Positions 1 to 40,467 of a stretch of 40,467 bases of DNA are shown here, piece after piece. Every line of letters begins with the position of its first letter. Within the stretch, counting starts at the first letter, position 1. Under the pieces are notes generated by a model, which saw only the letters and a list, made by a program, of their open reading frames with translations, searched no databases and was not told the origin of the DNA. This DNA is from a virus, in the IMG/VR virus record IMGVR_UViG_3300005466_000051, positions 1 through 40,467 of that record. One strand, written 5' to 3'. The position numbers and the translations under genes were made by a program.

Positions 1-20
1 TTGAGAATAATGATAGACGT

Positions 21-278
21 ATGTTAGTATCTCTTGCTAATAGACATGGCTGTGAACACTGCGGGTTAAAAGAGAATCTACATCGTCATCACATCGATCC
101 AACCACAAAACGGTTTAGTGTTGCAGAGGCAATAGGCACTGGAAGTGTTAAATTCACAGACGGCATTCGACGTAACGTACCATTTGGTCTGTTCTACGAT
201 GAACTTGTAAATCACACTATCGCTTTATGTGCGCCTTGTCATCGCAAAGAACATTCGATTATGAGATCTCGGTTTTAG
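21..278 (+). CDS. HNH endonuclease, probably 5'-truncated by window edge
   Basis: This is a small HNH nuclease with a beta-beta-alpha-metal fold. Visible are a CxxC pair near residues 11-14, the HRHHID core near residues 22-27 that would hold the general base histidine, and a distal LCAPCHRKEH segment with the second zinc CxxC and the final metal-binding histidine. The frame is open upstream to base 3 without a stop, so the true start may lie outside the window and the ATG used here is only the first internal one. The stop overlaps the next gene by one base (TAGTG). The gene is more AT-rich than its neighbours, which suggests a recently acquired homing-type element. Whether it is a homing enzyme or a packaging-associated HNH cannot be told without its flanks. 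Confidence 0.8.
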   Translation: MLVSLANRHGCEHCGLKENLHRHHIDPTTKRFSVAEAIGTGSVKFTDGIRRNVPFGLFYDELVNHTIALCAPCHRKEHSIMRSRF

Positions 279-637
279 TGACACCGCCGCATAGTCGCAA
301 CAAAGGCGCGAACGGAGAACGCGAGGTACGAGACGAGATCCGTGCCCACGGCTTTAACGCTGCCCGTGGCGGCTACGCCGGCCACAAAGCCGCAGCCGAT
401 GTCATCCACGACTTGCCCGGCTTGCACATAGAGGTTAAGCGCCGCGAACAGATACGGCTAGCCGAATGGCTCAAGCAGGCAGAGGCCGACGCTCAGGGAC
501 TCATCCCCGTCGTCGTGTTTCGCCGCAGCCGCGAACCGTGGCGTGCCGTTGTCCCTTTTGAATACCTACTACAGCTACTACAGGAGCGCCATGTACCACC
601 AGCAGTTGAAACAGGTACGGATCTACCTGTCGAATAA
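278..637 (+). CDS. PDDEXK-type nuclease, Holliday-junction-resolvase-like
   Basis: The predicted 119-residue protein resembles the small archaeal Hjc/phage resolvase-like nucleases common in phage replication modules. Visible motifs are NKGANGEREV at the N-terminus (Glu14/Glu16), a DV-(x)n-HIEVKR block with Asp41, Glu52 and Lys54 forming the D-ExK metal site, and a C-terminal VVVFRRSREPW strand typical of the group. The GTG start at 278 overlaps the upstream stop as TAGTG. A longer upstream ATG at 227 would overlap the HNH gene by 50 bases and adds residues with no family similarity. It probably cuts branched or recombination DNA during replication. The assignment to resolvase rather than another PDDEXK nuclease is by resemblance only. 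Confidence 0.7.
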   Translation: MTPPHSRNKGANGEREVRDEIRAHGFNAARGGYAGHKAAADVIHDLPGLHIEVKRREQIRLAEWLKQAEADAQGLIPVVVFRRSREPWRAVVPFEYLLQLLQERHVPPAVETGTDLPVE

Positions 638-797
638 CGAGATCGTATTCGGTGACATCATCGATCAGAACAAGCTCGAGTTCGTTGTCGAGTTGAAAGG
701 TGGCGCGCACATGCGCATCATGCGCGCGTCCGTTATCTACATCGAGGAGAATGTCGAAGCACCCGCACAGCCCGAACTACAGCGCCGTGCGCGGTGA
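591..797 (+). CDS. Small conserved-looking hypothetical protein
   Basis: The gene encodes 68 residues with no recognised domain. Its middle resembles a small beta-barrel (VRIYLSNNEIVFGDIIDQNKL), loosely like an Sm/OB-type strand pattern, but I cannot assign a function. The ATG at 591 is chosen because a GGAG motif lies five bases upstream, inside the preceding nuclease gene, and because the start codons further upstream lack a site. It overlaps the upstream gene by 47 bases and the downstream zinc-ribbon gene by 47 bases. Confidence 0.6.
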   Translation: MYHQQLKQVRIYLSNNEIVFGDIIDQNKLEFVVELKGGAHMRIMRASVIYIEENVEAPAQPELQRRAR

Positions 798-918
798 CGA
801 TATCGTTTACTGGCAATGCCAGAGATGCGGTTGGCTCGCTACTATCTGCAGAGAGCCCTGCCCCCGGTGTAACGCCGACACATGGCGAACGCCGCCGAAG
901 CATGAGGAGAAAAAATGA
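751..918 (+). CDS. Small zinc-ribbon protein
   Basis: The 55-residue product contains two knuckles, CQRCG and CPRC, spaced as in rubredoxin-like zinc ribbons. Such proteins in phage early regions often bind nucleic acid or partner proteins, but the target is unknown. The start is the ATG at 751, directly after a GAGGAG sequence and within the end of the preceding gene. The spacing to that motif is unusually short, so coupling to translation of the upstream gene is likely. Its stop overlaps the next start as ATGA. Confidence 0.65.
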   Translation: MSKHPHSPNYSAVRGDDIVYWQCQRCGWLATICREPCPRCNADTWRTPPKHEEKK

Positions 919-1004
919 TTGCTGGTATACTAGCTCTTGTGGTTGGGGTTTTAATTGGTGTCGTCATTGTTCACTATCTTGACCCGTATAATTTACGGCA
1001 TTGA
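915..1004 (+). CDS. 29-residue single-span membrane peptide
   Basis: A tiny gene encodes an almost entirely hydrophobic helix (about residues 2-20, rich in Val, Ile, Leu and Gly) and a short polar tail. An AGGAG motif lies about six bases before the ATG. Both ends are coupled: ATGA with the upstream zinc-ribbon gene and TTGA with the DNA polymerase start. These exact overlaps, together with the good ribosome site, argue that it is translated and helps deliver ribosomes to the TTG start of the polymerase. Function is unknown. Confidence 0.6.
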   Translation: MIAGILALVVGVLIGVVIVHYLDPYNLRH

Positions 1005-2785
1005 AGCCTGTCATCCTGGACATCGAAACGTCGGCACGCTACCCCTGGAAGGGCAAGCTCCTCGTCACGGGCATCGGTACGCAAGCCTATGTCGGCGGTC
1101 TCGCGCAGGCCCGCATGCTCTTGGCTCGCCCGAACATCGTTGTGTGTCAGACGAACTTCGACCTGAGCTATCTCGGTCGTGCGGGTGTCAGGATGCACCC
1201 GGGCGTCGAGTTCCACGATCTCAAGACGATGGGCTGGGAGATCGATTCTACGCAGTCTCTCGCGCTCGATGACCTGACTGAGAAGTGGATCGGCTATCGT
1301 CCGCCGAAGTACATCAAGATCCGCGGCGGCGTGGTCATGTGGGATCACCCCGAGCAGCCGATGCTACCCATCGAGGAAGCGCCCATCGAGCAGGTGGTCG
1401 AATACAACAAGTCAGATCTCAAGGCGACGGCCGAGTTGTACGAATGCTTCAAGACCGAGCTTATGGCGATTGATCGGTGGGAGAGTTTTCTCAAGTATTC
1501 CGTGCCGTTCAGTAAGCTCCTGGTCGAGATGGAGGTAGCCGGCGTGCCGCTTAACCGAGAGGCTACCGAGCGGATGCTCGAGGCCAAGCTGGCAGACATG
1601 GAGCGGCTGAACCGCGAGCTGAAAAAGACGGTCGGTACCAATTTCTTCAACCCGGCGGCGCCGGCTCAGGTGTCAGATTATCTGTTTACCCCAAAGCTGA
1701 CGATCAAGACTCGTTGGCGCATTGACGAGAAGCCGCCGGCCAACGCTGAGGAGACTAAGCGTGGCCGTATTTGGGTGTCCGGCACGTCTAGTGTGAAGGG
1801 CCTTAGACTCAAAGCACCCGAACACGACACCGCTCGACCTAGCGTGAACGCGAATATCCTCAAGGTGTTTTTCCCAGACAACCCGTTTGTCATTGAGTAT
1901 CTTCGATTCAAGCGCCTACAGAAACTGACCAGTTCCTTCCTCGAGCCGCTTCTCGAGAACGTGCATGAGGGCCGTATTTACGGGCGGTTCGATCAGTCGG
2001 GTACTGACACCGGCCGTATTGCTGCCCGCGAGCCCAACCTCATGGCCGTTGACAAGAGTGAAGACATCCGCTCGTTGTTCAGCGGGGCTTTGGTCGTAGG
2101 CGACTACTCCGGTCTGGAAATGCGAATCTCGGCTCACTTCTCGCAAGACCCGATGTTGGTCGATGTGTTCCGCAGCGGCAAGGACATCTACGGTACTATG
2201 GCCGCGGAGGCGTGGGGCGGGCCCGCGGCGAAGTCTAATTCCCGCCGGCCGCTCATGAAAACTCTTGTGCTCGGTTCGCAGTACGGAGCGCAGGCAAAGA
2301 AACTTGCGACCGTACTCAACCAGGAAGGCTTCAAGCACACAGTCAAGGAAGCCGGCGATCTACTCAAGACTCTCGAGCGCGTCATGCCGCGTATGTTCGA
2401 GTGGCGCGAAGAGGTTATCGCAGAGGCGAAGTACAACGAGTACGCCGAAACTCTCGGAGGGTATCGCCGGCCGCTGCCGGGCATCAATTCGAAGGTGTGG
2501 AAGGAAAAGGCTGATGCCGAGCGGCAGGCCGTGTCTACCCGTGTTCAGGGCACAGCGTCCGAGATCGTCCGGGGCGCCATGCTCGCCGCTCGTGAGGCCG
2601 TCGATCCGCTCGAGGCCCGCCAGATTCTCCAGGTGCATGACGAGATCCTGTTTGAACGGGGCCCGGAGTGGAGCGCCGACGCTTTTGATAGACTGCGGAA
2701 TGCTTGCGAGACCGGATACGGATACGATTTGTCAGTCCCTCTGATCTTCGAGGCGAAGGAGGCCCGGACGTGGGCGGAAAAGTAA
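1001..2785 (+). CDS. Family A DNA polymerase with 3'-5' exonuclease domain
   Basis: The 594-residue protein is a replicative PolA-type polymerase without a 5'-3' exonuclease. The N-terminal DEDD exonuclease shows DIET (Asp7, Glu9), a TNFD motif near residue 54 and a YNKSD motif near residue 136, so proofreading looks intact. The polymerase domain has motif A GDYSGLEMR (Asp368), motif B RRPLMK...LGSQYG (Lys420) and motif C QVHDE (Asp547). The residue equivalent to E. coli Phe762 is Leu424, a substitution that also occurs in other phage polymerases. The start is a TTG whose last two bases are shared with the stop of the preceding membrane peptide (TTGA). The adjacent nuclease and RNase H genes form the replication module. 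Confidence 0.96.
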   Translation: MKPVILDIETSARYPWKGKLLVTGIGTQAYVGGLAQARMLLARPNIVVCQTNFDLSYLGRAGVRMHPGVEFHDLKTMGWEIDSTQSLALDDLTEKWIGYRPPKYIKIRGGVVMWDHPEQPMLPIEEAPIEQVVEYNKSDLKATAELYECFKTELMAIDRWESFLKYSVPFSKLLVEMEVAGVPLNREATERMLEAKLADMERLNRELKKTVGTNFFNPAAPAQVSDYLFTPKLTIKTRWRIDEKPPANAEETKRGRIWVSGTSSVKGLRLKAPEHDTARPSVNANILKVFFPDNPFVIEYLRFKRLQKLTSSFLEPLLENVHEGRIYGRFDQSGTDTGRIAAREPNLMAVDKSEDIRSLFSGALVVGDYSGLEMRISAHFSQDPMLVDVFRSGKDIYGTMAAEAWGGPAAKSNSRRPLMKTLVLGSQYGAQAKKLATVLNQEGFKHTVKEAGDLLKTLERVMPRMFEWREEVIAEAKYNEYAETLGGYRRPLPGINSKVWKEKADAERQAVSTRVQGTASEIVRGAMLAAREAVDPLEARQILQVHDEILFERGPEWSADAFDRLRNACETGYGYDLSVPLIFEAKEARTWAEK

Positions 2786-2786
2786 C

Positions 2787-2993
2787 ATGATTTATCAAAT
2801 TGAAGATATGCTTGACGACGCGCTCGACGCGCTCGAGATGATGTGTTTCCAATATATGAGTTATAACGAGGCCCAAGAGAATTACATAAGTCACGCCTTT
2901 ATGAGCGCCGGAGAATACGCTTGTGAAGTCCTGTGTCGTATTCGCCCTAATCGTTGGCGTGAAACTGGCGACGGAATGGAGTACATCGGGTGA
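2787..2993 (+). CDS. Hypothetical acidic small protein
   Basis: The gene encodes 68 residues, predicted mostly helical, with an acidic N-terminal half (IEDMLDDALDALEMM) and no recognised domain. It begins two bases after the polymerase stop and ends in a GTGA overlap with the next gene, so it is co-transcribed with the replication genes. I cannot assign a function. Confidence 0.6.
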   Translation: MIYQIEDMLDDALDALEMMCFQYMSYNEAQENYISHAFMSAGEYACEVLCRIRPNRWRETGDGMEYIG

Positions 2994-3172
2994 AAGACGC
3001 CGAGAAACTTGTAGCGTGGCTACGCGAAGGGGCGAACGAGCTAGAACTTGCCCACGCCCTGCTCGATGAATACGGAGTGCCCCGCGGCCGGCCCAAGTCA
3101 GATGGAATCGAGATGACGCTCGCCGCCCGTATCTACTATTTGATGTCAGAAGGTGTCGATGACGGAGATTAA
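2990..3172 (+). CDS. Hypothetical small protein
   Basis: The 60-residue product starts at a GTG sharing bases with the upstream stop (GTGA). It looks helical, beginning with an amphipathic stretch (AEKLVAWLREGANELELAHALLDEYG). No family is recognised. The 3' end overlaps the following membrane-protein gene by 14 bases. Confidence 0.55.
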   Translation: MKDAEKLVAWLREGANELELAHALLDEYGVPRGRPKSDGIEMTLAARIYYLMSEGVDDGD

Positions 3173-3320
3173 TCCAATCGCAGTTGTTTTTATTGTCGAG
3201 TTCGGGCTCGTAGGCGGACTCATCGGCCTTCTGTTCGGTGGCTTTCTTGTCGGTGCCGGCATCGGTGCGGCAATCGCCATCGGCCTGATTCTCGTCCTTA
3301 CGTTGATTCAGGTTGTTTGA
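3159..3320 (+). CDS. 53-residue glycine-rich membrane protein
   Basis: This short gene encodes a hydrophobic protein with two closely spaced membrane segments full of small-residue motifs (GLVGG, GLLFGGFLVGAGIG), which favour tight helix packing. It overlaps the upstream gene by 14 bases, and its stop (TGA, 3318-3320) lies inside the start region of the RNase H gene. Holins and inhibitor peptides can look like this, but nothing in the position suggests lysis, because the lysis genes are on the other strand. Function is unknown. Confidence 0.5.
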   Translation: MTEINPIAVVFIVEFGLVGGLIGLLFGGFLVGAGIGAAIAIGLILVLTLIQVV

Positions 3321-3822
3321 AATCTACACAGACGGAGCCCGCCGCCAGGGCATAGGAGCGTGGGCATGGGTGGCCTGCGACCGAGACTCGAACGATCAGG
3401 TTCACCAGCTCACGACGCACACAATGCTCGTGCCCGGTGGTCACTCGCTCGAGATGGAAATGCTGGCCGTGATCGACGCCATGCGGTACGCCCGGAATGT
3501 CGTCCAGCATTCTGCCTTGATCGTATGTGACTGTGCCTACGTTGTAAACAGCCTGATCCACGGGTGGCCGCAGCACTGGCGCCGGCACGGATGGCGGAAC
3601 GCGAAGGGCAAGCCGTCCGCACACAAGCCTCTGTGGAACGAGCTTCTGAACGTGCTCGAGACTCCCGGAGTGTCGATCAGATTCAAGTACGTCCGAGGGC
3701 ACGGGCGCGGGGATGGTCTGGCGAACGGTCCGTATCGACGGGGGAACGCTTGGGCGGACGCCGCTTGTCGGGAGAGGATCAATCGACACCTTTTCACCCG
3801 CATGGTTGAGCCAAAAATCTGA
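3313..3822 (+). CDS. Ribonuclease HI
   Basis: The 169-residue protein is a standalone RNase HI that would remove RNA primers from RNA-DNA hybrids. The catalytic carboxylates are visible in order: Asp7 in YTDG, Glu49 in LEMEMLA, Asp73 in VCDCAYV, and Asp149 in NAWADAACRE, with the conserved histidine His130 in RGHGRG. The length is normal for the family. The start is a TTG at 3313, eight bases upstream of the end of the preceding membrane gene. No closer start would keep the first beta-strand and Asp7. Its place at the end of the replication module fits a role with the polymerase. Confidence 0.92.
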   Translation: MFEIYTDGARRQGIGAWAWVACDRDSNDQVHQLTTHTMLVPGGHSLEMEMLAVIDAMRYARNVVQHSALIVCDCAYVVNSLIHGWPQHWRRHGWRNAKGKPSAHKPLWNELLNVLETPGVSIRFKYVRGHGRGDGLANGPYRRGNAWADAACRERINRHLFTRMVEPKI

Positions 3823-3834
3823 CCTTTTTTGAGT

Positions 3835-3882
3835 ACCCCCTGCTCCTACCCTTCGGGCAGGAAAATCGGTGTTCTCGGGGGT
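3835..3882 (+). terminator. Intergenic hairpin, possible weak terminator
   Basis: After the RNase H gene the spacer can fold with outer arms ACCCCC (3835-3840) and GGGGGT (3877-3882) and an alternative inner helix CCTGC/GCAGG. It is followed by TTTAAAA rather than a clean U-tract, so termination is only possible. It sits just upstream of a strong promoter and may insulate the two transcription units. Confidence 0.3.
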
Positions 3883-3904
3883 TTAAAATGGCTTACAGCG
3901 CGTC

Positions 3905-3933
3905 TTGACATCTACCGAAAACTCTGCTATAAT
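3905..3933 (+). promoter_or_regulatory. Consensus sigma-70-like promoter P1
   Basis: The -35 box TTGACA (3905-3910) and -10 box TATAAT (3928-3933) are both perfect with the optimal 17-base spacer. The predicted start is near 3940, only about five bases before the ATG at 3945, so the GGAGG at 3934-3938 would not be in the transcript and the mRNA would be nearly leaderless. Confidence 0.85.
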
Positions 3934-3944
3934 GGAGGTATACC

Positions 3945-4151
3945 ATGAATCACCAAGACACATTGATTGAGCGTCTGTACTCGGTTCGCTTTAACAGCCC
4001 AGACGGAAACGATATCGATGTAGACGTGTGGGCGCTGGACGGACACACTGCAATTCAGCTTGCCCGCGGTTGGTACCCTGAGCGACGGTCTTGGCGCATC
4101 ACAGCGGCACTTGTAAAGAGTGACACAGAAGGGGGAAGTTGTCAACTATGA
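3945..4151 (+). CDS. Hypothetical protein expressed from P1
   Basis: This 68-residue protein is the first gene after promoter P1. Its start codon lies 11 bases after the -10 box. It shows alternating beta-strands (YSVRFN, DIDVDVWALDG) and a helix, consistent with a small alpha-beta fold, but no family is recognised. It ends in an overlap with the next gene. The strong promoter suggests high early expression and a possible host-takeover role, which is inference. Confidence 0.65.
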   Translation: MNHQDTLIERLYSVRFNSPDGNDIDVDVWALDGHTAIQLARGWYPERRSWRITAALVKSDTEGGSCQL

Positions 4152-4270
4152 CGAACGCGACTGAACATCGCGTCCTATACCTGTGCATCTGGGCGGTTGC
4201 TGTCGTGGTTGTCATCGGCGGATACGCGATGGTCGGCCTGATCCTCTACCGACTCTGGGAGACGTTGTGA
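4148..4270 (+). CDS. 40-residue membrane peptide carrying N-terminal repeat motif
   Basis: The gene encodes a short protein with an N-terminal MTNATEHRV segment followed by one hydrophobic helix (about residues 10-35). The first codons are one copy of the CGCGA-N7-TCGCG repeat (4156-4172). Its ATG overlaps the end of the preceding gene and its stop shares GTGA with the following gene. Function is unknown. The shared N-terminal codons link it to a set of neighbouring small genes. Confidence 0.55.
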   Translation: MTNATEHRVLYLCIWAVAVVVVIGGYAMVGLILYRLWETL

Positions 4271-4710
4271 ACGCGACTCAAGATCGCGTCCCAGACTGTG
4301 AACGGTGGGATCGAGCGGGCGGCTACTGCATCGAGGGCAAGGACTGCACCTGCCACGCGAGTAGCAATCGCGTGCAGCGTGCGGGCATGTGTGGGCCAGA
4401 CTGTCCAGAGGAACCGGATGGGTGCGAGTGGGGCAAGTGCCCCTACTGCGAAGGCGCGGACGCGATCCCCAATCGCGTACCCGACGCTTGCGGCGACGAC
4501 GAATGCGAGGACATGTGTGGCCCGGTCGATGCGAGCGGCAACTACACGCGCTGCCGCGCGACCCGTAATCGCGGGGCCTGGCCGATCATCGAGGACGCCC
4601 TGCGCGAGAAGTGTCCCGAGATGAAGCTGCCCGGCGTGATGGCGTGGTACATCGTCAAGCGTCTGCGCGAGGAAGGGATCATCGAGTGAGCAACGTGACT
4701 CCGCATCGCG
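4156..4710 (+). repeat. Cluster A of 17-bp palindromic repeats (CGCGA-N7-TCGCG)
   Basis: Six copies lie at 4156-4172, 4272-4288, 4356-4372, 4461-4477, 4557-4573 and 4694-4710. The first five match both arms perfectly. The last has CGTGA in the left arm. The 7-base centres differ (CTGAACA, CTCAAGA, GTAGCAA, TCCCCAA, CCCGTAA, CTCCGCA). All copies are in the same codon phase, giving Ala-x-x-x-Arg, and three of them form the first codons of genes. Most of the centres recur in the second cluster near 9.5-10.3 kb. Confidence 0.8.
4267..4689 (+). CDS. Cysteine-rich protein with repeated modules
   Basis: The predicted 140-residue protein starts at a GTG coupled to the upstream gene (GTGA). It is rich in cysteine through about residue 100 (for example CPYC, MCGPDC and DMCGP), consistent with one or more zinc sites. 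Two short internal modules resemble each other, each with an NRV motif followed by a Cys-Gly-rich stretch containing MCGP. Four copies of the palindromic repeat lie inside the gene. The C-terminal 35 residues are helical and cysteine-poor. No family is recognised. Nucleic-acid binding is possible but unproven. Confidence 0.6.
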   Translation: MNATQDRVPDCERWDRAGGYCIEGKDCTCHASSNRVQRAGMCGPDCPEEPDGCEWGKCPYCEGADAIPNRVPDACGDDECEDMCGPVDASGNYTRCRATRNRGAWPIIEDALREKCPEMKLPGVMAWYIVKRLREEGIIE

Positions 4711-4859
4711 TGGCATTCTGCGCCGGTTGCTTTGCCAAGCGTACCGTCAAACTGATCCGAGGATTCAACGGGGCCCGCGACCGGCTCGAGTGTGAGAAGT
4801 GCGGCCGGCGGTGGCCGATTGGGCGCCGTGTGGGCAGCAACATAGGACCGCCGGCATAA
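4686..4859 (+). CDS. Small zinc-ribbon protein
   Basis: A 57-residue protein starts at a GTG (GTGA overlap) with the N-terminal pattern MSNVTPHRV encoded by a palindromic repeat copy. Two CxxC knuckles (CAGC near residue 12 and CEKC near residue 39) form a likely zinc ribbon, with a basic C-terminal tail. It may bind DNA or RNA. Its stop overlaps the next start as TAATG. Confidence 0.6.
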   Translation: MSNVTPHRVAFCAGCFAKRTVKLIRGFNGARDRLECEKCGRRWPIGRRVGSNIGPPA

Positions 4860-5059
4860 TGCGGGGCGTCGATATTTTCTTTGGGATTGTCTGCGCCTGC
4901 TTGATTGTGGGATGTCTGGGTCTTTTGATTCCAGCATGGGTCGCACCATTTTCGGCATATGAATTTCCGATGTGGTGGTTCGAGGCGAGTTTCTTTCATC
5001 TTCTCATCGGCGCGTTCCTGATCGTGCCGGCAATCGATCTCGTTGGGTCGAAGGGTTGA
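4859..5059 (+). CDS. Two-span membrane protein
   Basis: The 66-residue product has two hydrophobic segments (about residues 5-27 and 45-62) separated by an aromatic loop. The ATG at 4859 is chosen because it shares a base with the upstream stop (TAATG). The final codons overlap the -35 element of promoter P2. No family is recognised. Confidence 0.6.
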   Translation: MRGVDIFFGIVCACLIVGCLGLLIPAWVAPFSAYEFPMWWFEASFFHLLIGAFLIVPAIDLVGSKG

Positions 5060-5084
5060 CAACCGGCCCACGATCTGGTATAAT
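5056..5084 (+). promoter_or_regulatory. Consensus sigma-70-like promoter P2
   Basis: TTGACA (5056-5061) and TATAAT (5079-5084) are perfect and are separated by 17 bases. No well-placed open frame follows, so the likely product is the structured RNA at about 5088-5287. Confidence 0.85.
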
Positions 5085-5087
5085 GAT

Positions 5088-5287
5088 TTCGAGCGGGGAA
5101 ACTCGCGGCTGGTGTCCCGGTAACACTTTGCCCGTCCCGATCCGCTCGAAGGCCCTGGGGAGTACGCCGGACTCCAGGGCCACAATTTCTGCGGCGATGG
5201 CCGCGGGGGTTCCCGATCCCCGGCAACAGAAACGGTTGGGCGAATGAGGGGCGCACGCCGCCGGCCCGTAATTGAGCGGCATGCCCC
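5088..5287 (+). ncRNA. Candidate structured non-coding RNA downstream of P2
   Basis: Roughly 200 bases between promoters P2 and P3 can form a series of perfect helices: a 9-bp closing stem TTCGAGCGG/CCGCTCGAA (5088-5096 with 5142-5150), an 8-bp hairpin GGCCCTGG/CCAGGGCC (5151-5158 with 5174-5181), a hairpin GCGGC/GCCGC (5191-5204), and a last composite hairpin with GGGGC/GCCCC (5248-5252 with 5283-5287) and GCCGC/GCGGC. A 54-codon frame from 5083 exists, but its ATG lies in the -10 box. I do not recognise a known RNA family. Confidence 0.5.
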
Positions 5288-5292
5288 AGCAC

Positions 5293-5320
5293 TTGACAGT
5301 CAGTGAAAATCTGCTATAAT
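5293..5320 (+). promoter_or_regulatory. Consensus sigma-70-like promoter P3
   Basis: TTGACA (5293-5298) and TATAAT (5315-5320) are separated by 16 bases. The spacer end and downstream bases (GAAAA, TCTGC and then TATAATGG) closely match P1, so P1 and P3 look like paralogous promoters. The first ATG is 12 bases after the -10 box, again implying a nearly leaderless mRNA. Confidence 0.82.
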
Positions 5321-5332
5321 GGGTATATGGGA

Positions 5333-5464
5333 ATGAACGAACATCTTGTCGCCAGAGTCAGAAGGTGCCCGGGTCTAGCCGTCCGGGCGGGTACTGGCGT
5401 GGCTGCCGTGTGGACTCAGGGTGGGTATCCTGAGCTGGCTCTGGCGAGAGGGTGTACGTCATGA
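5333..5464 (+). CDS. Possible 43-residue peptide, first gene after P3
   Basis: An open frame begins 12 bases after the P3 -10 box, the same geometry as the gene after P1, and ends in an ATGA overlap with the next gene. This is the coupling style used throughout the arm. The predicted peptide is basic at the N-terminus and Ala/Gly-rich, with no recognised family. The same bases can also form an extensive RNA fold (5350-5446), so it may instead be an untranslated regulatory leader, or both. Confidence 0.4.
   Translation: MNEHLVARVRRCPGLAVRAGTGVAAVWTQGGYPELALARGCTS
5350..5446 (+). promoter_or_regulatory. Multibranch RNA fold in the P3 leader
   Basis: A perfect 8-bp closing stem CGCCAGAG/CTCTGGCG (5350-5357 with 5439-5446) encloses hairpins GCCCGG/CCGGGC (5367-5388) and CTCAGG/CCTGAG (5415-5434). 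The closing stem ends just before the purine-rich ribosome site of the gene starting at 5461, so folding could control access to it. No known riboswitch class is recognised. Confidence 0.4.
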
Positions 5465-5817
5465 AGCGCGTAACTATCGAAGGCAAGATCATCGCCATCA
5501 AGGCACAGTATTGCGAAAATTCGGATACTGTCGTCATGAAGATGATGCTGCTCCTGCCCGGCAACCAGCGGACGTGGGCCACGATCCCGAAGTCTCTGCT
5601 CAAGATCGATGGCTACCGCCTCAAGTATTCCACGATCCAGGTCAAGGTTGACATGGACCCGGCCGACCCTAACTTCCAGTTTCTGCGCAACCCGCGCGGG
5701 GCCCGGGTCGTCAAGTTCTACGAGAAGGGCGATAAGTACCGCAAGAAGCCGGTCTTTAACGCCGACGTGAATCTAGACGCTCATGCTCGAGCGTTGGGTC
5801 TGGAGGTTGCGGCATGA
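5461..5817 (+). CDS. Hypothetical protein, possible OB-like fold
   Basis: The 118-residue protein is beta-rich at its N-terminus (RVTIEGKIIAIKAQY, then TVVMKMMLLLP) and basic overall, which would suit a small nucleic-acid-binding or ssDNA-binding barrel. I cannot identify a family. The ATG at 5461 is preferred over the GTG at 5452 because a GAGAGGG site lies about nine bases upstream and the ATG overlaps the preceding frame's stop (ATGA). It ends in an ATGA overlap with the next gene. Confidence 0.65.
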   Translation: MKRVTIEGKIIAIKAQYCENSDTVVMKMMLLLPGNQRTWATIPKSLLKIDGYRLKYSTIQVKVDMDPADPNFQFLRNPRGARVVKFYEKGDKYRKKPVFNADVNLDAHARALGLEVAA

Positions 5818-5996
5818 CTATAGAAGATGTTATTCTAGACATTGATCGTCAGCTTAGGGAAGCAACCGCGCAATACCACATGATTGCTGAAAGGATAAAA
5901 GATCTCAGGGCATATCGTCGTGTCTTGTTTTCCGAAAAGGAGTTGGCCGACTTTGCGCGCGAGACCGTGAAGCTGCAGACCGGGAAGGACGTGTGA
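5814..5996 (+). CDS. Small coiled-coil protein
   Basis: Sixty residues are predicted to be almost entirely helical with a heptad-like pattern, compatible with a dimeric coiled coil. The start overlaps the upstream stop (ATGA) and the stop overlaps the next start (TGATG). Function is unknown. Confidence 0.6.
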   Translation: MTIEDVILDIDRQLREATAQYHMIAERIKDLRAYRRVLFSEKELADFARETVKLQTGKDV

Positions 5997-6166
5997 TGCG
6001 TTCCAAGCGGGTGAATAGCATTCAGGTGGATTTTACGCCGAAGGAGATGGAACGCTTACAGCGTGAAGTCGAGAAGATCGATCTCGAGTACACGATCAAC
6101 CATAAGAATTTCCCGATGGTCGATGCAATGTTGACTGCGATTTTCGAGGCATATCACAGTGAGTGA
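5996..6166 (+). CDS. Possible ribbon-helix-helix regulator
   Basis: The 56-residue protein begins with basic residues, then a beta-strand (SIQVDFT), a helix (PKEMERLQREVEKI) and a second helix near the C-terminus, an order seen in CopG/Arc-type ribbon-helix-helix DNA-binding proteins. The linker is longer than usual, so this is tentative. If correct it could autoregulate the promoters clustered around it. It overlaps its neighbours at both ends (TGATG upstream, 8 bases downstream). Confidence 0.45.
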   Translation: MRSKRVNSIQVDFTPKEMERLQREVEKIDLEYTINHKNFPMVDAMLTAIFEAYHSE

Positions 6167-6317
6167 GCGTATTCCGTGGAAGTTGCTCGCAGTTATTTTA
6201 GTTATCTGGTTCGCCGGCCTTGTTCTTTCTGGTACTGCATGGTTTGTCGCCGGTCTTGGGGTAGGGTATCTGGCGTGTATAGCGTTGATAGCGTGGGATG
6301 ATCGGTATAATTCATGA
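6159..6317 (+). CDS. 52-residue membrane protein
   Basis: A GTG-started gene overlaps the previous one by eight bases. The product has two hydrophobic segments (about residues 8-24 and 26-46) and a short acidic tail. Its last codons contain the -10 box of the candidate promoter P4, and its stop overlaps the first base of the tRNA-like element at 6316, so coding and RNA signals are superimposed here. Function is unknown. Confidence 0.55.
   Translation: MSERIPWKLLAVILVIWFAGLVLSGTAWFVAGLGVGYLACIALIAWDDRYNS
6285..6311 (+). promoter_or_regulatory. Candidate promoter P4 for the tRNA-like RNA
   Basis: A perfect TATAAT (6306-6311) follows TTGATA (6285-6290) with a short 15-base spacer. Transcription would begin at about 6316-6318, the exact 5' end of the tRNA-like acceptor stem. 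The short spacer lowers confidence. Confidence 0.45.
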
Positions 6318-6382
6318 GGGAGAACCACTCAACAATGGCGGTGTCCCGGCCAGGACTGCAGGTTCGATTCCTGCCTCCCTCG
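6316..6382 (+). ncRNA. tRNA-like element TLS-1 (acceptor plus T-arm)
   Basis: A 7-bp acceptor GAGGGAG/CTCCCTC (6316-6322 with 6375-6381) and a 5-bp T-stem GCAGG/CCTGC with loop TTCGATT (6358-6374) are perfect, with discriminator G6382. The 35 bases between them are too short for normal D and anticodon arms. They offer only a 3-bp D-like hairpin (CCA/TGG) without the invariant GG and no convincing 7-base anticodon loop. No CCA is encoded. It reads as a tRNA mimic rather than a decoding tRNA. Confidence 0.55.
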
Positions 6383-6392
6383 ATCACAAACA

Positions 6393-6512
6393 TTGGGACG
6401 ACGGTAGAAGTCCGTTTAAAGGACGAGCCTCGGTAATGCAGAGGCGTGAGGGGAAGGGCCGAAGCCCATCAGTATCTCTGCTACTGACCCCAAGATTGAC
6501 GCTCCATCCCAA
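6393..6512 (+). ncRNA. Structured RNA or leader between TLS-1 and the GH16 gene
   Basis: A closing helix TTGGGA/TCCCAA (6393-6398 with 6507-6512) encloses several hairpins: ACGG/CCGT (6401-6415) or the alternative GTCC/GGAC (6410-6424), GCCTC/GAGGC (6427-6445), and a GGGG/CCCC helix (6450-6453 with 6488-6491) carrying GGGC-CGAA-GCCC and CAGTA/TACTG arms. The segment lacks a coding frame and a Shine-Dalgarno before the next ATG at 6522. It could be a stand-alone RNA or a control leader. I do not recognise the family. Confidence 0.5.
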
Positions 6513-6521
6513 CACAAAACT

Positions 6522-7175
6522 ATGAAAACACTACTCACATTCCTCGCGCTACTACTTTTCGTCGTGCCGGCGCAGGCCGCTACGAGCCCGTACACATTGA
6601 CGTGGCAGCGCACGAAGTGGAATGTATTTTACCGGACAGGAAACCTCTACCAGAATTGGAATCCCAACCGAGTAGAGATCGACGCAAGCACCGGCCGGCT
6701 GCTCGAGACCGCCATGTATTCGTCGGCCGGCGGGGTCGGAAATCCGGCACAGTATTTGTACGGACATTGGGTTTCACGTATCCGCATGTCGCCGGCTCTT
6801 GGTTCGAAGTATGTTATGCTCTTGATCAACAAGCCGGGCGGCGCAGAGATCGACTTTGCCGAAAACCGAGGAAAGGATCTTGACCCGAATCGCACCGAGC
6901 TGACTGCCACGATTCATTTCGCTGACGGAATCAAGCCAATTGCGCTACGAAACAGCGTTCGGGTAGACATGACGAAATTTCATCAGGTTGCTTTGTGGTG
7001 GTCACCCGGGCTGATTACGTTTCGGGTAGACGGGCGAACGTGGTGGGAGGTTGCAACAACTAGACTCGATGGAATCTCGATGCATCCGACGATCCAGACC
7101 AACAAGTACGGGCCCGGCCCGAAGTCGGTACTGGAAGTCTCTTACTTTCGATATACAGCTTTATCCAATCAATGA
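6522..7175 (+). CDS. Secreted GH16-type glycoside hydrolase
   Basis: The 217-residue protein starts with a Sec signal peptide (Lys3, a hydrophobic core, and a likely cut after AQA near residue 19) followed by a jelly-roll enzyme domain. The GH16 signature E-x-D-x-x-E is present as GAEIDFAEN, with Glu109 as nucleophile, Asp111 assisting and Glu114 as acid/base. Flanking strands such as YGHWVSRIRM and the Trp-rich VALWWSPG also fit the family, which cleaves beta-glucans or galactans. No Shine-Dalgarno precedes the ATG. The secreted nature suggests action outside the host cell rather than in the virion. The exact substrate cannot be predicted. Confidence 0.8.
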   Translation: MKTLLTFLALLLFVVPAQAATSPYTLTWQRTKWNVFYRTGNLYQNWNPNRVEIDASTGRLLETAMYSSAGGVGNPAQYLYGHWVSRIRMSPALGSKYVMLLINKPGGAEIDFAENRGKDLDPNRTELTATIHFADGIKPIALRNSVRVDMTKFHQVALWWSPGLITFRVDGRTWWEVATTRLDGISMHPTIQTNKYGPGPKSVLEVSYFRYTALSNQ

Positions 7176-7969
7176 ATGGAGTGCGATTGAAGCGTGTACT
7201 TACAGGACTGACGGCACTGTTTGCCGTCGCGCTACTGGCGGTGGTGACTGCCACGACGGCGTTTGCAACCAAGCCGCCTGAGCACAAGGTGACGATCTGC
7301 CATGCCACGCCGCCGGACACCGCGGCACAGGGTTGGCACAGCATCACCGTGGACGTTGCCTCTGTTGGCTACCAACACAGCGGTCACCAGGATCAGCATG
7401 ACGCCGACATCATTCCGGCGTGGTCTTACACGGATGCGGATGGCAACACTGTCTCGTATGCCGGCAAGAATCTCGGTGATCTGGGCGCCTTCGGGTTCCC
7501 GGGCGTGAACGGTGCGGACGTGCTCGAGGCCGGTTGTGTGGTTCCTGAGCAGCCGCCCGGAGGCCCGATTGTGGTGTCTCCGATTCCGCCAACGGTTACA
7601 ACCGCCAATTGCGATGATCCTCAGGTGGCCGTGGTTAAGTTCGATACGCCCGGCGTCAATGGACAGCCTACCGGCGTGCATGTCGATGTTCAAGGTGAAT
7701 TGACAGGCCCGAGTCATGTGGTCATTACGTTCAGTCCTGAGGAGGGCTATGCCTTCCCAGAGGGTACGCAGACAGTTTACACGTACGATCTCTCTGGGCC
7801 GCTTACGGGCGTACAGTGCAGGGGCGAGCCGCCGGGTGGTGGCGACAATCCCAAGCCGCCGAAGAAGTGCGCCAAGAACGATGCACAGTGTCAGGCCGCG
7901 AAGCTCCCCGATGGGGTTAGCGATCAGCAGTTGATCGAGGATTCCGGCTCGAGGGTGCAGGGCGGTTAA
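7172..7969 (+). CDS. Secreted protein with ICHAT-type domain
   Basis: The 265-residue protein has an N-terminal signal peptide (basic start, hydrophobic residues 8-30, Ala-rich cut region near residue 32). After it comes a KVTICHAT segment with several histidines and DIIPAWSY, a pattern I associate with extracellular domains of actinobacterial surface proteins. It continues with Pro/Gly-rich linkers, a beta-rich second domain and a Cys/Lys-rich tail. No LPXTG sorting signal is present. The ATG overlaps the stop of the GH16 gene (ATGA), so the two secreted proteins are probably made together. A surface-modifying or superinfection role is inference. Confidence 0.65.
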   Translation: MNGVRLKRVLTGLTALFAVALLAVVTATTAFATKPPEHKVTICHATPPDTAAQGWHSITVDVASVGYQHSGHQDQHDADIIPAWSYTDADGNTVSYAGKNLGDLGAFGFPGVNGADVLEAGCVVPEQPPGGPIVVSPIPPTVTTANCDDPQVAVVKFDTPGVNGQPTGVHVDVQGELTGPSHVVITFSPEEGYAFPEGTQTVYTYDLSGPLTGVQCRGEPPGGGDNPKPPKKCAKNDAQCQAAKLPDGVSDQQLIEDSGSRVQGG

Positions 7970-7973
7970 GTGT

Positions 7974-8081
7974 CTAGCGGTGCCGGATGGGAGATCACTT
8001 GTGAGTCTCTAGGTACCGGGTTAAATGGTTCCTGTCGGCCCTTCGAGGGTACAGCGAAAGCCGGGTGTGACCAGCCGCTAG
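7974..8081 (+). ncRNA. Structured RNA upstream of TLS-2
   Basis: A perfect 7-bp closing stem CTAGCGG/CCGCTAG (7974-7980 with 8075-8081) encloses a long hairpin GAGATCAC-TT-GTGA-(G)-TCTC (7991-8009), a helix GTACC/GGTAC (8013-8017 with 8048-8052) and a small CCC/GGG hairpin. There is no plausible coding frame. It lies between the secreted-protein gene and tRNA-like element TLS-2. No promoter is visible directly upstream, so it would be processed from the operon transcript. The RNA family is unknown to me. Confidence 0.5.
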
Positions 8082-8088
8082 CGTAGTC

Positions 8089-8130
8089 GGGGCGATGGTG
8101 TAGGGCGGGTTCGATTCCCGCCCCGCCCCT
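8089..8130 (+). ncRNA. tRNA-like minihelix TLS-2
   Basis: A 6-bp acceptor GGGGCG/CGCCCC (8089-8094 with 8124-8129) is followed by an 8-base connector and a 7-bp T-stem GGGCGGG/CCCGCCC with loop TTCGATT (8110-8116). The 13-bp continuous helix is close to the 12 bp of a tRNA acceptor/T-arm stack. D and anticodon arms are absent. The connector resembles the start of a tRNA D-arm (TGGTGTAG), so it may derive from a tRNA with an internal deletion. The start codon of the next gene is only two bases after its 3' end. Confidence 0.6.
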
Positions 8131-8131
8131 T

Positions 8132-8743
8132 ATGGAGTTTGTACTTTTAGTAGTTTTACTGTCTCTGGTTGTTTGGTTCGCCTTTGCCGCGGGTGGTTGG
8201 TGTGATGAGTTGATTGAGTGGAATTATCGACGACAATGCCCGCCGCTACCGCCGGCCAACAACGAGAAGGATCTCGAGCGTTGGCATGACGCCTACGATG
8301 CCGCGATCCTCGAGGGCAAGGATGAGGTTGAGGCTGTGCGGTGTGCTGACGTGGCCGTACGACCTGTACCGGATATAGCCGATCAAATGTGGAAGAGTAT
8401 GTATCCCGTGCGCAAATATATGCCGGCTGCAACTATGAATGAGATGCGAGACAAACTGTGGTATACCTCGCTACAGGCACAGTATCCCCGCTCAGAGCCC
8501 CTCCCGGGCGAGCCGGGCGGTATGGGCGCGATAGAGGCTGACGGTGACGGCACAATCAAACTGCGGTGGAATGGGCAAATGGTGCGTATGAGCACTGAGG
8601 AGTGGATCAGGCGGGGCCGGCCGGGGGCGCAGGAGGCCATTACCGGCCAGCGTAATCCACTCGCACCACCGATTCTAGGCAGTCCCCCGCCAGTGCCGGC
8701 GCCGTGGCAAGATCCAGTCTTTCGGAGTGTGGCTCGAGCATAA
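8132..8743 (+). CDS. Membrane-anchored hypothetical protein
   Basis: The 203-residue protein has an N-terminal transmembrane segment (residues 2-21) and then a hydrophilic region with charged helices and a Pro-rich C-terminal tail. No family is recognised. There is no Shine-Dalgarno, because the bases before the ATG form the 3' strand of TLS-2. If TLS-2 is cut at its 3' end, the mRNA would begin essentially at the ATG and be leaderless, which actinobacterial ribosomes translate well. That mechanism is a hypothesis. Confidence 0.65.
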   Translation: MEFVLLVVLLSLVVWFAFAAGGWCDELIEWNYRRQCPPLPPANNEKDLERWHDAYDAAILEGKDEVEAVRCADVAVRPVPDIADQMWKSMYPVRKYMPAATMNEMRDKLWYTSLQAQYPRSEPLPGEPGGMGAIEADGDGTIKLRWNGQMVRMSTEEWIRRGRPGAQEAITGQRNPLAPPILGSPPPVPAPWQDPVFRSVARA

Positions 8744-8744
8744 G

Positions 8745-8798
8745 ATGGTTGACCCCCTTGAGGTTGTCGTTCCTGATACACTGCCGGAAGGTTGGTAA
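8745..8798 (+). CDS. Possible 17-residue linker peptide
   Basis: A very short frame starts one base after the previous stop and ends in a TAATG overlap with the next gene. It may serve only to carry ribosomes across the gap. The acidic peptide (VDPLEVVVPDTLPEGW) has no recognised similarity, and translation is uncertain. Confidence 0.25.
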   Translation: MVDPLEVVVPDTLPEGW

Positions 8799-9040
8799 TG
8801 AACGCCAAACGAGTTGAAAATATTTTTCGTGAAATTGTTGGTAATCAAGGGCCCTATTCAATTGAGATTGAATCAGATGTGTTCGAACGTTTCACTATCA
8901 CTCTCTACTACCGACGGGCAGCCTTTGCTGAACGTGAGGAAATTCACCACTGCCATACTGACGATCTCATTGAAGGTATCAAATACGCACTTTTTTGGAA
9001 GAACGAAGATGTCGTACAAAGAATGAAGGTGAAGTCGTGA
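8798..9040 (+). CDS. Hypothetical protein
   Basis: The gene encodes 80 residues with mixed helix and strand content and no recognised family. The ATG at 8798 follows a GGAAGG site and shares a base with the preceding small frame's stop. Its stop overlaps the next GTG (GTGA). The local AT content is higher than in neighbouring genes. Confidence 0.6.
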   Translation: MNAKRVENIFREIVGNQGPYSIEIESDVFERFTITLYYRRAAFAEREEIHHCHTDDLIEGIKYALFWKNEDVVQRMKVKS

Positions 9041-9246
9041 TTCTCTCCTTGAAGCTCCCCGCCGGCCCGCACGAGCTGTTCTCGCACGATGCGGCCGACA
9101 ATATGGTGGGGCAGACATTTACGTCTGACGACAACGGTATTCTCGGTATCGGTAGTGTGGTTGCTGCTAGCGTTGTTGAGTACGGCCGAGCTATTCAGCT
9201 CACGGTTGAGTGGCCGAATCCTGTGGTTTGGGCACGTCGTGACTAA
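9037..9246 (+). CDS. Hypothetical beta-rich protein
   Basis: The 69-residue product starts at a GTG in a GTGA overlap. The sequence alternates short strands and turns (ILSLKLPAGPHELF, IQLTVEWPNPVVW), suggesting a small beta-barrel. No family is recognised. Confidence 0.55.
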   Translation: MILSLKLPAGPHELFSHDAADNMVGQTFTSDDNGILGIGSVVAASVVEYGRAIQLTVEWPNPVVWARRD

Positions 9247-9279
9247 GGAAGTCGCCAAATTCGAAGAGGGAGAGGGGCA

Positions 9280-9477
9280 ATGAGCACGGCACTAGAGATG
9301 GCGCAGCAGCAGATCACAGACTACGAGGAGTGGGCGAAGTCCGCCGCCTCGCCCACGCCGATGCCGGGCCGGATCCGAGAATGGTCACACGTCGAAAGCC
9401 GGTATGCCTACTACGCCGACCTGATGCTCGCCCGTTGGATCGTAGAGCAGTCAAAGGCCAATGATGAACGCGACTGA
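9280..9477 (+). CDS. Hypothetical helical protein
   Basis: Sixty-five residues, mainly helical, are preceded by a GAGAGGGG ribosome site. The gene overlaps the next by 14 bases. It has no recognised family. It directly precedes the second cluster of repeat-bearing small genes. Confidence 0.6.
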   Translation: MSTALEMAQQQITDYEEWAKSAASPTPMPGRIREWSHVESRYAYYADLMLARWIVEQSKANDERD

Positions 9478-9598
9478 ACATCGCGCGGCCTACTACGCAA
9501 CGGTGCGCTACCGCCTCCGGTACTGGCTGGCGATGAAGCTCCTTCCAGAAGACCACTGGATTCTGCGTCCGCTGCCCGAAGGGACGTTCGATGAGTGA
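9464..9598 (+). CDS. 44-residue protein with repeat-encoded N-terminus
   Basis: This small basic, Tyr/Trp/Leu-rich protein starts MNATEHRA, encoded by a palindromic repeat copy (9469-9485) whose centre is identical to the copy at the start of the gene at 4148. The rest of the protein is unrelated to that gene. It overlaps both neighbours (14 bases upstream, 8 bases downstream). Function is unknown. Confidence 0.5.
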   Translation: MNATEHRAAYYATVRYRLRYWLAMKLLPEDHWILRPLPEGTFDE

Positions 9599-9821
9599 CC
9601 GCAACGCGACTCAAGATCGCGCGACCAACGTGGGCGAGATCCGTGCCATCCGCAAGAGCGACGGCCGGCTGCTCTGGCAATGCTGGCTAGGGCACGGCCA
9701 CCAGCTTCCTATCGAAGATATGTTCCCGCCCGAGCTGGCGGGACTGGCCGTGCCGTGGGAACTGTGGGTTCGCCTACCGGGTGAGCTGGAATTCGCGGTC
9801 AAGGATATGCCCGATGAGTGA
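9591..9821 (+). CDS. Hypothetical protein with repeat-encoded N-terminus
   Basis: The 76-residue protein begins MSDRNATQDRA from a repeat copy (9605-9621) and continues with a strand-rich region containing several Trp residues (LLWQCWLGHGHQL, VPWELWVRLPG). It has no recognised family. It overlaps the previous gene by 8 bases and the next gene by 8 bases. Confidence 0.55.
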   Translation: MSDRNATQDRATNVGEIRAIRKSDGRLLWQCWLGHGHQLPIEDMFPPELAGLAVPWELWVRLPGELEFAVKDMPDE

Positions 9822-10008
9822 CGGCCGCGCGAGTGTGAATCGCGTGTGGGTCGAGCGCAGCCGAATCAAGGGGCCGCTCTCGACCGACTGGTTCCTCGGT
9901 CTGAGCTTTCGGCGCCGCCACCTGACGATCATGGTGATGACGGCGACCAAGCGCCAGGACGAGGAGCTGGGCCGCATCCTCCACGAAGGGCTGGTACGCG
10001 ATGACTGA
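9814..10008 (+). CDS. Hypothetical basic protein with repeat-encoded N-terminus
   Basis: Sixty-four residues begin MSDGRASVNRV (repeat copy 9828-9844), followed by a basic region and a C-terminal helix. The ATG at 9814 is chosen because it gives the shared N-terminal pattern and an 8-base overlap like its neighbours. Function is unknown. Confidence 0.55.
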   Translation: MSDGRASVNRVWVERSRIKGPLSTDWFLGLSFRRRHLTIMVMTATKRQDEELGRILHEGLVRDD

Positions 10009-10321
10009 TCGCGTAGCAGACGCTCCCGCCTGCCCGGCAATCGGCTCGAAGGGCGGACAGTGCGACCTCAAGCCAGGACATCGAGGCTCCCACGCAGCCC
10101 TCAGCACCCGCGAGTCGTGGCCGAACGACGCGGACGCGATCCCCAAAAGCGCGGCCTTCCAGGAAGGCATCACCAAGACGCCCGAGAGCTTTGAGATCAC
10201 GGGAGCAGAGAGCTTCGATGCGACTGGCCCCGCGACCCGTAATCGCGTTCGTATAACGGGCGAGAAGGGCGACATCGGCACATTCGACCCCGAGAGCGAT
10301 TGGGGAGGGCCGGGTACGTGA
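10001..10321 (+). CDS. Hypothetical protein with Cys/His-containing N-terminus
   Basis: The 106-residue product starts MTDRV from a repeat copy and has an N-terminal Cys/Gly/His region (CPAIGSKGGQCDLKPGHRG then SH) that could bind a metal. The rest is acidic and probably disordered. Two more repeat copies, one degenerate, lie in its second half. No family is recognised. It overlaps the previous gene by 8 bases. Confidence 0.55.
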   Translation: MTDRVADAPACPAIGSKGGQCDLKPGHRGSHAALSTRESWPNDADAIPKSAAFQEGITKTPESFEITGAESFDATGPATRNRVRITGEKGDIGTFDPESDWGGPGT

Positions 10322-10341
10322 CTCCGCATCGAATCTTCTGA
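10318..10341 (+). other. Vestigial 7-codon frame after the last early gene
   Basis: A GTG in a GTGA overlap opens a frame encoding only MTPHRIF. It matches the first codons of the gene at 4686 (SNVTPHRV) and then stops. It looks like the remnant of a deleted gene of the repeat-start family. Confidence 0.4.
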
Positions 10342-10347
10342 ACACAA

Positions 10348-10380
10348 AAACGCCCCCAGGCTTTTAACCCGGGGGCGTTT
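10348..10380. terminator. Convergent-junction hairpin terminator
   Basis: A perfect 10-bp stem AAACGCCCCC/GGGGGCGTTT encloses a 13-base loop. On the minus strand it is followed by TTTTTGTG, a good U-tract. On the plus strand the tract is weaker (TTTGTCT). It sits exactly between the ends of the convergent early and late transcripts. Confidence 0.85.
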
Positions 10381-10392
10381 GTCTATGGCGTC

Positions 10393-10557
10393 TTATACTT
10401 CTACGGCGATTCTGAGACACTTCTCACAGCCGGCGAGATAGCCGTCGAGCTGGCCCTCTCGAGCGGTAGGCAAAGTCTCTCGACTGATACCTTCAATCTC
10501 GGCGCGTTCGATCTCGGCAAGAATCCCGCGAATGATATCGTCCTTGTCGTCAACCAT
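10393..10557 (-). CDS. Small hypothetical protein, last gene of the late operon
   Basis: A 54-residue protein, mainly helical, has a CEKC motif near its C-terminus. It overlaps the preceding gene by eight bases and ends just before the terminator. No family is recognised. It is short but has the operon's usual spacing. Confidence 0.5.
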   Translation of the reverse strand: MVDDKDDIIRGILAEIERAEIEGISRETLPTAREGQLDGYLAGCEKCLRIAVEV

Positions 10558-10714
10558 CAATCTCCTCTTTCGGTTCGTGGTCTTCTAACCACTTATCGAA
10601 TCGTGCGTGCATGAGCAAAGATCGCTCAAATCCCTGGATGCCGTACTCTACCCACTCGTCCATCCATTTCTCGTCAATCTCGACTGGAATCCCGTTGTTT
10701 GCTAGCTCGCTCAT
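10550..10714 (-). CDS. Small acidic hypothetical protein
   Basis: The product is 54 residues, acidic and Trp-containing. The ATG at 10714 follows a GAGG site with good spacing, although it overlaps the upstream gene by 41 bases. An internal ATG at 10663 is an alternative. Function is unknown. Confidence 0.45.
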   Translation of the reverse strand: MSELANNGIPVEIDEKWMDEWVEYGIQGFERSLLMHARFDKWLEDHEPKEEIDG

Positions 10715-10844
10715 TTGCTACCTCAAGCAATTCTACGTGGAGGCGCCCCAAGCGGTGTCCCTTCTCAACACCGCCGCGCCGGAATAAATGATGAGACTCT
10801 TTCCTCGCCATCCGCGTGAGCCACTCATACCGGGCTCTATCCAT
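10674..10844 (-). CDS. Small basic hypothetical protein
   Basis: Fifty-six residues, Arg-rich and helical, start at an ATG one base after the RNR stop codon. The position suggests coupling to RNR translation. No thioredoxin-like CxxC motif is present, so it is not an obvious RNR reductant. Confidence 0.5.
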   Translation of the reverse strand: MDRARYEWLTRMARKESHHLFRRGGVEKGHRLGRLHVELLEVANERASKQRDSSRD

Positions 10845-10845
10845 C

Positions 10846-12447
10846 TTACACCCCGCACGAACCGCCGATACAGCGGTCCTCATTGTCTTTGACTACAGCG
10901 CCCCGCTCGAGCGCCTCTGTGTAGCTCAGACGCTTGATCGGCTGATGACCACGAGCGCCGTCAGGGTAGACTGTCACTCCTCGAAGTCCGGGCAGGAACT
11001 GCAGAAGAGTGTATCCAATTTCTGCAACCTCATCGCGATCCGTAACCGGAGCCGAGAGATTGATCGTGCTCGAGATCCCATGGTCTACGAACCGCTGCAA
11101 CCAATGCTGCATCTTGACGCGCGTGTAGAACGGGATCGTATAGGCGTCCTCGATGTCTTCGGGATTGTGCCCCTGATCTACCATACGCTGCGCTGTGGGG
11201 TCAATCACGATGTCGGTCTTCCACGACCCGTTAAGCCATCGCCGCTCGTAGGCCACAGCGAAGATCGGTTCCATGCCGGTCGTGGTCTCCGCGATAATAC
11301 CGATGGTGCCGGTCGGAGCGATTGCACGGGTCTTGACCGGCACCGACAGGCCGTGCTCCTGTGCTAGCTGACGAGCGATCTCAGTAGACGTGGCGTACTC
11401 GATCAACCATCCCTCGAGATCGTCGTCAGGCCCGTAGGGCTTGTCTCGCTGCAGGAGCCACTCGTGGACACCCATGAGACCTAGCCCAAGCCGTCGATTC
11501 TTCTCACGCACCGCTGCGACCTTCTTGTACGGTACGTCAGAATAGACTGTGCCAGCGAGCAGGAAGCGGACGGCCACGCGCAGCACACTCTTAAACTCCT
11601 CGAGCGACTTGATACGCGCAAGATTGAGCGAGCCGAGATTGCAGATGTCAGAGTCGTCGGCCGATGTGACTTCGGTGCAGGCGTTGCGCAGAGTCTCACC
11701 GGCATTGCGCCCCGCGTCAATACTGAATCCGGGCTCGGCGGTCTTGAGCATCCGCTCGAGGGTAGCCATGTAGACATCATGGGCCCACTCGTGACCTACG
11801 TGCGTATCGTCCGTGATCGCAGAGAAGAATTCATCGTCCAGGATCACGGATATATTCGTGCCCTCGAGCGGGAGCGGAAACTCAGGGTCTTTGTCCTTGA
11901 GCTTCCTCATTTCCGGCGACCAATCCTTCGCCTTGATGAAACTGAACACGTCCGGGTGCTTCCATGATAGGCCGGCCCAAATTGCGGCCCGTCGATGCCC
12001 GCCCTGGATAGAAGCCCGCCCAAGCTCATTGATCGCCTTCATCAAAGGCAGCGGGCCACTGGCAGTGCCTCCTGTGCGCTTAAGAGGCGCCCCGTCGGCC
12101 CTGAGATCGGAATAGTCAACCCCGATGCCGGCGCCCGTCGTCAGGGCCATCATGGCGTCCTGACAGAGCTGGGCCCAACCCTCGCGCGTGTCTACCGCCT
12201 TGAGGAGTAGACAATTCTGCGTCTGGTGGAGATCTCGACCAGAGGCGTACAGGTAGCGACCGCCCGGCATGAACTTACGCGTAGCGATTGCGTACTCTGT
12301 CTCCCGTGTTTCAGGTGAATCGGGGCTATACCCAAGAGCCCCCATCACATTCGTCGCAACCCGCTTGGCCGTATCCTCCCAATTTTCCTTACCGTCGAAA
12401 CTGTACTTTCCCTTGAATACGTCCTCAGCGAGCTGCGTCTCAAACAC
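10846..12447 (-). CDS. Class II (adenosylcobalamin-type) ribonucleotide reductase
   Basis: The 533-residue single-chain reductase would convert ribonucleotides to deoxyribonucleotides for phage DNA synthesis. The active-site signature N-x-C-x-E is seen as NACTE (Asn255, Cys257, Glu259). The redox-pair cysteines fit Cys79 (QTQNC) and Cys269 (DICNLGSLNL), and the C-terminal shuttle pair is CIGGSC (Cys526, Cys531). There is no ATP-cone and no partner beta subunit nearby, which fits the B12-dependent class II form typical of phages. It lies downstream of the lysis genes in the late operon, on the opposite strand from the polymerase. Confidence 0.92.
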   Translation of the reverse strand: MFETQLAEDVFKGKYSFDGKENWEDTAKRVATNVMGALGYSPDSPETRETEYAIATRKFMPGGRYLYASGRDLHQTQNCLLLKAVDTREGWAQLCQDAMMALTTGAGIGVDYSDLRADGAPLKRTGGTASGPLPLMKAINELGRASIQGGHRRAAIWAGLSWKHPDVFSFIKAKDWSPEMRKLKDKDPEFPLPLEGTNISVILDDEFFSAITDDTHVGHEWAHDVYMATLERMLKTAEPGFSIDAGRNAGETLRNACTEVTSADDSDICNLGSLNLARIKSLEEFKSVLRVAVRFLLAGTVYSDVPYKKVAAVREKNRRLGLGLMGVHEWLLQRDKPYGPDDDLEGWLIEYATSTEIARQLAQEHGLSVPVKTRAIAPTGTIGIIAETTTGMEPIFAVAYERRWLNGSWKTDIVIDPTAQRMVDQGHNPEDIEDAYTIPFYTRVKMQHWLQRFVDHGISSTINLSAPVTDRDEVAEIGYTLLQFLPGLRGVTVYPDGARGHQPIKRLSYTEALERGAVVKDNEDRCIGGSCGV

Positions 12448-12452
12448 GGGTA

Positions 12453-12635
12453 TTACTCCATTCTGCCCTCACATGAGAGCTTACGATGTATTAAATATGC
12501 TGTGATAGTGATGGTGTCAAGAACCGCTTGCTCGTCTATAGCCGCTACGACCGGGAGTGGAATTACACACCCGCAGTCGAGGTTCACCAGGGTCTTGATA
12601 TTGGCCCACGGCTTATAGTCGGTGAGAGGGTTCAC
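12453..12635 (-). CDS. Small hypothetical protein upstream of RNR
   Basis: A GTG-started 60-residue product overlaps the preceding gene as GTGA. It contains a CGC pair and a hydrophobic C-terminal half. It contains the candidate internal promoter for RNR within its coding sequence. Function is unknown. Confidence 0.5.
   Translation of the reverse strand: MNPLTDYKPWANIKTLVNLDCGCVIPLPVVAAIDEQAVLDTITITAYLIHRKLSCEGRME
12492..12520 (-). promoter_or_regulatory. Weak candidate promoter upstream of RNR
   Basis: On the minus strand a perfect TTGACA (12520-12515) is followed after 17 bases by TATTTA (12497-12492). The -10 box is poor, so this is only a possibility for separate, earlier expression of the reductase. 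Confidence 0.3.
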
Positions 12636-12802
12636 TTCAAATCATGCTCCTGATAGGGTAGGCATGTAACAACAAGATCGTGCGTTGCCCCCTCAAAACC
12701 AGTTTCCTCTAAAGTAATTGTGACAATTCCTGTACCTACTTTATACCCGTCTAACAATTCATCATACATTTCATCAGAAACTGGAATAGTGACGTATTTC
12801 AC
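12632..12802 (-). CDS. Hypothetical protein
   Basis: The 56-residue product starts at a GTG sharing GTGA with the CHAP lysin stop and ends in another GTGA overlap. It has an alternating strand pattern (KYVTIPVSD, GIVTITLEE) and is acidic. No family is recognised. Confidence 0.55.
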   Translation of the reverse strand: MKYVTIPVSDEMYDELLDGYKVGTGIVTITLEETGFEGATHDLVVTCLPYQEHDLK

Positions 12803-13590
12803 ACTCGCTCCATTCGGACGAACGCCTGCACGTTACTCAGGAACCGTCCGCGGCGCATAACCTCGCCGCCGTTACTGTCGTTCCCGATGGCCGTATTGCC
12901 CTCGATAGCCGTAAAGGACGTGGCGCTTGTCCGCTGCTCGAAGATCCCGATGTGGTCGGCCACACCGTTACCCTCCCAGTCGTAACACACGATGTCGCCC
13001 GGGCGAACGTCTGCCCATCGAACAGTCCGAAGACCGAAGTTACCAGAACGGGCCGCGCTTACGACGAACGGGACAAACGCGAATCGAGATCCGAGTTTGA
13101 ATGCTGTCTTACTGCCGGCATTCACGAAACACCACGTTACGAACATTGCGCACCACGGACCGGCGATACCGTACGCAAGAGAATACTTCACGCGATTCGA
13201 ACCGGGCGGGGATTCCTTAACCCCTAGCTGGCTCTTGGCGATATTGAGCGCCTTGACCCTGATGGTCGCTGCGCTGGGCGCTCGAGCCTTGCGTAGACGA
13301 TGCCGGCGCCTGAGTTTGTAGAGAGGCGGGAGATCCCGGCGCTTAGTGATGAGCGCGTCGAGACGCTGATTGTACTTGCGGTACAGACGCTTGCGCGGGA
13401 AACCCAGGAAGTACCGGGCCCGGTAACAAGCCGCGGCAGTCTCGCGCCCGAAAATTCCGTCGGGCTTGCCAGGATGAAAATTCTCAAACTTACTCTGGCC
13501 CCAACCATGCAGACGTTTCTGCGCAGTGCGCACAAGTTCGTGATGCATGTGAGGGCTCGTCAGCTCAAATGTTTTAGTGACCTTAATCAT
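12799..13590 (-). CDS. Endolysin: peptidoglycan-binding plus CHAP amidase/peptidase
   Basis: The 263-residue lysin has an N-terminal PG_binding_1-like repeat (GKPDGIFGRETAAA, residues 41-54), a strongly basic linker (about 66-105) and a C-terminal CHAP domain. The CHAP residues are Cys147 in PWCAMF, His213 in ADHIGIF, and Glu230/Asn232 in AIEGN. It would cut peptide bonds in host peptidoglycan at lysis. It overlaps the upstream lysozyme-like gene (ATGA), giving a two-enzyme lysis cassette preceded by a holin. Confidence 0.88.
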   Translation of the reverse strand: MIKVTKTFELTSPHMHHELVRTAQKRLHGWGQSKFENFHPGKPDGIFGRETAAACYRARYFLGFPRKRLYRKYNQRLDALITKRRDLPPLYKLRRRHRLRKARAPSAATIRVKALNIAKSQLGVKESPPGSNRVKYSLAYGIAGPWCAMFVTWCFVNAGSKTAFKLGSRFAFVPFVVSAARSGNFGLRTVRWADVRPGDIVCYDWEGNGVADHIGIFEQRTSATSFTAIEGNTAIGNDSNGGEVMRRGRFLSNVQAFVRMERV

Positions 13591-14063
13591 GCCGGCCCCA
13601 GGGGATAGTGATTATAGAATTTCCGATTAGCGTTATACGCCTGAACAGCATGACCGATTAGAGGCTGGTGCGTGCCCCACGGAGTCTTATCGAGCGCGTC
13701 CGCAAGATCTCGCTGGAAGACCCCCTTCTTAGCGAGTAGCGTAAGAAAGTCTCTGTACCGCACATCACCCTCGAGCGTAATACGCACGGCGTTAGCCCCG
13801 TCGTCGGCCGTCCAGTAATTCTGAACGCCCGTCGTGGGCGACAGATGATTGTAGAAGGTCGAGAACGGGAGCTGCAGCGTAGTGTTCAGTGGATTCCAGC
13901 GGGCACCCTGACCCGGGATACCGTTGCAGAGACCGGGCTTCTCACCGGTCTCTGCGTGCATCCAAGAAATCAGGAACCGCCGAGCACCGACATGGGGCAG
14001 GGTATCGGGGATACCTAGCTCCCTAAGAAGCAAGCTGGAAAACTGCCGGCGGGTCATTGACAT
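13587..14063 (-). CDS. Lysozyme-like peptidoglycan hydrolase
   Basis: The 158-residue protein resembles actinophage lysozyme-like domains with an early catalytic glutamate (FLISWMHAETG, Glu38), a WNPLNTT segment, a GVQNYWTADDGANA segment and a final Tyr/Asn-rich helix. It probably cleaves glycan strands and acts with the adjacent CHAP lysin. It begins two bases after the holin stop. The precise bond specificity is unknown. Confidence 0.7.
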   Translation of the reverse strand: MSMTRRQFSSLLLRELGIPDTLPHVGARRFLISWMHAETGEKPGLCNGIPGQGARWNPLNTTLQLPFSTFYNHLSPTTGVQNYWTADDGANAVRITLEGDVRYRDFLTLLAKKGVFQRDLADALDKTPWGTHQPLIGHAVQAYNANRKFYNHYPLGPA

Positions 14064-14065
14064 TG

Positions 14066-14338
14066 TTACTCCTCTTCCTTGTTACGGAAATCAGTTGCGA
14101 CCGCAGTAAGCTCAGGGATGACGACACGCAGAAACGCGGTGCCAACCGCAAACTCAGTCGCGACGATCAGCGACTTGAAATCGTCGCCGGAAACGGCCTG
14201 ACCGTCCACGAGATCGTTAGCGATCCCGCTGATGACAGGAACGGCCGCAATCAGGTACGCAGCAACCAGTGCGTACACAAAATGACGAACAACACTCGAA
14301 GCAGAGGCTCGATCAAAGAGCCCTCGAAGTACATCCAT
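14066..14338 (-). CDS. Holin-like membrane protein
   Basis: The 90-residue protein has one clear membrane segment (about residues 19-40) and a second weaker hydrophobic stretch (about 57-76), with a charged C-terminal tail ending in KEEE. An AAGGAGG site precedes the ATG. Its place directly before two lysins is the main reason for calling it a holin. Confidence 0.75.
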   Translation of the reverse strand: MDVLRGLFDRASASSVVRHFVYALVAAYLIAAVPVISGIANDLVDGQAVSGDDFKSLIVATEFAVGTAFLRVVIPELTAVATDFRNKEEE

Positions 14339-14404
14339 GCTTCCCTCCTTGGGGGTTTGTGGGCGCCCCGGGATTGCCCCGAGAACGATTATGATAGCGA
14401 GAAT

Positions 14405-17400
14405 TTAGAACCGAGCCACGCTGAATTCGCCGGACACGTACATGAGATCCACGTCGAACGTGCGGCTGGTCGTGGTCGTGTTGTCCTTCTCGATTCCGAT
14501 GGTACCGAGCAGAGCCGCACCAGTTTCTGCCGTCCCGCTCAAAGAGCCGGCGCTGACGCCGTTGATGAAAAAGGCACAGCTCGTGGCGTCGGCCGAGACC
14601 ACCAGCTCGAGCATGACCCACTGGTTCGCGCTCGGCGTGATGCCGGCGTCGGAGTACGTGCCGGCCTTCCCGATCTGCCACTTACCGGAGTTTGTCGCGC
14701 TGGCCCACCGGAAATTGTAACCGGCCGTGGGGTCGGCCTGACCGCCCGTGTTCTGGAGGCCCGCGCGGATACGGGCCAGAGTGAGCGTACCCGGGAGATT
14801 GACCAAGACCCCGAACCGAACGACTCCCTGCCCTAACTGGATAGGCGCTGTCGCCAATTCTCCGAGCCTGATGCCGGCATTACCGTTAGCATTGTTTGTG
14901 CTTCCGGTGGCTATTCGCACAATCCCGGGGTGGCTAGCCACTCCAGTCTGTACTGCGGCTGTGCCTCCGTTGTTCGAGAACAGGATCGTCTCGGCGGGGG
15001 CAGCCGATCCCACGAAATCGGTGTAGTATTCAAACGACTTCCACGAGATCGCGCCCCTCGAGGCTATAGGAGCCCACGCTCCGGTGCCTGTCTTTGAGTA
15101 GAACGACGGTCCGCCGAGATCTTCGTCGTATGCAATATCTCCTGGTCCGGGGGATGCAAGTCTTTGGGCTACCGTAATTCGCGGTAATGTTACTAACCCG
15201 TCTCCCCCAAACTCCCACGGAGCAGTGATAGCCGTACCTTTACCAATGATCGTGGACGTGCCGCCGCCGAAGTCGTTAGTATCAGGCGCCGCACCGGCAG
15301 CGTCATAGTTGAAAAAGATATGAGAGACGCCCGATTCAGTGTCAATATGACTCGTTGCGGACTGTCTCTTGAGGGCAGAGCTTGCCGGGAGTGATGATCC
15401 GTTCTTAGCGAAGATTCGGGCTTTAGTGATACCGCTCGGTAGACTTGGAGTAGTGATCGAAACTCGCCCGCGCCTCGAGGGGGTATTTACCGACCCCGTG
15501 TTTGCCGCGGACACTGACCCGATGGGGGAGGGCCCGGTCTTGTGCGTAGCATCGTCCCACTCGTAGGCGACATACCAGTTATCTCCTGATCCGTCCGCCC
15601 ACAGTAGAGTCGAGAATTTAATGATCTGGAAAATACCCCCGGTCTGGTTGTAACCAGAAACAGCGTGCATAGCCGAACCATCATAGTCGAGACCGGCCAG
15701 CTCTGGCACAGTATTGTTCTTGACGAACACATCTTTGTCGGCCACATGGGCGAAGGTGCCGGCATTGTACTGCTCGATGAACGAGCCCGTGCTCGCACCG
15801 CCAGATGCATAGGTGTGCCACAGCACCCAATAGTCTGTGCCGTCCGTCGAGATACCCCGAAGGCCCCAGGTGAACGACCCTGACCCGCGCTGGTGCCCGC
15901 CAGTCGTAGAGTTAGAGGTTTGTTGTACGCCTGACGTGTTGAATGTCTTGATCTGCGCCGTGGCAGTAGTGCCCGTGCCAGACCAGATTGCCAAAAGGAG
16001 GTTCGTGCCGTCAGAACCGAACGCCACGTCGGCGTGCGTTGAAACAGCCTCGCCGGCAGTCAACAGTGCTACCGATGTCTGAAATGTAAGAGTGGAGAGA
16101 TCGTACTTCGCCATTCGAACGTGTTTGACATCGACGTTGTTAGACAGATAACATACCCACACATCTGTACCCAGGATTGCCACACCAAGAGCGTATCCAA
16201 GGTCTGTGATATCCGTAAGTGAGTGTGTACGAAGTACAGTTGCAACACCAGATGAATTCTGGGCCTCTACTAGAGTGTCGTGACCGCTCCCACTACCCAC
16301 AGCATTATTGATAGTATAGAATTTACCCGTGGCGTCATTCCACGCTGTGCCGGCCGTGAACTTTGTGAGGGCCGAGTCATACGCAAGGTTTTCGTAGTCG
16401 TAAACAAGCGTGGGAGCCGCGCTCGGATCGCCCTGCTTGTCTACCAGCGTGAGAACAGCGCCCTTATCAAGAGTGTTGTTCGCACCCTGAAACACAGCGT
16501 TGTCAGTAACGACAAGCCCGCCCGTGTGGACGTTACCTGCAAATGTCGGGTCAGAACCGTCGGTCGGGAAATTGACTACAGTGCCGTTACCGTTAATCAG
16601 GCGGAAGCTCGTACCGTCAAGCTCGATACGATTTCCGGCCGGATCACCAGCAATGAAGAGGTTTGCGATGTTGAGGACGGAGATCAAGTGTTCGGCCGTG
16701 ATCGACCCCACCACGAGATCGCCGCCGCCCAACTGACGCAAGAAGTCTGATCCCTGTGTGCTGGCAGCGGCAGAACCGTCAATATCTCGGGCTACGATCT
16801 TGACGTAATACGGGATTGACCCCACACCGCTCGAGTCAGGCGTTCCGTAGTCCAGGGGCGTGCCGTCTGGCATCTTACGGATGAACATGACTGTGCCTTG
16901 GACTGAACCGTACAATGTACCGCTCGAAGGGGTGAATCCCGTAGTAGTGGAAATATGGACATCGTAAGTTACCTGATCGGCATTCGTAACACCTGTCCAC
17001 ACAACAGCAAGATATCCCGGGCCCCCGGTCACAGTCGGAGTAGGAGAAGATGACGGAGGAAGACCGTCCGAAGGATTAGGGGGAAGCGTGGTAGGATCTA
17101 CGAACGTGGCGTCAACAATCGGGTCTTGACCCACTAGCTCCATAATGACCAACTCATCACCGATGAAATCAGCCTGTACCGCTTCACCCTCGTCGTTATC
17201 CCAATCGCGAATACCTACCGGAATCTTGTCCCAGAGCGCGTGCGGGATACGAGCCGCCATGCCTTCCTCGTCCTCGGGACTATCGCCCGTAATAAGATAG
17301 GCTACACGCTCCTGAGTCAGAGGATAGACATACACAGGATCATCAGCAGAGTGCGTACTAGCCAACGTACCGATCAATGTAATGATACCTGTGTCCTCAT

Positions 17401-17563
17401 TCACATCCGAATACGGCATGATTTCAGATCCGAGAATCAAGGTTCCAGACTCGTCAAAGGCGGTGCCGTCTGACACGTCAATAGTGCCGGCACCGATAGA
17501 AGTATCCGCAGTGAGGGCCGAACCTACATTAGCCTCCTGAACGGAAGTAATACGTGCATCCAT
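14405..17563 (-). CDS. Large tail-tip/fibre protein with propeller-like and lectin-like regions
   Basis: The 1052-residue protein begins with a beta-rich domain (about 1-130), a Pro/Ser linker, and a fibronectin-like domain (about 165-270). Next is a tail-tip signature (GSITAEHL, then FIAGDPAGNRIELDG) common in siphovirus central fibres. Residues about 370-640 hold repeated strands with WDD/WLL-type elements suggesting a beta-propeller. The C-terminal 180 residues resemble a concanavalin-like jelly roll, which would suit glycan binding. It follows the tail hub genes and overlaps the previous gene by one base. It likely recognises the host surface. Confidence 0.75.
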   Translation of the reverse strand: MDARITSVQEANVGSALTADTSIGAGTIDVSDGTAFDESGTLILGSEIMPYSDVNEDTGIITLIGTLASTHSADDPVYVYPLTQERVAYLITGDSPEDEEGMAARIPHALWDKIPVGIRDWDNDEGEAVQADFIGDELVIMELVGQDPIVDATFVDPTTLPPNPSDGLPPSSSPTPTVTGGPGYLAVVWTGVTNADQVTYDVHISTTTGFTPSSGTLYGSVQGTVMFIRKMPDGTPLDYGTPDSSGVGSIPYYVKIVARDIDGSAAASTQGSDFLRQLGGGDLVVGSITAEHLISVLNIANLFIAGDPAGNRIELDGTSFRLINGNGTVVNFPTDGSDPTFAGNVHTGGLVVTDNAVFQGANNTLDKGAVLTLVDKQGDPSAAPTLVYDYENLAYDSALTKFTAGTAWNDATGKFYTINNAVGSGSGHDTLVEAQNSSGVATVLRTHSLTDITDLGYALGVAILGTDVWVCYLSNNVDVKHVRMAKYDLSTLTFQTSVALLTAGEAVSTHADVAFGSDGTNLLLAIWSGTGTTATAQIKTFNTSGVQQTSNSTTGGHQRGSGSFTWGLRGISTDGTDYWVLWHTYASGGASTGSFIEQYNAGTFAHVADKDVFVKNNTVPELAGLDYDGSAMHAVSGYNQTGGIFQIIKFSTLLWADGSGDNWYVAYEWDDATHKTGPSPIGSVSAANTGSVNTPSRRGRVSITTPSLPSGITKARIFAKNGSSLPASSALKRQSATSHIDTESGVSHIFFNYDAAGAAPDTNDFGGGTSTIIGKGTAITAPWEFGGDGLVTLPRITVAQRLASPGPGDIAYDEDLGGPSFYSKTGTGAWAPIASRGAISWKSFEYYTDFVGSAAPAETILFSNNGGTAAVQTGVASHPGIVRIATGSTNNANGNAGIRLGELATAPIQLGQGVVRFGVLVNLPGTLTLARIRAGLQNTGGQADPTAGYNFRWASATNSGKWQIGKAGTYSDAGITPSANQWVMLELVVSADATSCAFFINGVSAGSLSGTAETGAALLGTIGIEKDNTTTTSRTFDVDLMYVSGEFSVARF

Positions 17564-18753
17564 TAGCGGTGGTGCCTCCGACGACGCGGTCTGACAGACT
17601 TCGAGGCGCCGACACTCATAGAAGAGTCAGACGTGAGCGGAATCGTGAATGTCTGTAGTGGGAAACTCATTGAATATCCGGGTCCGTTAAGAGTCACATG
17701 ATCCCACTCTTCAAGGTGCGGAATCGGTAGGCACTCAAACGATGCCTCGACTCCCTCGTTCGAGTGCGAAGCGAGAATAGCCTCTGCCTGATCTCGGCAG
17801 GCAGCGTCAGACTTGAGACTATCAGACTCAAAGAATTCGACCATGTAACGATGTTGGCCGTTGCGTCTAAGTCCATACGGCGAAAGTGGGTGAACGTCAG
17901 GAAGTGTAGCATGGCCGCGAAAATGCTTCTTAGACTTTTTAGGCGTTCCGCCTTTTACCTCGACGTGGTTTCGTACATTCAGAATATCGAAGTGAAAGCC
18001 GGGCTGTGACACTAGCTGGTCAGTGGAGAATGTCCATACACTATTCACATTACGCCGTCGGTGCGTCAGGCGACCGACTCCGTTGAAAAAGAGCATCGCG
18101 TGCCCGTTAATCTTAGAGACAAGCGCCGGCTTGTTTCCGCCGGCCGAATCCAGACCGCCACCGGCTACGACTGCCCACGGAGCTTCCCCCGGCGTAACCG
18201 CCCTGTGCTTGTGAAGCCGGCCCGTGACTGTCTCGAGGTTGTACTTAGTCTCTCCGATACGGTCCATGACATTCCTGACCGCGTTTGCGACCAACATGCC
18301 GCGGTGGAGCGTGTACCCGTTACGTACAAGGTGCGGGTCGAGCCCGAGAGTCTCTTTGCCCTGCGCCTCAATGGTAACCTCTGCCCCCTGCCGCTGGAAA
18401 TCCGTCAGAGGCCCCCAGAAGACCGGTACATCGATCCAGGAGTCCGTGCTGGGGATATATACCCCGTAGTCGATGGAGATGAAGTTGTCGGCGTACAGGG
18501 CGCCCTGTGCTGGCGAGGCGTAGTCAAACTGGAGCTTATGGTTTGGGTCAAGGCACGTCAGACTAAGAGACCGCGTGACGGCCGCAGCGGCGTCCACCTG
18601 GACGGCCCCCTCGAGCACCTGCGGAGCTGTAAGATCCGCGACCTTTTTCTCGTCATGATCTCGAATCGTGATCGTGATACGGCGCGGCCCGGAAGTCACC
18701 AGAGCAGCCTCAAACTTTGTTTTGTTCGACGCAGAGAGGTTCAGGTTATACAT
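17563..18753 (-). CDS. Tail hub/baseplate protein
   Basis: The 396-residue protein lies between the distal tail protein and the fibre gene, where siphovirus hub proteins are encoded. The N-terminal part has hub-like strands (RRITITIRDHDEKKV), and an Asp/Tyr-rich middle follows. The C-terminus is highly basic (RPRRRRHHR). I see no peptidase motif. The start is an ATG directly following the upstream TAG stop. Confidence 0.65.
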   Translation of the reverse strand: MYNLNLSASNKTKFEAALVTSGPRRITITIRDHDEKKVADLTAPQVLEGAVQVDAAAAVTRSLSLTCLDPNHKLQFDYASPAQGALYADNFISIDYGVYIPSTDSWIDVPVFWGPLTDFQRQGAEVTIEAQGKETLGLDPHLVRNGYTLHRGMLVANAVRNVMDRIGETKYNLETVTGRLHKHRAVTPGEAPWAVVAGGGLDSAGGNKPALVSKINGHAMLFFNGVGRLTHRRRNVNSVWTFSTDQLVSQPGFHFDILNVRNHVEVKGGTPKKSKKHFRGHATLPDVHPLSPYGLRRNGQHRYMVEFFESDSLKSDAACRDQAEAILASHSNEGVEASFECLPIPHLEEWDHVTLNGPGYSMSFPLQTFTIPLTSDSSMSVGASKSVRPRRRRHHR

Positions 18754-21096
18754 CTAGATTCCCGTGAGCGGCCACGGCGCTGCGGTCTGGAAGAACCCGA
18801 AGCTAACATCAAACACAACATCTCCCGGCTCAGGTCGAGGAGCCGCTGTCGCTGACTCGAGCCGTACCGGGATCGAGAGATCACCGACAACAAGCCGGAG
18901 ATCCTGATTCAAGGAAAGATCCTTGAGAGCCAGGAATGTGTCTCGCTCAGCCTTACTGAGAACGTTGCCTGAGATCGTACCTCGATACCCCTGAATTGTA
19001 TCGGTCAGTCGTACCGGTGATCGAGACCCGATAACGTCATACGTTGTACCTGACTCACCGATAGACATATCAGCGCCGTCTACTCCAAAGATCGGAACCA
19101 TCTGTCCGAGCGTTGAAGTTAGAGTATCGTCTGCAAGCCAGACCCCCGTGAAACTGGTCGTGACTGTCGTGGTAGGGTTACCGGTGGAGTGCTTGAATAC
19201 GCCGCCCGAAAGTACGACAGCCTCAACCTCCACAGTCGTTGCTGTGCGAGGAGATACCCCCCAAAGGTAGAATCGATATGTTGTTCCTGAAACAAACGTC
19301 GTGGAAGCCACGATTCGAGAGTTATACTCCACACCGTTTAATTTAACAGACCAATAATCAGGTTGCGCTGACCGAGTAACTGTAACCTGAACAACCGGCG
19401 TATTCCGGGTGCCGTCGTTGTAGGTAATGGTATTGAGAGTTTCAACCGCGGCAACCGTGCCGGCACGCACATAAGTAAACGTTTGCTCTGCCGTCTGGTG
19501 CTCGTTGTTCGCCCTGTTTAGTGTATCCCAAACTTCAACCCGCGCCCGGTAAGTTTTACCGGTCTGAATGATGTTCGCCGGCACAGTCACAGAAGTCGTC
19601 GCGCCAACACCCGAAGTAGACCACAGACCAATTAGCTTGCCGCTGGTCGCCACCTGCATGAGAGTGACACGATAGGATTCCTGAGTCTGACCGGAAAGAG
19701 ACCACGTAATCGGAGGCGTGAGATCCCCCGTCGTTGCTCCCGGGCTTGAGATCGAGAGAGCGCCCAAAGAGGTTCGGGTCATACTCACAGGATCGGACCA
19801 TCCCGAAACAGTGTCAACATCATCCCAAATTCGTACGCGCCAAAACCGGGTGCCGTTTAGTGGAATACCCGTATATCCTGTAGGCAGCGACCAAGGCGAC
19901 ACGTTAGACCCAATCTCAAACTGAGCCGTATCGTTAAACCATGTCACAGCAGATGTACCGCTGGTACGAACCGCTAACTCAACGAAGGCTGTCGTAGCCG
20001 GCGCTGTCGCGGTGAAACTGTAAGTAGTCCATGAAGTAGTGAGGACAATCGCAGAACTTGCAGAAGTAGAGATTGCCGCACCCGCGGCCGTCCGCCAGAA
20101 CATCACGAGTTGGACGGATTCTCCGCCGGCATTGCCCTTCATCGCCATAGAGAAGGTGTATGTGTTACCGGCTGTCGCGATGGCGTCATTAGTGGTTGAT
20201 CCTGCCGCACTACCAAACCCTACACCTTCATTCGCCACAGAGCCAGGAGTTGTTACCTTGAGAGACGCGGCGCCGTGGTTGAAAGTAGTAGTGTCTTTCG
20301 TTTTGGTGCTACCCGCGATAAACACAATACCGGTGGTCGCATCCGTCTCAAAATCCGCTTGGTTCGCAAGTGCCATCAGGTTCAAGTTATTGGCGTAGAG
20401 ATCCCAAATAGCCGCAGATGTGTTCGGCTGTTTGCCACTATCATATTCAGGCGTAGTGAAATCAGTGCTCGTGGAGATCTGGACTTCGCTCGAAGTCAGA
20501 GACCCCCCACCCGGGAAACTCATCGTCCAGGACAACTGCGGTAGGGCAGACGAAACAATATCGCCCGCCGACGGGGAGAGGTTGCCCGGGGGGTCGGGGG
20601 CGAGTGTCCAGTTAACCTCGAATTCTGGGCGCAGTGTAGACACACCGTTGTCGCTCGAGTAGAAAGCTCGATCCTGATGCTGAGACAATTCAACCCGGAA
20701 ACCAAAAAACGGCAGCGCAGAAGCGATATCAACCATCATGTTCGTGATATCGAATTCCACTACCTGACCGTCAGTTCCGCCCGTAACTGTGGCGGCAGCA
20801 GAGTTAGTTGCAGTGACCGTTGGTTTATTGTTCCAGGTCAATTTACCCTCAGCCCAAGTAGACGTAATCCTCTTGAGCGTGAGGTTGTTTGTGCCCGACC
20901 AGGAGCCGTTCAGATACAACCGCAGTTTTGCGGACAGGATACGCGCTCCGATAGGGCACGGTCGGGAATGATAGAGGTACGCAAATCGCTGGTCGCCAGA
21001 GCCGCCGCCGTTAACCCAAATGCGCGGTGTGTCACCGAAGTTCGCGGCAGGGACGTTTTCCTTTACGAAGGAGTCAACACCGATAGGAGCAATCAT
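18754..21096 (-). CDS. Minor tail protein with DNRLRE-like and carbohydrate-binding domains
   Basis: The 780-residue protein starts with a DNRLRE/CBM96-like jelly roll (DSFVKENVPAANFGDT, then a core near residues 40-170). It then has fibronectin-like repeats (about 175-240 and 425-600), a CBM4/9-like domain near 245-400 (FETDATTG, HGAASLKVTTPG) and a C-terminal region that resembles a distal tail protein core. It overlaps the tape measure gene (ATGA). It probably joins the tail tube to the tip and offers extra glycan-binding surfaces. Confidence 0.7.
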   Translation of the reverse strand: MIAPIGVDSFVKENVPAANFGDTPRIWVNGGGSGDQRFAYLYHSRPCPIGARILSAKLRLYLNGSWSGTNNLTLKRITSTWAEGKLTWNNKPTVTATNSAAATVTGGTDGQVVEFDITNMMVDIASALPFFGFRVELSQHQDRAFYSSDNGVSTLRPEFEVNWTLAPDPPGNLSPSAGDIVSSALPQLSWTMSFPGGGSLTSSEVQISTSTDFTTPEYDSGKQPNTSAAIWDLYANNLNLMALANQADFETDATTGIVFIAGSTKTKDTTTFNHGAASLKVTTPGSVANEGVGFGSAAGSTTNDAIATAGNTYTFSMAMKGNAGGESVQLVMFWRTAAGAAISTSASSAIVLTTSWTTYSFTATAPATTAFVELAVRTSGTSAVTWFNDTAQFEIGSNVSPWSLPTGYTGIPLNGTRFWRVRIWDDVDTVSGWSDPVSMTRTSLGALSISSPGATTGDLTPPITWSLSGQTQESYRVTLMQVATSGKLIGLWSTSGVGATTSVTVPANIIQTGKTYRARVEVWDTLNRANNEHQTAEQTFTYVRAGTVAAVETLNTITYNDGTRNTPVVQVTVTRSAQPDYWSVKLNGVEYNSRIVASTTFVSGTTYRFYLWGVSPRTATTVEVEAVVLSGGVFKHSTGNPTTTVTTSFTGVWLADDTLTSTLGQMVPIFGVDGADMSIGESGTTYDVIGSRSPVRLTDTIQGYRGTISGNVLSKAERDTFLALKDLSLNQDLRLVVGDLSIPVRLESATAAPRPEPGDVVFDVSFGFFQTAAPWPLTGI

Positions 21097-23507
21097 CGAT
21101 TCATTCGCCTCTTTTGACGATTCAAGTTAGAGTTACGACCAACTGAGCCGTCGGCAATACTCTCCATATATCCAGTACCCTCTTCCCAATTCTCGATGAC
21201 GATGCGGTGCTTTACGCCGCCCCCCGCGAGCCTGTGATTCGGCACAATGTTTCCGCTGTTCTGAGGTACGAACAGCTCAGGGCCCCGCTCACCGACAAGA
21301 TAGGGAACGCCGGCAGACACAGGCCCGCCCGCCGCTCGTCCGCCGCCGATGCCTGCGCCCGACTGACTCTGATGAACGCGAATGTAAATATCGCGGTCGT
21401 GCAAAGCATCGATCTGACCCTTTAGAGCTGCAACCTCTGCGGCCAGAATATCAGGATTCTTCTCGAAGTACAGTTTGATCTGCTTGGCAGTGGGAACGTG
21501 GCCGAGTCTAATTGTGAGATCCTGCGCGGCCTGATTAAGTTCGGCCGTCTGTAGAGCGGCGCCCTTTAGTCGGCCCTTACCCTCAACCAATTTAGCGTTC
21601 TGCTTTCCCATCTCCGCTACGAACCGGCGGGCCTTTTCTGCGACAAGAATCTCGGCCTTGGACATGCCCTTGTATGCGCCCGTCGCCTGATCTGCCGCCA
21701 ACTTAGATCCGCGGACTCCTGCCGCCGCCCGCGAGGCGGACGTACCGGCATGCTGCTCTGCCTTAATGATGTCCTTGAGAGCCTTCTGGCGCTTCTCTTG
21801 CGCGTCTGCGAGGTCTTTCTCAGCAATGCTCTGCCGCCCCTTCGCTCGAGCCACATCAATACTATCCTGCTCGATCTGTAGGGCTAGCGCGTGATTTGCG
21901 TGTCCGTGCTTTTCCGTAAACGCGGCCTGCGCCTTCTCGTCCTTAGCCAACTGATCTGCGGCCCGCTTACGGTCGAGCGTGGCCTGCCGGAGATCAAGGT
22001 GTCCGGTCTTGAGCGCATCCAGTGCGCCGGCCAGTTCGTTAGTCGCGTCCGCCGCTTCATGTTCTGCGTCAGAGAAGTTGCCCCAAGCGTCAGTAGTGAC
22101 GGCCAGGAACCCAATGATCCCGATACCGACAATAGCCGTCAGACCAACCGCCACAAGACCGAGAGCTGAAATCATCGGCAAGGCCGCTGCGTCCATCTCT
22201 AGGAAACTCGAGGTTACAAGTTGATTAGATACCGCCGCAGCATTACTCGCGCCGGCAAGAGTTACCATTGCAGTACCAACTAGGGAAAGACCGCGGACGA
22301 CTGCTCCGGTAATGATAATGAGGTTACCGAACACCGTCCCAATCGGGCCGATGATTGCGAGCACGCCGAGAGCGATTTCGATGAAGTGCTGCTGAGACGA
22401 GGAGAGGCCGTCGAAGGCGTGTACGAGTGCGACAAGATCGCGCAGAAGTTCTGTTGCGAACGGTAGGAGAGTCGCGCCAAGTTTAACAGCTTGCGCCTCG
22501 AGATTTGCGAGGGCCTGCCGGAACTTGAACGCATCGGACTGAGCCGCCGTCTTGAATGCCTTGTTGGCCGCGCCGGTCGAGTGTGTAACGAGATCGACGT
22601 TACGAGCAACCTGTGCAGCGTTCTTACCCGTGAGCGCCAGGAAACCGGTCAGAGCCCGGACGTTCGGGAACAGCTTACCGAGAGCATCCTTGTTGTCTCC
22701 GATACGATTCTTGAGATCAACAAGTGTCTCGTTTAGGCCATGCTCCTTGATCGAGTTACGAAGATAGTCAACCGAAATGCCCATCTTCTTGTACTGATCT
22801 GTAGTCTGCTGCGCCGGCTTAACCAGCGTCGTCAGGACAGCCCGGATGGCGGTCGTTGCCTCAGCGGCAGACAGGCCGGTGTTGGTGAGCGTGGAGACCG
22901 ATGCGGCCGTCTCTGCAAACGTGACGCCCATCGTCTGGGCGAGCGGGATAACGCGACCGAGCGAAGACGCGAGCGCCTCCGGCTCGGCCTTACCGACCTT
23001 AATAGCCTCAGTCAGAACATCGGCAGCATTGGCTGCAGAGAGATTCTCAGCGCCGTATGCGTTAACGGCAGACGTGAGGATCTGTGCCACCGTCTGAGCA
23101 TCGCCCATGCCGGCCGCAGACGCCTTGACGGCGGCTGTGGTAATCGGCATGACATCGGCAACCTTAGCGCCGGACGAGGCCACGAAATAGAGGGCCTGCG
23201 CAAAGTCATTCGGCGCCTCACCGAGCTTAGGCCCAAGCTCGAGGATCTGGTCGCCCCACGCCTTGACCTGACCCTGACTCGCCTCAGTTAGAGAACCGAC
23301 TCGCTGCAGCGAAGTCTCAAAGTCCAAGGCCATCTTGATTGAGGCCGCGCCGGCAGCCGCAACAGGAATCGTGATGCCACGAGTAAGCACGCGGCTAGAC
23401 CGCGTGACTTGGTTACCTATTCTATTTAGACCCTTGCCGACGCCGGTAGCAAAACCGGTCATCTCCGGCAGCACTTCGACGTAGGCGGTTCCGGCGTTCA
23501 TTGCCAT
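21093..23507 (-). CDS. Tape measure protein
   Basis: The 804-residue protein has the TP901-type core (ALDFETSLQRVGSLTEAS, ALYFVASSGAKVADV), hydrophobic segments near residues 380-420 and 445-475, and a long charged coiled coil (about 485-620). It sets the tail length. At about 1.5 angstrom per residue the tail would be of the order of 120 nm. A Gly-rich C-terminal segment contains the GERGPELFVPQ motif typical of actinophage tape measures. It follows the frameshifted chaperone gene in a TAATG overlap. Confidence 0.93.
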   Translation of the reverse strand: MAMNAGTAYVEVLPEMTGFATGVGKGLNRIGNQVTRSSRVLTRGITIPVAAAGAASIKMALDFETSLQRVGSLTEASQGQVKAWGDQILELGPKLGEAPNDFAQALYFVASSGAKVADVMPITTAAVKASAAGMGDAQTVAQILTSAVNAYGAENLSAANAADVLTEAIKVGKAEPEALASSLGRVIPLAQTMGVTFAETAASVSTLTNTGLSAAEATTAIRAVLTTLVKPAQQTTDQYKKMGISVDYLRNSIKEHGLNETLVDLKNRIGDNKDALGKLFPNVRALTGFLALTGKNAAQVARNVDLVTHSTGAANKAFKTAAQSDAFKFRQALANLEAQAVKLGATLLPFATELLRDLVALVHAFDGLSSSQQHFIEIALGVLAIIGPIGTVFGNLIIITGAVVRGLSLVGTAMVTLAGASNAAAVSNQLVTSSFLEMDAAALPMISALGLVAVGLTAIVGIGIIGFLAVTTDAWGNFSDAEHEAADATNELAGALDALKTGHLDLRQATLDRKRAADQLAKDEKAQAAFTEKHGHANHALALQIEQDSIDVARAKGRQSIAEKDLADAQEKRQKALKDIIKAEQHAGTSASRAAAGVRGSKLAADQATGAYKGMSKAEILVAEKARRFVAEMGKQNAKLVEGKGRLKGAALQTAELNQAAQDLTIRLGHVPTAKQIKLYFEKNPDILAAEVAALKGQIDALHDRDIYIRVHQSQSGAGIGGGRAAGGPVSAGVPYLVGERGPELFVPQNSGNIVPNHRLAGGGVKHRIVIENWEEGTGYMESIADGSVGRNSNLNRQKRRMNR

Positions 23508-24222
23508 TAGCTAGGAGTCTCTTCCTTGTAGACCTGGATACCAGACGCAAACATCTTTTTCATCGCCTCAGTCGAGTTGATGGGCTCAGGCCGCTTGATC
23601 TCTGGGCGCCCCGGGCGGGGAATCCTGATAGGTGGCGGCATCTGTGTGCCCTTCTTCGAATTGGCGGCAAAAAACAAACGAGTGTTCTGGTCGATAAGCT
23701 CTGCGATGGTCGCAAGTAGTTCTGTTTTCGTGTCCCACTGCTTGCCGGCAAACTCCGGGTCAATGGAACGAACGGTCGCGCTGTCGCGCGGTAGTGCATT
23801 GATGAGCGCCTCGAGCCGGCGGGCCCCGATAGATTGTGAGCCCCACAGAACCCGCCGGAGATCGAGGTTGTAGTAGCGGAAGAAATCCGCCTCTAGCGGC
23901 CCGTAGTGCTCTCGGACGAGTCGCTCGAGGGCAAAGGGCTAGCAACCCCGTACTCCTCAAGTACGCTCGAGAGCATGTCGTTTAGATCGTCCACAGAGAG
24001 ACCACCATCGACAACCAAAGTTCGATAGTGTTCTCCGAGCAGGCCGCGGGCCACATCGACAAGACCCTGCGATGCGTCACCCTCTTCAATTTTTGCGAGA
24101 CCCTCGATTACCACGAAAGAGACTTCGGGCGCAAGCTCGAAATCCTTACCTGAGAACCGAATGACGGGCCCCTTACCCTTTCCTTCACGTCGCGCTGCGC
24201 GTGAGGCGTCAAGGTCGATCAC
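23507..24222 (-). CDS. Tail assembly chaperone gpGT by -1 ribosomal frameshift
   Basis: A second, start-less reading frame overlaps the 3' end of the gpG frame and runs to 23507. It encodes a segment typical of chaperone T domains: LERLVREHYGP, ADFFRYYNLDL, VLWGSQSIGARRLEALINALP and a Pro/Arg-rich tail ending VYKEETPS. A canonical slippery heptamer CCCTTTG (23938-23932) lies in the correct phase, and the -1 frame has a stop codon immediately before it, so the fusion can arise only by slippage there. Both products assist tail assembly around the tape measure. The coordinates span the fused product. Confidence 0.85.
23893..24222 (-). CDS. Tail assembly chaperone gpG
   Basis: The unshifted product of about 109 residues lies between the major tail protein and the tape measure, the universal position for this gene. 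I prefer a GTG start at 24222, with an AAGGAG site ten bases upstream, over a TTG at 24246 that has no site. The start begins the IDLDASRAARREG sequence. The product ends with a Ser-rich tail and a TAG at 23893. Confidence 0.8.
   Translation of the reverse strand: MIDLDASRAARREGKGKGPVIRFSGKDFELAPEVSFVVIEGLAKIEEGDASQGLVDVARGLLGEHYRTLVVDGGLSVDDLNDMLSSVLEEYGVASPLPSSDSSESTTGR
23932..23938 (-). other. Slippery heptamer for -1 frameshift
   Basis: The minus-strand heptamer C CCT TTG fits X XXY YYZ in the zero frame and re-pairs as CCC TTT in the -1 frame. The frame entered is closed by TAG just upstream and open for about 140 codons downstream. Confidence 0.85.
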
Positions 24223-24251
24223 GATATACACACTCCTTAGAGACAAAGCTA

Positions 24252-24275
24252 GCCCGACGGGTGAACCCGCCGGGC
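24252..24275 (-). terminator. Hairpin after the major tail protein gene
   Basis: GCCCG and CGGG arms form a 10-bp stem with one G-U pair around a TTCA loop, followed by TAGCTTTG. It may partly terminate transcripts or protect the abundant tail protein mRNA. Confidence 0.55.
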
Positions 24276-24282
24276 ATATGCT

Positions 24283-24870
24283 TTAGGTTACGAACGAGCC
24301 AGCGTTAGTGACGAAGTAGAACGGCTGCGTCTGAATCGTACCCGCCACCGCGGCACCCAGAGGAGTGGCCTCGATAGAGATAGGAAGATCAGCAGAAGCG
24401 GTCCGTGCGATGACAGAGCTAACCTCACCGGTAACCATCCCACGCGGGATGACAAGCCGGAAGATCTCAGCGCCGTCCGTCCACTCAATGACCGTCGCCC
24501 GGAGATCGAGCACGCTCGGGTCCGGGGGGAGGTACGTGTGGACGCCGGACACGGCCGTAACCGTGCCGCCGCCAAAGGCGAGCGGGGTCGTGTAATGATC
24601 CCACTGCTTGAGCACAAACTCAACCTTTGTGGACTTGCTAGCAACAACCTTGCGGACAGGATAGAAGCTCTGCCACGCATTGATGTCGTTGATCTCCTGA
24701 CCGTTGGTAAAGGTCACGCCGTCTTCACTGACCAGGCCGGTATCTACGAACGCCACATCGAGCGCGGTCGAAACGTTGGTCGGCCACGAGGCAACCGATG
24801 CGTACGGCGCCACCATGACACGCCCGTTGGCGCCAACGGTAATCGCGTTGGCATCCTGTAAACCAGGCAT
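24283..24870 (-). CDS. Major tail protein
   Basis: The 195-residue beta-rich protein has the layout of tail tube proteins (GLQDANAITVGANGRVMVAPY near the start, a central loop and long C-terminal strands) and occupies the canonical slot between tail terminator and chaperone. A strong AGGAGGAG site and flanking hairpins fit high expression. It would polymerise into the tail tube. Confidence 0.85.
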   Translation of the reverse strand: MPGLQDANAITVGANGRVMVAPYASVASWPTNVSTALDVAFVDTGLVSEDGVTFTNGQEINDINAWQSFYPVRKVVASKSTKVEFVLKQWDHYTTPLAFGGGTVTAVSGVHTYLPPDPSVLDLRATVIEWTDGAEIFRLVIPRGMVTGEVSSVIARTASADLPISIEATPLGAAVAGTIQTQPFYFVTNAGSFVT

Positions 24871-24883
24871 TTTGTCTCCTCCT

Positions 24884-24898
24884 GGGCTTCGTAAGCCC
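24884..24898 (-). promoter_or_regulatory. Leader hairpin before the major tail protein
   Basis: GGGCTT/AAGCCC forms a perfect 6-bp hairpin a few bases upstream of the AGGAGGAG site. A second hairpin with GGGT/ACCC lies about 20 bases further upstream. Such leader stems can stabilise highly expressed mRNAs. Confidence 0.4.
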
Positions 24899-24945
24899 TT
24901 TGTGTGTATACCGGCAGGGTCGGACCCCCGCGGTAATCAACCTGC

Positions 24946-25353
24946 CTAAGTAGTGATCGGCAGATATTGCTTTGCGTAGAGCACTACAGAAAAAATGTAG
25001 CGATCACGCTTTGTCTCTTGGTCGGGCAGCCAGAAAAGTCCTAGGCTATCCTCGACACAAGTGATAACACCATTGAAGTCACTCGAAGTCGTACCCTCGA
25101 GCGACATCAGAACACGCCGAGCTTGATCTGCTAAATCTCGGCATTGACTTTTAGAATCTCCCCAAACATCGATCTGAATATTCGCGCGGTCGAGCATTCG
25201 CTTGTCTCGCGGAATGCCGCCCACACGCTTTACCGTCATCAGGGGGTAGGTAGGATTAGCGGGAATACTAGAGTAAGCCCGATAGCCTGCCGAACGTAGA
25301 GCTGCGCCGGCAATAGCCTCGGAGTCGGGAAAATGTAGAAAGAGTTGTGCCAC
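24946..25353 (-). CDS. Tail terminator protein
   Basis: The 135-residue protein has an N-terminal helix, a TYPLMTVKRVGG strand and an IQIDVWG strand followed by a long helix, as in lambda gpU-like tail terminators. It lies directly before the major tail protein gene. It would cap the growing tail and interface with the head connector. Confidence 0.75.
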   Translation of the reverse strand: MAQLFLHFPDSEAIAGAALRSAGYRAYSSIPANPTYPLMTVKRVGGIPRDKRMLDRANIQIDVWGDSKSQCRDLADQARRVLMSLEGTTSSDFNGVITCVEDSLGLFWLPDQETKRDRYIFSVVLYAKQYLPITT

Positions 25354-25707
25354 TTAAGACCAGGCCGATTCGATTGCACGTCGGAGAATTGCCTGTGCCT
25401 CCATAACACTCGTACCAAACTCTACATATACGGCGTACGGAGTATCAGCAATCACACGACCAATCGCCAGACGACCGCCGCTAGTAGCACGAAACTGACC
25501 GCCCGTAGTGCGGGCACGGCCTGCCTGCGTACCACTGTCGGCATGAATTGATGCTCGATACTCGCCCGTGCGAACGTGGGGCGCTGCGAGCTGTCGGGCC
25601 GTGTTTGCCGCATCGTCCGCCTTGGACTGCATGACCGCCTGCATCTCCGGCGAGTAGCCGATGGCACCGATACCTTCCCAATTCGGAACGTATTTAACAG
25701 GCGGCAT
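25354..25707 (-). CDS. HK97 gp10-like neck/tail completion protein
   Basis: The 117-residue protein shows the HK97gp10 pattern: an N-terminal helix, APHVRTGEYRASIH, and a final PYAVYVEFGTS segment followed by an amphipathic helix. It is the third of the connector genes and overlaps its upstream neighbour by one base. Confidence 0.78.
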   Translation of the reverse strand: MPPVKYVPNWEGIGAIGYSPEMQAVMQSKADDAANTARQLAAPHVRTGEYRASIHADSGTQAGRARTTGGQFRATSGGRLAIGRVIADTPYAVYVEFGTSVMEAQAILRRAIESAWS

Positions 25708-26054
25708 TAGCCTAGCACCCTTCTGATCTGGAACGTCTTGTGATGGTTGTTGTTCCTGCCCTTGTAGAGCGAAGGCTCACCGATAACCTCGAAGATGTCA
25801 CCCTCCCACTCGACCCGCGACAGACCATCCACGACGGCCCACGGCTCGAGCACAACCCGGAACCGGTCGATCATAGTGTCTCGGTCAATCTCAATCTCTG
25901 CCGAGTCTCGGCCTCGAGTCTCGAGCACCGGCTGCACGTTCGCGCGATACTCCACGCCGGCACTGACATGATCTTGGAGACTACCATAGCGATCTGTGTC
26001 CGGGCCCTGAGTAACCATAAAGACAGTCACCTTATCGCGAAGAGAACGAATCAA
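25707..26054 (-). CDS. Head-closure (stopper) protein
   Basis: The 115-residue protein is beta-rich with the central DRFRVVLEP strand and a C-terminal DIFEVIGEPSLY strand, as in SPP1 gp16-like stoppers. It overlaps the adaptor gene (ATGA). It would seal the portal channel after packaging. Confidence 0.75.
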   Translation of the reverse strand: MIRSLRDKVTVFMVTQGPDTDRYGSLQDHVSAGVEYRANVQPVLETRGRDSAEIEIDRDTMIDRFRVVLEPWAVVDGLSRVEWEGDIFEVIGEPSLYKGRNNNHHKTFQIRRVLG

Positions 26055-26647
26055 GTCGTGATCCTGTAAGAACGCGGGACACCCGACCTGCGGTACTTAA
26101 CGAGTATATCCTTTTCTCGAGGACTCAAACCGAGTGACTCATCGTGAGAGTATACCAGTCTTGTGTTACCAATCGTTTCCGCCTTAGCCAACCCCTGGTC
26201 ATAGATACGGGCGGCAAGCGTTAGAGCGACGATTCTAATATCGGTAGGGATAACGTCCCACCCGTGAGTGTACGTCACCTGGACAGCGGCTCGCCGGTCA
26301 GGGAACAGGGCGCCTCTGAACACGATCAAGCCCTTGTCGTAATCGATCATATACCTAGCAGGATCGTACGTGTAGAGAGTGAAATCAGTCGTAGTCGTGA
26401 ATGAACTTACATCGCTGACACTCACAACCGGAGCCTCAGGTAGCATTACCGTGTCGGTACCGTCAGTATCGATGGCGATAACATCATCGGTTACACGATT
26501 GATGGTCTGATGCAGGAACCCACGAATCGTGTAGCAAGCCGAGTCGAGGGCGATAGTAGAGAGATCGTCAGTCTCGCCTACTCCCAACGCCGGCAAGCGA
26601 AGATATGCGTATAGATCATCGATACTGATAAAAGGATCGTAAGCCAC
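26051..26647 (-). CDS. Head-tail adaptor (gp6/gp15-like)
   Basis: The 198-residue protein has an N-terminal helical bundle opening with ISIDDLYAYLRLP, a strand insert, and the C-terminal YTHGWDVIPTDIRIVALTLAARIY segment typical of connector adaptors. It would bind the portal ring. The gene follows the large repeat protein without overlap. Confidence 0.8.
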   Translation of the reverse strand: MAYDPFISIDDLYAYLRLPALGVGETDDLSTIALDSACYTIRGFLHQTINRVTDDVIAIDTDGTDTVMLPEAPVVSVSDVSSFTTTTDFTLYTYDPARYMIDYDKGLIVFRGALFPDRRAAVQVTYTHGWDVIPTDIRIVALTLAARIYDQGLAKAETIGNTRLVYSHDESLGLSPREKDILVKYRRSGVPRSYRITT

Positions 26648-29023
26648 TTACCATCTTTCGTTTGAGTCGGGAGGCCACTGTAGGGCAGGGATCTTGTTCC
26701 ACTGTGGGTTTGTCCTTGGGCCCCACTTAATGTTAGTGTCAGGAGGCCATTGATTACCGGAGTGTGACGGCCACTGGATCATCACAACGCGGATGTTCGG
26801 GACAGGCGCGAATGCGGTTGCCGTAGCCTTGGGCGGGACAACCCCAATCCCGGGAACCTTTGCCGACGCGCTCGCCGTAGCGACAGGCGGCATGACAATC
26901 TGATCGATAACCCCGCTGATTGTCGGGATAGGTGCCGAAGCATTCGCGACGGCTGCCGGCGGTAGAACCCGCACTTGAATCGTCGGGACAGGCGCGGATG
27001 CATTCGCGGTAGCGGCCGGAGGCGTGAGCCTGTCTTGCGGTGTCGGGAGCGCGGCAGACGCAGTAGCCGTAGCGGCTGCAGGCGACACACGGAGTTGCAG
27101 TGTCGGGACAAGCCCTGATACACTTGCCGTTGCCGCAGCCGGCGACACCTTAACATCAACAACCGGCGTAGGAGCACTAGCATTCGCTGTGGCAACCGGT
27201 GGACTAACAACAGCCGCAACCGTAATAGTCGGGACAAAAGCACTGGCCGACGCCGTTGCTGCGGCCGGGGAAACTCGTAACTGTATAGTCGGAACCGGGG
27301 AACTTACCGAAGCGGTAGCGGCCGGCGGCGAGATTATCTGACTACCGATAACGGTCGGGACTAGAGCAGACGCACTAGCTGTAGCCGCTGCCGGCGACAC
27401 CCGAAGCTGAACCGCGGGAAGCGGGGAGCTTGCCGAGGCGGTAGCGGCCGGGACAACAACCTTAACGTCAATCCCTGGAATGCCAGAGAACGTAGTTGCG
27501 TCGTCGTTATAGAAATACGGATCTCGAACTAAACGCTGGAACGCGGCAAGTTTGAGCGGAGAACTAGCCGGGTAATAGAGCGACGACGGAACACCGCCGC
27601 TGCCCACCGTGAAACCAATCCACTTAAGCCTCGAGCCAGTGATCGGAAGACCCTTGATGTACGTCCCGAAAGCGTCAAGGAAGTCCGCGATCTCCTGACT
27701 GACCGTACTGTTCAGTCCGTCGTCGCCAGCACCAAACTCTGGGAAAAGGAAATCCTTACCGCGAGCATTAGCAAGCGTCAGGAAGTCCGCGAAAATCGTG
27801 GAAGCGTTCGTCCCGTACTTGATGTGACCGCTGACGACGTTCTGGTAAAAGTCAGTCGCAAACTCTTCGTAATAACTCGTGCCGGCCGGGGCGGGGCTGG
27901 TGCCCTTGTCGGGATCGAAGTCGTCTACGGTGAGCCCGGGAGTTGTGGGCGACACCCACATATCCGGGAGAACACAATAAACAAACGTGACCTTACCGCC
28001 AAGATACTGACCAGTCTTAGATCGTACTGTTGCTCCGGCGGCGTCAAACTTATCCCGAACATGACGGTAGGCGTCAATGTACGCCTGCTGCGTGTTCGTC
28101 GGGACGGCAAGGTAACCCTTCTGATTTGAGTTGGCTACCGTCTGCTCGTGATGGAACGAGAACCGCATCGGATTCGTGGGGTTACACCACGTCTCCGTCA
28201 GGATGTCCGTAATCAGCGCATCAATTTCCGTGTCCCAAAGACCGGCCGCTACTTCGTCCCACGGCATGGCCTGCTTAACGCCACCGCCGTCTACATACTG
28301 AGCGTTAGCATTACGGTAGTTCTTAAGATACCCAAGACCAACATCGGTATCGAACCCACTTGCAGAGTTATCGAGATTGAGGTTCTTACGTACGCCGTCA
28401 AAGCGCCGGCCGATATCACGTTCAATCGAAGGAGCATCCGGGAATACTTCCTGAGGCGAATACCCGACCCAGGTAACAGAGCCAGTGACCTTGATCGGCA
28501 TTGTCGGAGCAATGCTCGAGGCAGAAGCCGAAGCCGTAGGAGCCTTGATCGGAAGAGCGGGTGCGGGAGAACTTGCCGTGGCCGTAGCCGCAGGCACAGA
28601 AATCCCGATCTGTACTGTGGGCGTAGGCGCTGACGCCGTGCTCGTTGCAACACCCGGGAAGAGGCGAATTGCCGGTGTAGCGTGACCCGCAGGCTGACTG
28701 CTCGCTGAGGCGGTAGCAGTCGGCACCACAATTGCCGGCACAAGCGGGGGCGGGCCGTTAGCAGAGGCCGTCGCCAGCGGCACAATAATGCCAAGCTGCG
28801 GGACAGGCGTAGGTGCAGAAGCAGAAGCAGTAGCCGCCGCAGGCGGAACTTGGACCTGTGGAACAGGTAGAGGGCCCGACGCAGAAGCAGTCGCCGCGGG
28901 AGCGGGAATCGAAAGCTGCGGAACCGGTACTAGAGAACTAGCTGAGGCTGTAGCAACAGGAGGCGAAACCGTTTGGTTCGCCGTTGTAACGGTCGGTGGC
29001 CGACGATTGATGAAGAATGCCAA
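26648..29023 (-). CDS. GH26-like glycosidase flanked by 19 ATASAS-type repeats
   Basis: The 791-residue protein has about eight imperfect repeats of 18-23 residues (core ATASAS with PP and PVPQ elements) at residues 24-181. A globular domain follows at about 182-512. Eleven more repeats lie at 527-748, and the last 43 residues carry five QWP/KWG/QWN-type Trp motifs. The central domain resembles GH26 endo-mannanases, with a FSFHHEQ acid/base motif and an LFPEFGAG nucleophile motif. The start is a TTG directly after the upstream TAG. The gene lies in the head module, before the connectors, so it may be a capsid-attached fibre rather than a tail fibre. Confidence 0.7.
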   Translation of the reverse strand: MAFFINRRPPTVTTANQTVSPPVATASASSLVPVPQLSIPAPAATASASGPLPVPQVQVPPAAATASASAPTPVPQLGIIVPLATASANGPPPLVPAIVVPTATASASSQPAGHATPAIRLFPGVATSTASAPTPTVQIGISVPAATATASSPAPALPIKAPTASASASSIAPTMPIKVTGSVTWVGYSPQEVFPDAPSIERDIGRRFDGVRKNLNLDNSASGFDTDVGLGYLKNYRNANAQYVDGGGVKQAMPWDEVAAGLWDTEIDALITDILTETWCNPTNPMRFSFHHEQTVANSNQKGYLAVPTNTQQAYIDAYRHVRDKFDAAGATVRSKTGQYLGGKVTFVYCVLPDMWVSPTTPGLTVDDFDPDKGTSPAPAGTSYYEEFATDFYQNVVSGHIKYGTNASTIFADFLTLANARGKDFLFPEFGAGDDGLNSTVSQEIADFLDAFGTYIKGLPITGSRLKWIGFTVGSGGVPSSLYYPASSPLKLAAFQRLVRDPYFYNDDATTFSGIPGIDVKVVVPAATASASSPLPAVQLRVSPAAATASASALVPTVIGSQIISPPAATASVSSPVPTIQLRVSPAAATASASAFVPTITVAAVVSPPVATANASAPTPVVDVKVSPAAATASVSGLVPTLQLRVSPAAATATASAALPTPQDRLTPPAATANASAPVPTIQVRVLPPAAVANASAPIPTISGVIDQIVMPPVATASASAKVPGIGVVPPKATATAFAPVPNIRVVMIQWPSHSGNQWPPDTNIKWGPRTNPQWNKIPALQWPPDSNERW

Positions 29024-29164
29024 CTAGCGCCATCCCTGCACCGGCATTTGTACCACAGGTCGATGAATAGTCGCCCTTATACTACGTTGGGCGTCGATAA
29101 CAGTAACCTTTGGAGTCACCGGAGGTTGCTGTTCAACAGTAGTTTCAACGATTGCACCAGGCAT
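29024..29164 (-). CDS. 46-residue hypothetical protein
   Basis: A short frame starts in a TAATG overlap with the upstream gene, and its TAG stop directly abuts the TTG start of the repeat protein. The peptide is Pro/Val-rich and has no recognised family. It could be a small anchor or linker for the adjacent virion protein. Confidence 0.5.
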   Translation of the reverse strand: MPGAIVETTVEQQPPVTPKVTVIDAQRSIRATIHRPVVQMPVQGWR

Positions 29165-30072
29165 TATGCGACCCAAATCTCATAGACGAATCCACCCCAA
29201 GCATTTGAGGCAGTCGTATCATTGGGCCCACCGTAGTTGATGTTCCCTGACGCCGCTACGATATCAACTGAATACGCAGCATCCCAGGTCAGCGATGACC
29301 CGGCGGTGAGACCACCGATCACGCACTGACTTTCAAAGACGTACCGCGTCGTCGCGACGCCACCGCCGAGATCGACGAGCCCGCCAATCGGCGTTGTTCG
29401 ACCCCTGACGGTCGTACTTTCTAAGATACCGAACTGGAGTGCTGGTAGGACGGTTGATCCGTCTACCTGACCCTTGATGCGCACGTTCACGCGACCCGAA
29501 GGCGGCACCGTGAACGTGGATCGTAGGTTCGTAGTGTCAAGTGCAGTCATCGCGATCAACGTGCCAACCGACTTGGCTACCGCCGTCGAAGGGTCATAGT
29601 TCTTCGCGGCGAGGATATTTGTCGTCTCCCAAACCTCGAACTGGAATGCGCCGAAGCTGTCGTTCGTGGTCGCGTTATTAGGGCCACCATACTTGAGATC
29701 AGACGAAGCGACAGTAAACTCAACGCCATACGCCGCATCCCACGTCAAGGAGGCGCCGGGCGTCAACCCCGTTACGCAAAACGCCGCCTCGACAACCTGA
29801 TGCGCGGTTGCAATACCGGTCGCTGACCGTCCACCAATCGGCGTGCCTCTGCCGCGAACAGTTGACCCCTCGAGCACCCCAAGCAAAATCATAGAACATG
29901 ATGTAGCGCCATGAAGAACACCACGAAGACGAACAAACACAATCCCGTTGGACGGGACAGTGAATGTAACCCGAAGGTTCGTCGTGTCGAGCGCCGTCAT
30001 AGCCAGTGCAGCAGCACAAGACTTAGTGACAGCTACGGATGGATCGTAATTCGCAACAGCAAGACAGGCCAC
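29164..30072 (-). CDS. Virion protein made of two tandem copies of one domain
   Basis: The 302-residue protein consists of two related halves of about 150 residues. Each half has a NYDPS-x-AV-x-KS opening, MTALDTTNLR, a TVRGR-x-TPIGG motif, SLTWDAAY and a final YGGPN segment before an FEVWE or YEIWV ending. The all-beta composition suggests a jelly-roll-like decoration or fibre protein. The second copy is clearly a duplication. It starts at a GTG. Function is inferred only from position. Confidence 0.65.
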   Translation of the reverse strand: MACLAVANYDPSVAVTKSCAAALAMTALDTTNLRVTFTVPSNGIVFVRLRGVLHGATSCSMILLGVLEGSTVRGRGTPIGGRSATGIATAHQVVEAAFCVTGLTPGASLTWDAAYGVEFTVASSDLKYGGPNNATTNDSFGAFQFEVWETTNILAAKNYDPSTAVAKSVGTLIAMTALDTTNLRSTFTVPPSGRVNVRIKGQVDGSTVLPALQFGILESTTVRGRTTPIGGLVDLGGGVATTRYVFESQCVIGGLTAGSSLTWDAAYSVDIVAASGNINYGGPNDTTASNAWGGFVYEIWVA

Positions 30073-30074
30073 GG

Positions 30075-30551
30075 TCAGGCGCCTATCGTTACTCGCATGT
30101 ATGCAAAAACGTTCACGTTCGCTGTGACATTCACGCGGAGAGCAAGCGCCTTAACCGTACCACCACTGAGATCAGTCTCCGGCTCAGTGCCGGGCATATA
30201 GGTGCGAGCGTACACACCGTTAAATTGCGGTACGAATATCGGCTCGATGACAGTGAGCGCAGTCGGTTCTGCAGTGTAGTTATGAGCGGCAGTAAACTGC
30301 GCCGCGATCGTTCGGCCGGTGACCTGCACAATAGCCGGCGGTGAACCGCCCGCAGTCCCGGCAGTTGCCTGCGTAGACTGACAGAGTTGAACAGTAGCTG
30401 GGATCGCAGATGCAGAAACACCATCCAAACTGATGCCCCACTCAACAATCTGGACGGGCTGATTCGCGCCTGCGATAACGTTCAGAACAGTCTTTGCGCC
30501 GGTTGTTGCGGCGAAAACCGTGTTCTGACAGACATAAATAGCGTCGGCCAT
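30075..30551 (-). CDS. Putative virion decoration protein
   Basis: The 158-residue protein is rich in Ala, Val and Thr with alternating strands, similar in style to the neighbouring duplicated protein (PVQIVEWGISLDG). It lies in the series of structural genes between the glycosylation island and the head-tail connectors. No family is recognised with certainty. Confidence 0.6.
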   Translation of the reverse strand: MADAIYVCQNTVFAATTGAKTVLNVIAGANQPVQIVEWGISLDGVSASAIPATVQLCQSTQATAGTAGGSPPAIVQVTGRTIAAQFTAAHNYTAEPTALTVIEPIFVPQFNGVYARTYMPGTEPETDLSGGTVKALALRVNVTANVNVFAYMRVTIGA

Positions 30552-30552
30552 T

Positions 30553-30999
30553 TTATGCCACCACTACAGAAATGATCCCCGATGCGTTCCAAGCAATCGT
30601 CAGCGTAGCGCCGGCCGCAGCGGTAACCGTGCCGCCGAACAAGACGTACGAAATCAGCGGCTTGTTCGAGGCTGGCGTTGAATCGTAGACGACAGCACTT
30701 GTTGCGGAAATACCCGCACCAGATGCAGTCCATACGGCATTGCTCGCGGTCCATGAAGTCGTCTGACCGTTCGTAACGGTCGGTGAAGTGAGCGTGACGC
30801 CGCCTGCGGTGTAACCGTTGGCGGTAGAAAGCTCAGTCCACGCCGTCGTGAACGGGGTAGCATCGAAGTATTTGTGTGTTGCCGCGTACGTATACGCGGT
30901 GTTCGACAGACCACACTTAATAGTGTCCGTGTCGATATCAGCTTCCTTGTTCCACGTAGTCGTGAAGAACATGGGGTAAACAAAGGCTGTAACTGCCAC
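30553..30999 (-). CDS. Putative virion structural protein
   Basis: The 148-residue protein matches a common siphovirus structural pattern: an N-terminal DTIKCGLSNTAYTY segment, NGYTAGGVTL, AVWTASGAGI, AVVYDSTPAS, and a C-terminal Gly/Ala strand region. Proteins of this kind are often found near capsid or fibre genes. The start is a GTG with an AGAGAGG site upstream. Confidence 0.65.
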   Translation of the reverse strand: MAVTAFVYPMFFTTTWNKEADIDTDTIKCGLSNTAYTYAATHKYFDATPFTTAWTELSTANGYTAGGVTLTSPTVTNGQTTSWTASNAVWTASGAGISATSAVVYDSTPASNKPLISYVLFGGTVTAAAGATLTIAWNASGIISVVVA

Positions 31000-31014
31000 T
31001 TTAGTTTATCCTCT

Positions 31015-31188
31015 CTAATCCTGTGTTGGTTCCACGATCAATTCGGCAACAGGAACGCCGATGACCACATCGCCAGCGGGAGACACTTCAACCTCATCCG
31101 TCTCTTCGCTATCCGCGTCCGGCGTGAAACCGGATTCTTGATCTTTTGGGAGATACGTCATAGTCAGTTTCTTGTGCTTAGGCTCCAT
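31015..31188 (-). CDS. Small acidic protein
   Basis: Fifty-seven residues with a basic start and a strongly acidic centre (DADSEETDEVEV) follow an AGGAG site. No family is recognised. It is the first gene after the repeat-containing spacer that closes the glycosylation island. It may be a virion accessory protein. Confidence 0.55.
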   Translation of the reverse strand: MEPKHKKLTMTYLPKDQESGFTPDADSEETDEVEVSPAGDVVIGVPVAELIVEPTQD

Positions 31189-31218
31189 TACTCTCCTTGG
31201 CCTTCTGTTGTTCAGGTT

Positions 31219-31333
31219 CGCCCTGAACAAGAGTGTTCACTGAACATCTCGAGCAAACGCACTTAGGCGAGTGCCCGCTCGTAAAGGGCGGACGTATGCC
31301 GGCGTTAGTCCCGCCCTGAACAAGAATGTTCAC
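31219..31333 (-). repeat. Pair of 22-bp direct repeats with nested hairpins
   Basis: Two direct copies (31219-31240 and 31312-31333) differ at one base. Each contains a TGAAC/GTTCA inverted repeat. A further stem GTTCAGG/CCTGAAC (31210-31228) overlaps the first copy, and GGGCGG/CCGCCC (31286-31316) fills the spacer. The second copy covers the epimerase stop codon. The pair may act as a terminator, an RNA structure, or the scar of an insertion. Confidence 0.65.
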
Positions 31334-32283
31334 GAGCGCCGGCCGAGATCTGCGTCAGGGTGAAACTCGGAAGCAAACTGTGGGGCCACCCGTCGGTCAA
31401 CCGCGGCGCCGTTAAGTGAGGGCTGGCCGGCGCGAAGCCACTCGAGCACACGACTCATGCCCTTTTCCAGCTCGATCTCTGGGCGCCATCCAAGGTTGCG
31501 CAACTTAACAGTCGTCAGACGCTTAACTACAGTCTGGCGGTCGGGCGGATCAGTCTCGTGAATTAGGTCGTGAGAAGCTCCAGTCAAGTCGCACGCAATC
31601 TCGGCAACACGCCTCATTGAGACTGCATTGTCGTCTCGACCAATGTTCCAATCGCCGGCCGCACGTCCTTCAAGCACGTAGCGCATACCCCGTACTGTGT
31701 CTCCGACCCAGCACCAAGCGCGCTCACTACCGCGATGAACATAAATCGGTTCTCCTCTGTCAGCTTGATCGAGGAAACAGACAATAGCCGCTCGGCCAAA
31801 GCCAGGAGGCAGGCCGGGTCCGTATGGCATGGACAGGCGGAAGTTGATGAGTCCGGCGGGGGCATAGAGCTGTAGAATCTCCTCGCCCCACCGTTTCGTG
31901 AGGCCGTAGGCATTATGTGGGAGCTTCATTCGACAGCCCTCCCACGCGGGCGACTGACCAAGATCACCGTATACCTCAGAAGTTGAGGCATAGGCAACCG
32001 GAACGCCCGCATCGCCACAAGCCTTCGCGACAAGCGCAGTGATGCCGGCGTTGTCCTGCACAGTAAACATCACATTATCTTCCCCGAACAGACGGCCCAC
32101 CTTTGCCGCCAGATGAACCACATAATCGGGATTGTACTTCTCGAGCGCGTGCTCGATAGTGCTCGGTGTTCGTAGATCCCCAAACTCGCGGTCGATACCG
32201 TTAACGTTATGGCCGTTCTGCCTAAGCTCGTTGCTCAGGTGTGTGCCGATGAAACCATCAGCCCCGGTTACGAGAAACTGCAC
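31330..32283 (-). CDS. NAD-dependent sugar epimerase/dehydratase (extended SDR)
   Basis: The 317-residue enzyme has the Rossmann motif TGADGFIG (residues 6-13), an HLAAKVG segment, and the catalytic YGLTK (Tyr126, Lys130) with an upstream STSEVYG. It would modify a nucleotide sugar for the adjacent glycosyltransferases. The HLAAKVG segment recalls GDP-fucose synthase-type enzymes, but the substrate is not certain. The GTG at 32283 is chosen because a GGAGG site lies just upstream and the Rossmann fold begins at once. A start at 32364 would add unrelated residues inside the previous gene. Confidence 0.85.
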   Translation of the reverse strand: MQFLVTGADGFIGTHLSNELRQNGHNVNGIDREFGDLRTPSTIEHALEKYNPDYVVHLAAKVGRLFGEDNVMFTVQDNAGITALVAKACGDAGVPVAYASTSEVYGDLGQSPAWEGCRMKLPHNAYGLTKRWGEEILQLYAPAGLINFRLSMPYGPGLPPGFGRAAIVCFLDQADRGEPIYVHRGSERAWCWVGDTVRGMRYVLEGRAAGDWNIGRDDNAVSMRRVAEIACDLTGASHDLIHETDPPDRQTVVKRLTTVKLRNLGWRPEIELEKGMSRVLEWLRAGQPSLNGAAVDRRVAPQFASEFHPDADLGRRS

Positions 32284-33247
32284 GTAATCCTCCGATGTCG
32301 TCTGCGTCCGGGTGGAGCAGAGTTTCAGGTAGAGCGGCCAGAGCGCACCGCGAGAAATGAGCAAGCATACCGTTCGGTTCGTAGATCCCCCCGCACGTAC
32401 AGCGAGGTTCGATAGGCTTGTGTAGCGGCTCGGGAACCATCATGTGTGAGAATTTTTCGGGGTGCTCGCGGACGTACATCGGCATATCCTCGAGCCCGAC
32501 CCACTCGGACGGGCGATACTCACGGGCGAAAACATCCCGGCCGGTCATGATAGATTCCATGATCCAGTCGTCCGTGAGAATGTCGGCAACCGTGAGCCCT
32601 CGAGCCAGGGCACCCTTGTCGATCAGGTCGATAGCTTTGTCCATCATGCCGGTAATCTTCGACCGAATCTTCTCGACGCCACCCTGGTAAGTCAGGTGAT
32701 GGCCGGAGAGAGCGCCCCGGGAGGGTACGGACGAATCCCACAAGATCGCCCCGCACACCCCTAGCTCAAGGATCTTCTGTCCGAGCACGACGCCGCCGAG
32801 CGTTCCCGCGCGGCACCCTCGATCCAGCCATCGCCAGTTTAGTGTGTAAACATGGAGATCCATCGGGAAGCGCATCGGCGGATTGTTGAGCGCATCCGAT
32901 AGAGCATACTGCGTCGGGATCTCGTCAAGGTCGGATACATATACGAGATCGAGAGGTTTGATGTCGTACATCCCGCGGATGAGAGCGTCGCGTTGCCAGC
33001 GTTCGCGAGCCACGTCATCTGCGTGCCGGGTACCGGCGGGCATGTCATCGACCACAACATATCTGATTTTGTCGGCCCACGGAGCAAATCGTTCCTGATG
33101 CTTTGGGAATTCCAGCTCTTTGGGCCGGCCGCGTTGATCGACTGTTGCTTCCGCCAGTACGACCACATCCACCATATCACCGATAGTGCCGAGACGAATC
33201 TCAAGGACATCAACCTCATTTTTAAATTGTGATGCGGTATAAATCAA
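32258..33247 (-). CDS. GT17-type glycosyltransferase
   Basis: The 329-residue protein matches the GT17 family (N-acetylglucosaminyltransferase-like). It has an opening strand with NEVDVLEIRL, then DMVDVVVLAEATVDQRGRP, a KIRYVVVDDMP segment, and a DXD-containing YVSDLDEIP. The TTG start at 33247 shares TTGA with the upstream small gene and begins exactly at the family's first strand. A C-terminal Cys pair (CTCGG) may bind metal. It probably transfers a sugar to a virion or host glycan. Confidence 0.8.
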   Translation of the reverse strand: MIYTASQFKNEVDVLEIRLGTIGDMVDVVVLAEATVDQRGRPKELEFPKHQERFAPWADKIRYVVVDDMPAGTRHADDVARERWQRDALIRGMYDIKPLDLVYVSDLDEIPTQYALSDALNNPPMRFPMDLHVYTLNWRWLDRGCRAGTLGGVVLGQKILELGVCGAILWDSSVPSRGALSGHHLTYQGGVEKIRSKITGMMDKAIDLIDKGALARGLTVADILTDDWIMESIMTGRDVFAREYRPSEWVGLEDMPMYVREHPEKFSHMMVPEPLHKPIEPRCTCGGIYEPNGMLAHFSRCALAALPETLLHPDADDIGGLRAVSRNRG

Positions 33248-33351
33248 CCGCGCCCCTGTCTCTGAATCCACCAGTAGAAGAACATTGCAGTAACACGATT
33301 GCGGCGGCGATATTCGACCTTTTCTTTGATCTCCGACCACGGCTTACTCAT
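33244..33351 (-). CDS. 35-residue basic/aromatic peptide
   Basis: A short frame lies exactly between an ATGA overlap with the upstream gene and a TTGA overlap with the GT17 start. The peptide has a basic helix and an aromatic membrane-like patch (MFFYWWIQ). Precise coupling at both ends supports translation. Function is unknown. Confidence 0.5.
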   Translation of the reverse strand: MSKPWSEIKEKVEYRRRNRVTAMFFYWWIQRQGRG

Positions 33352-33518
33352 GACCAACCTCTACATGCTTTACTAGTGTCTTCGTCATACTCAACGAGAC
33401 CCGATACCCATTCGAGCCCGATCTCAGACTCAATCCGTTTAAGTTCTCTCCAGGCATCTCCTAGTGAATCATACCGCTGCACGAGATTTGCGTTGTCAGA
33501 AAACAAAAGATATCTCAT
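33348..33518 (-). CDS. Small hypothetical protein in the glycosylation island
   Basis: Fifty-six residues start at an ATG in an ATGA overlap with the upstream glycosyltransferase and end in another ATGA overlap. The sequence is helical in the middle (DAWRELKRIESEIGLEW). No family is recognised. Confidence 0.55.
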   Translation of the reverse strand: MRYLLFSDNANLVQRYDSLGDAWRELKRIESEIGLEWVSGLVEYDEDTSKACRGWS

Positions 33519-34114
33519 GCTACGGGGCGCCTTCGGTTGCGATCTGCCAACCACCTATAGTAGTGAGGCACATAACCCTCCGCAGCCATTGCTTCCTCGA
33601 GAGCGGTCAAGTCCCGGGCCCGCCGTTCGGGGCGCCGGCCTTCGGGCGCGATGTAGTGATGGACAACATAGGTCGGACAGAATTGAATCGGGAGACCTAA
33701 CCGCCAGGCCCGATATGTAATCCAGTCGTCTGATCCGTCGTGGATCGGTAGGAACCACCCGCCGATCTTGAGCATTGCTCGAGTCAAAAATGGGATCATC
33801 ACTTTCAGGCCCATCGGAGTCTCACACACAAAACGCCGGCCATCCTCGTAAACGTTCGCTACAGGGACAATGCCCTTGTTGAGCATTTCAATCGGAGCCT
33901 GCCACCAGTCATACGCCGGAATGATATCGTCCGCGGTGAAGTGCAGATAGTCGCCAGTTGCCTGCTCTGCGCCTTGCTCCCACCCCTCAGCGCAAGACGG
34001 AGCATCTTTGACGACGATCACTTCGGCATCAGGGGCCGTTAACTTATACCCCTTGAGACACTTCGCTAGCCACTCCTCGCGACCAGTGATAGTAGGAACG
34101 ATAATCGAGATCAT
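33515..34114 (-). CDS. GT2-like glycosyltransferase, paralogue 2
   Basis: The 199-residue enzyme is GT-A fold: SIIVPTITGRE opening, AEVIVVKD, a DXD-type FTADD motif near residue 80, and an HDGSDDW motif. It is clearly related to the enzyme at 34213-34938, which shares PTITGRE, LHFTADDI and GSDDW. It lacks the other's longer C-terminal helix. Duplication followed by divergence would give two different acceptors or linkages. Confidence 0.8.
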   Translation of the reverse strand: MISIIVPTITGREEWLAKCLKGYKLTAPDAEVIVVKDAPSCAEGWEQGAEQATGDYLHFTADDIIPAYDWWQAPIEMLNKGIVPVANVYEDGRRFVCETPMGLKVMIPFLTRAMLKIGGWFLPIHDGSDDWITYRAWRLGLPIQFCPTYVVHHYIAPEGRRPERRARDLTALEEAMAAEGYVPHYYRWLADRNRRRPVA

Positions 34115-34209
34115 GTAATCTGACGCCTACGAATACGATCAGCCCACATATGCAAGAGAAGACCGACAGTATTTCCAATAACCCCAACAGAAAGTAAAAT
34201 AGTAATCAT
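34111..34209 (-). CDS. 32-residue membrane peptide between paralogous glycosyltransferases
   Basis: A hydrophobic helix (about residues 2-22) is followed by a basic tail (DRIRRRQIT). The stop overlaps the next start (ATGA). The position between two related glycosyltransferases suggests a membrane anchor or recruitment role, which is only inference. Confidence 0.5.
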   Translation of the reverse strand: MITILLSVGVIGNTVGLLLHMWADRIRRRQIT

Positions 34210-34212
34210 GTA

Positions 34213-34938
34213 CTATTGTAGGGCGTTCCAACCGGCGCCTTCTGCTTGCTGCCGCAACTGCTTTGCAACCATACGGTCTAGATCGCGAATCCGTACATTA
34301 TCAAGACCGGTAACACTCGTCCGCAGTCGCTCCTCGAGCGCACTGTAGACGGGTGGCACATAGCCGGCCTGCCCCATTGCCTCTACGAGCTTGAAGATGT
34401 CGCCGTGCCGGCGGGTATAGTCCCGGCCCTGATCGGCAACCCAATGTGTGAAGCTGTAGCTCGGTGCTGTGTGGAGAGGGATCTTGCGTTGTGTGGCAAC
34501 GTAGGAAACCCAATCGTCCGAGCCGTAGTGGATCGGTAGAAGCCATCCGCCCTGATCGAGCATCTTGCGGCTCAGGAACGGGACGAGTACATTCTTGACC
34601 AAGCCCATGTCTCCGAGCGGAGAGTCACACATCAGAGGCATGCCGTTAGAAGCGAACACGTTTGCAATCGGGACACCACCCATGTCCGCGGCCTTAACAG
34701 CGTCCGGCCACCAGTTTTGGTTGGGGGTAATGTCGTCGGCCGTGAAGTGGAGGTACAGACCGCGAGCCTGCTCGGCGCCCTTGATCCAGGCATGTCCGCA
34801 GCTCGGCTCGTTTTCGATGACAATAAGTTCTGCGCCCGGAGCAGTTGTTTCGTACCCCTCGACGCACATCTTGAGGTAATCCTCGCGACCCGTGATTGTG
34901 GGAATAATGACCGAAATCATCGGTCGGGCCTGCGCCAT
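34213..34938 (-). CDS. GT2-like glycosyltransferase, paralogue 1
   Basis: The 241-residue GT-A enzyme has SVIIPTITGRED, AELIVIENEP, a DXD-type FTADD, an HYGSDDW motif and a Tyr/Arg-rich C-terminal helix. The ATG at 34938 shares a base with the upstream stop (TGATG). A GTG three bases earlier and an internal ATG at 34920 are alternatives. It likely uses a UDP- or GDP-sugar to modify a phage or host target. Confidence 0.8.
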   Translation of the reverse strand: MAQARPMISVIIPTITGREDYLKMCVEGYETTAPGAELIVIENEPSCGHAWIKGAEQARGLYLHFTADDITPNQNWWPDAVKAADMGGVPIANVFASNGMPLMCDSPLGDMGLVKNVLVPFLSRKMLDQGGWLLPIHYGSDDWVSYVATQRKIPLHTAPSYSFTHWVADQGRDYTRRHGDIFKLVEAMGQAGYVPPVYSALEERLRTSVTGLDNVRIRDLDRMVAKQLRQQAEGAGWNALQ

Positions 34939-35657
34939 CACGGCCGGATACCGTAAAACGTCTTCATGCGAGCAGTAAACTTCTCGCCGTGTAGTTCTGC
35001 AATCTCATCCCACATGACCGGCACTTCTCCTCGCTTCTCGAGTCCTGCGACCCATAGGTGACGCTTCCACGGTGTGATCTGGAAGCCTGATTCAAATTGG
35101 ATAGTCTCAAGGGGGTCAACCTCGAGCCACAAAGTGCCGGCGTCTGGGTTGGCTTTGAGAACGCCCTCGTGCGTACTCGTGTCGCACATCTTCATAATAT
35201 TCTCTTCGCACGGTCGAGGATTACGTGCGAGTAGTTCTGTTGGGTAAGCCTTCATCGCCCAGATAGGATTCCGATACTGAATCGCTTTGATGCCCGTACC
35301 GTGTACGGCCGTCATCCAACGAGTTTGTATCAGTACATCCGTCGGACTCTGATCTATTGCTTGTAGGAGCCTAGGGTCAAAGGCCTGATCTGAATTAACG
35401 TGGAATGAGAAGTCGAATCCATGCTCAACTGCCCACTGATGCCCGTCGTTATATTTTGCGCCGAGAATGTTGGGGGATTCGATTCCCACGAATCCAAGCG
35501 TTCGGGCAAGCTCAACATTTTCGAAGTCACCGACGCATACACATTGTGCTTCCACTCCAAGACTAGCCGCCTCCTCGAACGTCTGAGCGCGATGCTCGAG
35601 CATGATTCGTGTCAGCTCGAACCGCCTGAATACCGGCGTGACTAAAAGTACGGACAC
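34938..35657 (-). CDS. GT-A-type glycosyltransferase
   Basis: The 239-residue protein has a GT-A-like start (SVLLVTPVFRR), a QCVCVGDFEN strand, and an FHVNSDQAF segment where Asn-Ser-Asp sits at the DXD position. It is more divergent than the two downstream paralogues. The GTG start follows the small membrane gene after three bases. It belongs to the same operon and probably the same glycan pathway. Confidence 0.68.
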   Translation of the reverse strand: MSVLLVTPVFRRFELTRIMLEHRAQTFEEAASLGVEAQCVCVGDFENVELARTLGFVGIESPNILGAKYNDGHQWAVEHGFDFSFHVNSDQAFDPRLLQAIDQSPTDVLIQTRWMTAVHGTGIKAIQYRNPIWAMKAYPTELLARNPRPCEENIMKMCDTSTHEGVLKANPDAGTLWLEVDPLETIQFESGFQITPWKRHLWVAGLEKRGEVPVMWDEIAELHGEKFTARMKTFYGIRP

Positions 35658-35660
35658 AGG

Positions 35661-35774
35661 CTAGAAGTATTTTCGTAGTTCCCTGCGGAGCTTGTAGTAC
35701 GCGACTACCTCGCGGCCGACGGACACAAAGTACCGCGGGGGCAGGAGCAACAGAAATCCAATGAGCCTAAGCAC
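35661..35774 (-). CDS. 37-residue membrane peptide
   Basis: A GTG-started frame overlaps the HNH stop by eight bases. It encodes a hydrophobic helix (LIGFLLLLPP) and a basic helical tail (KLRRELRKYF). The adjacent glycosyltransferase begins three bases after its stop. It may anchor the enzyme at the membrane. Function is unproven. Confidence 0.4.
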   Translation of the reverse strand: MLRLIGFLLLLPPRYFVSVGREVVAYYKLRRELRKYF

Positions 35775-36210
35775 TGGCAAGTTTATGCTCCTCGTGTAGT
35801 TCTGCGTGACAATTAGCGCACAGAAGATCGCATTTTTCTGCTTCAATACGTGCCCGCTCCAGACTAGTGCGAGCAACTAATGTTCCAACATCAAACTCTT
35901 TTTCACTTGAATCTCGATGATGGAAATGTAGTGCCGCTAGACATCGATCATACCCACACCGAACACACGCCCCGCCGTGCTCGAGTTTCAGTGTCTTACG
36001 ATTTTGCGCTATACGAGCAGACTGACGACCAAGAATAGTAGTTTGGTTTCGAAGATAATAGGCTCTATCTTCATCAGCATTTTTAACCTTGCATGTCCAA
36101 GTACCGAGACCGGCACACTGGAGATTCTTTTTCCAGTACATCAATTCACCGTGACACTCACACCTAGGACGAGAATCACCAACTTCTGCATATTTTTCTG
36201 CGGCTGTCAT
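35767..36210 (-). CDS. HNH endonuclease inserted after the capsid gene
   Basis: The 147-residue protein has an N-terminal CxC/Cys zinc region (residues 17-39), a DNA-contacting helix (NRKTLKLEHGG), a CVRCG knuckle, and the HNH core HFHHRDSS followed by LLCANCHAELHEE. The order matches group I homing-type HNH proteins. It sits alone between the capsid gene and the glycosylation island, uses an AGGAG site, and is more AT-rich than its neighbours, all suggesting mobility. No intron boundary is apparent in the adjacent capsid gene. Confidence 0.88.
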   Translation of the reverse strand: MTAAEKYAEVGDSRPRCECHGELMYWKKNLQCAGLGTWTCKVKNADEDRAYYLRNQTTILGRQSARIAQNRKTLKLEHGGACVRCGYDRCLAALHFHHRDSSEKEFDVGTLVARTSLERARIEAEKCDLLCANCHAELHEEHKLASA

Positions 36211-36235
36211 TTATCTCCTCTAGATAACGGTCGGA

Positions 36236-36269
36236 GTTGGGGAGCTGGCCGTTATTCCAGCTCCCCAAC
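36236..36269 (-). terminator. Strong hairpin after the major capsid gene
   Basis: A perfect 13-bp stem with arms GTTGGGGAGCTGG and CCAGCTCCCCAAC encloses an 8-base loop. No U-tract follows, so it may stabilise capsid mRNA or act as a processing stop rather than a classic terminator. Confidence 0.6.
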
Positions 36270-36323
36270 ACCCTAGCTAGTTGAGCTTATCAAAACGCTG
36301 CAACTAAACGTGAACCAGTAGGA

Positions 36324-37577
36324 TCACGTAGCCGCGCCGACACCACCAAGGTCTGCGACAGCAAAGGCCGCAGGCCGGTAGACAGCAAGCGCAAGACGCT
36401 CCTCCGCGCGGATGGCCACTTTATTTTCCTGGAAGAAAGTGGAATGCGAATTCGACGCCTCCACGCGCAGACCGCCCTTACGATAGACCTGCGAAGCGGT
36501 GCTGAACGCACCGACAATCGGCTTGGCCTCGGCAACAGCCGTGGTGACCACGACGCGCATACCCCACAGGTTCGGGCCGGCCTCAGAAGAGAACGGACCA
36601 GTACCCATGTAGTTAGCAGTCGTGTTCTTGAGGGTAACAATACCCTCCCAATCGTTCGGGTGGATGATGATACCGTCCGGCTCGAGGAATGCCTCACGCA
36701 CCCTCGAAATAGCCCGGAAGATATGATCTGCGTCAGTGGCGCTAGCAGCGTTCGAACGAAGGCCCTTATTGTTGGCCGGAATACGGCTAACAAGACCAAC
36801 GAGATCGTTCGTGCCGGCACCGTTCAGGAGCGAGTTCTCTTCCTGAATCTTGACGAACAGAGTCAGACGCGCATTGATGTACGACTGGATACCAGCGACA
36901 TCCTCGAGCATCTCCTCAGTGACCGGCAGGAAGGTAGCGATCTTCTTGACCGGCTCACTCGTCATATCGAAGACCAGAGTAGACTCCGGCTTGCTCACAC
37001 CTTCCGCGACGGCCGCAGCAGCGTTCGTCACCGAAGACTCGATCATGTAGTTGATCGTGTTAGTGTCAGTGGTACCCGACGCCATAAGATCGGCTACAGT
37101 GAGCCTCTGAAAGAGCACCGGGAGAATACCCGGCTCGTACTGCGGGACAACGAGCTTACCGCCCGAACCAGTAGCCTCAGACAGAAGGGTCTTAACCTCC
37201 ATGTCAATGGCACCGGTCGTCCAGTTACCGTCGAAGCCGCGATCACGCAGCGCCTTGTAGCCGTCCGACTTAACGAACGCCTCACCCGGCGAAGAAGCGC
37301 GCGGCGGCGCATCAGGGGCACGGCGAGCATCTTCGTCAATCTCGATGGTCTCACCGATGTTCTTCACGCGGTTGCGAGTCTCGATAGAAGCCTGAACCTC
37401 GCGCCGCGTCTCCTTGAGGACTTCAACCTGATCGAGAAGGCCCTTGACCTTCTTATCCTCGTCCTCAGTCATACCACGAGCCTCAGCGTGCGCCGCCTCT
37501 GTAACAGCCTTGGCGTTGCCGAGAATCTCGCGCATCTCGCGGTCAACCGCCGCGAGCTGTCGTTCGTACTTATCCAT
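36324..37577 (-). CDS. HK97-fold major capsid protein
   Basis: The 417-residue protein has an N-terminal coiled-coil delta domain (residues 1-70), an acidic linker that the prohead protease would remove, and the HK97 core. Core elements include LVVPQYEPGILPVLFQRL, a VSKPES E-loop region, KIATFLPVTEEMLEDV and a C-terminal HSTFFQENKVAIRAEERLALAVYRP P-domain strand. It directly follows the protease and would assemble the icosahedral shell. Flanking hairpins and a tRNA-like element suggest special mRNA handling. Confidence 0.95.
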   Translation of the reverse strand: MDKYERQLAAVDREMREILGNAKAVTEAAHAEARGMTEDEDKKVKGLLDQVEVLKETRREVQASIETRNRVKNIGETIEIDEDARRAPDAPPRASSPGEAFVKSDGYKALRDRGFDGNWTTGAIDMEVKTLLSEATGSGGKLVVPQYEPGILPVLFQRLTVADLMASGTTDTNTINYMIESSVTNAAAAVAEGVSKPESTLVFDMTSEPVKKIATFLPVTEEMLEDVAGIQSYINARLTLFVKIQEENSLLNGAGTNDLVGLVSRIPANNKGLRSNAASATDADHIFRAISRVREAFLEPDGIIIHPNDWEGIVTLKNTTANYMGTGPFSSEAGPNLWGMRVVVTTAVAEAKPIVGAFSTASQVYRKGGLRVEASNSHSTFFQENKVAIRAEERLALAVYRPAAFAVADLGGVGAAT

Positions 37578-37595
37578 TAGGTTAAGTACCTCTCT

Positions 37596-37660
37596 GCCCC
37601 GAAGGGCTAACGCGCAGCGCCGGCCGCGGACCCACTACCTTAGTGGTCTGCGCAGCGTTA
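37596..37660 (-). promoter_or_regulatory. Structured capsid leader
   Basis: The capsid 5' leader can form GCCC/GGGC with a 4-base loop (37596-37607) just before the GAGAGG site. It also forms a TAACGC/GCGTTA stem (37608-37613 with 37655-37660) that holds a CACTA/TAGTG hairpin (near 37633-37645). It follows TLS-3 directly. It may stabilise or regulate the capsid message. Confidence 0.45.
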
Positions 37661-37668
37661 ACTGCGAT

Positions 37669-37709
37669 TGCGGGGCGTGGGAATCGAACCCACACTAACC
37701 GTTCCCCGC
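37669..37709 (-). ncRNA. tRNA-like minihelix TLS-3 between protease and capsid genes
   Basis: On the minus strand GCGGGG/CCCCGC pairs as an acceptor (a seventh position is an A-G mismatch). A 9-base connector and a 5-bp T-stem GTGGG/CCCAC with loop TTCGATT follow, and the discriminator is A. D and anticodon arms are absent. It lies seven bases after the protease stop and ahead of the capsid leader. Its geometry matches TLS-2 while its stem sequence differs. Confidence 0.6.
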
Positions 37710-37715
37710 TCTTAC

Positions 37716-39077
37716 TTACTCTTCGTCAAACTGGCTTAACTCCACAATCAGCATCCTGTGAAGGGCTGCCGCCTCCATAGCGTCTGCCGACAGTGCCTTA
37801 CCGATCTCGTGCTCGTTCTGCTCGAGCAGAAGCTCGTTCAAAGTGGAGTCGATCTCATCGGACTTAACCTCAGGCTCAGTCGCCTCAGCCTCAGGAATCT
37901 CGATCTCTTCGTCCGACTTCCACGAGTCGGGGATCATGTCCGTCGCGCCCAAAGCCCGGGCCCGCTTCATGATGTGCCGCTTGGCAGCCGCTTCATCCTT
38001 TGCACGGCCGATAGACTGAATCGCATTCTTGAGATCAGTCGTATTGTCAATCGGGAACGAGCCGTCAGGCATAGCGCGTCCATCCTTAGCCATCGCCTCA
38101 CGTTCGGCAGTTGTGTAGTCCTTCTTCTCTTCGACAACCTCCGACTCCTCAGAAGTATGGAATTCTGCATCGACCATCTTCTGGGCCCAAGCCTCAGCCT
38201 CTTCCTGATCCAGAGCCTTGTACTCGAGCGCGAGCTTCACAAGCTCGTGGTACACTTCGGCCTTAGGCGTAATCTCAACGCCAACCTCAGAGGGCTCGCC
38301 AAGAGTAGCGTTGCCATCCGCGTCCAGTTCGTAAGAGGCAGAGTACATTGTATCGGCCTTTTCGGTGCCGTCATACTCGCACACCTGATACACGACCTGA
38401 CTCGGCGTGGTCGCAACGATATTCACGCTGACCCAACCCTTAGTCGGATCGGCCGGCGACGGATACTTCGCGGCGACGGCCTCCGAGAGCGAGTCACGGA
38501 TAGCCTCGAACGTGCCGGGGATCTCGATGTCCACGTAGCTCTTGCGCTTGTTATGCGCGGAGACCGCGGACTTGAGCGACAGAAGTTCGGTGTCGGGATT
38601 GATGCCCTTAAGCGTAGGACCGACTTCGATCAGATTAACCTCAGTAAGATCATACGCACCGTCGTCAGCCTTCTTCTCACCGCCGGCCGGCACCGTGTAC
38701 CCGAAAGAGAATTCCTTGAGCAGACGCGAGCCCATCAGGCGATGAACCTGAGCGGCAACCGGGTTATCCTCGAGATGATCGATCTGGCCCTTGACGTACA
38801 GGCCGCGCCCCTCGACAGCCTTGACCTGATTCGGGTCGGCGTGACCGATGATTGCAAACGGATCGTCCCAATTGTGTGACAGAATCACAGGGATCGGGTC
38901 GCCAGACTGGCGCCACCGCTCGAGCGTGTTATCGAACGCTGTAGACTTTAGGCGGTCGCCCACCTTATCGACGTTATCAAACACCGCAACCATAGCCTCA
39001 AAAGTTCCGACAGGTTCATTGTCATCGGGACCGAGCGACTTGAACGTGGCGGGGAAGCTCTTGGTCTTAGGTTCCAT
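37716..39077 (-). CDS. HK97-type prohead protease (S78) fused to scaffold-like region
   Basis: The 453-residue protein has an N-terminal S78 protease domain (about 1-175), with His68 in LSHNW and Ser124 in EFSFGY as likely catalytic residues. After a beta-rich middle there is a conserved phage segment with RAMPDGSFPI, AKRHIMKRARALGA and IPDSW (about residues 345-400). The last 50 residues are acidic and helical, as in scaffolds. The length is well above a simple protease, so protease and scaffold are probably one chain. The AGGAG-like site and the position before the capsid gene fit. Confidence 0.88.
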   Translation of the reverse strand: MEPKTKSFPATFKSLGPDDNEPVGTFEAMVAVFDNVDKVGDRLKSTAFDNTLERWRQSGDPIPVILSHNWDDPFAIIGHADPNQVKAVEGRGLYVKGQIDHLEDNPVAAQVHRLMGSRLLKEFSFGYTVPAGGEKKADDGAYDLTEVNLIEVGPTLKGINPDTELLSLKSAVSAHNKRKSYVDIEIPGTFEAIRDSLSEAVAAKYPSPADPTKGWVSVNIVATTPSQVVYQVCEYDGTEKADTMYSASYELDADGNATLGEPSEVGVEITPKAEVYHELVKLALEYKALDQEEAEAWAQKMVDAEFHTSEESEVVEEKKDYTTAEREAMAKDGRAMPDGSFPIDNTTDLKNAIQSIGRAKDEAAAKRHIMKRARALGATDMIPDSWKSDEEIEIPEAEATEPEVKSDEIDSTLNELLLEQNEHEIGKALSADAMEAAALHRMLIVELSQFDEE

Positions 39078-39094
39078 TATTAGTCTCCTCTAAA

Positions 39095-39862
39095 TCAGGC
39101 CGTAGCCCTTACAATCGTTCGGAAGTCGTCCGAAAGATCAGGATTCATCAAGTACGCCCACGGCATCAAGAAGTAGCCAGACAGGCCCCACCCTGTGCCC
39201 CAGGAATTTCGGCAGAGAACATGATTCGGCATGTCGCGAAGATAACCGATTGCTAGTACCTCATGCCCGCCGTAGTACGTCTCATTAGCGGCCGGCATAG
39301 GCACGATGCCCGTGCTAGCCGCGCGGTAAGACTCGAACGATTCGTACACTTCAAACCCGAACGCCATCGTCTGGTGATTCGAGAGCACGGCCTTGATCTG
39401 GTCAATGTCTCGAGGGACAACAGCGTACGGCTTGGTCAACTTGCGCCGCTTCTTGTCCTCAGGTGGCGGGCCGGCAAAATCATTGACATCATACGGCCAT
39501 GCTCGCTCGAGCAGGTAACCAGTCTGCGCCGCAAACTTGAAGCCGTCCCGGCCGTAGGCCCCCGTGTCTTCGTCGGCAGGCGCCCCCTCGAGCATACGCT
39601 CACCGTAGTAGATGTCTAACCGCGACGGGCGCCGCGCGTGCTCAGGAGCTAGATCCAGTGAACGGTCAAACTGGAGCGCCGCGCCTACCGCGTTTGCAGT
39701 ACACGACCCCAGAGAGCCCTGATCGTAGATCCCGGGCATATTCGAGCCTCGCCGTGGGTCAACCTCATCCTTGATGAACAAGCCCGAGGGGTTAGCCACC
39801 TTATCGCGCTTGTCTTCGGGGGATCGTTTCCACCCACCGTAATGATGCTTGAGCTTAGTCAT
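39095..39862 (-). CDS. Papain-like (C1) cysteine protease
   Basis: The 255-residue protein carries the full papain triad and oxyanion residue: Gln48 and Cys54 in DQGSLGSCTANA, His200 in YYGGHEVLAIGY, and Asn219 in NSWGTGWG. An N-terminal polybasic segment lacks a signal peptide. It is encoded between the MuF-like gene and the prohead protease. C1 proteases are rare in phage head modules. It may process virion proteins or be injected or packaged. Its substrate is unknown. Confidence 0.9.
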   Translation of the reverse strand: MTKLKHHYGGWKRSPEDKRDKVANPSGLFIKDEVDPRRGSNMPGIYDQGSLGSCTANAVGAALQFDRSLDLAPEHARRPSRLDIYYGERMLEGAPADEDTGAYGRDGFKFAAQTGYLLERAWPYDVNDFAGPPPEDKKRRKLTKPYAVVPRDIDQIKAVLSNHQTMAFGFEVYESFESYRAASTGIVPMPAANETYYGGHEVLAIGYLRDMPNHVLCRNSWGTGWGLSGYFLMPWAYLMNPDLSDDFRTIVRATA

Positions 39863-40467
39863 TAGTATACGTCAATCACGCACTTGCAATTTACGTTCTG
39901 AGAATAATCCTGCACCTTGGGATCTCCCGGGAATCGACTACCATTTTCAAACACCTTGTCTACCGCAATCGACTTCTGGTTCAAAGCCTTGTGCCTCGAG
40001 TTCTCGCTTTCCGTGATCCAAGTCTTGACACGCATAGTGCCCTCAGGGCCCGGATTCTGCTTTGCTGCCTCGACAGCCGCGAAGTTAAGTAGATGATTTG
40101 CGTGTGTACGGCTAATATCGTTGGCCCGCTTTTCCTTCGCGATGGCGAATACGTCCTTGGGTACACTTCCCGACTGGATCTGATACGCCGTGACCTTGTT
40201 GATTGCCGTCGCCATTGCCTCCGCGCCGGCCTTGAGATAGTTCTCGACCTGGCCGGTGTCGAAGGAGCCCATCAACCTCGAGCCGACGATCTCGCCCTCA
40301 CGCTTGACAGTCTTGAGAGACAGGTTGTAGAGATCGTCCGCAAGTTCTGTGTCCCAGCGAAGACTGTCGGCCTTACCGCCCTTCTGCAGCGACCGCTCCT
40401 GCCGCCCGAAGTATGCTTTCATCAGAGTTTCGTGTTCGGCGTGGTACTCAAACCGGCGCTTGAAGGC
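39862..40467 (-). CDS. MuF-type head protein, 5'-truncated by window edge
   Basis: The frame remains open to the right edge, so the ATG at 40422 is probably internal. The C-terminus has the MuF signature: SENSRHKALN, an FENGSRFPGDP motif and a final NVNCKCVIDVY. The upstream part (FGRQERSLQ, DDLYNLSLKT) is helical and resembles the end of a portal-MuF fusion. MuF proteins are minor capsid or internal proteins linked to the portal. It overlaps the papain-like gene by one base. Confidence 0.82.
   Translation of the reverse strand, partial: AFKRRFEYHAEHETLMKAYFGRQERSLQKGGKADSLRWDTELADDLYNLSLKTVKREGEIVGSRLMGSFDTGQVENYLKAGAEAMATAINKVTAYQIQSGSVPKDVFAIAKEKRANDISRTHANHLLNFAAVEAAKQNPGPEGTMRVKTWITESENSRHKALNQKSIAVDKVFENGSRFPGDPKVQDYSQNVNCKCVIDVY

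Follow-up and report, generated by a model that had tools for sequence, protein, structure and literature searches.

tRNA punctuation, in which RNase P and RNase Z do the cutting, is standard in animal mitochondria (PMC4394434). The elements described here resemble this system in that tRNA-shaped structures stand between genes, on the coding strand and at message borders, with cuts expected on both sides. They differ from it in that the phage marks are mostly not tRNAs, measure only 39-46 nt, belong to DNA phages, and have a cleavage that we infer. RNase P has been proven to cleave a hairpin that consists of nothing but acceptor stem, T stem and T loop (PMC11143913). The model substrates of McClain, Guerrier-Takada and Altman are nearly the same minimal RNA, with an acceptor on a T-arm and a natural T-loop. 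Those substrates are synthetic, whereas the phage minihelices are natural and carry a D-loop-like linker and C-N-A in place of CCA.

The protein of RNase P touches leader positions -8 to -3, and the enzyme also acts on phage M3 RNA, C4 RNA and T4 gene 32 mRNA (PMC11143913). Like the minihelices, the M3 RNA of phi80, the C4 antisense RNA of P1/P7 and the gene 32 mRNA are phage-encoded and are not tRNAs, but they are single RNAs with other folds and do not form a repeated intergenic family. Mimicry of tRNA inside a longer RNA is also displayed by the tRNA-like structures of plant viruses and by the MALAT1 mascRNA, which is freed by RNase P and RNase Z. However, these are 3′-terminal single elements of RNA viruses or part of one host lncRNA, and their architectures are different. 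In T7-like phages, intergenic RNase III sites cut early transcripts into single messages, but these sites are long hairpins and depend on a different host enzyme. The original prediction knew of no description of the arrangement reported here. Our literature search likewise gave no published description of the minihelix family, with thin coverage of subscription papers and preprints that leaves room for an earlier one.

Three tRNA-like elements in the window

The window, i.e. the whole stretch of DNA that was analysed (40,467 bp), is a virus record from a tailed phage with genes for DNA polymerase A, class II ribonucleotide reductase, an HK97-type capsid, a tape measure protein and lysis. Its first 20 kb, the part compared, had no close DNA relative among named phages, and three near-identical contigs (L004-L006) were found in IMG/VR. 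The original prediction had placed three tRNA-like minihelices (E1, E2 and E3) in this record, each touching a gene boundary. Their coordinates, strands and boundary contacts were confirmed, and so was the loop TTCGATT in all three:

6159..6317, + strand: small ORF of 52 aa, ending in a TGA (6315-6317) that shares two bases with the start of E1
6316..6382, + strand: E1, three-arm tRNA-like element (tRNA model match, folding)
6316-6322 / 6375-6381, + strand: E1 acceptor, 7 bp, GAGGGAG / CTCCCTC
about 6324-6356, + strand: two small additional arms of E1
6358-6374, + strand: E1 T-arm with loop TTCGATT
6382, + strand: G at position 73 of E1
6522..7175, + strand: glycosyl hydrolase family 16 gene, downstream of E1
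8089..8130, + strand: E2, minihelix (leave-out covariance model, folding, fixed rule)
8089-8094 / 8124-8129, + strand: E2 acceptor
8095-8102, + strand: E2 linker, ATGGTGTA
8103-8109 / 8117-8123, + strand: E2 T stem, with loop TTCGATT at 8110-8116
8130, + strand: T at position 73 of E2
8132..8743, + strand: ORF of 203 aa without family match, with its ATG 2 nt past the E2 acceptor
36324..37577, - strand: major capsid protein gene, downstream of E3, with its start 92 nt past E3
37669..37709, - strand: E3, minihelix (leave-out covariance model, folding, fixed rule)
37709-37704 / 37675-37670, - strand: E3 acceptor
37703-37695, - strand: E3 linker, AACGGTTAG
37694-37689 / 37681-37676, - strand: E3 T stem, with loop TTCGATT at 37688-37682
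37669, - strand: A at position 73 of E3
37716..39077, - strand: head maturation protease gene, upstream of E3, with its stop 6 nt before E3

E2 is laid out as GGGGCG-ATGGTGTA-GGGCGGG-TTCGATT-CCCGCCC-CGCCCC, which gives a stack of 13 bp, and E3 as GCGGGG-AACGGTTAG-TGTGGG-TTCGATT-CCCACG-CCCCGC, with a stack of 12 bp. Both linkers contain GG and are D-loop-like, which is a signature of the family described below. In the record there are exactly three copies of GGTTCGATTCC, each within one of the three elements, and none of its backwards control. Folding z-scores were -2.4 for E1, -3.05 for E2 and -2.5 for E3. Applied to the window, a fixed acceptor/T-arm rule recovered only E2 and E3, and 60 Markov-resampled windows gave no match; a looser rule for E1 matched once in the window vs. 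0.03 times per resample. The folds adjoining the elements, which had been proposed to be further structured RNAs, were not more stable than shuffled sequences (z -1.3, -0.7 and -0.6), and this part of the prediction was not borne out.

ARAGORN called no tRNA in the window, and Rfam 15 gave no match there at gathering score. At relaxed thresholds, Rfam returned only T-arm similarity to tRNA and tmRNA, apart from E1, which fits the tRNA model from end to end with 25.2 bits (curated cut-off 29). None of the three elements forms the cloverleaf with anticodon arm, scoring above the cut-off, that marks a tRNA gene. A tmRNA, which has tag-coding and pseudoknot regions besides its tRNA-like domain, was also rejected, as the similarity to RF00023 is confined to the 17-nt T-arm (12.8-17 bits vs. 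47).

All three elements had been described as instances of one structure without normal D and anticodon arms, and this holds for E2 and E3 but not for E1. A leave-out covariance model, built from a mixed alignment with no window sequence, matched E3 with 37.9 bits (E 8.5e-8) and E2 with 36.1 bits (E 2.7e-7). E1, with its two more small arms, was matched only by the T-arm (18.9 bits, E 0.012), and for this reason we did not file it as a family member but regard it as a looser three-arm relative. Three-arm versions of the element were also folded in gaps of mycobacteriophage Cuke, and a three-arm tRNA-like element precedes a gene start in 145 records, almost all from Klebsiella phages (Przondovirus: K11, KP32 and others). 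Since such elements exist, the membership of E1 is plausible, not proven.

E3 is identical in the three near-identical contigs. It is absent from L007, a capsid relative with 47 % identity, so its position is not conserved, and among the other capsid relatives and the relatives of the upstream protease that were examined we found no E3 outside the identical contigs. No relatives were found of the window polymerase or of the ORF downstream of E2.

A family of minihelices in phage genomes

E2 and E3 are members of an RNA family that is widespread in phages and unmatched in Rfam 15. Its members consist of an acceptor stem, a D-loop-like linker AAYGGTT and a T-arm with the loop TTCGATT, coaxially stacked over 11-13 bp, and lack an anticodon arm. 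Judged by the leave-out model, E2 and E3 both show the acceptor/T-arm stack, the TTCRANY loop and the GG linker. The original prediction had asked for covarying homologues in other phages, and they were found well beyond what it foresaw, both in IMG/VR and in cultured mycobacteriophages.

A gapped pattern derived from E2 and E3, with the linker sequence left unspecified, matched 77 stretches in IMG/VR. After removal of tRNAs, well-paired minihelices were present on many unrelated contigs, and most of their linkers contained GG, often in an ATGGT-like sequence. A second pattern, derived from the GG linker, recovered at least 86 elements on at least 51 loci, often 2-6 per contig. The IMG/VR total amounts to at least 115 distinct elements on at least 74 contigs, with ARAGORN tRNAs removed. 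Permuted T-loops gave 1-9 matches vs. 106 for the real loop, on loci that had been picked beforehand for the real loop. Six multi-copy loci compared with Rfam at gathering score yielded one ordinary tRNA and no other match. With a related pattern we recovered only four stretches from 84,980 bacterial and archaeal genomes, two of them minihelix-like and both from Brachyspira, and 16 stretches from IMG/VR, about ten of which look real. The minihelix family is mainly viral.

Pairing is maintained while the stem sequences change. In the alignment of Indlulamithi and Cuke copies, 98.8 % of cells were paired vs. 61.9 % after shuffling and 41-56 % in slid controls, nine of the ten pairs had changed on both sides, and the covariation score was 0.85 vs. 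0.17 (0/500 shuffles). The mixed alignment scored 0.88 vs. 0.20. The MAFFT alignment A1, with acceptors out of register, is left out of the pair counts. As the alignments hold elements from a scan that demanded pairing, a pairing-independent test is fairer, and for it 64 matches were picked by linker and T-loop sequence alone. The T stem was extended in 94 % of them, and in 50/64 the acceptor measured 5 bp or more, compared with a mean of 1.4 (maximum 5) for shuffled 3′ flanks. When 5′ flanks were swapped among the T-paired matches, the mean was 4.6 (maximum 12).

Cultured, tractable mycobacteriophages also carry the family; in these phages the gaps between early genes otherwise look like unexplained spacers of 80-100 nt. 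Most gaps in the early small-gene operons of Wildcat/MaryV/Cosmo, Indlulamithi, Cuke, Predator, Send513 and Fowlmouth contain the element, and the phage records have no feature annotation for any of the copies examined. Sequence matches to one element were obtained in Papyrus, Zenon, Nilo, Riparian, Candle, MrMiyagi and others. We pooled the counts from six annotated genomes (Indlulamithi, Cuke, Send513, Fowlmouth, Predator and MaryV), in which 59 copies lie in sense and none in antisense orientation, and a minihelix is present in 43 of the 58 early-operon gaps that measure 70-130 nt. The distance from the stop codon to the element has a mode of 9 nt, and the distance from the element to the next start is about 40-45 nt (median 44 nt). 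The order in a gap is stop, about 9 nt, minihelix, A-C-(G/T/A)-A, often a hairpin, Shine-Dalgarno sequence and start. On MaryV, from the Wildcat group, the leave-out model matched two minihelices only and no tRNA at E<0.01; Cosmo, from the same group, has more than 20 ordinary tRNAs. Among the leads from short-consensus BLAST, Gordonia phage Fosterous gave no model match, Caulobacter CcrPW and Halorubrum HF2 gave weak ones only, and Ruegeria V13 turned out to contain ordinary tRNAs.

The stack is followed by a discriminator base, a C, almost always a base other than C, and usually an A. In the six phages, position 73 is A in 52/59 copies, position 74 is C in 57/59, position 75 is C in only 2/59 and position 76 is A in 41/59. 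The triplets of the 115 IMG/VR elements include CTA (26), CGA (18) and CAA (12), and CCA was seen in three. The triplet sits where the CCA of tRNA does, and C75 is avoided. About half of the IMG/VR members have C-N-A, and for this reason we do not consider it a defining feature of the family. It is absent after position 73 in E1 and E3 (both ATC) and in E2 (TAT or TTA, depending on the register), which is the chief departure of the window elements from the family. A hairpin starts at most 8 nt downstream in 50 % of IMG/VR elements vs. 6 % of shuffles. A short hairpin just downstream is a genuine and frequent companion in the wider family, despite the null result in the window.

Possible roles between genes

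E2, E3 and, more loosely, E1 are probably intergenic minihelices that punctuate polycistronic phage transcripts, as far as can be read from sequence. As this reading expects, the tRNA-shaped elements of the six mycobacteriophages stand between genes in the transcript, and those of the window likewise follow a stop and precede a start, on the coding strand. We consider it likely that phage transcripts lose the minihelix by cleavage, because its anatomy (the 12-bp acceptor/T stack, the T-loop with the GG of the linker, the discriminator base and the near-CCA triplet) and its fixed place between stop and start are what RNase P and RNase Z read. There is about an even chance that, more broadly, phages of different hosts employ a miniature tRNA, its CCA spoiled at C75, as a cut mark between genes for the host tRNA maturation enzymes. 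Long early transcripts would then be turned into single-gene messages with 5′ ends that are either protected by a hairpin or leaderless. The earlier interpretation of a processing system based on host enzymes is, as a whole, partly supported.

The linker AAYGGTT supplies the two Gs that in tRNA dock onto the T-loop. Under the cut-mark reading, host RNase P would cut at the 5′ border of the acceptor, a 3′ processing nuclease (RNase Z or another) would cut after the discriminator base, and both cuts together would remove the minihelix and free monocistronic messages. A hairpin would then, in many phages, lie 2-5 nt inside the new 5′ end and should guard the message from 5′-end-dependent decay, against which 5′-terminal hairpins shield mRNA. 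CCA blocks RNase Z in several bacteria; the replacement of C75 may lift this block and prevent use as a real tRNA, and the kept C74 and A76 may retain part of the RNase P contact.

Several observations speak against punctuation. The window contains two strict elements and E1, not one element per gap. In the P15 loop of RNase P, GGU pairs with RCCA (PMC11143913). Loss of C75 should weaken, not help, the RCCA contact, and the 5′ cut would leave the upstream message with a tail of about 9 unstructured nt. We also counted against punctuation the window triplets that depart from C-N-A, the lack of E3 in L007 and the adjoining folds that were not significant.

The minihelix might instead stay uncut and act on mRNA stability or translation, as a folded block that stops exonucleases or tunes ribosome access, located 3′-terminally on one message or within the leader of the following one. 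Its position between stop and start, the downstream hairpin and the strong Shine-Dalgarno sequence would fit, and a plain hairpin would also serve. However, such an element has no need of a conserved T-loop, an AAYGGTT linker, a 12-bp register or C-N-A at the CCA site, and we regard it as unlikely. A role at the DNA level, as sites of recombination or mosaic exchange or as a small mobile repeat spreading between phages, would agree with the many copies per genome and with a 76-bp island common to Cuke and Indlulamithi (91 % identity), which holds one element and is the only matching stretch reported over 10 kb. Yet the stems of paralogues differ and still pair, and 0/59 copies are antisense: selection acts on the RNA strand. 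A DNA-level role is quite improbable, and DNA exchange may be a by-product.

The tRNA-like elbow, the near-CCA end and the many copies per phage could also suggest that the elements act in trans as decoys or mimics, binding RNase P, T-loop modification enzymes, the CCA enzyme or tRNA-cutting defence nucleases. Decoys would not need a sense-only site 9 nt past the stop in nearly every gap, and the minihelix offers no anticodon to anticodon nucleases, which makes them very improbable. It is very improbable that the elements are tRNA genes, whether ordinary or decayed, or attachment sites that arose as copies of tRNA 3′ ends. The end-to-end fit of E1 to the tRNA model and the tRNA-like T-arm and acceptor would be explained, but not the ARAGORN result, and decay gives neither covarying stems nor a conserved linker nor avoidance of C75. 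Attachment sites would lack a paired 5′ acceptor strand and are not expected in many copies. At the family level, covariation and copy number led us to reject both the attachment-site and the decayed-tRNA readings.

If punctuation is true, the minihelices would be a viral counterpart of mitochondrial tRNA punctuation. If they are cut, phages would punctuate mRNA via RNase P and RNase Z, which would extend tRNA punctuation to DNA viruses and widen the range of natural mRNA substrates of RNase P. The cut element would also provide a 40-nt genetic tool to separate genes in bacterial operons, and would explain one route to leaderless phage mRNAs. At E2, a cut after position 73 would give a leaderless message starting U-AUG, with a leader of one base. 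No Shine-Dalgarno sequence was found ahead of the ORF at 8132, and in two unrelated contigs (L057 and L072) the ATG similarly lies 1-2 nt past the acceptor without a Shine-Dalgarno sequence.

Leaders adjoining the elements of the window

The three elements of the window adjoin leaders with multi-branched folds:
6393-6510, adjoining the three-arm tRNA-like element at 6316-6382 (+)
7973-8081, adjoining the minihelix at 8089-8130 (+)
37590-37668, adjoining the minihelix at 37709-37669 (-)
The folding energy of these leaders was not significant and searches against Rfam gave no match for them. The first leader contains a possible pseudoknot, GCAGAG/CTCTGC.

Three-arm and longer elements in other phages

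An unannotated three-arm tRNA-like element is present in T7-like Klebsiella phages, namely 5OI88 (locus L243, about 960-1035), K11, KP32 and approximately 140 further records. Its acceptor stem is GGTCAG/CTGACC, its T-arm carries TTCGATT, and it is located after a phage promoter and before the Shine-Dalgarno sequence of the next gene. In Microbacterium phage GardenB, the gap adjoining DNA polymerase I (L244, 1040-1240) holds a three-arm tRNA-like element in which GGATGA/TCATCC pairing is followed by ACG. Elements in two gaps of mycobacteriophage Cuke (L220, 8527-8725 and 11974-12096) are of other forms; one is longer, ends in an encoded ACCA and contains a large hairpin insertion, and the other has the three-arm form. 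Both could be intermediates linking tRNA and minihelix.

Genomic settings of the minihelices

A tRNA gene of ordinary appearance is immediately preceded by a minihelix of the family at two loci, L020 and L052. Minihelix-like elements were seen in two Brachyspira genome contigs (L093, 3016-3046; L096, 2949-2989).

Mycobacteriophages Indlulamithi (at 35.7 kb) and Cuke (at 31.1 kb) share a 76-bp island that includes the minihelix and hairpin and has 91% identity, and no further matching stretch was reported outside it in the 10 kb searched. It looks as if the phages had exchanged gaps.

A MaryV minihelix (L092, 2129-2167) contains the annotated start of gene 130, and the same holds for gene 144 of Cosmo. 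The MaryV start is probably misannotated, as an ATG with Shine-Dalgarno support is located approximately 35 nt downstream.

Follow-up and report, generated by a model that had tools for sequence, protein, structure and literature searches.

A GH26-like domain between two repeat stalks in a soil phage protein, probably a virion fibre with a carbohydrate-active head

The virus record IMGVR_UViG_3300005466_000051, from a soil phage, was analysed over 40,467 bases (the window). It encodes a protein in which a GH26-like domain is set between two stalks of short repeats, and this protein is probably a fibre of the virion whose carbohydrate-active head is exchangeable. We give slightly better than an even chance to a fuller version, a virion fibre with a beta-rich, two-part stalk and an active GH26 head, most likely attached at the head or neck of the particle. 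We infer that the protein is part of the virion, where it attaches, that it is an active enzyme, and which substrate it cuts. The virion-fibre reading rests on the recurrent pairing of such stalk proteins with phrog_644 genes and on the records in which this module lies behind the capsid gene.

The open reading frame named in the earlier note was recovered on the minus strand (Table 1). It begins with a TTG start codon immediately after a stop codon, and AGGGA lies just upstream. All of the residues of the protein were identical in two further contigs, whose identity to the window, in the stretches compared, was 99.5-99.9%; one of them carried three silent changes within the stalk gene. A search for a homologue of the Trp-rich C-terminal tail found none. 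Two mycobacteriophage stalk proteins (L107, positions 3841-4983, and L111, positions 3603-4730) start with a repeated GW..NP.P motif, which loosely resembles this tail; the role may possibly be that of an anchor.

Table 1. Positions in the window of the stalk gene, its parts and the genes around it.
Feature	Position	Strand	Evidence
Repeat-stalk / GH26-like / repeat-stalk protein, 791 aa	26648..29023	-	ORF translation, unit HMM
N-terminal stalk, 8 repeats of ~20 aa, residues 18-177	28493..28972	-	unit HMM
GH26-like domain, predicted catalytic, residues 182-512	27488..28480	-	HMM, HHalign, negative shuffles
E293, predicted acid/base, motif FSFHHE	28145..28147	-	alignment
E429, predicted nucleophile, motif LFPEFG	27737..27739	-	alignment
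C-terminal stalk, 11 repeats, residues 521-746	26786..27463	-	unit HMM
C-terminal tail, six Trp (QWPP/KWGP/QWNK motifs)	26651..26785	-	sequence
Head-tail adaptor, directly downstream of the stalk gene	26051..26647	-	phrog_442, E 3.8e-30
302-aa protein, two tandem copies of a ~150-residue domain	29164..30072	-	sequence
158-aa protein, between p148 and the 302-aa gene on the side of the stalk gene	30075..30551	-	ORF
p148, phrog_644 protein	30553..30999	-	phrog_644, E 1.4e-22
Major capsid protein	36324..37577	-	PF05065, E 4e-43

The repeat unit has 20 residues and the consensus [RK]VSPPAATASASAPVPTIQV. An HMM built from the units found 19 copies, eight before and eleven after a domain of approximately 330 residues, the same numbers as in the earlier note. 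The core repeat motif occurred 19 times, compared to 0.04 times on average and at most 2 in 2000 shuffles, and the autocorrelation of each stalk was highest at 20 residues (z = 8.2 and 10.6); the central domain had no 20-residue peak (z = 1.4). Tandem Repeats Finder reported nothing on the DNA. In pairwise comparisons of the units, nucleotide identity averaged 50% with a maximum of 68%, while residue identity reached 80%. The repeats exist in the protein and not in the DNA. The earlier note had also expected the repeat number to vary through recombination. This expectation is unsupported, because the units are so dissimilar as DNA, no tandem repeat was reported, and the window and the two other contigs have the same unit number, a count that is a weak test since the three contigs are near-identical. 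A single-sequence AF2 model of the C-terminal stalk placed two short beta strands in each repeat, with low confidence (mean pLDDT 55), which suggests that the stalk might be a beta-rich rod. With this model Foldseek returned nothing at E <= 0.001; a 583-aa protein of Sixama reached a TM of 0.55 but was not counted, as its E value was 0.56.

The central domain had no match in Pfam, PHROGs, NCBIfam or PDB sequence searches, and PF02156, the Pfam family for GH26, had no match in the domain at E <= 10 when searched directly. Searching phages and plasmids by tblastn gave nothing, and scans of viral contigs for GH26 relatives returned only the two near-identical contigs, or none. One search match (L144) was set aside as likely chance. 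Among 396 genomes of one phylum there was a bacterial protein (L145) whose C-terminal domain is similar and which also carries TIG domains. As a single sequence it matched Endoglucanase H (GH26) with an E value of 1.8e-13. The bacterial intermediate family, used as a profile, matched solved GH26 enzymes in the PDB with an E value of 1e-71, together with many GH26 mannanases and xylanases. Among 6127 ORFs, the window domain was the only match (E 1e-13) of an HMM built from this family without the window sequence, and 500 shuffles and the reversed sequence gave E values of 6 or worse. HHalign aligned residues 15-323 of the domain with the family (probability 98.9, E 3.3e-17). A single-sequence AF2 model of the domain alone reached a pLDDT of 36, too low to be relied on for the fold, and was not used for fold search.

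E293 and E429 align, via L146, with positions 109 and 222 of the Endoglucanase H chain, which we take to be the published catalytic residues. Also conserved are the His preceding the acid/base residue and, in the DxY motif, the Asp and the Tyr. Identity to the bacterial relatives was 18-25% in a wide alignment and 28-29% to the closest two. The profile matches through bacterial intermediates and the conservation of both catalytic Glu residues make the domain GH26-like, as the earlier note had proposed, and by sequence it is classed here as a divergent GH26 domain that is probably catalytically active. An inactive, lectin-like sugar-binding head would fit the high divergence, the change of the DGYN motif of GH26 relatives to DFYQ and the LamG domains on a sister stalk protein, but the retention of both catalytic Glu residues, the preceding His and the DxY residues argues for an enzyme and leaves a lectin-like head improbable. 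Mannan, the kind of substrate suggested earlier, does not follow from the homology, because the closest relative of known structure is a lichenase, and xylanases and glucanases also belong to GH26.

The position of the gene between capsid-associated and connector genes, also noted earlier, was confirmed by the capsid gene upstream and the adaptor gene downstream. The gene order is capsid, glycosyltransferases and an epimerase, three small genes, the stalk gene, the head-tail adaptor, Hc1 and neck genes, with two genes on the same strand between p148 and the stalk gene. Database searches with the 302-aa two-copy protein found no relative, and homology of the 158-aa neighbour to its counterpart in L042 was rejected as unsupported (E 0.10). 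Between the capsid and phrog_644 genes, positions 31330-35657 hold the glycosyltransferase cluster (including a GT17-like member) and the NAD-dependent epimerase; a glycosyltransferase also lies close to the stalk gene of L042. An HNH-type gene lies at 35767-36210, and contig L010 had no alignment over window positions 35781-36311, as if this gene were absent or different there. In the capsid gene region L010 differed from the window by approximately 48 changes, mostly silent, and its stalk gene was nearly identical; from these alignments, divergence between the capsid region and the stalk gene appears mosaic. Within the head module, a peptidase-like gene (39095-39862) is flanked by the protease gene and the portal-end genes.

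Relatives of p148 were found in phages of Gordonia, Rhodococcus, Mycobacterium and Tsukamurella, in other phages, and in many viral and bacterial contigs. The gene after phrog_644 encoded a repeat-stalk protein (periodicity of 15-30 residues, mostly 20-24) in 47 of 148 cases, compared to 37 of 860 other genes (Fisher p ~1e-20; the records are partly related, so this p value is too small, and the contrast is large). A phrog_644 gene near a gene for a 20-24-aa repeat protein on the same strand is the arrangement of the window, and elsewhere the two are often adjacent. The window repeat unit is homologous to that of the L042 stalk (BLASTP E 5e-13, composition-adjusted), and the unit HMM found 12 copies in L098 and seven in L042. 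The sister stalk proteins carried glycine-rich domains (6 of 59), a Peptidase_S74 chaperone, beta-helix, LamG, CBM96, polysaccharide lyase and other domains, a set that, judged from sequence, is of fibre type. The phrog_644 gene and the stalk gene appear to form a widespread, recurrent phage module in which the carbohydrate-handling head is swapped. Two adjacent phrog_644 paralogues lie behind the capsid gene of L098 (positions 4144-5040).

Most of the named phages carry the pair behind the tape measure gene or next to lysis genes (Sixama, Orchid, GMA1, ReT1v-2, TPA4, GodonK, NoShow, Onyinye and others), with neighbours or members annotated as minor tail protein. These relatives favour a fibre of the tail or baseplate that bears a GH26 head and is assembled at the tail from a gene that merely lies among head genes. 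At least five other records have the module behind the capsid gene (L042, L043, L080, L098 and MiniFlayer), and it precedes neck or tail genes where these are seen. The order is capsid, phrog_644, three genes and a stalk protein with the repeat of the window in L042, the closest record in repeat sequence, whose short stalk has no enzyme; capsid, phrog_644, a 906-aa repeat protein and head-tail adaptors in L080; protease, capsid, two phrog_644 genes, a protein of 1376 aa in which repeats enclose a polysaccharide lyase (PF14099, E 2e-26), and Neck1 in L098; and capsid, gp6, gp7, gp8 (LamG domains), tail fibre and head-tail adaptor in MiniFlayer. L040 likewise has its phrog_644 gene immediately after the capsid gene. 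The L098 and MiniFlayer proteins both have 1376 aa, and a common sequence was ruled out, as the sequences differ.

The earlier suggestion of a fibre-type protein is consistent with the finding that, in several unrelated records, stalk and domain recur in the interval from capsid to neck genes. Since most relatives carry the pair in tail or lysis regions, a position among head genes is no proof of attachment to the head; the same arrangement behind the capsid gene in the five records makes head or neck attachment plausible, and for the window protein attachment to the capsid, read from gene order, is plausible. A tail location is further opposed by the separate tail genes of the window phage (tape measure, a CBM96-bearing protein and a 1052-aa protein), and we regard it as an unlikely but serious alternative. 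The tail-region protein at 18754-21096 carries CBM96 (PF24517) at its N terminus and is similar to the stalk protein of L080 as well.

For the fibre fixed to the head or neck, we propose that the 20-residue beta-rich repeats would form a two-part stalk holding an active GH26-type glycosidase away from the particle. This head would cut surface or environmental polysaccharide, so that the phage could approach or leave its host. The phrog_644 protein encoded upstream would be the probable base or assembly partner of the fibre, and gene order and the unrelated records suggest fixation to the head or neck and not to the tail tip.

Phage depolymerases are known mainly as tail spikes. A modular class of head/neck fibres, with a phrog_644 base, a repeat stalk and an inserted domain, either an enzyme from one of several unrelated families (GH26, polysaccharide lyase) or a carbohydrate-binding domain (LamG, CBM96), such that the capsid itself bears a depolymerase, is a tentative proposal to which we give somewhat less than an even chance. 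If true, phages would have a further means of clearing or holding surface polysaccharide, an enzyme set midway in a stalk on the head or neck. Pairs of phrog_644 and stalk genes would be a handle for finding such fibres among unannotated proteins, and the function of phrog_644 becomes testable through its pairing with the stalk.

Among known systems, the nearest solved member is the GH26 domain of Endoglucanase H from Clostridium thermocellum (PDB 2V3G/2BV9), with which both catalytic Glu residues and overall domain length align. Unlike the GH26 enzymes, the window domain is below PF02156 detection, is set between repeat stalks and is encoded by a phage. The endoglucanase and mannanase of the mangrove-soil phage GX15bay are likewise phage-encoded GH26-type domains near glycosyltransferases, but they lack 20-aa repeat stalks, and in the available part of the annotation their genes are not between capsid and neck genes. 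Studies of mangrove and tundra soils report viral GH26 genes among the auxiliary carbohydrate genes (PMC6460857, PMC10127799), which would agree with an auxiliary metabolic glycosidase outside the virion, produced during infection or secreted for the nutrition of the host. However, the two long repeat stalks, which the GX15bay proteins do not share, the site between virion genes and the partnership with phrog_644 speak against such a role, and we consider it very improbable.

The virion fibre that we prefer has its relatives in the actinophage stalk proteins of Gordonia phages (Sixama gp105, Orchid gp38, GMA1 gp28), of Rhodococcus phage ReT1v-2 (290) and of mycobacteriophages (Onyinye gp43, NoShow gp22). 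They share Ala/Pro-rich repeats of 20-24 residues and a phrog_644 gene as neighbour, but are encoded in tail or lysis regions, with end domains that are Gly-rich or of no known kind, and none matches the GH26 profile. Capsid fibres of the flagellotropic phages 7-7-1 and phiCbK are a precedent for host contact (PMC12796354); the part of this source available to us mentions no glycosidase on them, unlike the window protein. As in the window, MiniFlayer gp6-gp9 include a homologue of phrog_644 and a long repeat protein, encoded between the capsid and head-tail adaptor genes, but they differ in the LamG domains and the repeat sequence, and MiniFlayer is a satellite that attaches to the neck of its helper. 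Its virion has short fibres visible by microscopy, and the tail fibre and adjacent hypothetical genes were proposed by the authors as an adsorption module (PMC10690885). The closest in plan is L098 (soil contig IMGVR_UViG_3300005437_000036), with capsid, phrog_644, repeats, a polysaccharide-cleaving domain, repeats and neck genes in the same order; it differs in its longer N-terminal part and in carrying the polysaccharide lyase in place of GH26.
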